Positions 1-64,000 of a DNA stretch of 64,000 nt are shown here, in pieces. The stretch comes from Romanomermis culicivorax. Lineage: Eukaryota > Nematoda > Enoplea > Mermithida > Mermithidae. The stretch covers positions 434,001-498,000 of the forward strand of contig CAWUHX010000215.1 of assembly GCA_963922205.1 (NCBI GenBank). Direction: 5' to 3'. The notes under the pieces were generated by a model, which had not been told where the DNA came from, did no database searches, and worked only from the letters and a program-made list of their open reading frames with translations. Position 1 is the first letter of the stretch, and every line of letters starts with the position of its first letter. The position numbers and the translations under genes were made by a program.

Positions 1-24
1 ATGTGGCTTTAGTATTATTAATCC

Positions 25-190
25 CATTAGACTATGAACTACGAGTTTGAAACCAAGTACCACTCCTGATCCACGTCAACAGACCTCACATGTCTCAACT
101 CATAGCAGGAAAGTATGCCGCAGCTTGGGTAACCATACGCGCACAGAAGACCCAACGCAGAAGCGGAGAAAAGGAAAGGAGAGCATGAAG
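25..190 (+). repeat. Direct repeat, copy 1 (partner 1925-2110)
   Basis: Shares a long diverged match with 1925-2110: both run from a 'gtttgaaacca' block through 'aggaaagtatgcc' and 'catacgcgcacagag'-like words. The two copies are about 1.9 kb apart in the same orientation. No coding potential is seen. They probably mark the ends or internal parts of a larger dispersed repeat. Confidence 0.7.
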
Positions 191-584
191 AGGCAGAATT
201 TTAACAACATAATGTTTTTCTTCCCAAGGGGCGATTTTTTCATTAATCACACATACATAAGTCATTATTTCATCTCCTAATTATATTTATAATGATTTCC
301 TACAAGTAGTATATATTAATGTACTGATATCCTTTCCTAAAAATCGCTATATGAAACAGTAGTTGCATACTTTCCCATTATCATTTGCTCAGTAAATGTG
401 TCAAAAAGAGCAGTGAGTAATTCCTCAGAATCACACATTCTGCAATTTTTCTCGAATTAGTATAACCTACTGGGGAGAGGATGAAGTCTACCAAAATTTT
501 TTGGTATAGTGAGCTGTTTTTATGGGGGTAGTAAATGAATTTTCAAATCTAAGACGGGGGTAATACCCCCCCCATGGGGTGCTC

Positions 585-1045
585 TGCACCCTATCATACA
601 TGTAACGGAGCCCTGGGGTCTGGGGGGAGGGGTTGGGCCACTTTTTTGGGGCCGGGGGTCAGTAATTCTCAAAATTTTGGAGGGAGGGGTCTCTGAAGGA
701 AAAAAAAAATCGATTTTTTGATGAAAAAAGTCCGAAAAATGGTTCAATAAATAGTAATTTTTGTCTAAAAAATGATGAAAAAATGTATTTATGGCACGAA
801 GCGCCGAGAAAATTGATGTTTTTGACCATTTTTGTCAAAAATTGACGTTTTTCATCAAAAAAATTAACATTTTTCAGTATTTTTCCGACCAAAAGTATGC
901 GGGTCCCTAGGGCTATCATGTGGCTAGCCATAGGATTAGAAAATCCTGGGGGGGGGGCGGTCGCCCAATGGCTAGCCATATGGTCGACGATTTCTGGGGG
1001 GGGGGGGTTCTCATAGCACTCCCCCCAATTACATGTATGCACCTT
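585..1045 (+). repeat. Left arm of a large imperfect inverted repeat
   Basis: Reads in reverse complement at 2465-2905. Matching landmarks in order are the 'ccccgggggtc' type G-runs, 'aaatcgattttttgatg', a degenerate GC hairpin (793-805), 'tttttccgaccaaaagta', 'ggctagccatagga', 'atggctagccatatgg' and 'ccccaattacatgta'. The arms are about 450 bp with a loop near 1.4 kb. Several landmarks are themselves palindromic. Confidence 0.8.
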
Positions 1046-1924
1046 ATTATCGGGTATGATTCATTTTCAACCTCATATTCAAGATCGAACTTCTCACAAC
1101 TGCATCTTAAAATGGATGTGAGAGAAACAACATAATTCTCGTGAAATATTAGTGACTAAGCATCTCTATAATTCAATTTTTGATCGTTAGATCAGAAAGT
1201 CCCCAAGATCAAACTCTTAAGGTAGGGGTAAAGTTAAAAATCTGTCCGGGTAATGTAGCCAAATGTTCACTAAACACGTGATTTTGTCTCAGAATTAGGC
1301 TACCAGTGATCAATTTTTAGGACTGTAGGTGGGGGCAGTACCCCCCTCATACCCCTCCCTGTGGGGTAGTCTGCGTTAGATTAATATTATAAATAAAAGT
1401 CCAGTTTGAAAAGACGATGACTATAAGGAAGACGGCGGAAAAACTCTTTGTGAAATATAACTTGGGTACTGTAGATTTCAAATCTAATAATAAATCAGTC
1501 TCAGGATGATCTAAGCAATAAAATGTTGATTTGTTAATTTTCACATTTCAGTAGTTAATTGATGTGTCATCTTATTCTTTAACATGGGTATTTGCAGGGA
1601 CGCGCGCAGGATTTTTTCATGGAAGGGGCGGACTAAATTTTTTTACGGAATAGCGCCAGAAAATGTTGATTTTACGCGATATACTGTTTGCATTTTGCCT
1701 CCCCCTTGTGCATGGCTCTGGGTATTTGTTTTCAGCTGAATGACTATGTTATACATCAGACCCGAATCAGAATTGTGACAATTCCTTCGGGTCCGGGTCC
1801 AAAATTTTGAGAATATGGGGTCCGGTTCCGGGTTCAAAATTTTGAAAATATCGGGTCCGGGTCCAACAAAATTGTCGGTTAATTTCGAGTCCGGGTTCCT
1901 GATACATCTCTATCAGTCACAATC

Positions 1925-2110
1925 GATTATAAATCACAAGTTTGAAACCAGATACCATTTTCGCACTCATGTGCATCCGCGTCAATGGACCTAACATGTG
2001 CCAACTCAAATCAGGAAAGTATGCCCGAGCTTGGATGGAGAAATATAACCATATGCGCACAGAGGACCTAACGCGCCCGCCTACGTGGCTCCGCTTCGCC
2101 CTAAGCCTAA
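1925..2110 (+). repeat. Direct repeat, copy 2 (partner 25-190)
   Basis: Second copy of the 25-190 repeat in the same orientation, containing the matching 'gtttgaaacca', 'tcaggaaagtatgcc' and 'catatgcgcacagagga' words. Short open frames on both strands here are repeat translations, not genes. Confidence 0.7.
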
Positions 2111-2464
2111 GCCCCAGAATTAAGTAGATTAATTGAAGGGGGTTTAGGGGGACCACTCAACTTGGTCGAACCCTATACCAAAATGCCGGAACCCCTCTCC
2201 AACTTACTCAACCCTATACCCAACTCTCTCGAACTCGGAAAAATTGAGAAAAAAGTGCATTTTTGGGAATATTTTCGAAATTTTTCCGACTTTTTTGCGA
2301 TTTTTTCGACCCCACCCCAAAATTTTGGGTTTATCCCCTCCAGGCCTGAAGCCAGAATTTTTTTTTGTGGGGGGCATCATCCGCTTTTCTGACATGACTT
2401 TTTCTTGAAGAAAAGCAAACCAAAGGTGCCTTTTAAACACTTGAAACATTTTGGGGGGGGGTCA

Positions 2465-2905
2465 TGGACCCCTAACCATACATGTAATTGGAGGGAGTGC
2501 TATGGGAAAATCCCCCCAGAAATCGTTGACCATATGACTAGCCACTGGGCGACCTCCTCTCTAGGACTTTCCAATCCTATGGCTAGCCATATGGTAGCCG
2601 TGGGACCCCCTACTTTTGGTCGGAAAGATACTGAAAATGTAAATTTTTTTATGTAAAATGTAAATTTTTGAAAAAAAAATGGTCAAAAAAGTCAATTTTC
2701 TCGGCGCTTCGCGCCATGAATACATTTTTTCGGTTTTTAAAGAAAAATTACTATTTTTAAAACTATTTTTCGGACTTTTTTCGTGAAAAAATCGAATTTT
2801 TTGTGCTTCGGAAACCCCTCCCCCACTAAAAGTTTGGGAATTAGTGACCCCCGGCCCCAAAAGAAGTGGCTCACCGCCAGACCTCGGGGCCCCGTTACAT
2901 GTATT
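2465..2905 (-). repeat. Right arm of the large imperfect inverted repeat
   Basis: Inverted partner of 585-1045, carrying the same landmarks in reverse order, including ATGGCTAGCCATATGG-type palindromes near 2578-2592 and a GC hairpin at 2703-2715. Divergence is moderate, with several indels in homopolymer runs. Confidence 0.8.
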
Positions 2906-2934
2906 TTTCGGCACTTCGTGAAGAAACAATAATT

Positions 2935-3230
2935 TAGCCAAATGGGGCAAGGAAAAAATGCGGATCTTCATTAAAATATCAAGAAAAAATGTTGAAGATT
3001 ACTGATTAAAACATGAGACAAAGCGTTTAAGATAATGAAAACTATCAAAGATTAAATTGTAAGTGAAGGTAGACATGCTAATTTTAGCTTTTAAGCCGCG
3101 CGTGAGGTAGGTAATAAATAATAATGATTATTTAAGTCATAACCGGCGCTGCGACTTTCTAAAATGCACTAATATGCATCTTTTCTGTATTCGATCCGAT
3201 CCCCAAATTTTTTTACCCTTTTCAGAATTT
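2935..3230 (-). repeat. Module U, inverted copy
   Basis: The reverse complement matches 7550-7830 and 13040-13300: the 'atgcat..tttctgtat' block, 'ataatcattattatttatta', 'gcgcggctt..agcatgtctac', and 'tgatagttttcatcatctt'-like words occur in the same order. This copy lacks a full GC hairpin; only 'ccggcgctgcgac' remains near 3140. Confidence 0.75.
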
Positions 3231-3479
3231 TTTCCTTCAAAAAGCACGATTTGGGGGAAAAATAGTGTTTAGCCCTTAATCATAAATTGGGAGGGGGGAA
3301 CCCCAACTTAGTCAACCACATACCTTTTTTTGGCCTTCTTGAGAAAATTTCTGACTTCTTCCGACTTCCCTCAACTGGTTGGATCTCTTAACTTATGCTC
3401 TTTCCTAATGAGTCTAAAAATCAAGAAAATTAGTGTTGAATAAGTTAAAAATTTTGTGCTAATTGACACAAACCTTTGT

Positions 3480-3680
3480 CATACCCGTATTCAGGATTTT
3501 TAAAAAGGGGATGAGGAATTTTCCAAATTTTTTTAGAATTTACTGAATAAAAAGAAAACCATTTTTGCGGTAAAGATGACTTATTTTCAGTCAGTTAATG
3601 TGTGCTTGGATTAGTGGCGAAATTATATGTTAGACGAAAATACAATGATATTGCTGAAAATTGCATTCTAAAATTTATGG
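3480..3680 (+). repeat. Direct repeat, copy 1 (partner 4036-4260)
   Basis: Shared run starting 'catacccgtat.caggattt', then 'tttagaatttactgaataaaaaga', 'tgacttattttcagt.agtt.atgtgtgctt.gattagtg'. Same orientation as 4036-4260, about 550 bp apart. A C/G-rich patch with 'ggggggattcccc'-type words follows each copy. Confidence 0.75.
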
Positions 3681-4035
3681 TTAATCTAACATTTATGATA
3701 TTAGTTCAATCGTGTACAGCGTGGATTTTGGATAAAACCGAAGAAATGTAAAAAAATTTAGGGGGGATTCCCCTCTTCCCCTCTAAAAAGGGGTCTGTGC
3801 CCATACCTGTATGAGGTCCGATTAGTTGGAGGGTAAACCCATAATTTTGAGGTGGGGGTCCCAACATTTTCCAATTTTGGGGAGGGGGTCAAAAACCCCC
3901 CAAAGAAGACGAAAAAATTTCGAAAATTTTCCCAAAAAAGCCACTTTTTTCCTAATTTTTTTCCTGGTTTGGGGGGGTGATTGTGTATAGGGCTGACCAA
4001 GTTGAGGGTCCCAACATTCCGGTATAGGGTTCGAC

Positions 4036-4260
4036 ATACCCGTATCCAGGATTTTCAAAAAAAGGGCAAATTTTCCAAAATTTTTTAGAATTTACTGAAT
4101 AAAAAGAAGATAATTTTTGCAGTAAAGACGACTTATTTTCAGTTAGTTTATGTGTGCTTTGATTAGTGCCTAAATTCTATATTTGACAAAAAGTATGTAA
4201 ATATAATAATTTAATTTGGGAATTGTGATGTATAAGTACAATGATATTGCTGAAAATTTT
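4036..4260 (+). repeat. Direct repeat, copy 2 (partner 3480-3680)
   Basis: Second copy of the 3480-3680 repeat, slightly longer, followed by an 11-G run and 'gaattccccttttccc'. No coding potential. Confidence 0.75.
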
Positions 4261-4429
4261 ATTCTAAAAAAAATTTACCGGGGGGGGGGGGAATTCCCCT
4301 TTTCCCTCTCTGAATACGGACCTGGGGTTCGATCAAGTTGGGGTTGGGGCACCCACCCCCCAATTACGGGTATAGCACAAAGGCCGAAAAAATTGTTCCA
4401 GTGACACAAAAAAATTTTTCACCCTAAAA

Positions 4430-5340
4430 ACACACTGAAAACCTATAAAAAATTTCATGACAAAAGTATACCTGTAAGGAGGGTTTTTTTGCACAGGCCA
4501 GATGTGCAACTTAGGAAAAAATTTTGGCTGCACAGATAAATTTTCAGTTGCTCACTCTAAAATCGATAAATTTGCGTAAAATTTACCGGAAAAACCATCG
4601 CAAATCAGTTTTCCTGTATTTCATTCGATCCGCGTCTTTAGGCATTTAAAACCCAATTTTCTGAGTTATGGAGAGAAAATGAAGAGATTAATATGACTAC
4701 ACTGAAGTAATTTGTTCGAAATTTTTTTTGAATTCTAATATTCTAGAGCGCTGGAAAATGAATCTTTCCCCCTTTTATTTCCCAGACAGAAGGTTTGATT
4801 TTTCAGTGAATTTAATGAATTTTTAGTCAGACAAACTAAAATTCAGAAACTAAGCAAGCGACTAAGAATTAGGATCCTCCAACCGACAAGAATTTCTAGC
4901 ATTTTCTTACTCTCAAAATGCTTCAATCACATGAAAATCAAAATTTGTTCGAAGATGGCAAAAAAATTTTGGGAAAATCACCGAAAAATGTTAGTTTTCA
5001 ATCAAGTTCGTCAAAAAACAATACAGGTTCAAACATTTATCCATGGTAGTTTGATAATTAGAACCTATAAACACTACTTTACTAGAATGAGATTTTGAAA
5101 CCGCGCACTAGAATAATATAAAAAATTGTAAATAAATTAAAACCCGGCGCCGAGCGCCGGAAAATTTTCACTTCTTTCCATTTCAGAATGCATAAAAATG
5201 CATCTGCTGTGTGCAAAAAAAACCCTGCCTGTAAGTGCCGTGCACAAAAGCACGCGGATGACTCGAGCACAGCATTTTTCTGTGCAGGGACATTTGTGCT
5301 AATTGACAGAAAGGGCCAAAAAAATTTGTGCCAGTGGCAC
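4430..5340 (+). repeat. Module V, copy 1
   Basis: Long non-coding module matched by the reverse complement of 8110-8900 and by 9240-9782 continuing at 10528-10842. Ordered landmarks: 'tttttttgcacaggcca', 'ctcactctaaaatcgataaa', 'cattcgatccgc', 'ctggaaaatgaat', 'agcaagcgacta', 'caaacatttatccat', 'accgcgcactagaataat', a perfect GC hairpin at 5144-5160, then 'atgcataaaaatgcat'. The palindromic words differ between copies while the flanks are conserved. Confidence 0.85.
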
Positions 5341-5510
5341 AAAAAAAATTTCTCACTCTAAAAACGTACTGAAAACCTTTAAAAAGTTGGCTAAATTTTA
5401 TAAGTCGGTTTCCGGCCTTCAGCTTAATTATTGTATATGAGTTGTTTGTTAATTTTGAGCTTTGCTCAAAATTTATAATATAAATATATTTATATATATA
5501 TTTATATATA

Positions 5511-5606
5511 CATTTGCATAAAATCTGCACACATCTGACATAGTTGTGTGCAGTGCATAAAATCTGCACACAACTATGTGAGATGTGTGCAGATTTTATG
5601 CAAATG
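5511..5606. repeat. Near-perfect 43-bp inverted repeat (long hairpin)
   Basis: Arms 5511-5553 and 5564-5606 are reverse complements over 43 bp with one mismatch (g/c), separated by a 10-nt spacer. The arms contain 'ttttatgcaaat', 'gatgtgtgcag' and 'acaactatgt'. It follows an A/T microsatellite-like stretch (5470-5510). Transcribed, it would form one stable stem; no miRNA-like conservation can be tested here. Confidence 0.9.
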
Positions 5607-5804
5607 AGTTCGTGAATGCCATGAGCGCCTAAATTTTCGAGCTGATCTGGATAGCTGGCATCTTGAGGAATCCAAAAATGCCAGTTTGGACCATAATTTG
5701 GAAGGGAACGGACCAGTAAAAATCGCAAAAAGTTTGATAAAAACATTAACTAAAGATACTCTGACCGAACTAATTTGCTTAAACATCGTGCCAAACAGTG
5801 TATT

Positions 5805-5880
5805 TTTTTGCACTGTGCAAAACTTTGTCCGCTCGTCAAAAACTTTTATTCCAGGTTTTTTGCACCGTGCAAAAAAGTAT
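5805..5880. repeat. Palindrome pair with word GCAC/GTGC
   Basis: Two palindromes, 'tttgcactgtgcaaa' and 'tttgcaccgtgcaaa', occur within 75 bp; a third, with the same word, is near 6118-6135. All sit next to A/T runs. At equivalent places in other module copies the word is CCACA/TGTGG, CCCC/GGGG or GTGCC/GGCAC instead. Confidence 0.7.
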
Positions 5881-6060
5881 TTATCAAGTGTGGAAAAAAT
5901 TTGGTGTTTTCATACAGAAAAGGAGCATTTCGGTGCATTTTAGTAGGTCCAAATCTCAAAATTTTTCGGCGGTTATAGCTTTAATAATCATATTATTTAT
6001 TTTCAAGCTCAAGCGCGGCGTTTAGCATGTCTACCTTCACTTATCACTAATTTTTAATGG
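5880..6060 (+). repeat. Module U, short copy
   Basis: Matches 7550-7720 and 13050-13220 through 'cagaaaag.agcattt.ggtgcatttta', 'aggtccaaatctcaaaattttt', 'cggttatagctttaataatcat' and 'agcgcggcgtttagcatgtctacc'. The GC hairpin is reduced to 'cggcgg' here. Open frames across it are shadows. Confidence 0.8.
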
Positions 6061-6649
6061 TTTTATAGTTATAGTACAAAAAAAATTTTTGGGCGCGCCA
6101 AACTTTTTTGGCAATTTTTTTGCACCGTGCAAAAAAAACACTGGTGCCAACCTCATTTAATCTAACCGCGTCAGTGAAATAACAACTGATCGAGGAAAAC
6201 GGTTTATATGATTCGGAAAGAAATCAAATGCCGAAAGAATTTTGATATTTTTATCGAATTTGTCAGGAAGTTTATATTTTTCTTCAATTACTGGTTAGGA
6301 AGTTAGTCCCAACAACGATGTAAAGAGTAAAATTAAGGATATCTCTAAGTCGCGTCGGGTAAATTTTTGGTTGGAAAATTGTGCCAACAATGTCAACTTT
6401 TCTGTTCGAATCAAACAAAAAAAATTTCGGTACTCCTCAATGCCACAGCCACTGCATGAACAGAGGAAGTTAACAATTAGTATTCATCCAACAGTCATTG
6501 ATAATGTCAAAGTCTGTTGCGATAATGCAAATATACTATTCGAATGGAATTCGCTAGCGTTCGAGACAAATAAAAGCAGTTTTAATATTATACTCATGGA
6601 CTCGGCGCTTAGCGCCAGTGTTTTTTTTGTGCCAAAACATGGTTTTTGG

Positions 6650-6800
6650 CACAAGTAAATTTCGAATGGCACAGAAAATTTGAGCGTTTGTGCCAATTGG
6701 CACAAAATTTTGGGCTGTCCAAACATTAAATTTCCTTAATTTTCAGACGATTTAGGGGCGGAAAATGCAAAAAAATTTTAGGTGCTTCGCGCCGAGTCAA
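6650..6800. repeat. Palindrome cluster with word GTGCC/GGCAC
   Basis: Contains the perfect palindrome TTTGTGCCAATTGGCACAAA (about 6686-6705) plus single GTGCC and GGCAC words on both sides, then a GC hairpin with a G.T pair at 6781-6793. The same arrangement recurs at 12455-12560 and, reversed, at 14420-14620. Confidence 0.75.
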
Positions 6801-7233
6801 TGAATATAATATTATCTACTCGTATTTAACCCGAGCGCGAACGAGTTTTCTTCGAACAGTGTATCAGCATCGTTGCACCAAAGTTTATAGGCTGTCAATG
6901 AATGATAAATGGAAATAAATTCTAAATATTCTCTGTTCATTCAGTCACATTCGGATTTAAAACTGAAATCCTTATTTTTTGTGCCTGATTCATTCAAATA
7001 GAAAATTTGATACACTTAGTAATGGTACATTGTTCCGACCGAAAATTTACACAATTTCCGACTTTATTTATACTAGTCCTTACATTGTTCTTAAACAGGA
7101 TAAGATCCGTAGTCGAAAATTGAATCAATTTGAATTTCCTGAACAATTCTGCAGTTATTTAAATAACTACTTGCACAGTTTTTTTCTTATCTCACTGACA
7201 TGGTTAGCTGAAAAATATGTTGGACAGTGGACA

Positions 7234-7342
7234 CGATTTTTACAAAATATTAATGCGTTTAAACGTACGTAGACGTAAACTGCGTTTAAACGTACGATTT
7301 TTACAAAATATTAATGCGTTTAAACATACGTAGACGTAAATG
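7234..7342 (+). repeat. Tandem duplication with GTTTAAAC words
   Basis: The block 'gatttttacaaaatattaat' plus 'gcgtttaaac.tacgtagacgtaaa' occurs twice (about 7234-7278 and 7299-7342), joined by 'ctgcgtttaaacgtac'. This is a roughly 65-bp tandem repeat containing the palindromes GTTTAAAC and CGTACG. Confidence 0.85.
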
Positions 7343-7494
7343 TTAACTTTGTATCAAAATTTTGGCCTAAAATCTTTCTACAGTTTACAGTATGTTTCTA
7401 GTAGAGAAAATTTTTTGTGCCATTGGCGCAAAATTTTTTGGCATCTTGTCATCACTGTTTTTTTTCTTCCATATTTGCACTATAATGTAGAAGA

Positions 7495-8110
7495 AAATCT
7501 GGAATGTGGAAGCAATTTTTGAGGTCATTCCACAAATGTGGAAGAAAAATTTGGGGTTTTCATATTGAAAAGATGCATTTTGGTGCATTTTAGGAGGTCC
7601 AAATCTCAAAATTTTCCGCCGGTTATAACTTTAATAATCATTATTATTTATTACCAAGCGCAGGAGCGGCTTTTAGCATGCCTGCCTTCATTTACCATTT
7701 AATCTATGATAGTTTTCATCATCTTAAACGTATTATTTCATGTTTAATTGGCAGCCTTGCATATTATATCTTTATATTTAATGGAGATCCGTATTTTTTC
7801 CTCCATAGATTTTTAAAGAAAAATCCACACGTCAACTTTCTCAACTTTTTGAAGCGTTTGTTCTTTTCTTACCCTAAATTCAATTCAAAAGCTTCATGGA
7901 AGTATTTTTCGAAAATTTGTACGCTTCTGACTCGTAACTTTTCGGCCAAATTTATGAAAGATAATCAGAATAATTATCAGAATGCTTTAAAAAGCTCAAA
8001 AACACTTAAATGAAGCCTTTATGAGCATTTTCAAGCCGAAAAACGAGGATTTTAAGACGAAAAAGTTTTTTCCACATGTGGAAAGAAAATTTGACCCCTT
8101 TCCACATTTG
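7495..8110 (+). repeat. Module U long copy, key word CCACA/TGTGG
   Basis: Full-length U copy aligned with 12955-13930. At its start are 'ggaatgtggaag' and 'ttccacaaatgtggaag'; at its end are 'tttccacatgtggaaa' and 'tttccacatttgtggaaa'. At the same places the 13-kb copy has CCCC/GGGG words, while text between (for example 'aaaagatgcattttggtgcatttta', split here by one mismatch) is conserved. An open frame at 7678-8013 is A+T-rich, unconserved between copies, and not regarded as a gene. Confidence 0.75.
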
Positions 8111-8900
8111 TGGAAAAAAGTTCGTGGAAAAAAACAGTGCTTGTGCCCGGGGTTTTTTTCGCACACAGCAAACAAATTTTGGGCTGTGTAACCAAATTTT
8201 TCCTGCCAAGTTGCACACTGCAACTTGAGGTCTGACTGCTCTTCTGATTAGGAGATACGGTTTTCTGTCCGGAGATGCATTTTTATCCGTTCTAAAATGG
8301 AAAAAAGTTAAAATTTTCCGGCGCTTTGCGCCGGGTTTCAATTTATTTATAATTTTTCATATTATTCTAGTGCGCGGTTAGAAAAGGTCATTCTAGTTAG
8401 TGCTAATAAGTTCTAATTATCAACATATTATGGATAAATGTTTGATCCTGTATTGTTTGTTGACGACTTTGAGGGAGACTAACATTTTTCTCGGTCATTT
8501 TTCCAAAAATTTTCTGCGGTCTTCATAAAAAATTTTGACTTTCATGTGATTAAAACATTTTGAGTGTAAAAATTTTTGCCGATTAAAAGATCCAAATTCT
8601 TAGTCGCTTGCCTAGTTTTTGAATTTCAGTTTGTCCGAATGAAAATTCATTAAATTCACTGAGAAATCAAACCTTCTGTATGGGAAATAAAAGGTGAAAA
8701 GATTCATTTTCCAACTTTCTAGAGTATTGAAATCCAGAAGAAAATTTTCGGCGCTACGCGCCGAACTCAGTATGCTAGTCTAGTCATATTAATCTTTTCA
8801 TTTTCTCTCCAAACCTTTTTTTTGTGCACGGACATTTGTGCCAATTGGCACGAAAATTTTTTCACTCTAAAAACGCACTAAAAACTTTAAAAAAGTTTTG
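8110..8900 (-). repeat. Module V, copy 2 (inverted)
   Basis: Reverse complement of the V module (4430-5340): 'aagttgca.tgtgcaactt', GC hairpin at 8318-8334 (loop TTT), 'attattctagtgcgcggtt', 'atggataaatgtttg', 'agtcgcttgc', and a second GC hairpin at 8749-8763 (loop TAC). Confidence 0.85.
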
Positions 8901-9239
8901 TGCCGAAAGTTTCACCATAACTAAAAGAACTTTCACCGCACCAATTTGCATAAAAATCTTATCTACTCCATTTTCTTTAACCACGTCAGTGTGATAAGAA
9001 AGACTGAGCGAGAAAACGGTTTCTGCGATCAGAAAAGAAATCCAATGCTGCGAAAATTCAGATATTTTTATAGACTTTGTCATTCCTTTACTTTTCGGGG
9101 TTCTTCATAACAACTATTAAAGATTAAATTAGGATGTCAAGTCTATAATTGCTTTCTCCTGAAAAAAGTCTAATCGAAAGTCGTGTCGCGTAAATTTTTG
9201 GTTGAAAAATTGCGCTAAAAATGTCAATTTTTCTGTTTG

Positions 9240-9782
9240 ACTTCAAAAACACCAAAACCAGGTTTTTTTGCACAGGCCAGGTTGCAATGTGCAACTTGGG
9301 AAAAAATTTTGGTTGCACAGGTAAATTTTTGGTTGCTCACTCTAAAATCGATAAATTTGCTTAAATTTATCGGAAAAACCATCACAAACTAGTTTTCTTG
9401 TATTACATTCGATCCGCATCGGTTTTAGGCATTTAAAACCCAATTTTTTGAATTTTAGAGAGAAAATGAAAATATTAATATAACTAGACTATAGTAATGT
9501 GTTCGGCCCGTAGCGCCGAAAATTTTTTCAATATTTCGATATTCTAGAATGCTGGAAAATGAATTTTTTCACCTTTTATTTTCCAGACAGACGGGTTGAT
9601 TTCTCAGCGCATTAGATGAATTTTCAGTCGCACAAACAAAAATTCAAAAACTAGGCAAGCGACTACGAATTTTGATGAAAAATTTCTAGAATTGTCTTGC
9701 ATTCAAAATGTTTTAATCACATGGAAGTCAAAGCTTTCATGGAGATCGCAAAAAAGTTTTGAGAAAATGACCGAGAAAAATG
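9240..9782 (+). repeat. Module V, copy 3, left part
   Basis: Matches 4470-5000 in the same orientation, then stops at a transposon insertion. It resumes at 10528 ('gaaaaatgttaattttcatcaa') and runs to 10842, where a second insertion interrupts it; further V-like sequence follows at 12219. The copy therefore predates both insertions. Confidence 0.85.
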
Positions 9783-10527
9783 GGTATTAGTGGAGCTGGT
9801 TGACACCCGCTTAACACGTACACGCTATAAGATATACATAATAGAAAAGATATAACACTGATGTACGTTCGTTTTAACAGGCAAGCTACGCTACCATCAA
9901 CAGAAGGAGGGTGATGTTAGCAGCAGTTCCTCGAGGCTGTATTATGCGCGTAGTTTTTATTAAATTTTTCCTCCCGAAAAATAGAGCTTGGAAAAATATG
10001 GTAGAAGGAATAGAGGGAAACAAAACATTGAAAGAAAAACGAAAATCCAACAGAAAAAGAACAAAGTAATAAAAGAAAAAAGAAAAATATATAGGCCTTC
10101 TCAGCCTAATTTATGAGTTGTTTGTTAATTTTGAGCATAAATTTCTGTGACTAGTGAGTAGGCATTTATTTTTCCTTCGAAATTTTCCTTAGGCTTAGGG
10201 TACAGCAGCTGCGCCTGAAGGGCGCAGCGCTGTTGAGGTTCTTCCAAATGAAGTTGTTAGTTAAATAGTATCAAGGGTTTTAAAGGAATATAGTGTTTAT
10301 ACTTAGTGGTTAAATTGTGTAGTGGTAAACGCATCAAGCATCATTTTTTACTCTACGCGCATAATACAGTGTAGTAGAGCGGCTGCTAAAATCACCCTCC
10401 TTCTGTTGATGGCACCGTAGCTTTCATGTTAAAACAAACGTAAATCAGTGTTATAACTTTCGTTTCTATTATGTATATCTTCTAGCATGTACGTGTTAAA
10501 CGGGTGTCAACCAGCTCCACTAATACC
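9783..10527. mobile_element. Non-autonomous DNA transposon (MITE-like), 745 bp
   Basis: Flanked by an exact 8-bp target duplication GAAAAATG (9775-9782 and 10528-10535). Termini are inverted repeats beginning GGTATTAGTGGAGCTGGTTG and extend about 180 bp with mismatches, including the shared 'accctccttctgttgatgg' block and 'tacgcgcataata'. No transposase. The 8-bp duplication fits hAT- or P-like transposases, but the terminal sequence does not let me choose. Matching flanks in the other two V copies show the empty site. Confidence 0.9.
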
Positions 10528-10842
10528 GAAAAATGTTAATTTTCATCAAATTCGTCAAAAAAACAGGATCAAACATTTATCCATATAGAAGCTATAAGCA
10601 CTAACTAAAATGATTTTGTCAAACCGCGCACTAGAATAATATAAAAAATTATAAATGAATTTAAACCTGGCGCCAAGCGCCGGAAAATTTTCACTTTTTT
10701 CCATTTTTAGAACGCATAAAAATGCATTTCCGGACAGAAAACCCTATAACCTAATCAAAAGAGCAGTCAGGCCTCAAGTTGCACTGTGCAACTTGGCAGA
10801 AACAATTTGGTTGTACAGCCCGAAACTTGGTTGCTGCGTGCA
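10528..10842 (+). repeat. Module V, copy 3, middle part
   Basis: Continues the V copy after the MITE: 'caaacatttatccat', 'accgcgcactagaataatat', GC hairpin 10669-10681 (loop CAA), 'aaaaatgcatttccggacag', and the palindrome 'aagttgcactgtgcaactt'. Ends at the hAT-like insertion. Confidence 0.85.
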
Positions 10843-12218
10843 CAGGGTTGGCAAAGCTTTGGTTTTTTTGGTTTTCAAAAAAAAACAAAAAATTAGAAAA
10901 TCTCTGGTTTTTTGGTTTTTTCCAAAATCACTCGGAAACTGTTTTTTCACATTACTCGATCTTTTAGGCATATGTTGGTGTCTATCTAAATCAACAAAAC
11001 CATTAATTTAGTTGAACTGACTTCACTACAACGTGGAAAAAAGTCGTATTTTTATGATAGATTTCGTACACAAAAGATGCATATAAATCAATCGATATTT
11101 TATGTATCCATAATGCAAGCACAAATTTAGTACATAAGTCGAGTTTGCAATAGTTTTCTCACAAAAAAATTAGACGCATAGAGTGTATTATGATCCGACC
11201 ATACGGGATGACATCCATTAATCCATATCATCATCAAAATTTTATAAAATATGATTGATTCATTCTGAGTTTATTGTTACAGTAAGCTTTTTAATTTTCT
11301 TAGCTCGAAATTTCAAAATATAAATGAGACAACAATAATTATACAGATCAATTAAGCTTGATTGAACCCTATATGTTCGATATTTTCGATGATTGCACAC
11401 TGTGAGTTAACAGAGAGTAGAGCTTTTGAGTGGTTCGTTTTTATGTGACTTGACGTCGCTACTAAGTAGAAAAAAATCGTACGCAAAATATGTATAAATC
11501 AATCGATAGGCTATGTATCCATCATGCAAGCGAGACTAACATGTATAATAAAAACCATTTGCTATAGTTTATAGCTCGCAGACAGGTTTGAAAAACAAAA
11601 CTTTGGAAACATCTGAAATGTTCATGAGTGACTTTTAACTACAGTTTGTATGTAAACCTATCAATTTAAAACCCTCTCATCAAAAACGGTTGTATCATTT
11701 CAGCTTTCCTGTGCATATGCATTTATGTGATGCATTGATACAATTCTGTGGTGGATTTCTTACGAGTTTTGATTATGTTATGTACATTACATATTGAATA
11801 TTTCCCTTCCCTTCATTTGTCATTTTTCTAATTTTTTTTTGAATTTTCCCTTTACGTATCGCATGCTCTCTTCTATTTTTACTTCTCTTATGTTATTCAC
11901 TCATCGTTCCTTATGTACCCGCTATTACTGTATTTCTATTGTTATAATATGGATTTCCTACAGCATAAAGTAATAAGATTGATACTTCTAACTGCCATTC
12001 CAAGGCTCCCTAACTAGTCTAAGATGATAGAGGGAGCTTCCAGCAGTTTTTTGCATAGTTATTTCGATGTACCAAACATTCTAAAGAATTAAACCAGAAA
12101 AAACCACTAAAAAACCATAGAAAAACCAAAAAAACTATTAAAAAAACCATAAAAACCCAATAAAAAATCAAAAAACCAAAAAGTCGAAATTTCAAAGGTT
12201 TGGTTTTTTCCAACCCTG
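10843..12218. mobile_element. Non-autonomous hAT-like transposon, 1376 bp
   Basis: Terminal inverted repeats CAGGGTTGGCAAAGC... and ...CCAACCCTG have the CAGGG-type ends usual for hAT elements, and the flanks carry an 8-bp target duplication with one mismatch (TGCGTGCA at 10835-10842, TGTGTGCA at 12219-12226). Subterminal regions are rich in 'ggttttttggtttt' and its complement. No transposase frame is present; internal open frames are short and low-complexity. Confidence 0.85.
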
Positions 12219-12695
12219 TGTGTGCAGAAAAAACTCGGTTCTCAATCTAACTGAATGAACAGAGAAAGTTAATAATTCTATCCTTTTACCAGTCATTGAT
12301 AATCTCAAAGTCTGTTGCGATAATACAAGTATACTATTCGAATAGAATCCGCTCGCCTTCAAGACAAAGGAAAGTGGTTAATTAATATTGAACTCATTGA
12401 TTTTTTTTTAATTTTACGATTTCAGCCCCTAAAATGATCAAAAATCAAGAAAATTTAGCCTTGGACAATTCAAAAAATTTGGGCCGATTGGCACAAACGC
12501 TCAAAATTTTTTTTGATATTCCAAATTTTTTTGTGCTAAAAACCAAGTTTTGGCACAAAAAAAAACCACTGAATGAAATATACAAGAAAACTAATTTGCG
12601 CAGTATTTCGGATAAAATTAAGCAAGGTTATCGATTTTTGAGTGAGCAACCAAAAGATTATCTGTGCAACCATGGCCGTGCGCAAGGGGGAGGGC

Positions 12696-12719
12696 GGGGG
12701 GGGGCGGCCGCCCCCCCCC
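12696..12719. repeat. 24-bp perfect G/C palindrome
   Basis: Nine G, CGGCCG, nine C: an exact inverted repeat with a central GGCCGGCC-like core, in otherwise A+T-rich DNA. It sits just upstream of a U module copy. Confidence 0.9.
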
Positions 12720-12734
12720 CATTGAGGCAGTAAC

Positions 12735-12890
12735 TCTAAACCGAAAAGATGCGTTTTGGTGGACTTTAAAAGGTCAAAATCTCAAAATTTTCCGGCGCTT
12801 CGCGCCGGTCATGGGTATAATTATAACTATATTCTACCAGGCGCGGCCGTTAGCATATCTACTTCGACTTACTAATTAATGATCAACAGT
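12735..12890 (+). repeat. Module U, short copy
   Basis: Starts 'ccgaaaagatgcgttttggtgg', then 'tcaaaatctcaaaatttt' and a perfect 7-bp-stem GC hairpin CCGGCGCTTCGCGCCGG at 12792-12808, then 'ggcgcggccgttagcat'. Confidence 0.85.
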
Positions 12891-12954
12891 TTCTATCAAT
12901 CAAGTTAGCTCGTTTCATTTTCTAATCGTTTACAGTCAATCACTGTTTTTTTTC

Positions 12955-13930
12955 CCCAAATCGTGCTTTTTCGGGAAAAAAAATTCGGAAAGGGGAAAAA
13001 AATTTTGGGCTCTTTCCCCATTTGGGGAAGAAAATTTTGGGGATCGGATACAGAAAAGATGCATTTTGGTGCATTTTAGAAGGTCATAATCTCAAAATTT
13101 TCCGGCGCTTCGCGCCGATTATAACTTTAATAATCATTATTATGCATTACTAACCCCTGGCGCGGCTTTTAGCATGTCTACTTTCATTTATCATATAATC
13201 TATAATAGTTTTCATCATCTTGAACGTATTATCTCATGTTTTCATTGGTAATCTTCAATATTTTATCATGATATTTAATGAAGATTCGCATTTTTTCCTT
13301 TTGAGAAAGATCAATACGTCAAGTCTCTAAGCTTTTTGATGCAATTATTTCTTTTCTAACGTAAAATCAATTTAAATGCTTCATGGAAATATCTTTCGGA
13401 AATTTATACTCTGCTTACTCATATATTTTCGACCAAGAATGAGAGTTTACAAATAAATTATACTGGTTTTAAAATTTTTCGAGTAAAATTCTAGAAATTA
13501 CGGCTTTCGAACACAAAATTCAAATCTACTTCTTGAAATAAACGTTCGGAAATTGATTTTCTAGCGTCGCAGAATATCAATACCCAAAAAATTTTTCCGG
13601 CGCTTCGCGCCGGAAAGATTAACATCCCTTTTGGGTTCTCACTTGTCATCATAGAGGACTTAACCATCGATTTCTCATGTAATTCAAAGTCATTATGCTT
13701 TTGGGCTTGTAGATTAAACTTTGAACTCGAAAATTTTAATTTTTTTCCTCAATTTTGATGAATTAACGGGTCTAAAAACACCAGAAGGCTTGAAAAAGCC
13801 CAAAAACACGTAAATAAAGCGTCTGTGAGCATTTTTACGCGAAAAAAAACGACTTCGGGAAAATGGGGAAAAAAATTTTGATCCCTTTCCCCATTTGGGG
13901 AAAAGGCCCCGGGGGGGGGGAAACAGTGCA
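12955..13930 (+). repeat. Module U long copy, key word CCCC/GGGG
   Basis: Aligned with 7495-8110. 'cggaaaggggaaa', 'tttccccatttggggaaga' at the start and 'aaaatggggaaa', 'tttccccatttggggaaaa' at the end stand where the 7.5-kb copy has TGTGG/CCACA words. It carries GC hairpins at 13102-13117 and 13597-13613. No coding potential. Confidence 0.75.
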
Positions 13931-14339
13931 GTAGTCAATTATGTCGTCGAAAATAGAGATTTTTCATCAAGTCTCTCAATTTTTTCTCTCGATGATTGGA
14001 ATTTTTTGAACGTTTGCAATCTGAACTTTTGCGTTTATTGAAGGTGGAAATTGAAGACATTACTCTAGAACGCGATTTCAAAACATTTGTTCACGAATTA
14101 TCTGATGGAGAGATTTATTTTTCAGCGTTTTAGAATAACAAAAACCCGAAAATTTTTCCGGCGCTACGCGCCGGAATGGTAGGCAAATTACGCTTCATCA
14201 GTCTGATTATAATTCATTTCTCAACGTTATGAAAGTTCATTTTCCAGCGTTTTAGAAAGTGAAAATCAAAAAATTTTTCCGGCGCTCGGCGCCGGACCAT
14301 TCTATAGAACACCAATATATTATTCATGAGCTCATTTTG

Positions 14340-14620
14340 ACTAACATCCCAACCCCCCAAGTACAACCAAAATTTCTCCCCAAGTTGCACTGCAACCTGG
14401 CCTGTGCAAAAAAACCTGCTTGTACCAATTGGCACAATGTCCGTGCACAAAAAAAACGATGCTTCGCGGCGAGAAAATTATGCATTTTCAACCCCTAAAA
14501 TGACTAAAAATCAGGGAAATTCAGCCTTGGACCAGTCAAAAAATTTGTGCCAATTGGCACAATCGCTCAAATTTATTTGTGCCAAAAAACATGCTTTGAC
14601 ACAAAAAAAAACACTGCTCG
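14340..14620 (-). repeat. Palindrome cluster with words GTGCC and TTGCA
   Basis: Holds 'aagttgcactgcaac', 'taccaattggcacaa', and the exact 'ttgtgccaattggcacaa', with 'cctaaaatgactaaaaatcaggg' between, which also occurs at 12430-12450 in the same order. It marks the right edge of the repeat mosaic; sequence changes character after about 14640. Confidence 0.7.
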
Positions 14621-14799
14621 AGCAGTTTCCAGATTTGATTCGTTTTCATAGTATGTTCTCATATTCTATGAGCGTTGAAGAGCACATAACTACATACGAG
14701 CAGAATCGTAATAATGTCATACACGACGACAGCCAAAGGGTCATTTATACTCACTTTTCGATGGAGAGATCCATGCCATATTGATAAAAATACGGCCAT

Positions 14800-15756
14800 G
14801 TCACTGTGAGTGACATGCGGTGACCCCATTGAGTGGCTCACTTATATTCATCTTTGGGAACCTGAACCAGCTGGTACTGGCTATGGGAAGGCCTATAGGG
14901 TACTTTGGTGCTGTCGCTGGGTTCTGCTGTAGACTAATGGAAAATGCCGCCAGGTCAGGGGTGGCAATCCCTGGTCCCATTTAGTGTGAACGAAGGACAA
15001 GGTCACTCGTAGAATGACCTGATGTAGGGGATCCGATTGTAAACCTAAATCCCCTTTTTAGCCCTAATCCAAGAGATACAAGGGCTCCTCTGACCGAGGG
15101 GAATCTCAAGGGAAAACCGACTTAGGGAAGGGTTCCCCAAAATACACCCTCAACAACAATAATCCCCTGACAAGACTTACCTAGTCCAGTTCTCAAATAC
15201 AATTCGATGTGAGGGCAACGGGTCCCTGTTGATTCACTGGTATCGGTCAGCAGGAACAGGAGCAGTAACGATCTGGTTGATTCAGCGTGGCCCATGAGTT
15301 TGGGAGGTTGGAGGGTGACACTCAAACGTTTCACAGATGGGAAAGGCAGGGGTAACTAGGCACTAAGGGGCGAAGAGTATCCTTTCTATATACGGGCCGG
15401 GCGGCGAATGCACTGGATGCAGTGAATATGTAAATTCAGCATGGAAATGCAAGTCAAAAGCAAATATTCAAGTTTATTATAAAAATAAGAGGATGGTGGA
15501 TGCAGATTAAGTATAAAGTCGGATGTGAGCTAAAAACCCAGAGAATGAGCAAAAGAGCGTAAAACTAACAAAACAGGCCCTTTTAAGGACTTCGTAGGCC
15601 TACAGTATGACCTGGGCGGAGCTGAGGAAGCCGAAACTAACCTCTGCAGCGAAAATCAGTGCAGAAGATGCCCATGGTCACATAGACATTTTCCAGTTCG
15701 AATAGGTTAAGCATTGGGGTGAGTTTCACTCCGATGCTAAACATATGAATGTCTTT
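14800..15756 (-). repeat. Element B 3' LTR region, outer part
   Basis: In reverse complement, 15380-15756 follows C's LTR sequence at about 63450-63800: 'catatg.ttagcat', 'ccccaatgct', 'ggcatcttctgca', 'gtccttaaaagg', 'ctgcatccaccatcc'-type words. It joins directly to 32582 once the Polinton and one target copy are removed. Sequence 14640-15370 has no counterpart that I can align in C, so the exact end is unknown. Open frames here are not regarded as genes. Confidence 0.7.
15751..15756. repeat. Target site duplication of the Polinton (GTCTTT)
   Basis: The same six bases follow the right terminus at 32576-32581. In element C the homologous LTR site reads uninterrupted. Confidence 0.95.
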
Positions 15757-17123
15757 AGTAGTAAGTATGGACCCTCTGAATGATATTTGACGTCATCCCA
15801 TTAGGGTCGTCGAATTCACCAGAGAAGTCCAAGGAAAATAAAAAGTGATCGCACCCGGATTCGAACCTTGGTCGTTCTGTTGGTAGTCGGGGATGTTGCC
15901 ACTGATCAACGATCTCGATGAAATGGTTGGGTAAAAGGCTGTATATAAAAGCAAAAGCTGTACGTGTGTAGTAAATTTTTTCCTATTGTGGGTGTACAAA
16001 TGTCCAATTTTTTTTGTAACCTGCGAGACATGTTTTATTTCAATTCATTTACACCAACATACAAAATCATAAGGAAAACATTCAATGTTTTATCACTAAT
16101 ATGTGGAGTATATCCTCAAGACTTCTCAATTGACAGGACAGCTGGTGAATTTCATATTGCATGAATTGTAGGGTTGATTCAATATCTAGATTGCAAAGAA
16201 AATGTCAGGTCAGAAATATGAAGAAAACAATGTACATACTTGTAGGAAGCACTCTGTTGTGGTTGACATTATTGTGGGCTGTATCATATATCGAGCAATA
16301 CTCTGAAGACATTGAATATAATAGACACAAATAAATGCATCAAGCAATCATTACCTTTAGGGGATCTTTTTTTTCATTGTGCACACCTCAACCTCAGCAC
16401 CAACTGACAATACATTATTAGTAATGCCATACTGGCTGGTAGTTACCTTAAAGGTGGGTATATCTATTAGAGGAGTATCGATTAATCAATTTTCATGTAG
16501 GCGAAAAGTAATTGGGGAAATTAAATGTAGAGTACAACAATAAAACTTGAAAAAGATAAAGTTTCCTGCTCAGCACTTGCTGCTATACCATGGAGTTTGA
16601 GACTAGCAGGGTTACTTAAAAAGTAATTACCTCAACAAAAACAGCGGGCTCTGGAACTGCTAGGGGACAAGCTGGAGTCATATTGTGCTTTTGAACGATT
16701 GGAGATTTTCTGTCCCTATGAAATGATAGTCAATCGGGAAGTATAGAAGCATAACAAAAATAGCATCAGTCATAGCCTTCAAACATTATGATCTACAGTA
16801 TGCTTCAAAATATGAATGCTATACAGGATTGACAGAAACAAATTATTTACTCAGCAAGACTGCATGCATGAATATTCTTCCTGGTTTTACCATCCAGTGT
16901 GATAAAAAAAATATATATATATATATATAAATCGGTTGATCTGAATGTTTTATATTTTGCTGGATAATTTTATAACCAGGCTCTAATATTGTCAATTTAT
17001 TCTCATGGAATTTTCGTTGGGATCTGCTATTCACGTTTTGGTGTCCAAGTTCAACGAGTATCCCAGCATTGGACTCCTTAATTGCATGGTAAAAAATGGC
17101 CGTGTCATACCTATGAAAGAAGG
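15757..17123 (+). repeat. Polinton left terminal inverted repeat
   Basis: Reverse complement of 31210-32575 with few differences: for example one base at 15779, a 1-bp length change in the TA microsatellite near 16910-16930, and a few substitutions close to the inner edge after 17045. It contains a tRNA-like segment (15845-15916, minus) and the first codons of the minus-strand gene of the right end, here read on the plus strand. Homology fades after 'gaaagaaggtg' near 17123. Confidence 0.95.
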
Positions 17124-17169
17124 TGACAGTTACAGAGAAGTGTTTGCCTACTCATCACAGAGATTGTAG
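17005..17169 (+). pseudogene. Truncated copy of the TIR-borne PC4-like gene
   Basis: The first about 40 codons match the start of the minus-strand gene at 31328 because both lie in the inverted repeats; the frame then leaves homology and stops after 54 residues. It keeps the same start codon and upstream sequence, so if the TIR carries a promoter, transcription would also run inward toward PolB from this end. I regard it as a by-product of the TIR rather than a separate functional gene. Confidence 0.75.
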
Positions 17170-17311
17170 CATGATGATATTTTTCGTTGCTAAATTTATC
17201 AACAGAATCAACAGAAACAATGCTTCACAGCTCCATAAAAGGAACATTACTAGTGAAATACTTTGATTATTATTTTCTGTGTTTCTTGCTACAACACTGA
17301 AACCCATAGTT

Positions 17312-20300
17312 ATGGACCATCAGAATTCCAATGATTCCTACTGTATCAGTATTGATGTTGATGAGAATGCCATGGATTGGACCCACACAGAAAATGGAAC
17401 TGAAGTGCCGGTATTATCTACTGGTGGTAAGAATGTTCTCCCACACTCCTACTAAATTTCAAGAGTAAATGTTATAGGAAGCATCATTTCACCCAACGAA
17501 AATTGTTGCAGCTGCATTCTGGAGGATGTATCCTTATCTGGGATGGAGGAGGGAGAGTTGAGTGATGAAGAAGAAGAAAGAGAAGAAAGATGCAAGGATC
17601 AAGATTTAATTTTTGAAGACATATCTTCAGAAGAAGAAGAAGAAGAACAACAACAACAACAACAGCAACAAAATAACCAAGATCAGGGTAGCGGGTATGA
17701 TGATGATGATATTGAGGTTGTTGATGAGTGGTATGAAGACGATCAGATAGGTGGCGGTCTCGACCAGCAATCGGGTGGATCATTTGATGCATCGGAATTT
17801 TATCATATAGGCGAACCGGTAGTGCAGAGAGTAAGGAGGTTCGGAACACAAGGCGAGGCGAGACAATTCTACTCGCGCAATCTCGAAAATTGCCAAAATT
17901 TATATGAACATATAGATGAAATCTTTGATCACGCCCTGCAGCAAATACTTGGGGCAACTTCGCCAGATGCTCTTGTTGGTGCAACCTATTTTCATCCTAA
18001 CCTAAATGAGCCAATTTATGTGCATTTTCGTCCACGAAAAAATATGACTGGTCAAGTTATTGTTGAGCAATTTGAGCGTGTTTTGCAGTCAAACAAAGAA
18101 ATCAATCTCGAAGACCCTGAGGCAGTGATTCGTATTGTTACTGTCACAGCGCCATCAGGCTCAGGCAATCACAATAAACAAAAATACTTTGTTCATCATG
18201 ATTCACTAAATAGAGGGCACGGTGGTTGTTTCATCACCATAAATAACAAGGATGATAACCTGTGCCTCGCAAGGGCTGTTGTTGTTGCAATTGCAATGCT
18301 AAATAAGCACAATCCAGAATATCAGTGGAACACCATTCGCACAAAAAATCCTCATCCTCGTTCTCTTCAAACTAGAAAAGCTCATGAGCTGATGGTTCGA
18401 GCCGGACTACAGAACCACAAAGGACCTTGTGGTATTCAAGAGTTGAATATGATACAAGACATAATACCCGAGTATAGGATCAAAGTTTTTAGCAAGGATG
18501 CTTATTGTGCCATGATATTTGAAGGTATTTATAATCTTAAATTTTGCTAAATTAAAAAAGAAAGATTTTTTCCTCTTTTAAGGTAAAAACACTGATGCTG
18601 AAAAAGTCATCCACCTATACCACCATGATGATCATTTTACCGTTATCACATCGATGGCTGCATTTTTCATGCGTGGTTATTGGTGCGCAGATTGCAATGT
18701 AGCGTATAATGATAGGACAACTCATCGATGCATCAACAAGTGTTCATCGTGTTATCATCGACCCCCATGCAAGGAAGGAAGAATTTCCCATTGTAATGGG
18801 TGTAATCGTTTCTTTAGAAATGAATGTTGCTATCAGAATCATCTGCGCAAGTATAGGCAAGGATATCAGGGTCCTAGTACGAGCTCTACAGTACAGACTG
18901 TTGACCAGTCTGGTACTGGTATTGGAGTGTCAATTTGCGACAGGATTAAAAAATGTGAAAAATGCCGAAAACAAGTCAGCCAGGCACACATACATAAGCA
19001 TAAATGTGGCTACTTCAAGTGTCGTACATGTAATGAGGAGGTGCTCCAAGAAGGTAATTTGCAAGAATAGAATGCGATGATCATTCCTGCAATTCACTTT
19101 ATATTTCAGGCCACTTATGCTATATGAAAAATGTTGATCAAGAAAATGAAGACGATGATGGTGGTAACAACAGTGATCATGCTGATGATGCTGAAGATGA
19201 TGAATATGAGAGTAGTGCTGTCGAGATTGCACGAACCAGTAACAACAGGGGAAATGATGTTGAAACTATACCACGGTTTGTCTTTTTTGACTTTGAGACA
19301 ACACAAGAGAGGGTTGTCCGGGAAACCAAGTTGGGGCAGGAGCTATTGCACCTGCCAAATTTGTGTATTGCTCATACCATTTGTGATGACTGCAGAGACC
19401 GAGACTTTGAAGCTCAGTGTGGAAGATGTGGACCATCAAAGCAAATCTTCAAGGGTGAAGACTGCATTAAAAACTTTTGCCAGTTTTTGTTTAACCCCAA
19501 AATGAAAAACACAATTGCTATTGCTCATAATGCAAAAGGATTTGATGCACACTTCATCTTGCAATACCTGTATAGTGAAGGCATTGCTCCCAAAGTTGTG
19601 ACTAAAGGTGAGCCACATTAGAAAGTATAATTACAGTGTTTGAGAGTAGTATATTTTATAGGATTGCAGATAATTTCCTTGTCAGTTGGCAGTATAAAGA
19701 TAATTGATTCCTTCAATTTTTTGCCAATGGCATTGTCTGCACTACCCAAAGCTTTCGGAATAGAGGAATCTGCCAAAGGATTTTTTCCCCATTTATTTAA
19801 TAAGTTGGAAAATTGGAACTATGTTGGTTCATGGCCTGAGGCATTCTACTATGCTCCATCTGGTATGAAACCCATTGCCTATGGCAACTTTACACAGTGG
19901 TACAAGAACCAAATTGGGAAGGTAAGAGCATTTTTACATTTTATTAAAGTATTAAAACAACATGTTGTATTTTATGAAGGTATTCAACTTCCAAGAAGAA
20001 TTAATAAAGTATTGCGATAGCGATGTTGATGTTTTGCTGAAAGCCAGTATGAAATTCAGAGATCTCTTTATGATGGAGACCACTGTGGATCCATTTGCAA
20101 AATCACTAACAATAGCTGGTGCATGTAATCGTGTATTTAGAAAGTTATTTTTGAAACCAAAAACTATAGGTCTCATACCCCAAAATGGATATCGCGGCAG
20201 AGATGTACAGTCTGCTAAAGCTATTGTGTGGTTGACATGGCTAAGTAAAAAGAATAATATCAATATTCAACATGCAAATAATGGTAGAGAAGTACGCATT

Positions 20301-22268
20301 GGGCCCTATAGAGTTGATGGTAAATGCGGCGACGTGGTCTATGAGTTTTATGGGTGCTACTGGCATGGGTGTCCAAAGTGCATTCTTGATCGAAACAAGA
20401 TAATTGCTGATGGTAGGATGAATGCACGGGAGGCCTACTTGCACACAGTAGAGCGAAAATATTATCTTATTCCTGAGCATGGGCTTCAAGTTGTAGAGCT
20501 TTGGGAGTGCGAACTTGCGGACATGCTACAGAAAGATGCAAATATGAAGAAACTGTTTGCTTTATGTACTAGATTCTTCGAACCATTGAATCCACGACAT
20601 GGTAAGATGGCAAAAAAAATTATTACAATATGATGCATAATCTTCAAATATTTTTAAGCATTTTATGGTGGCCGTACAAATGCTGTAAAATTGTACCATA
20701 AAGTCAAACAGAATGAGCAGATACGGTACGTTGATGTATGTAGCTTGTACCCATACACTAACAAATATGGAACGTATCCTATTGGTCATCCAAAAATAAT
20801 TACTGATGAATTTGAGCCCATTACAAAAGAGAACAAACCGTATGAAGGTCTTGTTAAATGCTTTGTGGTGCCTCCAAAAAACCTCTACCATCCTGTTTTG
20901 CCATTCCGACATGGTGGTAAATTACTGTTTCCACTTTGCGAAAAATGTACAAGAGATCAGAGGACTGAATCATGTAATCATGATGAATGCGAAAGGGCTC
21001 TGTGTGGCACCTGGGTGACATGCGAATTGTATAAGGCAGTAGATGTTGGATACAAAGTAAGTCCAATCCATTTTCAATTTGTTTTCCTTCCACTTATATC
21101 CATTTTCTCAGGTGACCAATATTTTGGAAGTCTGGCACTATGAAAATGTTTCGAGATATGACCCACAAGCTGGAAATGATGGACTTTTTGGCCAATATGT
21201 TAATTCATTCATGAAATTGAAAATGGTAAATACCTTGTATTCTTTCAAGGCACATGGGTTTTTAATTTCATTCTTTGAAATCTACAGGAAGCTGAGGGAT
21301 GGCCTTCTCAATGCACTGACCAGGAGAGCCGGGACCAATATCTGCGTGAAGTAGAATTACGTGAAGGTATAGAGCTGGATCGATCAAAAATTGCAAAAAA
21401 TTCAGGGAAGCGAGCATTGGCTAAACTTATGTTGAATTCATTCTGGGGAAAAGTATGTTTTTTGTTTGTTTTTTTTAGTATCGAAGGAGTGGTGAAATGT
21501 TTTAGTAGGATAAATAGGCTTGCTTTTTTATAGTTTGGTCAACGAAATAATCAGATCAAAACAACATATTTTACGGATCCAAAGGAATATTTCAGCTTGG
21601 TATTTGATAGTTCAACTGTTGTACATAGCATTACGATCATCAGTGACCATCTGGTGTCAGTCACTCATGCCCAAGTCGATGACCTAGCTGAAATATTACC
21701 CTATACCAATCCAGTTATTGCCGCATACACAACTGCCCAGGCACGCTTGACCTTATACTCATACCTAGAAAAATTGGGTGAGAGAGTGCTCTACTTCGAC
21801 ACAGATAGTGTCATCTACCTGGACCACCCTCAGATTCATGATGAATACAAAGTACCAATTGGTTGGTCTTTGGGAGAAATGACCAATGAATTGCAGGAGT
21901 ATGGCCCTACTGCCTTCATTTCTGAATTTGTGAGTGGTGGTCCAAAAAACTATGCATATGTTGTTTCCCGCTCTATCGACAATAAGAAGTCAATGGTCAC
22001 CAAAGTACGTGGAATAACACTCACAAAAATGGCCAGCCGGCAGGTCAATTTCCACAGCTTGAAGAATATGGTCCATTTATTTGTCAAAGGGAGAGCTCGA
22101 CAAGAGATAGATGTAGTTTCACATCGTATTGGAAGGAAACGTGAGGGACATAAAATCATCACGCATACAGTATCAAAAAAATTCCGTGTAGTCTACGACA
22201 AACGGATTTTATTGAAAAACTTTGATACTGTACCATATGGATGGCAGTTTACGGCAGAAAATGTATAA
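17312..22268 (+). CDS. polB: Protein-primed family B DNA polymerase of the Polinton, 10 exons
   Basis: Exons 17312-17426, 17478-18524, 18583-19053, 19110-19607, 19662-19921, 19980-20601, 20659-21056, 21112-21225, 21288-21452, 21534-22268; they sum to 4425 nt, giving 1474 residues, with GT..AG introns of 51-81 nt that keep frame. It replicates the element by protein priming. Visible: acidic low-complexity segment (about 61-110), a 'DNLCLARAVVVA' region usual in this family, a Cys/His-rich region (about 418-543), exonuclease motifs FFDFETT (about 603), AHNAKGFDAHF (about 685) and YCDSDVDVL (about 808), YGCYWHGCPKC (about 919), polymerase motifs VDVCSLYP (about 1029), KLMLNSFWGKFG (about 1220) and YFDTDSV (about 1316). 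The first exon is inferred from frame and splice sites; translation could instead start at 17543. All catalytic residues are present. Confidence 0.93.
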
Positions 22269-22347
22269 ATATTGTGCATTTGTATTTTATTCCTTCATTT
22301 GTTACTATTGTCATTATCTGGTAGTATAGAGAATAAACACCAGTAAC

Positions 22348-22980
22348 ATGGACTTTAGGTGGAAGCACCCCTTTAACTGCATTGTATCAGCTCCCACAAA
22401 ATCAGGAAAAACTGAATTGGTAAAAAAATTGGTGAGATTTTCTGAGGAAATGATCTATCCCTCACCTAATCGCATAGTGTGGTCCTACACTGAATGGCAG
22501 AATGCATACAATGAATTACAAAAGGATGTTTCAAACATATCTTTCACGGAAGGTATACCACCTCTAGATGATTTTAAAGAGTTCCAACACTCACCTCAGT
22601 TATTAATTCTTGATGATATGATGCAGGAGATGAAGAATGATAGACGATTGAACGACTTATTTACTCGAGGGTCACATCATTGGAATTTATCCATAGTTCA
22701 CATTGTTCAAAATGCTTTCTTTGAAGGCATGCGCACTAGTAGAATTAATGCCCAATATCTCATTTTAATGAAGAATCCTGCAGATAGAATGCAAGTACAG
22801 ACACTAGGCAGACAAATGTTTCCTAAATCAAAACATTTTGCTGAGGCATTTGAAGATGCAACCACTGAAGCCTATGGTTATCTCCTGATTGATTTGACTC
22901 AGGGTACACCTGATGCTTTGCGGCTTCGGACTAAAATATTTCCAGATGATAATGGAATGATGGTTTATATGCCCAGATAA
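22348..22980 (+). CDS. Polinton genome-packaging ATPase (FtsK/HerA, A32-like)
   Basis: 210 residues. Walker A SAPTKSGKT at 14-22 and Walker B LLILDD at 85-90 are intact, followed by an asparagine-containing sensor-like stretch near 'SIVHIVQNAFFEGMR'. Members of this family pump DNA into preformed capsids using ATP, and this gene is a core marker of Polintons. Single exon, 79 nt after the PolB stop, same strand. An AATAAA at 22332-22337 lies just before its ATG and could serve PolB's 3' end. Length is normal for the family. Confidence 0.93.
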   Translation: MDFRWKHPFNCIVSAPTKSGKTELVKKLVRFSEEMIYPSPNRIVWSYTEWQNAYNELQKDVSNISFTEGIPPLDDFKEFQHSPQLLILDDMMQEMKNDRRLNDLFTRGSHHWNLSIVHIVQNAFFEGMRTSRINAQYLILMKNPADRMQVQTLGRQMFPKSKHFAEAFEDATTEAYGYLLIDLTQGTPDALRLRTKIFPDDNGMMVYMPR

Positions 22981-23058
22981 AAGGGTGAAATTAAATATTA
23001 TTCATCAGTCTTATTTAGCTCATAACATACAAAGAGGTTGTCATAGGGTAGCAAATTC

Positions 23059-23277
23059 ATGGATTGCTCTAGCGTAACTCCAAATGTTTCATACCCTTCA
23101 AAACTCCAGAGGAGAATGTGCTCATTTGCCCAATACTTTACTACAGGACATTATCGAAAAATTGCATCATTTTTGTGCTTCCTGCTTTTTCTGTATGGAT
23201 TTTTCTGGTCCTTGTTCAGTTCATCATCATCGCCATGTAGCTCTATAACTAAGCAAACAAACTTCACTTCATCCTAG
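23059..23277 (+). CDS. Small one-pass membrane protein, function unknown
   Basis: 72 residues with one clear hydrophobic segment (about 35-54, IASFLCFLLFLYGFFWSLF) flanked by a basic N-side (HYRK) and a Ser/Thr-rich tail. It lies between the ATPase and the next spliced gene on the same strand with no overlap. No family recognised. Small hydrophobic proteins are common in virus-like elements, but this could be a chance frame; its position in an otherwise gene-dense element is the main support. Confidence 0.45.
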   Translation: MDCSSVTPNVSYPSKLQRRMCSFAQYFTTGHYRKIASFLCFLLFLYGFFWSLFSSSSSPCSSITKQTNFTSS

Positions 23278-23370
23278 TTTCAAAAATAGCATCATTCAGC
23301 ATTTGTATGCTCCGATATTGGAACATTCATTATACAATTTTGATTTCCCATTGAATAGACGCTAGATAAA

Positions 23371-23824
23371 ATGTCCGCTGCCTTCGAAATTATGATGCTC
23401 AAGCTCCACCATATTGTACAAGGTATTTAAAGTTTTATGGGAATGGGTAATAGTAATCTAAACCATTTTTTTGGATATTCTAGGGCGAAACATTGAGAAG
23501 AGACACAAGAGTGTCATTGGCGATGTTCTCTGGACCCGTTTTTCCAAAACATCCAAGGAATCCTTCAAACGGCTGGCACAGGAACACAATGAGACAATGA
23601 ACCTTACGGGGCGTCGAAAATTGGCGCCCTTCTGGTACTTTGTTACCCATTTAATGGGAAATTTAACCAATGAACACTTGGACAGGATTTTTGTAGAGGC
23701 TATGTACAATAGCCTCTCAAAAGATAATCAAATCCTGTTCACCTATATGAACACCGCTCGTTCTATTGTACGAGATGCCTATTTTACGCATGTTTTGCAT
23801 AACGAGTTGGGAGATCTTATATAA
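23371..23824 (+). CDS. Small Polinton protein, two exons, function unknown
   Basis: Exons 23371-23422 and 23484-23824 (GT..AG intron of 61 nt) give 130 residues in frame. The protein is mostly helical-looking with charged and aromatic residues ('GRRKLAPFWYFVTHLMGNLTNEHLDRIF') and has no signal, membrane segment or zinc motif. I do not recognise a family. The intron phase is preserved across the junction and the downstream frame is long relative to the local stop density, which supports a real gene. Confidence 0.65.
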
Positions 23825-23894
23825 GGTGCTGGTTTTTGTTTTAAAATCATTTTCGGGTTTTGTTTTATAGTGGAGAGGTGTTTCAATTCAAATT

Positions 23895-24620
23895 ATGGTA
23901 ACATTACGTATTGTATTAATTTTATCTGTTTTTGCAATAAATAAACTAGGTGTTTGCAACAGCTCGAGACTGACCCCATATGGTGGTTTGGTCATTGTCA
24001 AGGCTCCAGGCCTCATGAAGAAAACTCAGGTTTACAATTTAACCATAAGCACCCAAATTGGATTGCAGAAATTTCTTTCACGCTCAATTACATGTCCAAT
24101 TCAAGGCTCAATTCTGCAGGAGCAAAAAGATTGTCCAATAAAGGTTCCGCATAACCCATATGTATACAGTTGCTGTAATATTAATCAACAATTTCTGGGG
24201 CTTCATACTCATACATTCACCCTAACGTCTAGACAAACAGCACAACTGCTCAATCTGATTATTACTAATCTTGAAGCTTCAATTCATTTTGGGGAAGCCG
24301 AAAATGCTTTTAATGAGAAAATACTAATTATTAATTATGCAAGTGCTAGCCCTATTACCAGGGTAACAATGTTTGACAGATTTAGTATTGATGATTTCAA
24401 GATAGTTTTCGAGCAGTCAATCATTTGCAACACAACTGCGACAGTTTCTGATCTTGACTGTCCAAAAAAGATTATAACTACTTTATTTACTATGTGCTGC
24501 CACAATCATTCACTCACACCAGTTTACCTTAATTTTTCAGAGGGCTTGCAAGTCAATCTTGCTGAAATAAAGTTTCTAGAGAAAATTCTCAGAAATGAGG
24601 AAATTAAAAATAGTATATAA
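23895..24620 (+). CDS. Secreted or surface Cys-rich protein, function unknown
   Basis: 241 residues. An N-terminal hydrophobic signal peptide (about 1-21) is followed by a chain with about ten cysteines, including two CC pairs (VYSCCNINQ, FTMCCHNHS), and several N-glycosylation sequons (YNLT, CNTT, NHSL, LNFS). No C-terminal membrane anchor is visible, so it should be secreted or held by partners. It is not part of the usual Polinton core as I know it. Sits 70 nt after the 23371-23824 gene and 60 nt before the next possible start. Role could be virion surface or host interaction; this is inference. Confidence 0.7.
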   Translation: MVTLRIVLILSVFAINKLGVCNSSRLTPYGGLVIVKAPGLMKKTQVYNLTISTQIGLQKFLSRSITCPIQGSILQEQKDCPIKVPHNPYVYSCCNINQQFLGLHTHTFTLTSRQTAQLLNLIITNLEASIHFGEAENAFNEKILIINYASASPITRVTMFDRFSIDDFKIVFEQSIICNTTATVSDLDCPKKIITTLFTMCCHNHSLTPVYLNFSEGLQVNLAEIKFLEKILRNEEIKNSI

Positions 24621-24679
24621 GTGGGTTAGTAAGAAAAATGACATTCAATTTCAAAACATCTCTAGGAGGCTGCTCCAAG

Positions 24680-25024
24680 ATGAGTAGGCTACTGAAAAAA
24701 TATATTCACCACCTACATGTACTTAAGCAATGCAATAGCAAACAAAAAGCTCATTTTATACAAAAATGCCCCATAGAATTTACTCGCTGTATTTGTGAGA
24801 TCTGCTATAATTTACTAAAGGGAAATCTACCGCTGACAAACAAGGAACGTAAGAAGCTCAGAAAGTATAAAGACATAATTCGATTTATTGGTACAAGAAA
24901 TAAGAGGAATTTGGCATTGAAACAGAAGAAGCTTATTCAATCAGGGGGCTTTTTACCGTTAATTATTCCATCTCTACTTACTCTAGCAGCTGAATTATTG
25001 CCGAAACTATTGGATAAGTCATAA
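24680..25024 (+). CDS. Conserved small basic Polinton protein ('GGFLP' family)
   Basis: Starting at the internal Met at 24680 gives 114 residues (an upstream Met at 24638 would add 14). Recognised pattern: basic N-terminal helix (LLKKYIHHLHVLKQC), central ICEICYNLLKGNLPLT, basic middle (KERKKLRKYKDIIR), and a hydrophobic C-terminal segment beginning GGFLPLIIPSLLTLA. This pattern is seen in many animal Polintons and related elements; function is not established, possibly a virion core or membrane-active protein. The stop codon overlaps the next start as TAATG. Confidence 0.8.
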   Translation: MSRLLKKYIHHLHVLKQCNSKQKAHFIQKCPIEFTRCICEICYNLLKGNLPLTNKERKKLRKYKDIIRFIGTRNKRNLALKQKKLIQSGGFLPLIIPSLLTLAAELLPKLLDKS

Positions 25025-25776
25025 TGAAATATACCAATAAGATGATTCTTGTACCTCAAGATGTATTCAACAGTCAAATCAAGCCAAACACCAATTACAC
25101 TATGAATGGTCTTTCTAGAGAACTTGAAGAGTTTAAACAAGAAATGGATCGAATCATGAAGGACAAATCATTGCCAGCAGAAGACCAACATAAACTATAT
25201 CATCAGTTATTTGTACGGTACTTAAAACTTGATCAGGATGCAAAGGCCCCAGCAACAGTGAAAGTACAGACTATCGACAGTCTGGAGAGCAATGGAGGAG
25301 AACAAAAAGACACTTTAAATGAAGTTGAAGCAGCATCTTTAATGAATGGTGAGCCAGACAGGGACACGCCATTGTTTAAGAAAGAAATGCTAAATGGTTT
25401 ACCTAAAACCAAAATCAAGAAGGCTCAACAATTGATTGACTTTATCCAAGCCAGCAACAGCTTCAATACTAATGATAAAGGAGAACTTATAGTTGATAGC
25501 GAACTAATACCTAACAGCAATGTTGTTGATTTGTTGCATGACTTCACAAGAGACAGGCCCGCATCATCACCGCCAGAAGGCTTCCAGCATCTGGCTCAAA
25601 AACTAGTAGAGTTGAATATACCTAGGGAATACATTGGAAATCCAAAGCGGTGGAAACTCATAACAGAATTGAGAAAGAATCCGTCCTATAATTCACCACC
25701 TTCAGTTAGAAAGAAGTTGACTTATTCAAATGCCAAAAACAACAAACCCAACCAATCGAGGTACTCCCCATTCTAG
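25024..25776 (+). CDS. Conserved Polinton virion-type protein, 250 residues
   Basis: Begins 'MILVP'-like after a short N-tip, with a coiled-coil-prone helix (residues about 28-65), then a C-terminal conserved domain 'LPKTKIKKAQQLIDFIQ ... NVVDLLHDFTRDR ... IPREYIGNPKRW'. This layout is recurrent in animal Polintons between the GGFLP protein and integrase; the function is unproven (candidate core or scaffold). It overlaps the previous gene by 1 nt and integrase by 47 nt in another frame, suggesting downstream reinitiation or separate transcripts. Confidence 0.75.
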   Translation: MKYTNKMILVPQDVFNSQIKPNTNYTMNGLSRELEEFKQEMDRIMKDKSLPAEDQHKLYHQLFVRYLKLDQDAKAPATVKVQTIDSLESNGGEQKDTLNEVEAASLMNGEPDRDTPLFKKEMLNGLPKTKIKKAQQLIDFIQASNSFNTNDKGELIVDSELIPNSNVVDLLHDFTRDRPASSPPEGFQHLAQKLVELNIPREYIGNPKRWKLITELRKNPSYNSPPSVRKKLTYSNAKNNKPNQSRYSPF

Positions 25777-26848
25777 GGAGCAGTTACTGGAGAAGTTATA
25801 TAGAAACTTGGATGAAGCATGCTCATTTTCCAGCATACAAAGCTTATTTAAAAAAGCCAAATCTCTAGATTGTGGCATAACACTAAAATTTGTAAAGCAA
25901 TGGTTATCAAAGCAAGATTCATACACACTACACAAGCAAGCCATACGAACATTCCCAAGAAATCGCATATATTCTAGTGGTATTGATGCACAATGGGAAC
26001 TGGACCTGGTTGATATGCAGGCTTACAGCAATCATAATGAAGGTTTCAAGTACATGCTTACCTGTATTGATATATTCAGCAAGTACTCTTGGATACATCC
26101 CCTAAAATCCAAGAGTGGGAAAAATGTATCTTCAGCGTTCAAACATATTATCTCACAAGGACGGAAGCCATATGTTGTTAGGACTGATAAAGGAAAAGAG
26201 TTTGTGAATGCAGATTTCAAAAAACTGTTAAAGTCACATGATATTTCATTTTTCACCTCACAAAATGAGGACATAAAGTGTTCTATCGTAGAGCGATTCA
26301 ATCGGACAATTAAGACCAAAATGTGGCGATATTTCACAGAGTATAGCACACATAAATGGATTGATGTAATTGACAAGCTTGTTTATGGGTACAATAATTC
26401 ATTCCACCGTTCAATTGGTGCAGAACCAAGCAGTGTTACATTTGATAATGAGCCTGAAATTCGGAAACGTCTTTACCCACTCAATGCTGATCATACGAGG
26501 AATCCGAAGCTGAAAGTTGGCGATTATGTTAGAATGTCAAAGTTTCGGCAGAAATTTGATAAAGGTTATATGCCCCAATGGACTGAAGAACTTTTTTTAA
26601 TAACAAAAGTTAATGTACGCCAGTCTCAGCCCGTATATAAGGTTCAAGATTTAAAAGGGGAGGTCATTTATGGTACATTTTATGAGAAAGAACTCCAGAA
26701 GGTTATTTTTGATCAAACTCGTACATTTAAAATAGAGCGTGTGATTAGCAAGCGCAGGTTACATGATGGTAGTGTGAAGCTTTTTGTAAAGTGGTTAGGG
26801 TACCCTGATAATTTCAACGAGTGGATTGACCAGAAAGATTTATCATGA
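25730..26848 (+). CDS. int: Polinton integrase with C-terminal chromodomain
   Basis: 372 residues. Retroviral-type (rve) DDE integrase that inserts the element with 6-bp target duplications. Catalytic triad: D92 in WELDLVD, D153 in RTDKGKEF, E188 in IVERFNRT (D-E spacing 35). N-terminal region carries the Polinton-type 'QDSYTLHKQA' segment. The last about 45 residues form a chromodomain (FKIERVISKRR...VKWLGYPDNFNEWI), which may steer insertion to marked chromatin. Overlaps the preceding gene by 47 nt and the protease by 4 nt (ATGA). Confidence 0.95.
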   Translation: MPKTTNPTNRGTPHSREQLLEKLYRNLDEACSFSSIQSLFKKAKSLDCGITLKFVKQWLSKQDSYTLHKQAIRTFPRNRIYSSGIDAQWELDLVDMQAYSNHNEGFKYMLTCIDIFSKYSWIHPLKSKSGKNVSSAFKHIISQGRKPYVVRTDKGKEFVNADFKKLLKSHDISFFTSQNEDIKCSIVERFNRTIKTKMWRYFTEYSTHKWIDVIDKLVYGYNNSFHRSIGAEPSSVTFDNEPEIRKRLYPLNADHTRNPKLKVGDYVRMSKFRQKFDKGYMPQWTEELFLITKVNVRQSQPVYKVQDLKGEVIYGTFYEKELQKVIFDQTRTFKIERVISKRRLHDGSVKLFVKWLGYPDNFNEWIDQKDLS

Positions 26849-27333
26849 ATGCCACAGAACTTCTCAACCTTGTGAAAAAAGATAGGTTGCTCTCAAAGCA
26901 TTTTCTAGGCATCTTCCCCAGCGATAAATTAGACCTTGAAATATCTAGAAGACCGATTGCTATAATTGTGAATACAGATCCATCAACCAAAGTTGGACAA
27001 CATTGGATAGCAATTTACATTGATAGGAGTGGAATTTGTGATTATTTTGACTCATATGGTATGTATCCATATAGGCTTAGTTTCATCAAATTTATGAATG
27101 AAAACAGTAAATTGTGGTACTACAATTGTAAACGTTTACAAAGTAGTGATAGTTATGTTTGTGGTGTTTATTGTTTATATTTTCTTTTTCAAAGGGTTCG
27201 TGGGGTTTCTTTCCACATTTTGCTGCAATTATTTGATAATCGAAACTATGTGTATAATGACAAGTATGTATGCAACTTTTTGTACATGAAATTTAAATAC
27301 AAACATAAGATTTGTTACGGTAAAAAATTTTAA
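26845..27333 (+). CDS. Adenain-like cysteine protease (Ulp1/C5 fold)
   Basis: 162 residues. Expected to process capsid and core proteins during virion-like maturation. Catalytic set visible: H53 in VGQHWIAIY, D69 in YFDSYG, Q99 in RLQSSDS, and C106 in VCGVYC. Length and motif spacing match adenovirus-type and Polinton proteases. Start overlaps the integrase stop as ATGA. An AATAAA at 27361-27366 follows, so a transcript end for this upstream gene group is plausible. Confidence 0.92.
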   Translation: MNATELLNLVKKDRLLSKHFLGIFPSDKLDLEISRRPIAIIVNTDPSTKVGQHWIAIYIDRSGICDYFDSYGMYPYRLSFIKFMNENSKLWYYNCKRLQSSDSYVCGVYCLYFLFQRVRGVSFHILLQLFDNRNYVYNDKYVCNFLYMKFKYKHKICYGKKF

Positions 27334-27360
27334 TATGTGTCCAACTGTTGTTTTTTTATG

Positions 27361-27366
27361 AATAAA
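27361..27366 (+). terminator. Poly(A) signal after the protease gene
   Basis: AATAAA 28 nt after the protease stop, followed by a TA microsatellite; the capsid genes start about 85 nt further on. Confidence 0.55.
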
Positions 27367-27450
27367 TATGTATATATATATATTGTCACAGTTTCTTCTT
27401 GACATTATACCCTTGAAAAGTCACAGAGCGAGGTTGACATTCTAGTCTAA

Positions 27451-28260
27451 ATGTCTGATCAGTTTTACATTACCTTACCGAGCAACACTGAACATGGTTC
27501 AACAGCATCAAAGTACAGTGTCAAATTGGCTAATAGAATCAAACTTGAAGGTGAATGGGAGGTTGGTCTAGCTGAGATAATTTATCCCAACAGCCGTTAT
27601 ATCGTCTTGACCAGCGAAAATGATGAAAACATTATTGAGGTAGATAGAGTGAAAGGAGAAACCATAAAATTGAAGATACCTCCTGGTAGCTATATAGATA
27701 TCGAGACTCTCATTAAAGCAATCAACAAAGTATCTGAAGAAGAAGAAGCCTTGCCCATGAGCTTCAATTATGATGAGAGCATAAAACTAGTATCCTTCAC
27801 AGTTGATGAAAATAAAATATTACATGTCATTCTCAGCAATAAACTTGCTCAAATTTTAGGGTTTGATGAAAAACTGCTGTATGCTGGGGACATTACTAGA
27901 GACTTGTATAATATCAAAAATGTAAACATTGTCGAGCGTAGCGCCAGCCGGTCACCACATATACATCTGACTTGTCCTTGTGAAATTATGTATATTTACT
28001 GTAACATTGTTGAAAACCAAATTGTAGGAAATACTATGGCCCCTCTTTTACGCATTGTCACAGCTGGTGGATCTGAAGAAAACCTCAAGCTTGTTGATCG
28101 GACCTATGACAGCTTGCACTATGTACCCCTTCTTTTAAAAGATATAAATATCATTGAAATAAATATAAGGAACGACTTTGGTGACTATTTATTGTTGGAT
28201 TCTGATAAGGTTATTGTTAGGTTGCATTTTAGACGACGTTCTTTACCATACGTGTATTAG
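27451..28260 (+). CDS. Minor capsid protein (penton-like single jelly roll)
   Basis: 269 residues. N-terminal MSDQFYITLPSN and 'YSVKLANRIKLEGEWEVGLAEIIYP' are hallmarks of the Polinton penton protein, followed by beta-rich sequence and 'LTCPCEIMYIYCNIVENQIVGN'. It would form the pentameric capsid vertices together with the major capsid protein at 28757-30218. No intron, signal or membrane segment. Ten bases separate it from the next gene. Confidence 0.88.
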   Translation: MSDQFYITLPSNTEHGSTASKYSVKLANRIKLEGEWEVGLAEIIYPNSRYIVLTSENDENIIEVDRVKGETIKLKIPPGSYIDIETLIKAINKVSEEEEALPMSFNYDESIKLVSFTVDENKILHVILSNKLAQILGFDEKLLYAGDITRDLYNIKNVNIVERSASRSPHIHLTCPCEIMYIYCNIVENQIVGNTMAPLLRIVTAGGSEENLKLVDRTYDSLHYVPLLLKDINIIEINIRNDFGDYLLLDSDKVIVRLHFRRRSLPYVY

Positions 28261-28269
28261 CTGATCATA

Positions 28270-28749
28270 TTGAACAAGATGCATATAGTATATATTCCTG
28301 AAGATAGTGATTATTGGGTTAATTTTTATAAAGCATCGATATCAACACAAAAGCAATATCAGATAGGAGGAGATTTACCGGCATTCAGGGCAATTACAGC
28401 CTATCACAGAGGGGGAGGGCTCGGGAGCTTCTTTCGTAGTCTTTTTAGGACTGCTATGCCTATTCTAAAATCAGCAGGGAAGCATGCCCTCATTGCAGGG
28501 AGCAAAATAGCTTCAGACATAGCTCAGGGTAGACCATTGCCTGAAAGCGCCAGAGAGCATGGTAAAATGGCTGCAAGTGGTGTTCTTCATAAAATGGCGG
28601 ATGATTTGGCATATAGTGCAACTCAGAGTGGCCGTGGTAGGAAAACTCAGAAGCGAAGATATAAAAAGAGGTGCAAATCAGCCCCATCATCATTCTGTAC
28701 AAAGAAGAAGCGTAAAACCGTTTCTCCTACGGATATTTTCAGCCACTAA
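28270..28749 (+). CDS. Basic Polinton virion protein with Gly-rich hinge
   Basis: 159 residues. After an N-terminal 'MHIVYIPEDSDYW' part comes a Gly-rich motif (RGGGLGSFFRSLFRTAMPILKS) with amphipathic helix, then a strongly basic C-terminus with nuclear-localisation-like runs (GRKTQKRRYKKR, KKKRK). Similar small proteins lie next to penton in other Polintons and are compared with adenovirus core or membrane-lytic proteins; exact role is not established. The closing 'SPTDIF' is a common ending in this family as I recall it. Confidence 0.8.
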   Translation: MNKMHIVYIPEDSDYWVNFYKASISTQKQYQIGGDLPAFRAITAYHRGGGLGSFFRSLFRTAMPILKSAGKHALIAGSKIASDIAQGRPLPESAREHGKMAASGVLHKMADDLAYSATQSGRGRKTQKRRYKKRCKSAPSSFCTKKKRKTVSPTDIFSH

Positions 28750-28756
28750 TAATAAT

Positions 28757-30218
28757 ATGAGCAAATTATTGGACGAAAACTCTATACCTAGTACAAAAAC
28801 TGAATTGGATCTATTTACTGTACCACCAACACAAGTGGCCATAAGAAGATCATTTTGGAGTGAAGTGCAATTACAAGTAAATTGTTAGGAACATCCCCAT
28901 GATACTTTTTCTCAATGCATACATTTTTTTTTCAGAACCCATGCACCAATGAGGGACCTTATGAGTTCAAAATTTCTCCCGATATGTATATGCTGGACTT
29001 ATCAAAAAATTATGTATATTTCATTGCTCGCATAGTCAAGCCTGATGGAACTGAGTGTAAAGTCACGAACGATGGAGATGCAAACAACATTGGAGGTGAT
29101 TTGATATTCCCGATTAACATGCTGGGGAAAACTTTTTTTCGTCAAGTCAAAACATTCCTGAATGGGAAGCTCATCTCTGATAGGTAGTACTCATTATTGT
29201 TTTTCTCCTCAAAATTTACAATCACCTTTTTTTTCTTTTCAGTGGTGACAAATATGCCTATCGTGCTATGTTGGAGACTGAGCTAAATTTTGGTAGAGAC
29301 GCAAAGAAGACCCAACTGCAAGCCAGTCTCTATTACCCCGACATAGAAACTGAAGGAGACCAAATATCTAAAGGCTATCTCAGTCGCCTACTACGCTTCA
29401 AGAATAGTACTTGGGTTGAAATTATGGCTCCTCTGCATATTGACTTGTTTATGCAAGAGAGATTTTTGATTAATCAATGTGAACTACGCATCGAGTTGTA
29501 TAGAAACAGTGATGAATTCTGCTTGATCCAAGCTGATAACTGTCCAAACTTAAAATACAAGCTTGAGATAAAGCAACTTTCCTTGTTTATGAAAAAAGTG
29601 GAAGTATCAGATAGCATTAGTATGGCTATCGAATCTATGTTGCAGACCACAAGCGTGAAGTATCCTCTTAGGCGCACACAGATAACAACATTGCATGTCA
29701 CCGAAAATCGAAGGTCCACACCATTGAATTCCTTATTCAGTGGCGTCTTACCCCGGCGCCTTGTCATTGGTATGGTAGCTGCTCATGCTGCCAGGGGAAC
29801 ATACACTTCAAACCCCTTCATGTTCCATGACTTTGGCATAGCAGAGATCAAAGTTGTGAGTGGCACAAATGTTGTGCCTTCATCACCATATAAGTTGGAT
29901 TTTGAGAAAAATCAATTGACCAGGGCTTCTATCCAGATGTTTGAAGGATTGGACATTGCAGGGGATGACAAAGGAAATATGATTAGTTTTGATCGATTTG
30001 CTAAGGGTGGTTGCACGTTTTTTGTTTTTGAACTTGGAGCAGATGGAACAGTTGATTCATCGACATGGGAATTAGTCCGCGATGGAACCACGACACTCGA
30101 AATGCACTTTGGGAAAGATTTACCTGGTGGTGGCATAGAATGCATCATATATGCAGAATTTGATTCTTTGCTCATGATTGATCATACACGTCAGGCGTAT
30201 ATGGATTTCACAGTTTAG
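28757..30218 (+). CDS. Major capsid protein (double jelly roll, hexon-like), 3 exons
   Basis: Exons 28757-28876, 28936-29183, 29243-30218 (GT..AG introns of 59 nt) sum to 1344 nt, giving 447 residues in frame. Typical features: short N-terminal 'ELDLFTVPPTQVAI' segment, 'PYEFKISPDMYMLDLSKNYVYF', 'FFRQVKTFLNGKLISD' joined over the second intron to 'SGDKYAYRAML', and the C-terminal 'GGIECIIYAEFDSLLMIDHTRQ'. Builds the capsid shell. Starts 7 nt after the stop of the basic protein. An AATAAA lies at 30287-30292. Confidence 0.93.
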
Positions 30219-30286
30219 ATTAACTTGTTGTACGTTTTTTCCTCATACTAACATAATTATGTGTTACATTGGTTTTTTTTTTGCAG

Positions 30287-30324
30287 AATAAAGTGCTTGC
30301 AGTGCTAATTTCATTTTTTTTATT
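30287..30324. terminator. Convergent poly(A) signals
   Basis: AATAAA at 30287-30292 on the plus strand serves the major capsid gene; TTTATT at 30319-30324 (AATAAA on minus) serves the converging 30354-31328 gene. The two signals are about 30 bp apart. Confidence 0.6.
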
Positions 30325-30353
30325 GTCATACCAAAAAAAAACGCCTACACCAT

Positions 30354-31328
30354 CTAAGCATCAACACTATGAAAAATTTTGGCCATATCACATATGCTTT
30401 CATCTTCTAGACACAGGAGAATGGTGCCCATTTCATCATTCGAAATTTCATCTCTTTGTTCCACGCACTTCATCACAACATTGTAGATATGTTGACGGCC
30501 CACAATTGTGTTCATAAATGCATTTTGATAAATGGTGCAATATTGATCGACAAACCGTTCTCTACTCTGGAACCTGACCGACATCGTCTTCTTGAAAGGT
30601 GTGCTCACCTTATGAGGAAGGTGGCTTAGTTGCTTTATGTAATCCATCAATTGTCCAGTGAGAATGCTGAAAAAGTTAATTTACTTTATGAAACCTAATT
30701 TTCCACAAGACACATTATAGTTTTCTCACTTTACATCTTCGACTTCACTGCATGAATGCCACGAACCATAGAAAGGTCGATTGTGGTGACATCCCAGACA
30801 TGGGTATCGCTGAGAAAAGTGTCTACGCGCTATAGCTGCATAACATAACACAAATAAAGATTCGATTTGTGCGGACTCCTGGCTGGTAAAGTCAATTTTC
30901 TCACATTTCTCTTTCTCACATTGATCCCGAATAAATGTAATTGCTTCTTCAACTTGTTGTTCAAGCTCAACCAATTTTTTGAATTCTGCTACTGTCAACT
31001 TGATATCTTTATTTCGAAAATTGTTGTAAAATGTTACCTTTCCCGGGGCATTACTTTCTTGGTGACTAGAAGAAGTATCATTTTTTCCGCATTTAACCAC
31101 CATCCGATATCCCAAGTCAACCTCCAATGTATCATTTGAATCCAAGCAGACCATAATTTTGCTTGACTGGTTTTTCAATTCTCTATACTGTGGTAATATT
31201 AGATTAACACCTTCTTTGGTAGGTATGACACGGCCATTTTTTACCATGCATTTACGGAGTCCAATGCTGGGATACTCATTGAACTTGGACACCAAAACGT
31301 GAATAGCAGATCCCAACGAAAATTCCAT
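30354..31328 (-). CDS. Spliced TIR-borne protein with PC4-like repeats (inferred)
   Basis: Exons 31328-30730 and 30666-30354 (GT..AG intron of 63 nt) sum to 912 nt, giving 303 residues. The first domain (about 8-55) 'KFNEYPSIGL ... GRVIPTKEGVNLILPQYRELK' resembles the PC4/p15 single-strand DNA-binding fold (strand-rich, basic turn, then 'I.L...Q...LK' helix), and a second, weaker one follows ('KVTFYNNFRNKDIKLTVAEFKKL'). A Cys/His cluster (PCLGCHHNRPFYGSWHSC) comes later. Its start lies inside the right TIR, opposite to all other genes. The PC4 assignment is by eye only; function in replication or transcription is inference. Confidence 0.65.
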
Positions 31329-32575
31329 GAGAATAAATTGACAATATTAGAGCCTGGTTATAAAATTATCCAGCAAAATATAAAACATTCAGATCAACCG
31401 ATTTATATATATATATATATTTTTTTTTTATCACACTGGATGGTAAAACCAGGAAGAATATTCATGCATGCAGTCTTGCTGAGTAAATAATTTGTTTCTG
31501 TCAATCCTGTATAGCATTCATATTTTGAAGCATACTGTAGATCATAATGTTTGAAGGCTATGACTGATGCTATTTTTGTTATGCTTCTATACTTCCCGAT
31601 TGACTATCATTTCATAGGGACAGAAAATCTCCAATCGTTCAAAAGCACAATATGACTCCAGCTTGTCCCCTAGCAGTTCCAGAGCCCGCTGTTTTTGTTG
31701 AGGTAATTACTTTTTAAGTAACCCTGCTAGTCTCAAACTCCATGGTATAGCAGCAAGTGCTGAGCAGGAAACTTTATCTTTTTCAAGTTTTATTGTTGTA
31801 CTCTACATTTAATTTCCCCAATTACTTTTCGCCTACATGAAAATTGATTAATCGATACTCCTCTAATAGATATACCCACCTTTAAGGTAACTACCAGCCA
31901 GTATGGCATTACTAATAATGTATTGTCAGTTGGTGCTGAGGTTGAGGTGTGCACAATGAAAAAAAGATCCCCTAAAGGTAATGATTGCTTGATGCATTTA
32001 TTTGTGTCTATTATATTCAATGTCTTCAGAGTATTGCTCGATATATGATACAGCCCACAATAATGTCAACCACAACAGAGTGCTTCCTACAAGTATGTAC
32101 ATTGTTTTCTTCATATTTCTGACCTGACATTTTCTTTGCAATCTAGATATTGAATCAACCCTACAATTCATGCAATATGAAATTCACCAGCTGTCCTGTC
32201 AATTGAGAAGTCTTGAGGATATACTCCACATATTAGTGATAAAACATTGAATGTTTTCCTTATGATTTTGTATGTTGGTGTAAATGAATTGAAATAAAAC
32301 ATGTCTCGCAGGTTACAAAAAAAATTGGACATTTGTACACCCACAATAGGAAAAAATTTACTACACACGTACAGCTTTTGCTTTTATATACAGCCTTTTA
32401 CCCAACCATTTCATCGAGATCGTTGATCAGTGGCAACATCCCCGACTACCAACAGAACGACCAAGGTTCGAATCCGGGTGCGATCACTTTTTATTTTCCT
32501 TGGACTTCTCTGGTGAATTCGACGACCCTAATGGGATGACGTCAAATATCATCCAGAGGGTCCATACTTACTACT
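31210..32575 (-). repeat. Polinton right terminal inverted repeat
   Basis: Inverted copy of 15757-17123. Its inner end lies inside the coding region of the 30354-31328 gene, so that gene's start codon, the first about 40 codons, and its whole upstream region are within the repeat. Confidence 0.95.
32416..32487 (+). other. tRNA-like segment in the TIR (mirror copy 15845-15916)
   Basis: A 72-nt stretch with a possible 7-bp acceptor stem (six pairs), an A-box-like TTGATCAGTGG, a perfect B box GGTTCGAATCC and a following T run. The T-arm pairs only 3 of 5 and the anticodon stem does not form, so I do not call a functional tRNA. It may be a SINE head or tRNA pseudogene captured by the repeat, or a Pol III promoter; the mirror copy lies on the minus strand of the left arm. 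Confidence 0.35.
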
Positions 32576-33150
32576 GTCTTTTAATGAGAACTTCCCAAAG
32601 TAGTCATTTTGCGTTGCAAAATGTCACTAGTTTTTACTGATAAGAGGTGCACGTGATGCTCCAATTATGTCCTTGAGCCTGTAGAGCTTATCTGGCTGAT
32701 ATTCTGATTAAAGGATCACATACTGTAGCCTACGTGCCGAATGGAAAGCAATAAAAATGTAACAAAAATAACACACAAAATGCATGTAAAGCAAAATGAA
32801 CAAAACAGAATAAAAGTAAATAACTGTCAAACAAAAAGTGGTGAAAAACATAGAATATCAGTATGATGTAAATCATGTGATTTTGGGAAAAATTGATTGG
32901 CACTTGACCCTTGTAGCGGTTGAGGTTTCTGCAGCATGTCTGTGGTGGTTGGTTGTACAAGGGATGGGACAGCTGGTGGTCAAGGGTCCGATAGATTTTT
33001 GGTGTATTCTGGCTCATGGAGTTATGTGGTGACTGGGAGTCGGTAATGCATGGAGTTGCTGATGTCAATTGATCCCTGTGGTCAATTATGCATGTAGTTG
33101 CTACTGTCAAATGGTCTGTGAGATCTAGAACGGGAGGAAAAGAAAAATTT
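32576..33150 (-). repeat. Element B 3' LTR region, inner part
   Basis: Reverse complement resembles C at about 62860-63450: 'aaaatttttcttttc', 'atgcattttgtgt', 'ttgtatttt', 'gctacagta', 'cacctcttatca.taaaaa', 'gaagttctcatta'. It ends at the Polinton target site GTCTTT (AAAGAC in the element's sense). Open frames on both strands are not conserved in C. Confidence 0.75.
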
Positions 33151-33480
33151 TGGGGGCCAGATGCAAGCTATCACAAAGATGCACATGTAGTATGAGGCTA
33201 TACCCTTGTTCAGATGCTTTGGTTGCTGCTCATTCTCTTTTTTACACTAAGGATCCAGCATGGATCAAGAATGGGTATTCCATGAGGGGCATGGCGGTCC
33301 TTCAAAAAAGGATGTCCCTGTCCGAAAGCTGGGACGAAGAAGAGAAGAGCGTCTTGATTAGGGGTCAGAGACTTCTGCATCAAAATGTGGGTCAGCAAGA
33401 TTTGGTGTAAAATCTCAACTCGTTGATGGAATCAACAAGTGTGCCAACTCAATGGCCTGTGAAGTGGAAGGTAGCTCCTC
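33150..33480 (-). other. Element B sequence between integrase and LTR, no gene
   Basis: In reverse complement it follows C at about 62590-62860, including the 'ggacatccttttt.gaaggaccgc' and 'ccatgctggatc.tagtg' words. It is not coding in C, and the open frames of B here are not conserved. Confidence 0.6.
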
Positions 33481-34731
33481 TGCTTCACTCGGCAGATCAG
33501 GTGACACTTAACATCAAAGGTGATTGACATGGACAATATCTTCTTGATCTGTCTCAAGAGGAATGGTGACACTAGGTTATGGCACATCCATGACAAGGTA
33601 GGACCAGTTTAGGTCGTGGCACCAGTTTAGGTCGTGAGACCATGTGTGCTCGAAATGCACAGTTTGAGCAATTATTCCCCAAATTTGTATGAGACATCTT
33701 GTGCCATGCGGTCATAGGACCGAGCATAAGCCACCTGTTATTTCTCAATCGGACTCTGGATCAAGGTCAAGGCGTTTGTGAAATGGCGTTTGACCTCCAT
33801 ATCATATGTGGATATGTTGATGATGTGAGCTGGAGGGTTGAATGAGAGGGCGGCATCAACAGGTAGCATGGGGGTGCAACCATACATGAGTTCAAAGGGG
33901 GAATATCCTGTGAACTCATTCATGCTAATGTTGACCGCAAACACAGAATATGGCAGGTAATCATCCCAATCTGTACGGCTTTGATGGACATACATATGTA
34001 GCTGTGTAGCTAGTGTTTGATTAGCTCATTCTACTTTGCCGTTTGTCATTGGGTGATAAGAGGTGGAGTGGATTTTCCTAGTTGAACAGATGGCAGTGAT
34101 TTCAGCCATCAGTTTTGATGTGAAATCAGTGCCATGATCAGACTGAAGAATCTGCGGTGCCCCATGCCCGCAGACAATTTGCATGACAAAAAGTTGGGCT
34201 ATGGCTTGCACAGTGATATCTGGAGTAGCAAAAGCTTCAACCCATTCTGTAAAGTAGTCTATAAAGACTACAATAAAACAGTTGCCAGCCTCACTAGTGG
34301 TCATTGGTCCCATACAGTCGACTCTTACCCGGTGAAATGTGAAATGGACCGGTAATGGTGATATGTTTCAAGGCTGCTTGGGTCTTTTGTCTAGCCGGTT
34401 TATTCCATTGGCAAAGATCATATCCCTGACAAAAGGACTTTACATCCGCACTGAAGGATGGCCAGTGGTACATGCGAGCTATTAGCGGCATGGTACGTCT
34501 AGCTCCAAAGTGTCCAGCCAAGATGTCAGTATGGTGAGCCTTGATAATGGTAGTAACCATGGATCTGGGTATGACAATCTTGTTGGACTCGCCTGTCCAT
34601 GTCAGAAGGATATTATCCAACAGGTGGTAGCCATCAGCATCATTCTGATCACTGTAGGGTTTTAGTGATCTAAGAATGGAGGCTAGATCCGGGTCCTCAA
34701 ATTGAGCTGCTAGAAGGTCACGATGCTGCAC
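33480..34731 (-). pseudogene. Element B integrase, broken
   Basis: Three frame segments (34731-34294, 34313-34026, 33995-33738) together show the zinc-binding HHCC region (HHTDILAGHFGARRT...FCQGYDLCQ, second Cys of one pair lost), the first catalytic Asp in RVDCMGPM, the second in LQSDHGTDF, and 'HPMTNGKVE' with the third acidic residue. The C-terminal part runs to about 33480 with further disruptions. Order and sequence follow element C. Frameshifts separate the segments, so no functional product is expected. Confidence 0.85.
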
Positions 34732-34879
34732 ACCAGTCCATATCTCAGCATAAGTCTCTTATCTCACCAGGTGCTCCACACTATTGGTGATCTCATTAGA
34801 TCTCGCCAGGTGCTGGGCATCATTGGTGATCATCATTACTTGCCCCTCAGGTCTGTAAAAAGGAGTATAGTCGATACTC

Positions 34880-36611
34880 TAACCGGTCAGAGAATAAGGA
34901 TCCAGTAGGCCCGATAATGCATCAGCATTAGCATTAGACCGACCTTTTCACAGCTGAATTGTCAGTTTGAATTCAGCGCGTGCAAGTCCTTACCAGGCAA
35001 TCTGAGCAGAGGGGTTAGGTTTCTTCAACACTGTTTTGATAGCTGTATGGTCAGTCTTAATGACCACCTCATGTTGAAAGAGGTATAGTCCAAAGTGCTT
35101 GACAAAATGGACAACAGCGAGAGTTTCCAACTCCATAATAGAGTAGTTTTTCTCAACTGCTGTTAACCCTCGACTGGTGTACGGGACAGGATGATCCTGT
35201 CCATTATCATCTAACTGGCTTAAAACCGCCCCTATTCCTGAAATACTTACATCGGTTTGAAGGATGGAGGATTTTATAAAGTCCAGATGGCGCAGAATAC
35301 GAGGGTTTCTCAGCAGTCATCTGAGTTCGTCCAACACCTCATGCTGAGGTTTTGATCAGGAGAAAGTAATTTTCTTCTGTAAGAGCTTGGTTAGCAGCTC
35401 GCTGAGCTGGGCACAACCAGGGATGAAACGCCTGTAATGAGACTCGAGACCAAGAAAGGACTTGATGTCTTTGGCATTCTGTGGAATGGGTAGATTCTGG
35501 ATGGCGGCCATTTTGACTTTGTCTGGTTCCAGGCTGCTCTGTGTGATGCGATAGCCTAGATATACCACCTCTGAGTGCAAAAATTTTCACTTGCTTAGTC
35601 TGAGCTTCATTCCACCCTGACAAAGACAAGAGAACATGTCGGCCAGGCGCTCAAGCATCTGGGTGTGGGAGTTTCCGAACACCAAGATGTTGTCAAGATA
35701 GGTCAATGCTGTACTTCTCTATGTTTCTGTAAGGAGCAGGTCCATGAGACATTGGAACGTCCCAGGGGCGTTGCAGAGACCAAAAGGCAGATAGTTGAAC
35801 TCATAAAGTCCAATGGGCGTATTGAAAGCTGTCTTTTCTCTGTCTGCCTCGGCAATTAGTATTGACAAGTATGCATTAGCCTGATCAAGTGTAGTGAAGT
35901 ACTTCATACCCTTGAGTGTGTCGAGGATGTCATCTATCTGTGGGAGAGGGTAGACATCCTTTTTCCTGATTCCGTTAAGTCCACCAAAGTCAACATACAT
36001 CCAGTGCGACAAATTTTTCTTGGCACCAGGACAGTATTTGTAGCCCTTGGTGACGTGCTAGGCCAAATAATACCTTTTTCTTGGTGCACTCTGACTTCTC
36101 CCATGATGAGGTCCTTTTCCTTAGGCACTGTGCAGTAAGGAAATTGGCTGACTGGGCAGGCGTCTCCCATGCTGATCTCATGCTGCACAAGGTCAGTGGA
36201 ACCTGTGTCCTTCATATCTATGGCATAGAGGTCAGTATATGCGACCAGTAGGTCAATTAATGCTGTCCGGTCATGTGAGGAGATATGGGAGGATATCACA
36301 GCATTTGCTTCAAACCACTTTTGGTCAAGGACTACATCAGATTTGACCTCTGATCCCCATGAGAGATCAGTTTGCATCTGCACATCACCAGTGGTCATGT
36401 GTGGATAGAGAACCACTGAATGTGTATTGGGGTTTACTACCTGTAAGGGTATGTGGTCGTTAGCCAGGGTACTAACACTGCCAGCAAAGTATACACTGCT
36501 ATGAGTTCTGGTGAGGCACTTAGGGAAGAAAGCTACCTCTGGTACATTCATATACATTGATGGTACAGGTGCAGTAAATCGTGTCAGGGAGCGAGGTTCA
36601 AGGACAACCAA
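34880..36611 (-). pseudogene. Element B reverse transcriptase and RNase H, broken
   Basis: RT is spread over frames 36611-35934, 36012-35719 and 35629-35339, with 'FGGLNGIRKKDVYPLPQIDDILDTLKG', 'PIGLYEFNYLPFGLCNAPGTFQ' and 'FLGLESHYRRFIPGC'. The catalytic motif reads YLDN instead of YLDD. RNase H follows (about 35340-34880), recognisable by 'GIGAVLSQLDD', 'MELETLAVVHFVKHF' and 'KTDHTAIK', with internal stops. The order relative to integrase is standard for Ty3/gypsy. Confidence 0.85.
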
Positions 36612-36639
36612 CTCCAGGCAGAACGAGGATTGTGAATGA

Positions 36640-37126
36640 GACCATCATACAGGACCTTTCGGTCTTTGAACTAGAGAAAGGATTTCTCTCAGTTCAAGCT
36701 AACACAATTGAACCTTCCCAGTAAGTTCATTCCAAGGATTAGTTCAGCCGAACAATTCTCCTGTATTTGGACCTAAATACATTCAGAGACATCAGCCACT
36801 GTCACTGTGACATAGGCAGTGTCTAGCAGTAAGATTAGAGACCCATTTGCTGCTCTGGGGTGAGCCCTAGTCTGTGTGAGCACCAAGTCGGGTAGTTGGA
36901 CTGCCAATTTGTAGTCCAGGAGAGAGAAAACTGCTCCTGTGTCAAACAGTGCCTTGGCTTCGACCCTGTTGTTCAGGAGAACTCTGATATGAGGGGTCCT
37001 CATCTCAGTAGGGTAGAAGGCTGATGCTACATGACCTGAATCTGATGTGGTATCACCAAAGCTATGCTCCAGCATATCAGTTCCCCTTGGAATTGGCAAC
37101 CCAGTGCAATAGAGTAGACCTACCAA
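36640..37126 (-). pseudogene. Element B second retropepsin, partial
   Basis: Aspartic protease domain with 'HIRVLLNNRVEAKALFDTGAVFSLLDYKL' and the downstream 'YVTVTVADVSE' strand region, matching C (58900-59200) and the second protease of A. The DTGA catalytic motif is intact, but the frame is broken after 36773 where C continues into RT. Confidence 0.8.
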
Positions 37127-37198
37127 AGTGTAACCAACAGATGTTTTCAGGTTGTCCAGTAGAGTGGGATGAACCTGTACTGTGAGTACATGACTCCA

Positions 37199-37970
37199 TC
37201 ACTCCCCAGGGCTCTGGATAGCCCCTAGTGATTCAATCTCTGTGTCTGATAGTGATGGCACTTCTAACATGGGTGATGCCCGGGCATCTGAATCATTTGG
37301 CTCACAGAACCATCCGTTCTCCAGCCTAACTGGAGAGTTTCCAGGCGAGGGTCCAGGACAACCTGACCCTTGCATGGTCATTAAATGACAACTAGCACGC
37401 CTGGAAGAAGTCCAGGTTCCCCTGGTCAACCCATGTGATGAGGCAACTGAGGATGCCAGTGAGGGTGGCCAAGAAATGGACGAAGTCCTAGATCGCATTT
37501 GAGACCCAAATATGTATGAGGCCCTTGATAGTGAATGTGAATTCTCCCACCAGGCTTCGGAATTCATCAATCTCTGCTGCTGTCAGCAGAAGTCGCAGTT
37601 CTACTGCAGTCAACCAACAGACATTTTGTTGGTAATCAAATGTAATGTTCTTGAACTGTTTAAGAAAGTCCAGTCCAGGTATGAGATCAACTGGTGCCCG
37701 AAAAGGAGACATAGTACTGCACACATGGAGATCTACATCGATCCTTGTGTTTGGCTGGCGAGTTCCAGGCAACACAATTTCATACGGTCCCAAAAGGAGG
37801 GTATGAACAGCTTTACCATTGATACTCATCAATGGATTAAAGTTGTGATGTTGCTGGAATGCCATAGCTGCCTTCGGACTCTCCTTAATCAAAGCCTTGT
37901 GAAGACATCGACTAATGATAGTCCATGGACATCCAGTGTCAAGGAAAGCAGGAGTTTCCTTGGCATCCAC
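37199..37970 (-). pseudogene. Element B first retropepsin-like domain and linker
   Basis: 'ETPAFLDTGCPWTIISRCLHKAL' holds the catalytic DTG (residues 11-13 of the open frame), followed by a flap-like region and 'VDLIPGLDFLKQFKNITFDYQQNVC', the usual ILG.DFL-type closing part (here IPGLDFL). Homologous to C 57884-58411, where it directly follows the envelope-like gene. In B element A lies in between. The frame breaks near 37488 into a Ser/Pro-rich linker. Confidence 0.8.
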
Positions 37971-38000
37971 CAGTACAACAAAATACGGAGTGATTCAATC

Positions 38001-38069
38001 TAACTGGGATGGTATATTGTACAACTGTCAGGGTCTAACTGGGATGGTATATTGTACAACTGTCAGGGT
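38001..38069 (-). repeat. Tandem duplication spanning the A/B junction
   Basis: The 35-bp unit 'ctaactgggatggtatattg' plus 'tacaactgtcagggt' occurs twice, at about 38000-38034 and 38035-38069. It includes flank of B and the first nine bases of A's LTR, so the duplication arose after A inserted. The two possible continuations share CTAA, a 4-bp microhomology. Confidence 0.9.
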
Positions 38070-39038
38070 CTAAGTTCTATGAAAGAAAACTAGGTAGGAG
38101 TACTGTAAGGATAACACAATTTGATATGCAGGTATTTGGCCCCTGAATACTTATGTCCTTGGGTAGTTTAACAAGTGGATTGGTAATTTTAAGATTTATT
38201 GGAAACTTATCAAATTTAATATAGACTAGTACATACTTGGAAATAAATAGGGCGTGAACCTATTCTTCGGGTACTGTTGGCGGTACATATTTATAATATA
38301 ATAATAATATAGAGAAAAAAATGAATAATATAAGTAAATTGACGAAATAAACTGTTTTAATGATATGAAATCGAACTGAGGATACTGAACACGAACTGAA
38401 CGGCACACTGGACCATGAACTGAACTAGAATGGACTGAACAGGAACTGAACTGAGGATAAGAGTTACAGGCTCTAATATACAGCTTTTCATGCTAGATTG
38501 GTTTAATTAACTTCTGCTATCTTATCTTTTGATTAATGTTTGTTTTTGTTTATTTCACACCATATGTGTGTGCTCTAGCAGGAGCAAAGGTTACTGTATT
38601 TTTATCTAAGAGGTCTAGGCAATTATTTGCCTCTTTTGACCCATCTGCTTCCCTTTCTGGTAGTTCATCTTGTTTTAGGAGGCCTGTGTTTAAGATCGGC
38701 CATAACTCCCATTTATTTTATACAACATATATTTTTGGACCCTCAGAGGATTCCATATGGTTGGAACCTTTTGATACTTACTTTGTACAGTATTTTTATT
38801 TTCCACTGAACGGAAATTTCAAGGTTCATTAGGTTTACAAGTTATCTTTGGAGATTAGGTTTGCATGATTGATAATATTTTCAGTTTGGTTCCATATGTG
38901 CAAAATTTAAGTGAAGCGATAAAAATTAAGATAATAATAAAATAACTACAGTAGGAATTGACTTGAATCACGAAATTTACATGCTTTTCTCACAAAAACT
39001 ACTAAAATTTATGTTTGAATTTTCACTTTTGCTTGACA
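38061..39038 (-). repeat. Element A 3' LTR
   Basis: Ends TGTCAAGC... and ...CCCTGACA in the element's sense, with short inverted termini TGTCA/TGACA. About 976 bp match the LTR at 47862-48837. The integrase stop codon lies inside its first 16 bases. Open frames on either strand are not genes. Confidence 0.93.
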
Positions 39039-40237
39039 TTCCTCTCCTTCTTGAATTGAACGTCCTCGTTCATTTTGGGACTTCTCAAATTGTACCTGAT
39101 TTCATGCTTCATTGTTCTATCTTTGTTAGTTTGTATTTTGCCACATTTGTTGGATGGTCCTTTTATAATTTGGGGCGTCCATCCATAATAAGGCTTTGTT
39201 CGGTTGACATGAATTACTTCCACTCCATTGGTTCGTGTGGGATTTTCTATCTCCAGATTTGGATAATTTATTGCCTTCACTTTATAAGGCCCTTCATAGA
39301 TAGGCATTAGTTTCTTTATGAGACCTTTTTTGATGATCTCCAATTCTTTCAAGACTAGGTCATTTACTCTATAGTCCACATTTTTTGTCTTTTTGTCATA
39401 CACCTTTTTGTATGCACTTTGTGCCTTTTCTATTTGTTCCTGGACTATGTTCAAAGCCATAGTGAAGTGTTTCTTGACCTCTGCATCATAAGTAGCCAAG
39501 TCTAAGAAATATAGAGGTTGTGTATGATTGATGGCCACATCAATAGGCAATTTAGGAACTCACCCATATATTACTTCAAAAGGTGAGAATTGTGTGGATG
39601 CGTTTGTATGTATGTTGGTGGAAAAGACTGCATAAGGCAGGTGTTCATCCCAATCAGTTTGGTTTTTGTCTACATACATTCTAATTCTTGTGGCAATTGT
39701 TTGATTAGACCTTTCTACTTCTCCATTAGCAATAGGATGGTAGGCAGTAGTATGTATCTTGTGCACACCCATAAGCTTTGTGATTTCTTTCATAAGGTCA
39801 GATGTAAAATTGCTTGCCCTATCAGATTGTAGTATTTGTGGTGCTCCATGTCTACAAACTATTTTTGTGATGAAGATTTTAGCAATAGTTTCTGCTGTTA
39901 TATTAGGTACAGCAAAGGCTTCTACATATTTTGTGAAGTGATCAATGAAGACAACTATGAATCTGTTTCCATTTTCTGTCATAGGTAGTGGTCCCATACA
40001 ATCTACAGTAATTCTATCAAAAGGTCCACTTGTTAATATTGGCTTCAGATTTGCTTTAATTTTGTGTCGTACTGGTTTATTTATTTGACATTTTTTACAC
40101 ATTTTACAATAGAGTTGGACATCTTTGTGCAAAGTATTCCAGTGATAATGTTTTGAAATCAGTTGTATGGTTTTCTTTGCACCAAAGTGTCCAGCTAATT
40201 CATCATCATGATTAGATTCAATAATTAATTTCTTCAT
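39023..40237 (-). pseudogene. Element A integrase, one internal stop
   Basis: Frames 40237-39560 and 39550-39023 are the same reading frame separated by a TGA at 39560-39562 where B and C have Cys. Zinc-binding His residues and YCKMC are followed by catalytic D79 (TVDCMGPL), D139 (LQSDRASNF) and E175 (NGEVERSNQT), all intact. The C-terminal region contains 'YRVNDLVL' and 'GPYKVKAIN' strands typical of Ty3 integrases, then a basic tail. The stop codon falls within the 3' LTR. Confidence 0.88.
39039..39060 (-). promoter_or_regulatory. Polypurine tract of element A
   Basis: In the element's sense, AAGAAGGAGAGGAA ends directly at the LTR start TGTCAAGC. It primes plus-strand synthesis in this class of elements. 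Here it is also coding, for 'KKERN' of integrase. Confidence 0.85.
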
Positions 40238-40239
40238 TG

Positions 40240-40824
40240 ATTGCGGGATTATTATTTTTTTATCCCATTTTTATTAAGAAATAATATTTCACTTTCAAGA
40301 CAAAAGGATTTTACATGTTCTGAAGGTAAGCAACCTTTTCTTATGTTATTTATGACCTCTTTAAGTTCAGGATCATTTTGTTGCAAAGATTTAAGATCAA
40401 TTTCCTGGTGATCAGTGTTCAGACAGACAACACCATTATCTTTTACAGAGGGTCCATAATTTTCCTCATTATCAATATCATAAGATTGTTTAGCAATAGG
40501 ATTAGGATTTCTAGAAAGTGCATCAGCATTGGCATTTTTGGACCCTTTTCTTGGTCCAATATTAAGTTTTGTGCCAGCTAAAGCACAACCCCATCTGTTT
40601 ATTCAAGCAGATGCATTTTCTTTTTCTAACACTGCTTTGACTGCAGTGTGGTCTGTTTCTACTATAACTTCTTGCTGATAGAGATAGCATCGAAAATATT
40701 TTACAAATTCGACAACAGCTAGAGTTTCCAATTCAGTTATTGGATAATTTTTCTCAGCTGGTTTAAGAGCTTGAGATGCAAAAGCAATAGGATGTTCCAG
40801 ATCATCCTTCCCAATTTGACTCAA
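40240..40824 (-). pseudogene. Element A RNase H and connection to integrase
   Basis: RNase H features: 'EGIGAVLSQIGKDD' (preceded by TDAS beyond a stop), 'TELETLAVVEFVKYF', 'VETDHTAVKAVLEKE'. A TGA at 40603-40605 interrupts before 'INRWGCALAG'. The connection region (40600-40240) continues with 'NADALSRNP', the usual end of Ty3 RNase H, and a tether of low conservation. Confidence 0.82.
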
Positions 40825-40857
40825 TACTGCACCAATTCCTTCTTTTGATGCATCAGT

Positions 40858-41637
40858 TTAAAGTATAAACTGTTTTGTAAAGTCAGGATGCATAAGTATT
40901 GGTTCTTGCATCAACTTCTTCTTTAATTCTTCAAAGGCTTTATTTTCTCTTTCTTCCCATTTAAAGTCTTGTCCTTTCTTCAATAGTTTGGTCAATGAGT
41001 TTGATATTTGTGCACATTTAGGAATGAATTTTCTGTAATAGGATATGACGCCTAAGAATGATTTTACTTCTTTTACATTTTTAGGTGGCATCATATTTTC
41101 CACTGCTTCAATCTTTTTAGTATCAGGTTTAATACCATCTTGACTTATGATATGACCAAGATACTTGACTTCTTTTTGTGAGAATTTACATTTATCTATT
41201 CTTAATTTTAAACCACCCTCATGCAATCTGTCAAGGATGATCTTCAGATGATCAAGCATTTTCTTGTGATCCTTTCCAAAAACTAATATATCATCCAGGT
41301 ATACCAAACAAATGTTCCATTGTAAGCCTGATAATAGTAGATCCATAAGTCTTTGGGATGTTGCAGGAGCATTGCATAGCCCAAATGGAAGATAGTTGAA
41401 TTCAAAAAGACCAACATGAGTAGTGAAAGCTGTTTTTTTATCTTCAGGTGAGATTGGTATAGTCCAATAAGCATTAGCTTGATCCAAAGTGGTGAAATAT
41501 TTCATATTACTTAAGGTGTCTAAGATGTCATCAATTCTTGGTAATGGGTAGACATCTTTCTTTGTTACTGAATTGAGTTTTCGAAAATCTATACACAATC
41601 TATGGCCTCCATCTTTTTTTTCGTACAAGAACAACAT
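40858..41637 (-). pseudogene. Element A reverse transcriptase, main part
   Basis: 259 residues covering RT motifs from 'KKDGGHRLCIDFRKLNSVTKKDVYPLPRIDD' through 'LFEFNYLPFGLCNAPATSQR', YLDDILVF (catalytic pair intact), 'GGLKLRIDKCKF' and 'SFLGVISYYRKFIPKC' to 'HPDFTKQFIL', then a TAA at 40858-40860. Its start overlaps the 41600-43825 frame by 38 nt at an A8 run; the two frames join there by a 1-nt shift, most likely an indel in the homopolymer. Confidence 0.88.
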
Positions 41638-43825
41638 TTGTTGACCAAGGTGATGTACTTTTTGAGATTATTCCTTTTTCTTCCAATGCTTTAATTTCAG
41701 CCACAATTATTTCTTTCTCTTTTGGAGCAGTTCTGAACGGGTAATTTCTGATTAGTAAACTTTCACCTGTTATAATCTTGTGGTGTACCAAGGTTGTTCT
41801 GCCAGTATCTTTTTTGTCCAGAGCATACAGATCAGGATATGCTTCCAATAAAGCAAACAGATTTTGCTTTTCTTCTTCAGGTAGGGATTGTGGTACAATC
41901 ACATTTTCTCTCAACCATTGCTTTGTTACCAACCTATGTTCATGTTGAGTTTCTTGAGCTGATTTGAAGCACTTGACATTTCCCAGTTTGGAATTCTTGT
42001 ACAAAGTTAGAGGTTCATCACTGGTGTTCATTGCTTGAAATGGAATAGTTTTGTTTTCCACATTAGATACCAATGATGCAAAATAAGGTTGATTTCCTTT
42101 GAAGCATAATGAAGGTTCAAATTGTACTTCAGGAATGTGTTCATACAAGGTAGAGATGCAACCTGTTAAACAAACTATGGATTGAGGTGGAATAACAACA
42201 TTTTCACTCAAGTAGACTCCACCATGTAATGCTATCGGTACATGTACCATACCAATGCAAGGAATTGTTTCATTTCTGAATTTTACAAATGATTTCTCCC
42301 ATGAGAGAGTAATTTGATTAAATCGGCCAAAGAAATTAGTGCCTAGTATTAGATCGGCAGTACAATTATCTTGTACATGAAGGAGTATGGTTTCTTTTAC
42401 ATCTGCAACTTTTATTGTGATATATATAGCACCTTTGATTTGTATTTCTAATCCATTTGCTGCAATCAGCTTGGTTGCAGTTTTTATCATTGAAATGTCA
42501 TCAAGTTGAGAGACAAGACTGGAATCAATAAGAGAGTACACAGCTCCAGTATCTAAGAGAGCTAGAACTGGAATTTTTCCATTCAACAAAACTTTCATGT
42601 AAGGAGTCCGTTTTTGACTGGCGATATAATTTATTGCAACTTGTGTTTCAATCACTTCATGAAAATCAACTTGATCTTTCTCTTTTTCATATTTTGAAAG
42701 AAATGGAATTTTTCGTTTTTTACTCCTAATGTGAGCAAGCTTGAGAAGATTTCGTCCTAGGGGTAATTCATCTGCACTTGCAGGGCTAGATGATTTTCTA
42801 ATGAGCTTAGCTTTATATCGCAGCAAGCATATGTAAGCAATATATAAAATGGCAAGAAGGATAAGACAAACAATAAAAATATTGCAGATAAGCTGTACAG
42901 GCCCACGTAATAAGTTAGTAAAAGTATCTACAAAATTTCTTTGAGAATCATAGACCATATGTCCAAAAAATTTACCAGCAGATGTTAATCCATTTTTAAT
43001 ATCAGGACTTGTATCAGATAGTGCCTGATACAAAGTTTGTGGATTAAGTGACATAGAAGTAGCATAAGAGATCATCTTTCCCAGCATTGTCTCTATTTGC
43101 TGTGTCTTATATATGTACTGTTTCAAGAAGATAATTTCATTTGATGATTTTGACAGCTTATCATGAAAAAGAGCAGGAGTGTCAAATTGATAAATATTAG
43201 TATGTCCTTTCCAATTTAATTCTATAGGGATTTCATTCACATAGGTGATACCAGATTTAGTTATCCAAGTATTATTTTTCCTAAAAATTCCTACAGTGTG
43301 ATGCTGACAATCTACTTGAGGACTATAATCAGTAAGATCATTACTTCCAGGAGAAACAAACATCAGATTTCCCATGTATCTAATGGGTACATATTTATAA
43401 CAGACATTGTCTACTTTGTAGTTGTAGAAAATTTCTGTGACATTAATTTTCATGCATGGCCATACTGTGAGTGCTTCTCCAGTAAATTCTGCAATAATGT
43501 CATCTCTTTGCAAGAAGGCGCGGGCACCCATAGTACTATCAAAACGTAACATTTGCCAAATATGATCAACATATCTTTGCACATATCGACACATCTCAAG
43601 CCAAACATGGCGAAAATTATCCATTTCATTTTTGAAGATTTTAATCTCCAAAAAATTCAATTTGGCATTAACCGGATCAGCTGTTTGTGATCTAAAAAGA
43701 GAAATTCTTATTCTGTCTTCTGAAACCTGGTGTATCTTTAAGAGAATACCTTGTGGAGTTCCCAACACATTTTGAATGCTTGGACATCTTCTGTATGCAG
43801 AACCCAATTTGAAAGCACCTTGCAA
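41600..43825 (-). pseudogene. Element A fused envelope C-part, protease 2 and RT start
   Basis: One uninterrupted 741-codon frame. Residues 1-345 are the C-terminal two thirds of the glycoprotein, with conserved 'ADPVNAKLNFLE', 'CRYVQRYVDHIWQML', a helical 'FLKQYIYKTQQIE' region and a transmembrane segment (about 310-337) followed by a basic cytoplasmic part. Residues 405-520 are a retropepsin (D425-T-G, closing 'LILGTNFFGRF'). Residues 620-741 lead into RT ('LVHHKIITGESLLIRNYPFRTAPKEKEII...STNVVLVRKK'). The fusion of a membrane glycoprotein to protease-RT without a stop is the striking feature. The frame is broken at both ends by 1-nt shifts. Confidence 0.88.
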
Positions 43826-43833
43826 ATCTTCGA

Positions 43834-44634
43834 TTATGACAAAAGTTGAACTGAGTATAGCAAATAATTTCCTTTAAAAACATAAGGGCATATATCAGTT
43901 ACATTCCTTTCATCCCAAATAATAGTGCCATCAGGTGTGTTGCATTGGCCTGCCATAGCTTTACAGCCACCAGCATCACTAAGGTCAGTAAGCATATTTT
44001 CTCCGTCCCAACTAGCCACTTGACCTTGTTCAATAATCAGGTTTGTTACAGTTGTGCATATGTCTTTACAGCACCATTCAAAAGAAGGTGAGAGACTGTT
44101 ATTAGTTGACCAAAGTTTATTTCCTATTCTTTTCAAGGATTGATGGGAATAGAATTTACTTTCAAATACATTTTTGCACTCAGTTGCACTAATTTGTTCA
44201 CTCTTTACTGGCTCTTGAATTATGGTTTTTGATCCAAAGAATCCACTATTAGTGCATAACGTTCTTGAACGTTTTAGACATTTGTATGCTTGAGAAAGTT
44301 GAGGTTCTTGCCGCAGAATGTAAACAGATACATTCAAATGAGATACTGATGCAAGCTTTTCAGGAGCAATGCATTTCATAGTTTTTGGAATACTAATTGC
44401 ATGTCCACTTCTAGATGTTCCACAAATCTGGAACTGGGGGTGACATTTTATTGGAATGATTAAATAGTTCAGTAAGATTAAAAGAAACATTATATAAGTG
44501 AAGTATTTTACATAAATTAAGATAAACGAATCATGTGACAATGATTTTTGTGCACTTCTTTTGCTTTTCTCTGCATTTCCATTGCAAAATAAGACTGCTT
44601 TGTCATTCTGTGACTTAAATAATAACAAATTCAA
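43834..44634 (-). pseudogene. Element A envelope-like glycoprotein, N-terminal part
   Basis: 266 residues: a polar leader, a hydrophobic signal or signal-anchor (about 46-64, YIMFLLILLNYLIIPIKC), then a Cys-rich ectodomain with 'FQICGTSRSGHAISIP', 'LCTNSGFFGSK', 'FEWCCKDICTTVTNLIIEQGQ' and 'AGGCKAMAGQCNTPDGTIIW'. The pattern is shared with B and C and looks to me like class III glycoproteins of mononegaviruses, chuviruses especially. It is interrupted by a frameshift near 43855-43875, after which the same protein continues in the 41600-43825 frame. Confidence 0.82.
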
Positions 44635-45709
44635 AAAGATAAGAAGGAAATAAGAGAGAAAGTTTGTAGTTTTTTAATGTTTAAAGCGTAACACTTTTCT
44701 TCTTCAATTTGGTTGATATAACCTTGGGCTTCCTCCTGTAAACGAGCTTTTTCCGCTGAATCTTTCCTGGTCTCCAGCTGATGTTTGATCAGCCCATACA
44801 TTGTACCCAATTTGATCATAGGCCAGGTATATGGGTAATCTTCGAAGCCATCCAGAGTTTCGAACAGCTAACTCTGATGTTCCATACTAGTTTTTGGTGT
44901 CAAGTCACCTTCCTCTGCTGGATTGCCTAAGTTTTCAAATCCACTTCATATCCACAAGTAACTCCATAGGTCTCGAGGACAGAAGTTTCAGCTATTTTTG
45001 CTTCAGATTCAGGAGAAGCATAATCAGGAATAGCTCTATAAGTATTTGAAGTCACTGGAGCACATAGCATGCCAACAGGAATAGATTTAAATGTGATCAT
45101 AGAGTTCAACCAATTAAATTGGACATTTTCGAAATTAGACAGGAAATTTGAACCCAAAATAATTTGAGCTAGAGCTTTCTTTTGAATATATACCAAAAGT
45201 TTTATGTCAACATCTTCAACTTTTATGTTTATATAGGCTGACCCTATCAAATCAATCTTTCGTCCATTTGCTGCCATTAATTGAATATTAGTCCTCAGAA
45301 TTTGTACTTGAGGAACTTTTTGGATGATTTCCAAATCAACTATAGATAAGACAGCTCCAGTATCAATTAAAGCATAGGCTGTGCTGTGATTATTTAAAAG
45401 AACTCTTACATAAGGAACTCTACTACTGAAATGATCATTGTACCACGAAATCGGGCAGATCAAAATCTGAGTTGGTTCCTTACTCTTATCTTTCGATACT
45501 TTCATTTTCGGAATTTGTTTCTTTGTTGCCTCATCACTGAATGAATTTTCTTGAACAATCAATGGTTCCTGAACAGCATTCGACAAAACCAAATCCTGTG
45601 CAATGACTTCAGTTGCACGAATCGGGATGTGATTGGAGTGTGTCAAAACGAAGTTTTCGGCTGATGATTGTGAAACCATCTGGGGGTCCTCATCAGCATT
45701 TTCATGCAA
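44631..45709 (-). pseudogene. Element A first protease and following linker
   Basis: Frame 45709-44927 is a retropepsin: 'RVPYVRVLLNNHSTAYALIDTGAVLSIVD' with catalytic D116-T-G, 'YINIKVEDVDIKL' and 'QIILGSNFLSNFENV'. It is clearly similar to the second protease of the same element (both start PY..VLLN and share DTGAV.S..D). A small frame (44819-44631), rich in Glu and Lys, links it to the glycoprotein. Upstream the reading continues toward the zinc knuckles through a TGA near 45720. Confidence 0.83.
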
Positions 45710-46016
45710 AGCGTGTCATGGACAAAAACAACACGTGAAAACAGGAGCTGAATTTATAAATAAAGATTCCTCATGGTCACATGGTTCTTTAAGATTTTGG
45801 AGATTTTCATCATCACAATCAATGTTAGGAATATGATTTTGTTTGTCAATGCAAGTGACAATGTCATTCCTTACTGGAATTCTCATGTGAAAAGGTTTTC
45901 TACTTTCATTCTGTGGAAATTTTGATCCACGTCTCTCAAAATTATAAGTAGACTGTGAATTTCTTTGAGAAAAAGATTGATTCCGCGAACCATTTCTGAA
46001 ACTATGACTCTTACCA

Positions 46017-46272
46017 TCATCTCATTTTGGCAACTTGCAATGCAAGTTGTTGTGGCCAGTCTTGCCACAATTGCTGCACGGAATCAGACATTCAACAGTA
46101 CCATGTCCATCATGACCACAAATTTGGCACGTTGGATTATTAAAAAAAATGATGGTTTTTTTGTGCAGTCGAGAGACTTGTGCCTAACATCGCCGCAATA
46201 ATCACAAGGGAGGTATTTCCCATTTGGTTTCGGGGGATAGAATGTTGGCCATGAGTATTGATGCTGCCGTTG
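46017..46272 (-). pseudogene. Element A nucleocapsid region, three CCHC knuckles
   Basis: Directly after the gag TAG the same frame encodes CDYCGDVRHKSLDC (about 46166-46207). After a 1-nt shift at a T run near 46150, CQICGHDGHGTVEC and CSNCGKTGHNNLHC follow (about 46025-46130), ending at a TGA. All three fit CX2CX4HX4C. These knuckles bind the element RNA in Gag. Confidence 0.85.
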
Positions 46273-47271
46273 CTATTGGACAACAGCGCCAGCAACTCCA
46301 GCAACTAAATCTTCAAACTGAGTTGCTGTCATTTCTCGAGGGAATTGAATAGTATTTCTTTCTAAAGTATTACAGACTAAGTTGTTGGTGCTGTGTGAAT
46401 TTTGTAACTCATCCCTCATTATTTGAGATTCAATATATCTAGAAGCTTTAAGAGCATCTTCCAGAGACACAAATTCACGAAACTTCACAGCCTCTCTTAT
46501 ATCAGGAAAGAGTCCTCTCAAAAATATAGGTTTAATGATAGTTTCTCGAGCATGTTCAGTCAAATTTGGATATGCAAGTTTGCTCAGTTTTTTCAACTGA
46601 TCCAGAAATTCAATTACAGTTTCAGTACGCTTCTGTTTTCTATCAAATATGATTTGTTGGTGGACATCACTGTCTCTGTCTTCAGGAAATGCTCTCTTTA
46701 ATTCTGTTACAAAATCTGCATAACTTCTAGGAGGGTTCAGTCCCTTTTTGAGGCTCCTGAAAGTAGCTTGAGCAGATCCAATAAGATTAGATTCAAGAAG
46801 AGCAATTTTATAGATATCTGTTGAATTGGTCATCCCTTGCAGAGTCAAATACTGCTTAAATTTTTCAATCCAATCAGGAAAAGATTCTCCAATTGTACCA
46901 GAGAAACATGGAGGTGGTTTGAATGCAAACATGGAGTTAAAACAATATCCTGTCATTTTATTATCCTCAGCATTTTCATTAACTAAATGCCTTGTCTCAT
47001 CTAATTTTACATCAAGTCGATGCAATTGATCAGTCAGAGGATCAGCCATGTCCTTGAATGCTCTTTTTATAGCATTATCGAGTTCAGCTTCAGTCATTTT
47101 TGTGATTGACTTGAAATTTTTACGGCCAATTTCAATAAGAGCCGATTTTTTAGCTTCAGAAATAATCCTTTCAAAGTGCTGACTTTGAGTAAGCTTAGGA
47201 GTATTTTGTGTCAAAGATGAATATTCAGTTTCAGAATCAGAATCCACTGTACGTTTATGTGACGTTTTCAA
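46273..47271 (-). pseudogene. gag: Element A Gag (capsid part), ends at TAG before the knuckles
   Basis: 332 residues with the Ty3-type capsid region: 'FSGTIGESFPDWIEKFKQYLTLQG', 'LLESNLIGSAQATF', 'SYADFVTELKRAFPEDRDSDVHQQ', 'IEFLDQLKKLSKLAYPNL' and 'IIKPIFLRGLFPDIREAVKFREF'. The Ser/Thr-rich N-terminus has a KRTVDSDSE-type start. The stop TAG (46273-46275) is followed in frame by CAA CGG and the zinc knuckles, so it either truncates Gag or is a leaky stop. I list it as a pseudogene because the element has other breaks, but this frame itself is uninterrupted. Confidence 0.85.
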
Positions 47272-47379
47272 GAATTAGACCCAAACAACAATAAAACACA
47301 CTTGATTTTTCAAGTGAATAACAATAATTACACCATAATTGAGTGTGAAAAAAATTCATGCTCCAAAATACTCTCAGGT

Positions 47380-47600
47380 TTTACTGAACCTTTTTAAGGA
47401 TAATCTTGAGTAAAATTCTATGGGTTTTACTGAACCTTTTATTTTAGGATAACCCTCAATGAAAACAATGAGTTTTACTGAACCTTTATTAGGATTATTC
47501 ACAAAATATTGAGTTTTACTGAACCTTTTTAAGGATTACTCACAAAATATTGAGTTTTACTGAACCTTTATAAGGATTACTCAAAAATAACTTGGAAATA
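47380..47600 (-). repeat. Element A leader tandem repeats
   Basis: Five diverged copies of a unit around 'gttttactgaaccttt.taaggat.a', spaced roughly 45-65 bp, between the 5' LTR and gag. In the RNA sense they read AAAGGTTCAGTAAAAC. Possible packaging, dimerisation or translation elements; function unknown. Confidence 0.85.
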
Positions 47601-47861
47601 GAGTGACTGGTTTCTAAATTCCAAGAACAGTTGACTAAATGAAATGTCAACTTCTAAATTCTATTCAGAATTTGAATGAAAACATCAGATCCAAAACAAG
47701 TTCTTAAGCAGACTTGTATTCTAACCAGACAATTTAACGCCTTTATCTGAAATTAGAAAATTAGGATCCCAAGAGCAAAGAAAAATGAATTAACTTCAAA
47801 ATATAATCAGAAGAATGTATTCTTCTCTTTGGGGCCTTAAAATTTGCAGCCTCGCCAACTT

Positions 47862-48837
47862 TGTCAGGGTCTAAGTTCTATGAAAGAAAACTAGGTAGGA
47901 GTACTGTAAGGATAACACAATTTGATATGCAGGTATTTGGCCCCTGAATACTTATGTCCTTGGGTAGTTTAACAAGTGGATTTGTAATTTTAGGATTTAT
48001 TGGAAACTTATCAAATTTAATATAAACTAGTACATACTTGGAAATAAATAGGGCGTGAACGTATTCTTCGGGTACTGCAGGCAGTACATATTTATAATAT
48101 AATAATAATATAGAGAAAAAAATGAATAATATAAGTAAATTGACGAAATAAACTGTTTTAATGATATGAAATCGAACTGATGATGCTGAACACGAACTGA
48201 ACCGCACACTGGACCATGAACTGAACTAGAATGGACTGAACAGGAACTGAACTGAGGATAAGAGTTACAGGCTCTAATATACAGCTTTTCATGCTAGATT
48301 GGTTTAATTAACTTCTGCTATCTTATCTTTTGATTAATGTTTGTTTTTGTTTATTTCACACCATATGTGTGTGCTCTAGCAGGAGCAAAGGTTACTGTAT
48401 TTTTATCTAAGAGGTCTAGGCAATTATTTGCCTCTTTTGACCCATCTGCTTCCATTTCTGGTAGTTCATCTTGTTTTAGGAGGCCTGTGTTTAAGATCGG
48501 CCATAACTCCCATTTATTTTATACAACATATATTTTTGGACCCTCAGAGGATTCCATATGGTCGGAACCTTTTGATACTTACTTTGTACAGTATTTTTAT
48601 TTTTCACTGAACCGAAATTTCAAGGTTCATTAGGTTTATAAGTTATCTTTCGAGATTAGGTTTGCATGATTGATAATGTTTTCAGTTTGGTTCCATATGA
48701 GCAAAATTTAAGGGAAGTGATAAAAATTAAGATAATAATAAAAACTACAGTAGGAATTGACTTGAATAGCGAAATTTACATGCTTTTCTCACAAAGACTA
48801 CTAAAATTTATGTTTGGATTTTCACTTTTGCCTGACA
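47862..48837 (-). repeat. Element A 5' LTR
   Basis: Second LTR copy with the same TGTCA/TGACA ends. The sequence just inside (47861 downward) reads 'aagttggcgaggctgc', so a primer-binding site starting TTGGCGAGGCTGC or TGGCGAGGCTGC, offset 3-4 nt from the LTR, is likely; the tRNA is not identified. Confidence 0.93.
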
Positions 48838-48841
48838 CAAC

Positions 48842-50668
48842 CCAGCATTGGACTCTGCAGAAAAGAACCAACAGGGAAAAGTGACTAGCAAACTGAACCT
48901 GCTTTTTCTGCAGGCGGTAGCTGAGATAGTGGGATATGCCAAGGTAGGCTAGATATCCAATACCGGCCAGCACTGCCAGGGTGACAAGGGTGTTAAAAAT
49001 CAACTGAACCGGTCCACTCAGGATGGACTGCAAGCCCTGAATGAGGTTGGGTTGTTGGCTAGTAATCACATAGTTTGCCACCAAACCAACACCTTCCAGA
49101 GAGGCCTTGATGTCAGTTCCTACCCCTGCAAAAGCCTGATAGAGAGCATCTGGTTGCAGGGATAGACCAGTGGTAAAGTTTACCAGCTGGTTTAAAACTG
49201 CTTCAATTTGCTCAGCCTTGTGAACATACTGTTTAAAGAAAGCAAAACTCGAAGGGGTTATCGCCAACTGATCACGGAATAGCACAGGAGCCTGAAAATG
49301 AGTGAGGTTGAAGCACTGCTTCCAATAGAGTTCAAGCGGGATGTGGCTCACATGGACCATGCCAGACTCAGTAAACTAGCCCGAGCCATTTCGGAAAATC
49401 CCCGTAAAGTGGTGATCACACCGCACTGTTGGGCTAAGTTTAATGAGGTCTGGGCCACCAGGGGTGACAAAGTAAATGGTACCGCCAACCTGCACAGGAA
49501 GATACTTGTAGCAGGTGTCTCCCACCGGATAGGAGTGGTAGACATACATGGCGTTGACCTGTTGACAGGGCAATATCCTCAGTGTGTCGCCTCTGAATCC
49601 CGCCGTCAGGTCATTCCTCTGAAGGAATGCCCAGGCACCTAAGATAGGGTCAAAGCAAAGCAACTGCCAAGTCAAATCGAGGTAGCATTGAGCATGAGAG
49701 CAAAGCTCAAGCCACATGAATAAAAAATTGTTAATGTCCAACTCCTTGATCTGCTGAGCCAAATAGTTTAGTTTGGCATTGACAGGGTCGGGATGTGAAT
49801 CCTTTGCCAATTTGAAAAAATTCTGGGTCAAATTAAATCTTCTCTGGATGCATAGAAGAAGATCCTTATCTGTCCAAATTGAGGTTGAACGTAGTTCAGG
49901 ACACAACCAGAAGACGCAAGAGTTTCCCAGGATCTTGAGGGCAACCCGAAGATCATCAATGATAACATGGTTCCCTGATATGGAGGCAGTGTAATTTCCC
50001 TGAGGGCAATAATGACACTGTGCTGTGAAATTTGTAGCAGGCCAGACAATGACCCCATCAAAGGTGGTGCACTGACCTGCAGTGGGACTGCATCCATCTA
50101 CATCTCCTAAGGTGCTTAGAGCTGTAGTGCCATTCCAAGAAGGGATTTGTCCCTCTTCAATGAAGAGGTTAGTCACTGTCTTGCAGACATCACTGCAGCA
50201 TCATGTGTACATCACGTCCAGCATTTGGTTTATGCTATAAAAGCCAGGGCGAATTTCCACAAGCTTTTGTAAACCAAACACCTTAGTGTGATGTGCTAGC
50301 ATACAAGCCGCAGGCGCTAGATGCTGAGTAGTAATGATGTCCGCCGTGATGCCCCTAGAGCCAAAGAAATCAGTGTTGGTGCAGACTTTATGGTTACATA
50401 ATGTGCATTTCCATGCTAATGTAGTGATTGGATCAGAACTAGGAACATATACTGTGACATTCATGCATCGTGGACTCCATGAAGATTTTGGTGGTTTACA
50501 CTCTACTTCTCGAGGTAGCTCAAGTGGATGACGACTTCTTGAAAGACCACAAAACTGGTATTGAGCAGCATGTGTTGCAGAACTCATTCCTAAGAACAGT
50601 AGTGTTACGAAGGTCCAATTTATTATGTACAAACTATTTACAAATGGCATCTGAAAATTTAAACCCAA
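48842..50668 (-). pseudogene. Element B envelope-like glycoprotein, broken
   Basis: Three frames (50668-50201, 50176-49376, 49360-48842, the last running into element A) give a complete glycoprotein outline: signal segment ('LYIINWTFVTLLFLGMSSATHA'), 'YQFCGLSRSRHPLELP', 'VCTNTDFFGSRG', 'CCSDVCKTVTNLFIEEGQ', 'GCSPTAGQCTTFDGVIVW', 'DPVNAKLNYLAQQI', 'FFKQYVHKAEQIEAVLNQL' and a C-terminal transmembrane stretch ('LIFNTLVTLAVLAGIGYLAYLGI'). Interrupted by a stop near 50200 and a TAG near 49376, a site where A has Trp. Homologous to C 56036-57862. Confidence 0.85.
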
Positions 50669-50790
50669 AATTCACAATTTTGGCCCGTTGGGCGGCATTA
50701 TTCTCCATCATCACTGGCCGATGATATTGGCTCCTTGCTGGGGAAGTTGAGGACCAGGCCCCTGCACAGGTGGAATTAACAAATTGGTGA

Positions 50791-51922
50791 CTATGGAGTG
50801 GTAGTCATCAGGAAAGGCGAGGCCTTGATGATGCTGACTTCATCGTTGATGGGGCCCAGCGTCTCTCCAGAACCATTTGCCACCACGGTTGGCGAATTGG
50901 TTGTGGCAGCTGATGGCTGTTGCTGGGCAATCATCGACAGCATTTGGGCACTTGTCATCGTCGTTGGTGGTAACGCGGCAATGGCCGGCGCACGCTGGGT
51001 GATCCGACTAGCCTGTTCGATGGCATTGCAGATGGCATCGACTGCTGGTGATGATGGTTCACCTTCCAACAGGAGCTTATGGAGGGGTGTAGCCCAGATA
51101 GTGCCATTGGAAATGAACTCGAGGGCTCGTCATGCAACCTCGGGCCCCAATATCTGCAACACCACAGGCGCTGAGAGTCTATCTCAGTGGCCGTGAGCAC
51201 TTCAACTTCGAACAGCTTGTTGAGCAGCGCCTATGGTAAATGTGGGTATTTCTTGGCCAAGTTTGTTGACCAGATGGCCCACATGGTGTCAGTGATGGAC
51301 AATGAATCTGTAAATGAGAAATCATTAAAGTCAGGGACTTACAAAGACTTCGGATTGACAGAGGTGAAATGTCAGAAAAATATGACAGTATACCTATCAG
51401 ATTCATTGATTCCAATGCTGAATCTGTTCGAATTCCGGGTGGGGGTCCTTGAGTAGCGAAATGGGCTGGGGGCGCCAGTACCATCGCCACAGCGGCTGTA
51501 ATAGTCGCTGCTTCCTTCCATCTATACGATGCCACCATGTTGATGTCGCCAGCTGTTTTCAGTGTTGTTGACAGATGTAACGTAACTGGTATCACATATC
51601 TCGGTGGGGGCAGTGGTAGGGTAGGTGAAGTTGCTGGTGCCAAAACAACTGAGGCAGCTAAAAACCCAATACTGATTTGGCAGACAGGATAACACTGTTG
51701 TGAAGCAACCGCCAGGTGTCCAGCAAGCACTTCATCATCCAGATCAAATAGAACTGGGTGAGCAAGACTGTTGATAGCCCCAATCACATTATTGAGACAT
51801 GGCCGTTGCCGATATTGGTTAGCCATCCCGTTGGGAGGTGGATAAGCATATTGCGGAGGGTAACCATTGGTCCCCTGGGGACAGTAACCATAATTATCAT
51901 AGTCCTTCTCACCAGGATTCAT
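50791..51922 (-). pseudogene. Element B middle frame, unknown Pro/Thr/Ala-rich product
   Basis: Frames 51922-51179 and 51069-50791, with breaks between, correspond to C 54965-55954. Shared points: 'TQGPPPGI.TDSA.E', 'MNL.GIL', a 'WAIWSTNLAKKYPHLP' segment, 'ALEFISNGTI' and 'GEPSSPAVDAI..AIEQAS ... ETLGPINDEVSIIKASPF'. It stands where element A has its first protease, but no DTG motif is visible. The product is not recognised; it may be a Gag extension. Confidence 0.65.
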
Positions 51923-52018
51923 TCAGTTCCAATTCGGGCAGGCGGTAGCCCTGTGCACTCATATTTGACAGCAATGCAGACAGGGTCTGTCACCTTGTTC
52001 AGTCGGGTGTGCCCGCAT

Positions 52019-52276
52019 TCAACAAAAATAGCAATGACCAGCATCGGTGGTGGCCGCATTGCTAGGACCAGTGCTGTTGGGTTGTTGAGCCCTGCAACTG
52101 GTGTTGTTGTGGGTGCAACGTCCATGGAAGGAGCACATCTGAAGATGTGCCCCTGATGGGCAGCCCCTGATGTTCTGGACTTGCATGGATGGCTGAGTAG
52201 GCCGCGTTGGATTTCTCAGAGCCCGCGATTGTTGCTGAGCCATTAGCTTTGAAATGTGGGCCATGAGCTTCGCCAT
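52019..52276 (-). pseudogene. Element B nucleocapsid-like Cys/His region
   Basis: Contains 'CSFHGRCTHNNTSC', a zinc-knuckle-like cluster, and 'HCYFC' followed beyond a stop by a further His/Cys pair. It lies between gag and the middle frame, as nucleocapsid should. Motifs are poorly kept. Confidence 0.6.
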
Positions 52277-52288
52277 TTCGGATTGTAA

Positions 52289-53060
52289 TCACCAAATTTT
52301 GTGTGATGGCATCGATGACAATTGTTGAGCATTGCCCTTTTGAATTGGCATGATGGGATTGAATCTAGCAGTTTTCTGTTCTGAAGAGAAAACAGCATTA
52401 TATGGTGCAGTATACTGAATATTATCCTGAAAAATCTGGGATTCTGCATAACAGGCTGCCTTAAGAGTCTCTTCAAGAGTTGTAAACTCCCTGAACTTAA
52501 TACTACCTAGGAGGACTGGTCTCAGCTCCCTCAGAAAGATAGGTTTTATAATTGAATCTCTGATGTCTGTGGCGAGATCTGGATAAGCCACCCTGGATAG
52601 TCTCTTAAGGTGCTCAAGATAAACTATTGCTGAGTCAGTCAACTTCTACAGGCGATCTTGGATCAGCTGCTGATGTAGATCTGAGTCACGCTCTACCGGA
52701 AAGTCTTTCCATAGAAAAGCCATAAACTCTTTGTAGCAGGTAGGCTGTGGAGTATCACTGCTAAAGTCCCAGTAGGATGCAAGAGGGGGACCTGTAAGGC
52801 CAGACTCCAAAAATGTGATTTTATATGCATGATCCATTTTGCTTACACCTTGAAGTGTAAAGAAACGGGTCAAGTGGGATATAAAATCAGTTATAGCCTG
52901 ACCAAAAGTACCCGAAAAGGCAGGAGGGGCCATGAAGCTGGACACAGGAGCATGCCTCTGACCACTCATAGCCTCCAACTTTTGGTTGAGAGGTCCAAGG
53001 GCATTCTCAAATGCAGCTTGTACCTTGTTCTCAATCTGTAATGGGGGAGGGTGGCTAAGA
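52289..53060 (-). pseudogene. gag: Element B Gag, broken
   Basis: Frames 52978-52646 and 52642-52289 are one reading frame split by a single TAG (52646-52648). Similarity to A's Gag: 'PPAFSGTFGQAITDFISHLTRFFTLQG', 'ITFLESGLTGPPLASYW', 'YKEFMAFLWKDFPVERDSDLHQQ', 'VYLEHLKRLSRVAYPDL' and 'IIKPIFLRELRPVLLGSIKFREF'. Upstream the frame extends to about 53050 before another break. The 5' leader and LTR are not recognised. Confidence 0.83.
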
Positions 53061-54955
53061 CTGACTTATGAGCTTGTGAAGCTATCCTATCAAATTGAAT
53101 AGAGAGAGGCTCACTGGTCTGTTTAAACTTAGTACTGAGACAGCAGGAACATCTAGGTGTCTCTATTTTTCAAGGAAAAGTGAGTGTTACTTTTCAAAAC
53201 TCATGGCGAGGGTGCCTGGGAGGTTCTTGACCATTTGTGCAACAGCATTTTGAGGCCTTAATGGCTTGTTCTTTGAAATAAAAACTAGTGACCACTCGTT
53301 AATGGGGCTAGAAATGAACAAGGTTGTAGTACTCAAAACCCCACACATGTAAATTAGGTTGACACAGAAGGGGATTTATCTGGTCACCTGTATACTTATA
53401 GGTGTAACTTCTTGTGGGGGAACTGATTACATCCCAGCTACATGGAGAAATGGGGCCGGACCCAATAATTTTGAATGAAAAAATAGGAAAAATTTCAGAG
53501 AAATGGTGGTTTCCCAGCTGAAGAAAACGAGGGGGACTCTTGTGGATGGAAAAACCCACCCAAAAGGGATTTTATTTGGAGGTTAAAACTGTAGGTACTA
53601 GTTTAGAAAACCTTGGGTTTGGGAGAACTTATAACGGACAAAATTCTACTCACCAGAAGTAGCACATGGAGTGGCTTAGAAAATAAATAAAGGTGGACAA
53701 CTTGAAATGAACTTAAAGTGGAGATAAATAGGGACAAAATTAGTTTACACACCTGGTTACGCAAAGGGGCTGGGCTACTACATAACTGGCCTCACTCACT
53801 AGGAGCAATTGTGATCTCTGTACAATGTGATGACTGCACAGGAGGTTCCCTGCAGGATGACATTCACATATATTTTACAACTGTGCCCTAAACGAGTGCT
53901 CACATTTTGAACAGAACAGGTACTCTCTAGGAGTATTATATACATCTGGTGGCCTGGATTCCAATCACTGTGTTGCAATGAGGCTCGCTAGGTCACAAGT
54001 GGAGGCAAGAGCACGTTGTACCAAGGTGCTATTCTGACACACTCAGTCAGTAAAAGGGGCTGCATAGGGGTCCTTGGCCCAGCTGTGCCAAAATGGAGGT
54101 GGAACTCACCCAGCTTCCTCCAAATGGTTTGAGGCGGACTCAAAGCATCTTGAGACAGGGGTACAGTCTGGCTGGGGTGTGAGTGTAAAGTGAGGGCTGA
54201 GGCGGACTCAGTTGCTGTGTTGAGGCGGACTCTAACACCTTTGCTGAGGCAGACTAGTGGCTTATTATGCTATAGCAACAATCAAGAGAGGTAGACTTGG
54301 GTTACAATCGACTCTATTATTATTATTGACTCTATTAGTAGGCCAGCTAACAAAGGGGTTTGAGCGAAAGAAGCATTACAGGGGGTCATTTACACTCTAG
54401 GCCCAACTGGAGGCTATGCCATGATTCTGGAGGAACCGCTCTGGCAGGGACACTAAAAAAGATCATAGATGAGAGAAATATGGAGAATTTAGATAAGAAA
54501 TTTACAAGACGGTTGCCAGAAACTTGCCAACATCAAACATAGGCAGTAGTGACTGCAAATGCCTAATATTCATATGGGTAAAGCAACCAACCCAGATGAG
54601 GCCGAGTGTAACTCTTCAAACCTGCAGTAAAAGCTTGAAGGCAGTCACATACTGATCAACAGTGCCACTACCCAGGTGGACAACCTGATCAGTATCATGA
54701 ACTGAAGGCATCTAAGGTTGAGTTAGCATGTTGAGTGATGTTTCCCAGGCATCAGTTACACACAAACTTCAACCATTGGACAAAAGCTGTAGGTGATAGA
54801 GTCATATTCAAACAACCACCTACAACTCAAGTGGCAAATTGGAAAAAAACAGTAACGTGGTGCTGATGTCAAATGTCCGGTATAAACCAACACATGACTT
54901 TGGTGCTGACCACGGGTGACTGGGATGTGAGTGCAGAAGTCCGCTGCCACCACCA
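53060..54955. other. Unassigned spacer between elements B and C
   Basis: No protein recognised and no LTR matching the B or C 3' LTR found. It contains four copies of 'TGAGGCGGACT'-like words (about 54131-54255, the last with GGCAGACT), similar in placement to a retroelement leader. It may be B's leader, C's lost 5' part, or older sequence. Confidence 0.5.
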
Positions 54956-54964
54956 GGGCATGCA

Positions 54965-55954
54965 ATGCCAGTCACCATGGACCCCTCGACGACACCGCAG
55001 TTTGTTGGTCAGGCTAACATCCTAGCATCGTATTGCATCCCAAAAACTACGACTGCGGAGCCAGCTCCAGCCACCAATGCGACATCTTCGGCACCATCCA
55101 CCGGCATCGTCACTCAAGGACCACCGCCGGGGATCTCTACGGATTCGGCTATGGAAGTCATTGACCAGGTTGAGCCGATGAACTTGACAGGTATCCTACC
55201 TTTTTCTTCCGGTGATCCTAGAACAGGAACTAGAAATCTATCTCAGTCCACGACTCTATCGATTTCTTGTTCACAGCACCATCACCCGTCCAAGACGCGA
55301 TGTTGGCCATCTGGTCAGTTGACCTGGCTAAGAAATACCTGCACTTGCCCTGGACACTGCTCAACGAGCGGTCGCAAGTCGAAGCGCTCACAGCTGCTGA
55401 TGTGGTGCTGGTGGCACCTGTATCAATGCGACTCTTATGACCCGACATCCCCGGATGGGCACTCGAGTTCATCGCCAATGGAACTATCACAATCTTGCCC
55501 GTCGAGAAGTTCTTATTGGTTGGGGAACCATCCTCGCCCACAGTCGATGCCGTCCACCGTGCAGTCAAACAGGCCAGTCCGATCCTCCTGCCTGCTGTCG
55601 CCGCTGCACCATGGACAGCAGCGCCTCCTGTTGCCGCTACACCACCAACTGAAACGGTCACCATTGCATCCTCGCCTCTTACAAAGGACCCAGCAACTGA
55701 CCCAACACCACCGGCAGCAGCCCAAGAAACATCGCTGGCAGCAGCCCAAGACATATCACCTGCACCAGCCCAAGACACATCTCCGACCGCTGCGACCGAG
55801 TCGCCTGTTGTGGAACCCATGGCTGTCGATGAGACTTTACGTCCGGTTAATGAGGATGTTAGCATTATTGAGGAATCACCGTTCCCAACGGCAGTCGCCC
55901 CACGGTCGCCAAAGATCGGCATCCTCCGGGAAATCCACCCATGCTGAGAGTTGA
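54965..55954 (+). pseudogene. Element C middle frame, two frames, product unknown
   Basis: The start frame (from 54965) carries 'TQGPPPGISTDSAME' and 'EPMNLTGILPFSSGD'; the conserved reading then shifts by about 55225 to another frame that includes '[29 protein letters not shown]', a TGA near 55436, and 55495-55947 with '[19 protein letters not shown]' and '[18 protein letters not shown]'. A Pro/Ala/Thr-rich stretch with 'AAQ..S.APAQDTS'-type repeats lies between. Homologous to B 50791-51922. No domain recognised. Confidence 0.65.
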
Positions 55955-56035
55955 TCATCATCTTCCCCAGTCAGGAACCCATCTCGTCTGACAGCAACGA
56001 AGAGGAAATCTGAAAATGCCCATCGGGCCAGATCT

Positions 56036-57862
56036 GTGAAAATGTGTGAACATTTACAAACCACGTTTGTACAGTTGTCTTCGCTAATAAAATTGACCAT
56101 AGTAACATCACTGTTTCTAGGGGTGAGTTTGGCAGCACCTGCGGCTCAGTATATATTTTGTGGTCTCTCAAGAAGCGGACACCCACTTGAGTTACCCCAG
56201 CATGTAGAGTGTAAACCACCGCAATCTTCATGGAGTCCACGAGGCATGAACATTACAGTGTATGTCCCTAGCTCAGACAGGATTACAACCACAGCGTGGA
56301 AATGTACACTGCGCAGCCGCAGAGTCTGCACCAACACTGGTTTCTTTGGCTCTAGGGGCATCACTACAGACATCATTACCACTCAGCACTTAGCACCTGT
56401 GGCCTGCATGCTAGCACATCGCACTAAAATGTTTGGCTCACAAAAGCTTGTCGGTATCCACCCTGGCTTTTATAGCACAAACCAAACATTGGAAGTGATG
56501 TAGGAATGGTGCTGCAGTGACATCTGCAAGACAGTGACTAACCTCTTCATTGAGGAGGGACAAATCGCTTCGTGGGATGGCACTACAGCTCTAAGCACCT
56601 TAGGGGATGTAGGTGGATGCAGTCCCACCGCAGGTCAGTGCACTACCCTAGACGGGGTCATTGTCTGGCCTGTACAAAACTTCACCCCGCGGTGTCATTA
56701 TCACCCCAAGGGAAATTACACTGTATCCATGTCAGGGAACCACGTCATCATCGATGATCTACAGGTTGCCCTCAAGATCCTGGGAAACTCCCGCGTCTTC
56801 CAACTGTGCCCAGAACTACGTTCCACCACAGTCGGGACTGATCAGGGTCTTCTCCTAAGCATCCATGGAAGATACAATTTGACCCAAAACATGTTCAGGC
56901 TGGCAAAGGACACACATCCCGATCCTGTCAATGCCAAACTGAACTATCTGGCTCAGCAGATCAAGGAGTCAGAAATTAACGGTTTCCGGTTCATGTGGCT
57001 TGAGCTCTGCTCTCACGCTCAATGCTACCTTGATCTGACTTGGCAGTTGCTTCGCTTCGACCCTACATTGGGTGCCCAGGCATTCCTCCAGAAGAATGAC
57101 CTGATGACGGAATTCACAGGCGATGCACTGACAATATGGCTGTGTCAAAAGGTCAACGCCACCTACATCTACCACTCGTACCATGTGGGAAACGTCTGCT
57201 ACAAGTACTTAACCGTACAGGTTGGCGGCACCATCTATTTCACCATCCCGCGTGGTCAAGAACTCATTAAATCTAGCCCAGTTGTGCCGTGTCACCACCA
57301 CTTTACAGGGATTTTAAGAAATCGCTCGGGCTGATTTACTGAGTCTGGCACAGTCCATGTGAGCTACATCCCACTGGAACTCTTCTGGAAGCAGCGCTTC
57401 AACATCACTCACTTCCATGCACCAGCGCTCTTCCATGACCAGTTGGCGATGACCCCTTCAAACTTTGCCTTCTTTAAACAGTACGTTTACAAGACTGAGC
57501 AAATTGAAGTGGTACTAAACCGGCTGGTAAACTTTACTGCTGGTCTATCCCTGCAACTGGATGCCATCTACCAGGCTTTTGCAGGGGTAGGAACCGACAT
57601 CAAGGCCTCCCTGGAAGGTGTCTGTTTGGCAGCAAACCATGTGATTACTGATCAACAACACAACCTCGTTCAGGGCTTGCATGCTGTCCTGAGCAGGCCG
57701 GTCCAGTTGATCTTTAACACCCTAATTACCCTGACGGTGCTGGTCCGTGTCGGATACCTAGCCTACCTTGGTGTATCTCAATATCTCAGCTACCGGGTGC
57801 AGAACAAACAGGTCCAGTTTGTTAGCCGCTTCTCCCCGTTGGGTCTTTACCGCAAAGTCTAA
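56036..57862 (+). pseudogene. Element C envelope-like glycoprotein, two internal stops
   Basis: Frames 56036-56503, 56534-57334 and 57359-57862. Signal peptide (about residues 16-32, 'IKLTIVTSLFLGVSLAAPA'), Cys-rich ectodomain ('FCGLSRSGHPLELP', 'VCTNTGFFGSRG', 'WCCSDICKTVTNLF', 'GGCSPTAGQCTTLDGVIVW'), sequons (MNIT, QNFT, GNYT, VNATY), then 'FKQYVYKTEQIEVVLNRL' and a transmembrane segment near the end ('LIFNTLITLTVLVRVGYLAYLGV'). Stops: TAG 56501-56503 and TGA 57332-57334; the latter is the codon where B has TAG and A has Trp. It lies before pol, not after integrase. Confidence 0.87.
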
Positions 57863-57883
57863 TGCTGGATTGGTTTTCACTAT

Positions 57884-58411
57884 GTGCAAAACGATATGCC
57901 GTCCCAGCTCGATCGAATCACACTGTGTTTGGTAGTACTATTGGATACTAAGGAAACTCCTGCTTTCCTCGATATGGGTTGCCCCCGCACTATCATTAGC
58001 CAACGTCTTCACAAGGCCTTGGCCAAAGAAAGTCCGAAGGGGGTCATGGCGTTCCAGCAACATCACGACTTCAACCCATTGATGAGCATCAATGGTAAAG
58101 CCGTTCATATTATCCTTTCGGGACCATATGAAATCATGTTGCCCGGAAACCGCCAGCCAAACACACCGATCGATATACATCTCCATGTGTGCAAGACTAC
58201 GTCTCCTTTCTGGGCACCTGTTGACCTAATACTTGGACTGGACTTCCTAGAACAGTTTAAGAACATTATGTTTGACTACCAACGTAATGTTTGTCGGCTG
58301 GACAGGGTAGAATTGCCCCTCCTCCTGACGACGCCAGAGATTGACCAGATCGACCCCTGGTGGGAGAACACACCTTCACTATCAAGGAACTCACACAGGT
58401 CAGGATCATGA
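57884..58411 (+). pseudogene. Element C first retropepsin-like domain
   Basis: Begins 22 nt after the glycoprotein stop. 'ETPAFLDMGCPRTIISQRLHKAL' corresponds to B's DTGC, so the catalytic triplet here is D-M-G, a change expected to impair the enzyme. The closing 'VDLILGLDFLEQFKNIMFDYQRNVC' is conserved. The frame is lost after 58411, and a shifted linker leads to the next protease. Confidence 0.78.
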
Positions 58412-58534
58412 TCAGGGTCCAGGGCTTCGTCCATCTCTCAGCCTCACTCACGGGCCTTTTCAGTTGCCTCATCATGTGGGTCAAGCAGGGGATACTGGAC
58501 TTCATCCAGGCATGCAAGTCGTCATCCGTCAACC

Positions 58535-60613
58535 ATGCAAGGGTCAGGTTGCCCTCGACCCCCACCTAGAAACTCTCCAGTTACGCTAGAGAAAAGCCGA
58601 TTCTGTGAGCCAAGTGATTCAGATGCCCCGGCATCCCCTGTCCTGAACGTGCCAACACTATCAGACACCGAGATTGAATCACTAGGAGCTACTCAGAGCC
58701 CATGGGACTGCTCAGACCATGTACTCACAGTACAGGATGAGTCAACCCTTCTAAATGACCCGGACCCCTCCATCGGATATGCTCTAGTAGGTCTACTACG
58801 TCATACAGGACTGCCGATTCCAAAGCGGTCCAGTAAGACTAAACACACTAGGGGTGCCACCACAGCTGATTCAAGTCATGTGGTATCCGCTTTCTATTCA
58901 AATGATATTTGGACACCCCATATCAAAGTTCTCCTCAACAACTGGGTGGAAGCAAAGGCACTGGTCGACACAGGAGCTGTTTTCTCACTCCTGGACCGCA
59001 AGTTAGCGGCCAAGCTGCCCAACTTGACCCTCACACCAACTAGGGCTCGTTCTATCCCAGCCAACCGGTCCCCAATCCCACTGCTAGGAGCAGCCTACAT
59101 CACGGTAACAGTGGCTGATGTCTCTGAACGGATTCAGGTCCAGATACAGGAGAACTGTTCAGCTAAACTGGTCCTCGGAACAAACTTCCTCAGATGGTTC
59201 AATTGTGTCAGCTTGAACTGGGAGAAATCCTTTCTCCAGTTCAAGGAGAGTAAAATCCCCTGTGACGGTCTCATCCACAGCCCACCTTCTGCTCGTGGCG
59301 CCTTGCCCCTGGAGGACTTCGTGGTTCTTGAGCCTCACTCGCTGACACAATTTACTCTACCTGTACAGCCAATCTATACGAAAGTACCCAAGGTGGCCTT
59401 CTTCCCAAAGCACCTCACGGGATCTCACGGAAACGTATATTTTGCTGGGAGCGTGAGTAGCATGACAGATGGTCGCATACCACTTCATGTAGTAAACCCG
59501 AATACTCATTCAGTTGTTCTCTACCCGCACATGACCATCGGTCATGTGCAGATGCATAGTGAGTCCTCACAGGGATCACCAGTGAACTCAGACACCGTCC
59601 TCAATCTTCAATGGGTCGAGGCCAATGCTGTAATTTCACCGGACATCTCCCCTCGGGACCAGGCCGCCTTACTCCACCTACTGGTTGCATACACTGACCA
59701 TTATGCTCTTGATGAAAAGGACACAGGTTCCACTGATCTCATCCAGCATGAAATCAGCACGGGTGATGCCCGCCCAGTCCGCCATTTTCCTTACTGGTCC
59801 TCACCTAAGGAAAAGGATCTCATCATGCAAGAGGTCAAGGCACTCCAGGAGAAAGGTATTATCTGGCTGAGCACGTCACTGTCGGCTGCTAATACTGTCC
59901 TGGTGCCCAAGAAAAACGGTTCTCACCCTATGTGTCTTGATTTTCATGGTCTTAACGAGGTCACGAAAAAGGATATCTATCCTCTCCCATGGATAGATGA
60001 CATCGTTGACACACTCAAGGGTATGAAGTACTTCACTACCCTTGATCAGGCTAACACCTATTGGTCAATCCTGATTGCAGAGGCAGATAAAGAAAAGACG
60101 GCATTCAACACACCCATTGGACTTTACAAGTTCAATTACTTGCCTTTCAGTTTGTGCAATGCACCAGGGACGTTCCAGCGCCTCATGGACCTTCTCCTTA
60201 CAGGAATCCAATGGCGCATGGTTCTGATCTATCTTGATGACATTTTGGTGTTCGGGAACTCTCACACCCAAATGCTTGAGCAGCTGGCAGATGTGTTCGC
60301 CCGTCTTTGCCAGGGTGGAATGAAGCTCAGACTGAGCAAGTGCAAATTCTCACACTCGGAGGTAGAGTACCTAGGCTATCCTATCTCACAGAGCAGCTTA
60401 GAACCAGACAAAGTCAAGCTGGCCGCCGTTCAAAATCTTCCCATTCCACAGAACACCAAAGACATCAAGTCCTTCCTCGGCCTCATGTCTTACTACAGGC
60501 GTTTCATCCCTGGTTGTGCCCAGCTCAGCGAGCCACTAACCAAGCTCTTACCAAAGGAAATCACTTTCCAGTGGTCCAAACCTCAGCAGGAGGCATTCGA
60601 CAAACTCAGCTGA
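58535..60613 (+). pseudogene. pol: Element C second retropepsin and reverse transcriptase
   Basis: 692 codons open to a TGA at 60611-60613. Acidic Ser/Pro-rich N-part, then retropepsin with D145-T-G-A ('VLLNNWVEAKALVDTGAVFSLLD') and 'KLVLGTNFLRWF', a long spacer, and RT with 'CLDFHGLNEVTKKDIYPLPWIDDI', 'YKFNYLPFSLCNAPGTFQR', intact YLDDILVF, 'GGMKLRLSKCKF' and 'FLGLMSYYRRFIPGC', ending in the thumb/connection. Longest open frame of C. Confidence 0.88.
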
Positions 60614-61333
60614 TTGCTGACCAACCGTCCTATCCTGCGCCACCCGGACTTCTCGAAATCCTTTATCCTCCAGGCCGACCCAAGTATTTCAGGGATAGGA
60701 GCGGTTCTAAGCCAGTTAGACGAATTCGGATATGACCATCCTATTGCATACACCAGCCGAGGGTTAACAGCGGCCGAGAAAAACTATTCCATTACAGAAC
60801 TGGAAACTCTCCCCATTGTCCATTTTGTCAAGCACTTTCGGCCATACCTCTTCCAGCATGAGGTGGTCATTCAGACTGACCATACAGCGGTCAAAGCAGT
60901 GTTGGAGAAGCTTAACCCCTCTGCTCAGATCGATCAATGGGGACTTGCGCTCGCCGAATTCAAACTGACAATTTGGCCGCCAAAAGGTCGGTCTAACGGT
61001 AATGCTGACGCATTATCACGCCTGCCGGATCTCACATCCCTCACGGGTCAGAGTATTGATGATACTCCCCTTTACAGACCTGAGGGACATATCATGATGA
61101 TCACTGATGGTGTGCAGCACCTGGCGAGATCAAGAACTATGACTGATGGTGTGCAGCACCTGGCGCGATCAAGTACTTCAGCACCGATCACTGCTGGCGG
61201 GGAGCGCCCAGTACGATCTGAGAATTATGCCGAGATATCGGTTGGTGTGCAGCACATCGACATTCTCACTGCTCAGCTGGATGATCCCCAATTAGCCGCC
61301 ATCATTCGCTCTCTTAAGCCCCCGGGTGACTAG
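60614..61333 (+). pseudogene. Element C RNase H and tether
   Basis: Continues in frame after the TGA: 'FILQADPSISGIGAVLSQLDE', 'TELETLPIVHFVKHF', 'QTDHTAVKAVLEK' and 'GNADALSRLPD' show the RNase H acidic residues and its end. A partly tandem 'ACTGATGGTGTGCAGCACCT' unit (about 61099-61165) lies in the tether. Stops at a TAG, 61331-61333. Confidence 0.83.
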
Positions 61334-61339
61334 AGTGAT

Positions 61340-62611
61340 GTGCCAGGCTACCATCTGTTGGATAACGTCCTTCAGAAGTGGACAGACGAGTCCAACAGGA
61401 TTGTCATACCTAGATCCATGGTTACTACCATTATCCGGGCTCATCATGATGACATCTTAGCTAGACACTTTGGTGCTAAACGTACTGCGCGGCTCATTGC
61501 TCGCAGATACCACTGGCCTTCCCTCATTCGGGACGTCAAGTCCTTCTGTCAGCGGTGTGATCTTTGCCAACAGAATAAGCCCGCTCGACAGAAAACCACT
61601 GCGACCCTGAAACCCATCACCATCACGGGACGGTTTCATCAGGTAGGTGTCAACTGTATGGGACCAATGACCACTAGCGAAGCTGGCAACAGTTTCATTG
61701 TAGTCTTCATCGACTACTTTACGAAATGGGTCGAAGCTTTTGCTACTCCAGATATCACTGCGCACACCATAGCCTGACTGTTTGTAACGCTAATTGTCTG
61801 CTGGCACGCTGCACCGCAGATTCTTCAGTCCAATCGTGGCACTGATTTCACATCAAAACTGATGACTGAGATCACTTTGATCTGTTCAATGAAGAAGATC
61901 TACTCTACCACCTATCATCCCATGACCAACAGCGAAGTAGAGAGAGCTAATCAGACGCTAGCTACACAGCTATGTATGTATGTTCACCACGGACATACGG
62001 ATTGGCATGAACACCTACTGTACTCTGTGTTTGCTGTCAATATGGGCATGAATGAGTCAACAGGGTACTCCCCCTTTGAACTCATGTATGGTCACACACC
62101 CATGCTCCCTGTTGACGCCCCGCTCTCATTCAACCCTCCAGCCCATATCATTAATGTTTCCTCATATGATAAGGAGGTCAAACGTCATTTCACGAATGCA
62201 TTGACCTCAATCCAGAGTCAGATTGAGAAAGCACAGGAGGCCTATGCACGGTCTTACGACGGGAGGGCACAAGATGTCTCGTACAAAATAGGGGATCAGG
62301 TGCTCAAACTGTGCACTTCCAGCAAATGTGGGCTCACCCCTAAATTGCTGCCCATTTAGGATGGGCCCTATCTTGTAACAAGTGTGGCATATCCCAATGT
62401 CACACTTCGCCTCGAGATGGATCAGGAAGACACCGTACATGTCAACCAGCTTCGACCTTACATGTCCCCTGACCCACCGAGTGAAGCAGAGGATACACCT
62501 CCCACTTCGCAGGCAGCTGATTCGGCACCCTTGTTGTTTCTTTCAACAAGTCGGGACTTTACACTGAATTTGATTGATCCACATCTTGATGCAGAGGTCC
62601 TCCACCACTAA
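61340..62611 (+). pseudogene. Element C integrase, broken and catalytically altered
   Basis: Segments 61340-61777, 61862-62359 and 62384-62611. Zinc region 'HHDDILARHFGAKRT...FCQRCDLC' is kept. The first catalytic Asp reads Asn (VNCMGPM; A and B have VDCMGPM/L) and the second also (QSNRGTDF; A and B have QSD), while 'NSEVERANQT' keeps Glu. Stops: TGA near 61775 and TAG 62357-62359. C-terminal 'YKIGDQVLKL' and 'VTLRLEMDQEDTVHVNQLRPY' are typical of Ty3 integrases. Confidence 0.85.
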
Positions 62612-62762
62612 TTCAAGATGCTCTTCTCTTCATTGTCCCGGCTTATGGATGAGGACATCCTTTTTCGAAGGACCGCAGTGCCCCTCATGGAGTATCCATT
62701 CTTATCCATGCTGGATCTTAGTGGATAGAAGAGAATGTGCAGCAACCAGAGCATCACATCAT

Positions 62763-62858
62763 AGGCGCATCCCTGCGATAGCCTACACCACACTGGGCGC
62801 ATCCCTGCGATAGCCTACACCTCACTGGGCACATCCCTGTGATAGCCTACATCTCGCC
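62763..62858 (+). repeat. Short tandem repeat near the 3' end of C
   Basis: Three copies of a roughly 35-bp unit 'gcgcatccctgcgatagcct' plus 'acacc.cactgg', the third diverged (gcacatccctgtgatagcct). B has a single comparable 'gcatctttgtgatagcttgcat' at the matching place. Confidence 0.85.
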
Positions 62859-62859
62859 C

Positions 62860-64000
62860 TGAAAATTTTTCTTTTCTTTGTTTTAGACTTTCGCACAGGA
62901 TATTCAATGCCTACAACTTCATGCATCAACGATTTCCGGTTACCATTCTGTCGAACAAACCATGATCAAAGAAGGCTTCATCCGCCAACAACCCAATGGA
63001 CCTATTCGACCACTCCGTCGTCACACCTCGAAACGACCAACAACCACGGACACGCCGCACAACCCTCACCACTAACCACAGCAAGGACGAGGACGCCCTT
63101 TTTCGAAGGACCACCGTTTCACGTGCCGCTCAATCTCTCCAATGTCACGTGATCCAAATCATGTCAACATTTTACTTTTTCTCCATGTTTTGTTAACGTG
63201 AATTCGTTTTTCGTTTGTTTTGTTTCTGCACATGCATTTTGTGTTCATTGTTATATTTTTCATGCATTTTTATGTTTCATTTTCGTTGTATTTTATTTCT
63301 TTTCGCACGCGGGCTACAGTAGGCCCTTTAGCTATAAACTTCCGCCAAACGGGCTCCACGAGCACATGGCTATTTTTGGTGCATTCCATGCATCTCTTAT
63401 CACAAAAATTAGCCTCGTTTTTTTCTGCAAAAACGACTAGCTAAGAAGTTTTAGCTAAAGATGCTCATATGCTTAGCATAGGCACTGCAGTCGGCCCCAA
63501 TGCTAAAGGCATGTGAGCGAAAAAAATGTCTTTGTGCACATAGGCATCTTCTGCATCACATCTAGCTGCAGAAGTTAGCTTGGACGCTGAGAAACTCTGC
63601 CAAAGCTGCAGCTGTAGCCAAAAATGTCCTTAAAAGGACATGTTTCTTTAACCTTTCACTCACTTTTGGGTTCACCCAAGCTTCCATTCGGTTGTTGTAA
63701 CTCTGCATCCGCCGCTCCTCAAATTTGCATATTTTTTTATACTCGTCTGCATCCGCCGCCTTTTATTTCAAATAAATTTCATAAACTTGCATCACTTACT
63801 GTGTGTGCCGCCTATTCTACATACTGTACCTGTCCCTCATCCGTGCCAGGTTCCCGACCGCCCCGGTTAACAGAAAATAATCGAGAGTCGCCTCCCGATC
63901 CCCAACACCCGTTGCCCAAGAACCGTGTAGATCGCATCCCCATTCCTTGTCCGAAAACCGAAAGTTCCCAGGGACCTGCCACCCGTTTCGTCGAATCCTT
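62860..64000 (+). repeat. Element C 3' LTR region, truncated by the window
   Basis: Non-coding sequence homologous to B's split LTR (reverse complement of 32582-33150 followed by 15756-15380), with landmarks 'aaaatttttcttttc', 'atgcattttgtgt', 'gctacagtaggcc', 'gcataggca', 'gtccttaaaagga' and 'ctgcatccgccg'. The exact LTR start is uncertain. It includes the uninterrupted counterpart of the Polinton target (about 63445-63460). Confidence 0.75.

What the first reader, a model, noticed from the sequence alone, without database searches (positions are those of the whole stretch)
38061..62611. Envelope-like gene placed between gag and pol in three Ty3-like elements
In A, B and C the order is gag (A, B) - glycoprotein - protease - RT - RNase H - integrase, and integrase runs directly into the LTR in A. 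Known env-bearing Ty3 elements (errantiviruses) and retroviruses carry env after pol. Two clearly different families share the odd order, so it is a lineage feature and not one rearrangement. If real, the glycoprotein would be made as part of, or just before, the pol product.
Basis: partly seen in the sequence, partly recalled or inferred. Interest (0 to 1): 0.9.

Follow-up and report, generated by a model that had tools for sequence, protein, structure and literature searches.

The report
Retroelements with envelope fused before Pol
Three decayed virus-like retroelements carry a fusion glycoprotein gene, of the kind found in chuviruses and bornaviruses, in front of and in the same reading frame as their replication enzymes, and related proteins from other samples show the same unusual layout.

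Summary
Confirmed and strengthened. Element A lies between 978/976-bp LTRs (97.2% identical, TG..CA, 4-bp target duplication CAAC) in the order gag, protease 1, glycoprotein, protease 2, RT, RNase H, integrase, LTR. B, split by A, and C repeat glycoprotein, proteases, RT, RNase H, integrase. The glycoprotein matches Pfam Monjiviricetes_fusion. It shares pol's frame: A has one 757-aa ORF from glycoprotein through membrane anchor and protease into RT; C keeps one frame over 6.4 kb, with 8 stops against 103 and 113 in the other frames. Two separate metagenome proteins, P0121 and P0123, join glycoprotein, anchor, protease, RT and RNase H without interruption, P0121 also integrase; their DNA was not seen. 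The RTs form one clade (ultrafast bootstrap 100). Between B and C the glycoprotein evolves like pol (dN/dS 0.24). Best reading: a Ty3-type lineage that makes Pol as the cytosolic tail of a membrane glycoprotein, apart from Gag, and frees it with the protease beside the anchor. Architecture well supported; mechanism inferred. My paper searches showed no precedent, but one key 2025 paper was not readable here.

The parts
47862..48837 (-). 5' LTR of element A (976 bp)
   Evidence: 97.2% identical to 38061-39038, TG..CA, flanked by CAAC
46276..47274 (-). Gag capsid ORF of A
   Evidence: PF03732 7.3e-8, PF19259 Ty3_capsid 1.4e-7
45116..45424 (-). Protease 1 of A, upstream of the glycoprotein
   Evidence: PF13975 7.4e-8; lineage protease profile 1.4e-44, though the profile includes it
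43852..44490 (-). Glycoprotein of A, N-terminal part with own ATG (44490) and hydrophobic leader
   Evidence: 38.5% identical to P0123 over 200 aa; profile hit 44550-43852; leader hydropathy. No Pfam family on its own
42674..43873 (-). Glycoprotein of A, C-terminal part with membrane anchor, in one ORF with protease 2 and the start of RT
   Evidence: PF24664 3.4e-17, PF06208 1.6e-7; anchor at residues 332-350 of the 757-aa ORF 41600-43873
42305..42616 (-). Protease 2 of A
   Evidence: PF13975 2.2e-7
41140..41839 (-). Reverse transcriptase of A (two frames)
   Evidence: PF00078 8.6e-33
40567..40959 (-). RNase H of A
   Evidence: 4.6e-56; stops at 40860 and 40605
39068..40261 (-). Integrase of A, its ORF running 16 nt into the LTR
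   Evidence: PF17921 2.1e-20, PF00665 1.6e-10
38061..39038 (-). 3' LTR of element A (978 bp)
52364..52972 (-). Gag of B
   Evidence: A-gag profile 9.3e-48; no Pfam match
48872..50665 (-). Glycoprotein of B, one frame with two internal stops
   Evidence: PF24664 6.4e-11 on 49376-50200
37602..37994 (-). Protease a of B (divergent retropepsin-like), next to the glycoprotein before A inserted
   Evidence: 77% identical to C's; lineage protease profile only 0.017; no Pfam family
36695..37003 (-). Protease b of B
   Evidence: Pfam PF13975 only 0.011 on the piece 36773-37198
33660..36239 (-). RT, RNase H, integrase of B
56042..57844 (+). Glycoprotein of C (ATG 56042, leader, ectodomain, anchor), stops at 56501 and 57332
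   Evidence: PF24664 2.7e-11 on 56504-57334
57917..58312 (+). Protease a of C
   Evidence: Pfam PF09668 only 0.25
58907..59215 (+). Protease b of C
   Evidence: PF13975 1.2e-5, slightly under its cut-off
59696..60391 (+). RT of C, same frame as its glycoprotein
   Evidence: PF00078 1.4e-25
60572..60967 (+). RNase H of C
   Evidence: PF17917 4.2e-31
61397..62476 (+). Integrase of C, same frame
   Evidence: PF17921 4.9e-21

Best explanation
A, B and C belong to one Ty3/gypsy-type lineage of LTR elements. Its ancestor took a Monjiviricetes-type fusion glycoprotein, presumably from a negative-strand RNA virus, and placed it at the front of the pol reading frame instead of behind integrase. Shown: gene order; the common frame in C, the open glycoprotein-to-RT ORF in A and the uninterrupted predicted proteins of relatives; a start codon with a hydrophobic stretch in front of the glycoprotein in A, B and C, each with an in-frame stop just upstream; one anchor-like segment near the glycoprotein's end, with retropepsin 45-86 residues behind it in A, P0001, P0121 and P0123; purifying selection on the glycoprotein between B and C. 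Inferred: translation starts at the glycoprotein's ATG on a spliced or internally initiated message, not as Gag-Pol; the leader sends the chain into the ER; the ectodomain lies outside and protease, RT, RNase H and integrase hang in the cytosol as the tail of a type I membrane protein; Pol reaches budding particles through this anchor, and the protease beside the anchor frees it at maturation. The second protease (on the Gag side in A, beside the glycoprotein in B and C) would help process Gag or the junction.
For: One ORF 41600-43873 holds glycoprotein C-half, anchor, protease and RT start. C keeps one frame over 6.4 kb, 8 stops against 103 and 113. P0121 and P0123 are single predicted proteins with glycoprotein, anchor, protease, RT, RNase H, and P0121 also integrase; P0001 has anchor to integrase. 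Of 165 listed proteins with at least 250 aa before RT, 6 have a segment of hydropathy >=1.9 there; 3 of the 6 are these lineage members. Clade support 0.998 and 100. dN/dS B-C: glycoprotein 0.24 (0.20-0.30), other domains 0.12-0.28, glycoprotein in shifted frames 1.04 and 1.14. Leader stretches are more hydrophobic than every 12-residue ectodomain window tested (0 of 309, 263 and 265 reach them in A, B, C). The glycoprotein frame is closed upstream in A, B and C (stop-to-stop ORFs begin at 44673, 50671, 55955 against ATGs 44490, 50650, 56042).
Against: No transcript, protein or particle data. All three window copies are broken: A changes frame between gag and protease 1, between the glycoprotein halves, within RT and between RNase H and integrase, and has stops; C has 8 stops including one at the glycoprotein-protease junction (B is open there); B has stops. 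P0121 begins inside the glycoprotein and P0123 stops before the integrase, so no single ORF from leader to integrase was seen, and the DNA of these contigs was not seen. The upstream stops could be decay. Leader and anchor rest on a hydropathy scan, not a signal-peptide or topology predictor: in the 19-residue scan at 1.6 only C's leader passed, the anchors of B and C reach only 1.79 and 1.76, and P0001 has a second such segment at 870-888. Protease a is only weakly recognisable as a retropepsin.
Confidence: 0.65

Rival explanations
1. The glycoprotein segment behaves like an intron: genomic RNA gives Gag and a glycoprotein message, and a spliced RNA without the segment gives an ordinary Gag-protease-Pol fusion. 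Protease 1 and 2 of A would be the duplicated edges of the inserted segment.
For: A has related proteases on both sides of the glycoprotein (40% identical); they group together in a protease tree, weakly (0.55). Splicing is typical for env in insect Ty3 elements (PMC12992720, passages seen).
Against: In B and C both proteases lie behind the glycoprotein and the profile found none on the Gag side. The frame stays open from anchor into protease in A, P0001, P0121 and P0123, and in B up to A's insertion point, which is not needed if the junction is never translated.
Confidence: 0.2
2. Glycoprotein and Pol are one ORF, but host peptidases separate them at once in the ER or cytosol, so Pol is never membrane-bound at assembly and is packaged through RNA or Gag, as in foamy viruses.
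For: Foamy viruses make Pol apart from Gag from a spliced mRNA and package it through genome and Gag (PMC7828637, abstract and passages seen).
Against: No evidence either way in the sequence; the conserved fusion would then serve expression only.
Confidence: 0.1
3. Chance or artefact: an endogenous viral glycoprotein sequence that happened to land inside one element, or an assembly error.
For: Copies are decayed and nested; A sits inside B.
Against: Same order in A, in the B/C family and in two separate metagenome proteins without internal stops; glycoprotein under purifying selection; LTR-bounded structure of A with target duplication.
Confidence: 0.02

Closest known systems
Errantiviruses / insect endogenous retroviruses (Ty3/gypsy with env)
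   Same: Ty3-type gag and pol with a captured fusion glycoprotein
   Different: Env is a third ORF behind gag and pol there, F-type and typically spliced (PMC12992720, passages); bait-fragment coordinates for An. stephensi and T. carbonaria in PMC13172572 run GAG, POL, ENV (passages). Here it stands before pol and in its frame
Anakin (mosquito BEL/Pao elements with a chuvirus glycoprotein)
   Same: Captured glycoprotein of the chuvirus-related kind (PMC7642597 passages; PMC10084718 two of five parts and passages)
   Different: BEL/Pao pol, not Ty3-type; in what I saw, no statement of env fused to the front of pol
TelKA elements of bdelloid rotifers
   Same: Retroelement with a fusion protein from negative-strand RNA viruses
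   Different: Paramyxovirus-like class I F protein as ORF3, described as downstream of pol (PMC5408684, passages)
Foamy viruses (Spumaretrovirinae)
   Same: Pol translated apart from Gag (works-like comparison only; PMC7828637, passages)
   Different: Pol is a separate protein there; Env behind pol is recalled, not from a call
Jingchuvirales and Bornaviridae glycoproteins
   Same: Pfam PF24664 and, in A, PF06208 matches
   Different: There a gene of an RNA virus, not joined to protease-RT (recalled)

Membership tests
Ty3/gypsy (Metaviridae) | protease-RT-RNase H-integrase order | tested here: met
Ty3/gypsy (Metaviridae) | pol closest to Ty3-type RT | tested here: met
   a profile holding the RTs of relatives P0121 and P0123 (not those of A, B, C) matches Ty3 polyprotein 7q5b at 4.9e-94, retroviral RTs at best 4.4e-36; A, B and C share an RT clade with P0121 and P0123
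Ty3/gypsy (Metaviridae) | LTRs TG..CA with 4-6 bp target duplication | tested here: met
   A only: 4 bp CAAC; B and C have no LTR pair found
Errantivirus | env ORF behind pol | tested here: not met
   integrase of A reaches the LTR, glycoprotein is upstream of protease 2 and RT
Errantivirus | baculovirus F-type Env | tested here: not met
   Pfam lists PF24664 (and PF06208 for A and, below cut-off, C), no F-protein family, for the glycoprotein pieces
Anakin | BEL/Pao pol | tested here: not met
   Ty3-type RT
Monjiviricetes fusion glycoprotein | Pfam PF24664 above curated cut-off (27 bits) | tested here: met
   62.1 (A), 41.4 (B), 42.6 (C), 60.2 (P0121), 61.6 (P0123) bits
Monjiviricetes fusion glycoprotein | three-dimensional class III fold | not testable with these tools
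Monjiviricetes fusion glycoprotein | membrane fusion activity | not testable with these tools
   needs an experiment

The most novel reading that the evidence does not exclude
A whole lineage of Ty3-type retroelements has replaced the Gag-Pol strategy by an Env-Pol polyprotein: reverse transcriptase and integrase are made and packaged as the cytosolic tail of a virus-derived membrane glycoprotein, and a protease placed beside the membrane anchor releases them. This would be a third way to bring Pol into a reverse-transcribing particle, besides Gag-Pol fusion and foamy-virus RNA-bridged packaging.
Probability: 0.55. Interest if true: 0.93.

Novelty: new variant of a known kind. Interest (0 to 1): 0.85.

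Why it matters
Env behind pol is the rule in the papers on env-bearing retroelements that I saw. A lineage with the glycoprotein in front of Pol and in the same frame shows that the order is not fixed, gives a testable alternative route for packaging reverse transcriptase, and widens the record of RNA-virus-type glycoproteins turned into retroelement envelopes. Uninterrupted relatives in public metagenomes make expression and processing open to direct test.

Tried and rejected
Nested-insertion or assembly artefact: rejected because two separate metagenome proteins without internal stops show the same order. Retroviral, baculoviral F or rhabdoviral G origin of the glycoprotein: no such Pfam match was listed. 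A second glycoprotein behind integrase: the profile found none in the window. A shared ancestral stop in the B and C glycoproteins: one stop falls at the same aligned codon in both, but the codons differ (TAG, TGA), so I treat it as separate decay and not recoding. LTRs of B and C: not found. Troyka elements as relatives: they encode no envelope (PMC12440569, outline and three of five parts read). CERV of Cer1 (PMC10309623, passages): not a gene between gag and pol of this kind.

Ten paper searches showed, in the listings and the passages I opened, no element with env before pol; 'gag-env-pol' and 'env-pol' with 'retrotransposon' gave 0 papers. Most listed papers were not opened. The eLife 2025 paper on envelope-carrying retrotransposons in metazoans by Chary and Hayashi, known to me here only from citations in held papers, is not held, so I cannot exclude that it describes this lineage.

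Full report
What is there. Element A lies on the - strand between two LTRs, 38061-39038 and 47862-48837. They align over 978 positions with 951 identities, begin TG and end CA, and the flanks carry the same four bases, CAAC. A therefore inserted as one unit and everything between the LTRs belongs to it. It inserted into an older - strand element, B, whose parts lie on both sides. Element C lies on the + strand and is of the same family as B (74.5% and 78.8% DNA identity over the two longest blocks). A is a different family (about 58-62% to B and C in the pol and glycoprotein blocks found).

Domain map. Profiles run against the six-frame translation give, for A in transcription order: gag 47274-46276, protease 1 45424-45116, glycoprotein 44550-43852 and 43897-42674, protease 2 42616-42305, RT 41839-41140, RNase H 40959-40567, integrase 40261-39068. 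The 3' LTR begins 29 nt further and the integrase ORF runs 16 nt into it, so no gene follows integrase. B gives gag, glycoprotein, [A], protease a, protease b, RT, RNase H, integrase. C gives the same from the glycoprotein on; no gag capsid match was found in C. The search used X at stops, and these profiles include or derive from the elements or their relatives, so the E-values show position rather than independent proof. Independent proof is Pfam: Monjiviricetes_fusion 3.4e-17 in A, 6.4e-11 in B, 2.7e-11 in C, with Borna disease virus G 1.6e-7 in A; Retrotrans_gag and Ty3_capsid in A; RVT_1 8.6e-33 in A and 1.4e-25 in C; integrase zinc domain 2.1e-20 in A and 4.9e-21 in C. Pfam gave nothing significant for B's two gag pieces or for some glycoprotein pieces on their own (A 43834-44673, C 55955-56503 and 57335-57862, B 50201-50671 and 48776-49375); the latter are assigned by alignment to each other and to P0123.

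The glycoprotein shares pol's frame. In A one stop-free ORF of 757 aa (41600-43873) contains the C-terminal half of the glycoprotein, the anchor (residues 332-350), protease 2 (427-517) and the beginning of RT. In C the stretch 56042-62476 is one frame with 8 stops, whereas the other two frames have 103 and 113. One of the 8 stops lies between the anchor and protease a; B is open there up to A's insertion point. So in the ancestors of both families the glycoprotein and pol were most likely one ORF. A itself changes frame between gag and protease 1, between the glycoprotein halves, within RT and between RNase H and integrase, and has stops at 40860, 40605 and 39562.

Relatives. The first found nothing. 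The other two scored only the 8000 candidates sharing most words, found 2672 and 1334 proteins at their cut-offs and listed the best 120 each; together 234 different proteins were seen, the rest not. A profile of the glycoprotein pieces finds 2 of the 234, P0121 and P0123 (both are in the profile, but Pfam finds the domain independently: 1.3e-16 and 4.8e-17). P0121 is 1750 aa: glycoprotein 53-264, anchor 378-396, protease 469-557, RT 792-952, RNase H 1015-1143, integrase 1241-1412, and a tail without a glycoprotein match. P0123 is 1424 aa: glycoprotein domain 272-437 in a region that aligns to A from residue 3, anchor 531-549, protease 635-726, RT 968-1128, RNase H 1191-1318, ending before integrase. 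P0001 (1270 aa) starts at an anchor-like segment (37-55) and runs through a protease match below Pfam's cut-off to integrase. These come from JGI contigs of 8629, 6278 and 7955 nt with no name given; their DNA was not seen. P0121 starts inside the glycoprotein; why, I cannot tell.

Lineage. RT regions were extracted from 234 proteins and five window pieces; 15 proteins with more than one RT hit and proteins covering under 90% of the columns were dropped, leaving 222 rows including the window pieces. FastTree on 71 sequences (11 chosen, 60 of 94 non-redundant others) puts A, B, C, P0001, P0121, P0123, P0125 and P0226 in one clade (0.998). IQ-TREE on 46, including the 20 others most similar to the set, gives the same clade with ultrafast bootstrap 100. 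P0125 and P0226 start behind the protease and say nothing about gene order. A's RT entered as a partial row (0.69 of columns), B's also (0.67). Raw identity does not separate A's partial RT cleanly: 57-71% to clade members, up to 63% to others. A profile including the RTs of P0121 and P0123 matches Ty3 polyprotein best in the PDB (7q5b, 4.9e-94).

Selection. Between B and C the glycoprotein has dN/dS 0.24 (bootstrap 0.20-0.30; 595 codons), protease a 0.18, protease b 0.25, RT part 0.12, RNase H 0.24, integrase parts 0.28 and 0.17. The same glycoprotein stretch read in the two wrong frames gives 1.04 and 1.14. Codons with a stop in either copy were left out. The glycoprotein was therefore maintained as protein while the family was active, about as strongly as pol.

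Anatomy that bears on mechanism. In A, B and C an ATG (44490, 50650, 56042) stands before a hydrophobic stretch whose best 12-residue window exceeds every window of the ectodomain piece tested; a 19-residue scan at 1.6 flagged only C's. The glycoprotein frame is closed a short way upstream (stop-to-stop ORFs begin 44673, 50671, 55955). Near the end of each glycoprotein is one anchor-like segment (hydropathy 3.11 in A, 1.79 in B, 1.76 in C, 2.83 in P0121, 2.67 in P0123), and the protease match begins 45 to 86 residues behind it in A, P0001, P0121 and P0123. Of 165 listed proteins with at least 250 aa before RT, 6 have a segment at 1.9 or more there, 3 of them these lineage members. This topology places the ectodomain outside and Pol inside. 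My reading is a type I membrane protein with Pol as its cytosolic tail, cut by the neighbouring protease; initiation apart from Gag is inferred from leader and upstream stops. B has a splice-acceptor-like TTTAAATTTTCAG directly before its glycoprotein ATG; I did not test this against chance.

Two proteases. A carries a retropepsin on the Gag side and one behind the glycoprotein; they are 40% identical. In the profile alignment protease 1 is 39% identical to A's own protease 2, 35-41% to four of the five other main proteases of the lineage, 28% to P0123's, and at most 33% to the other elements; it falls with the lineage in a tree of 80 of 117 non-redundant others, weakly (0.55), and the profile used to collect the set includes it. 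P0123's protease is no closer to most of the lineage (28-37%) than to some others (up to 35%). This fits a duplication when the glycoprotein entered, but does not prove it. B and C instead have two retropepsin-like domains behind the glycoprotein; the first is diverged, constrained (0.18) and only weakly matched by the other proteases (0.017 in B).

Literature. In the papers seen, env stands behind pol: errantiviruses (PMC12992720, passages), rotifer TelKA (PMC5408684, passages), roo, Tas and Cer-7 (PMC7642597, passages). Bait-fragment coordinates in PMC13172572 (passages) run GAG, POL, ENV for An. stephensi and T. carbonaria; for T. oceanicus the ENV fragment precedes GAG and POL, but these are fragments in a piRNA cluster and need not be one element. 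Class III-type glycoproteins in gypsy and BEL/Pao elements are known (PMC13172572, passages; PMC7642597; PMC10084718). Foamy viruses make Pol apart from Gag (PMC7828637, passages). I found no report of env ahead of and fused to pol, but the eLife 2025 survey was not held.

Limits. Host unknown (genome search did not complete). No transcript or protein evidence. No structure prediction. The number of relatives that show the order is small: two families here, two metagenome proteins in large part, one in smaller part.

Noticed in passing
window 17456-30218 (+): A Maverick/Polinton-like element: integrase with chromodomain (PF00665 5.9e-15, PF00385 1e-6), adenovirus-type protease (PF00770 1.9e-4), DNA polymerase B piece (PF03175 5.1e-5, below cut-off), packaging-ATPase-like ORF (below cut-off), and further ORFs without Pfam match; the name is recalled. 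Some ORFs look broken.
   Followed up: partly
window 23871-24620 (+): An ORF of 249 aa with a hydrophobic start and several cysteines inside the Polinton-like element; only a COBRA match below cut-off (0.011). Could be a membrane or secreted protein.
   Followed up: no
window 57917-58312 (+) and 37602-37994 (-): A diverged second retropepsin-like domain between glycoprotein and the main protease in B and C, under purifying selection (dN/dS 0.18); its profile found none in A.
   Followed up: partly
window 38021-38060: The flank of A's LTR holds a second copy of the 18-nt junction (ACAAC plus the first 13 nt of the LTR) 35 bp outside the LTR.
   Followed up: no
window 49378 and 57332: B and C glycoproteins each have a stop at the same aligned codon but with different stop codons (TAG, TGA); read as independent decay.
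   Followed up: partly
window 62476-63459 (+) and 32580-33660 (-): B and C share about 1 kb behind integrase without a recognisable gene; perhaps 3' untranslated region and LTR, but no partner LTR was found upstream.
   Followed up: partly
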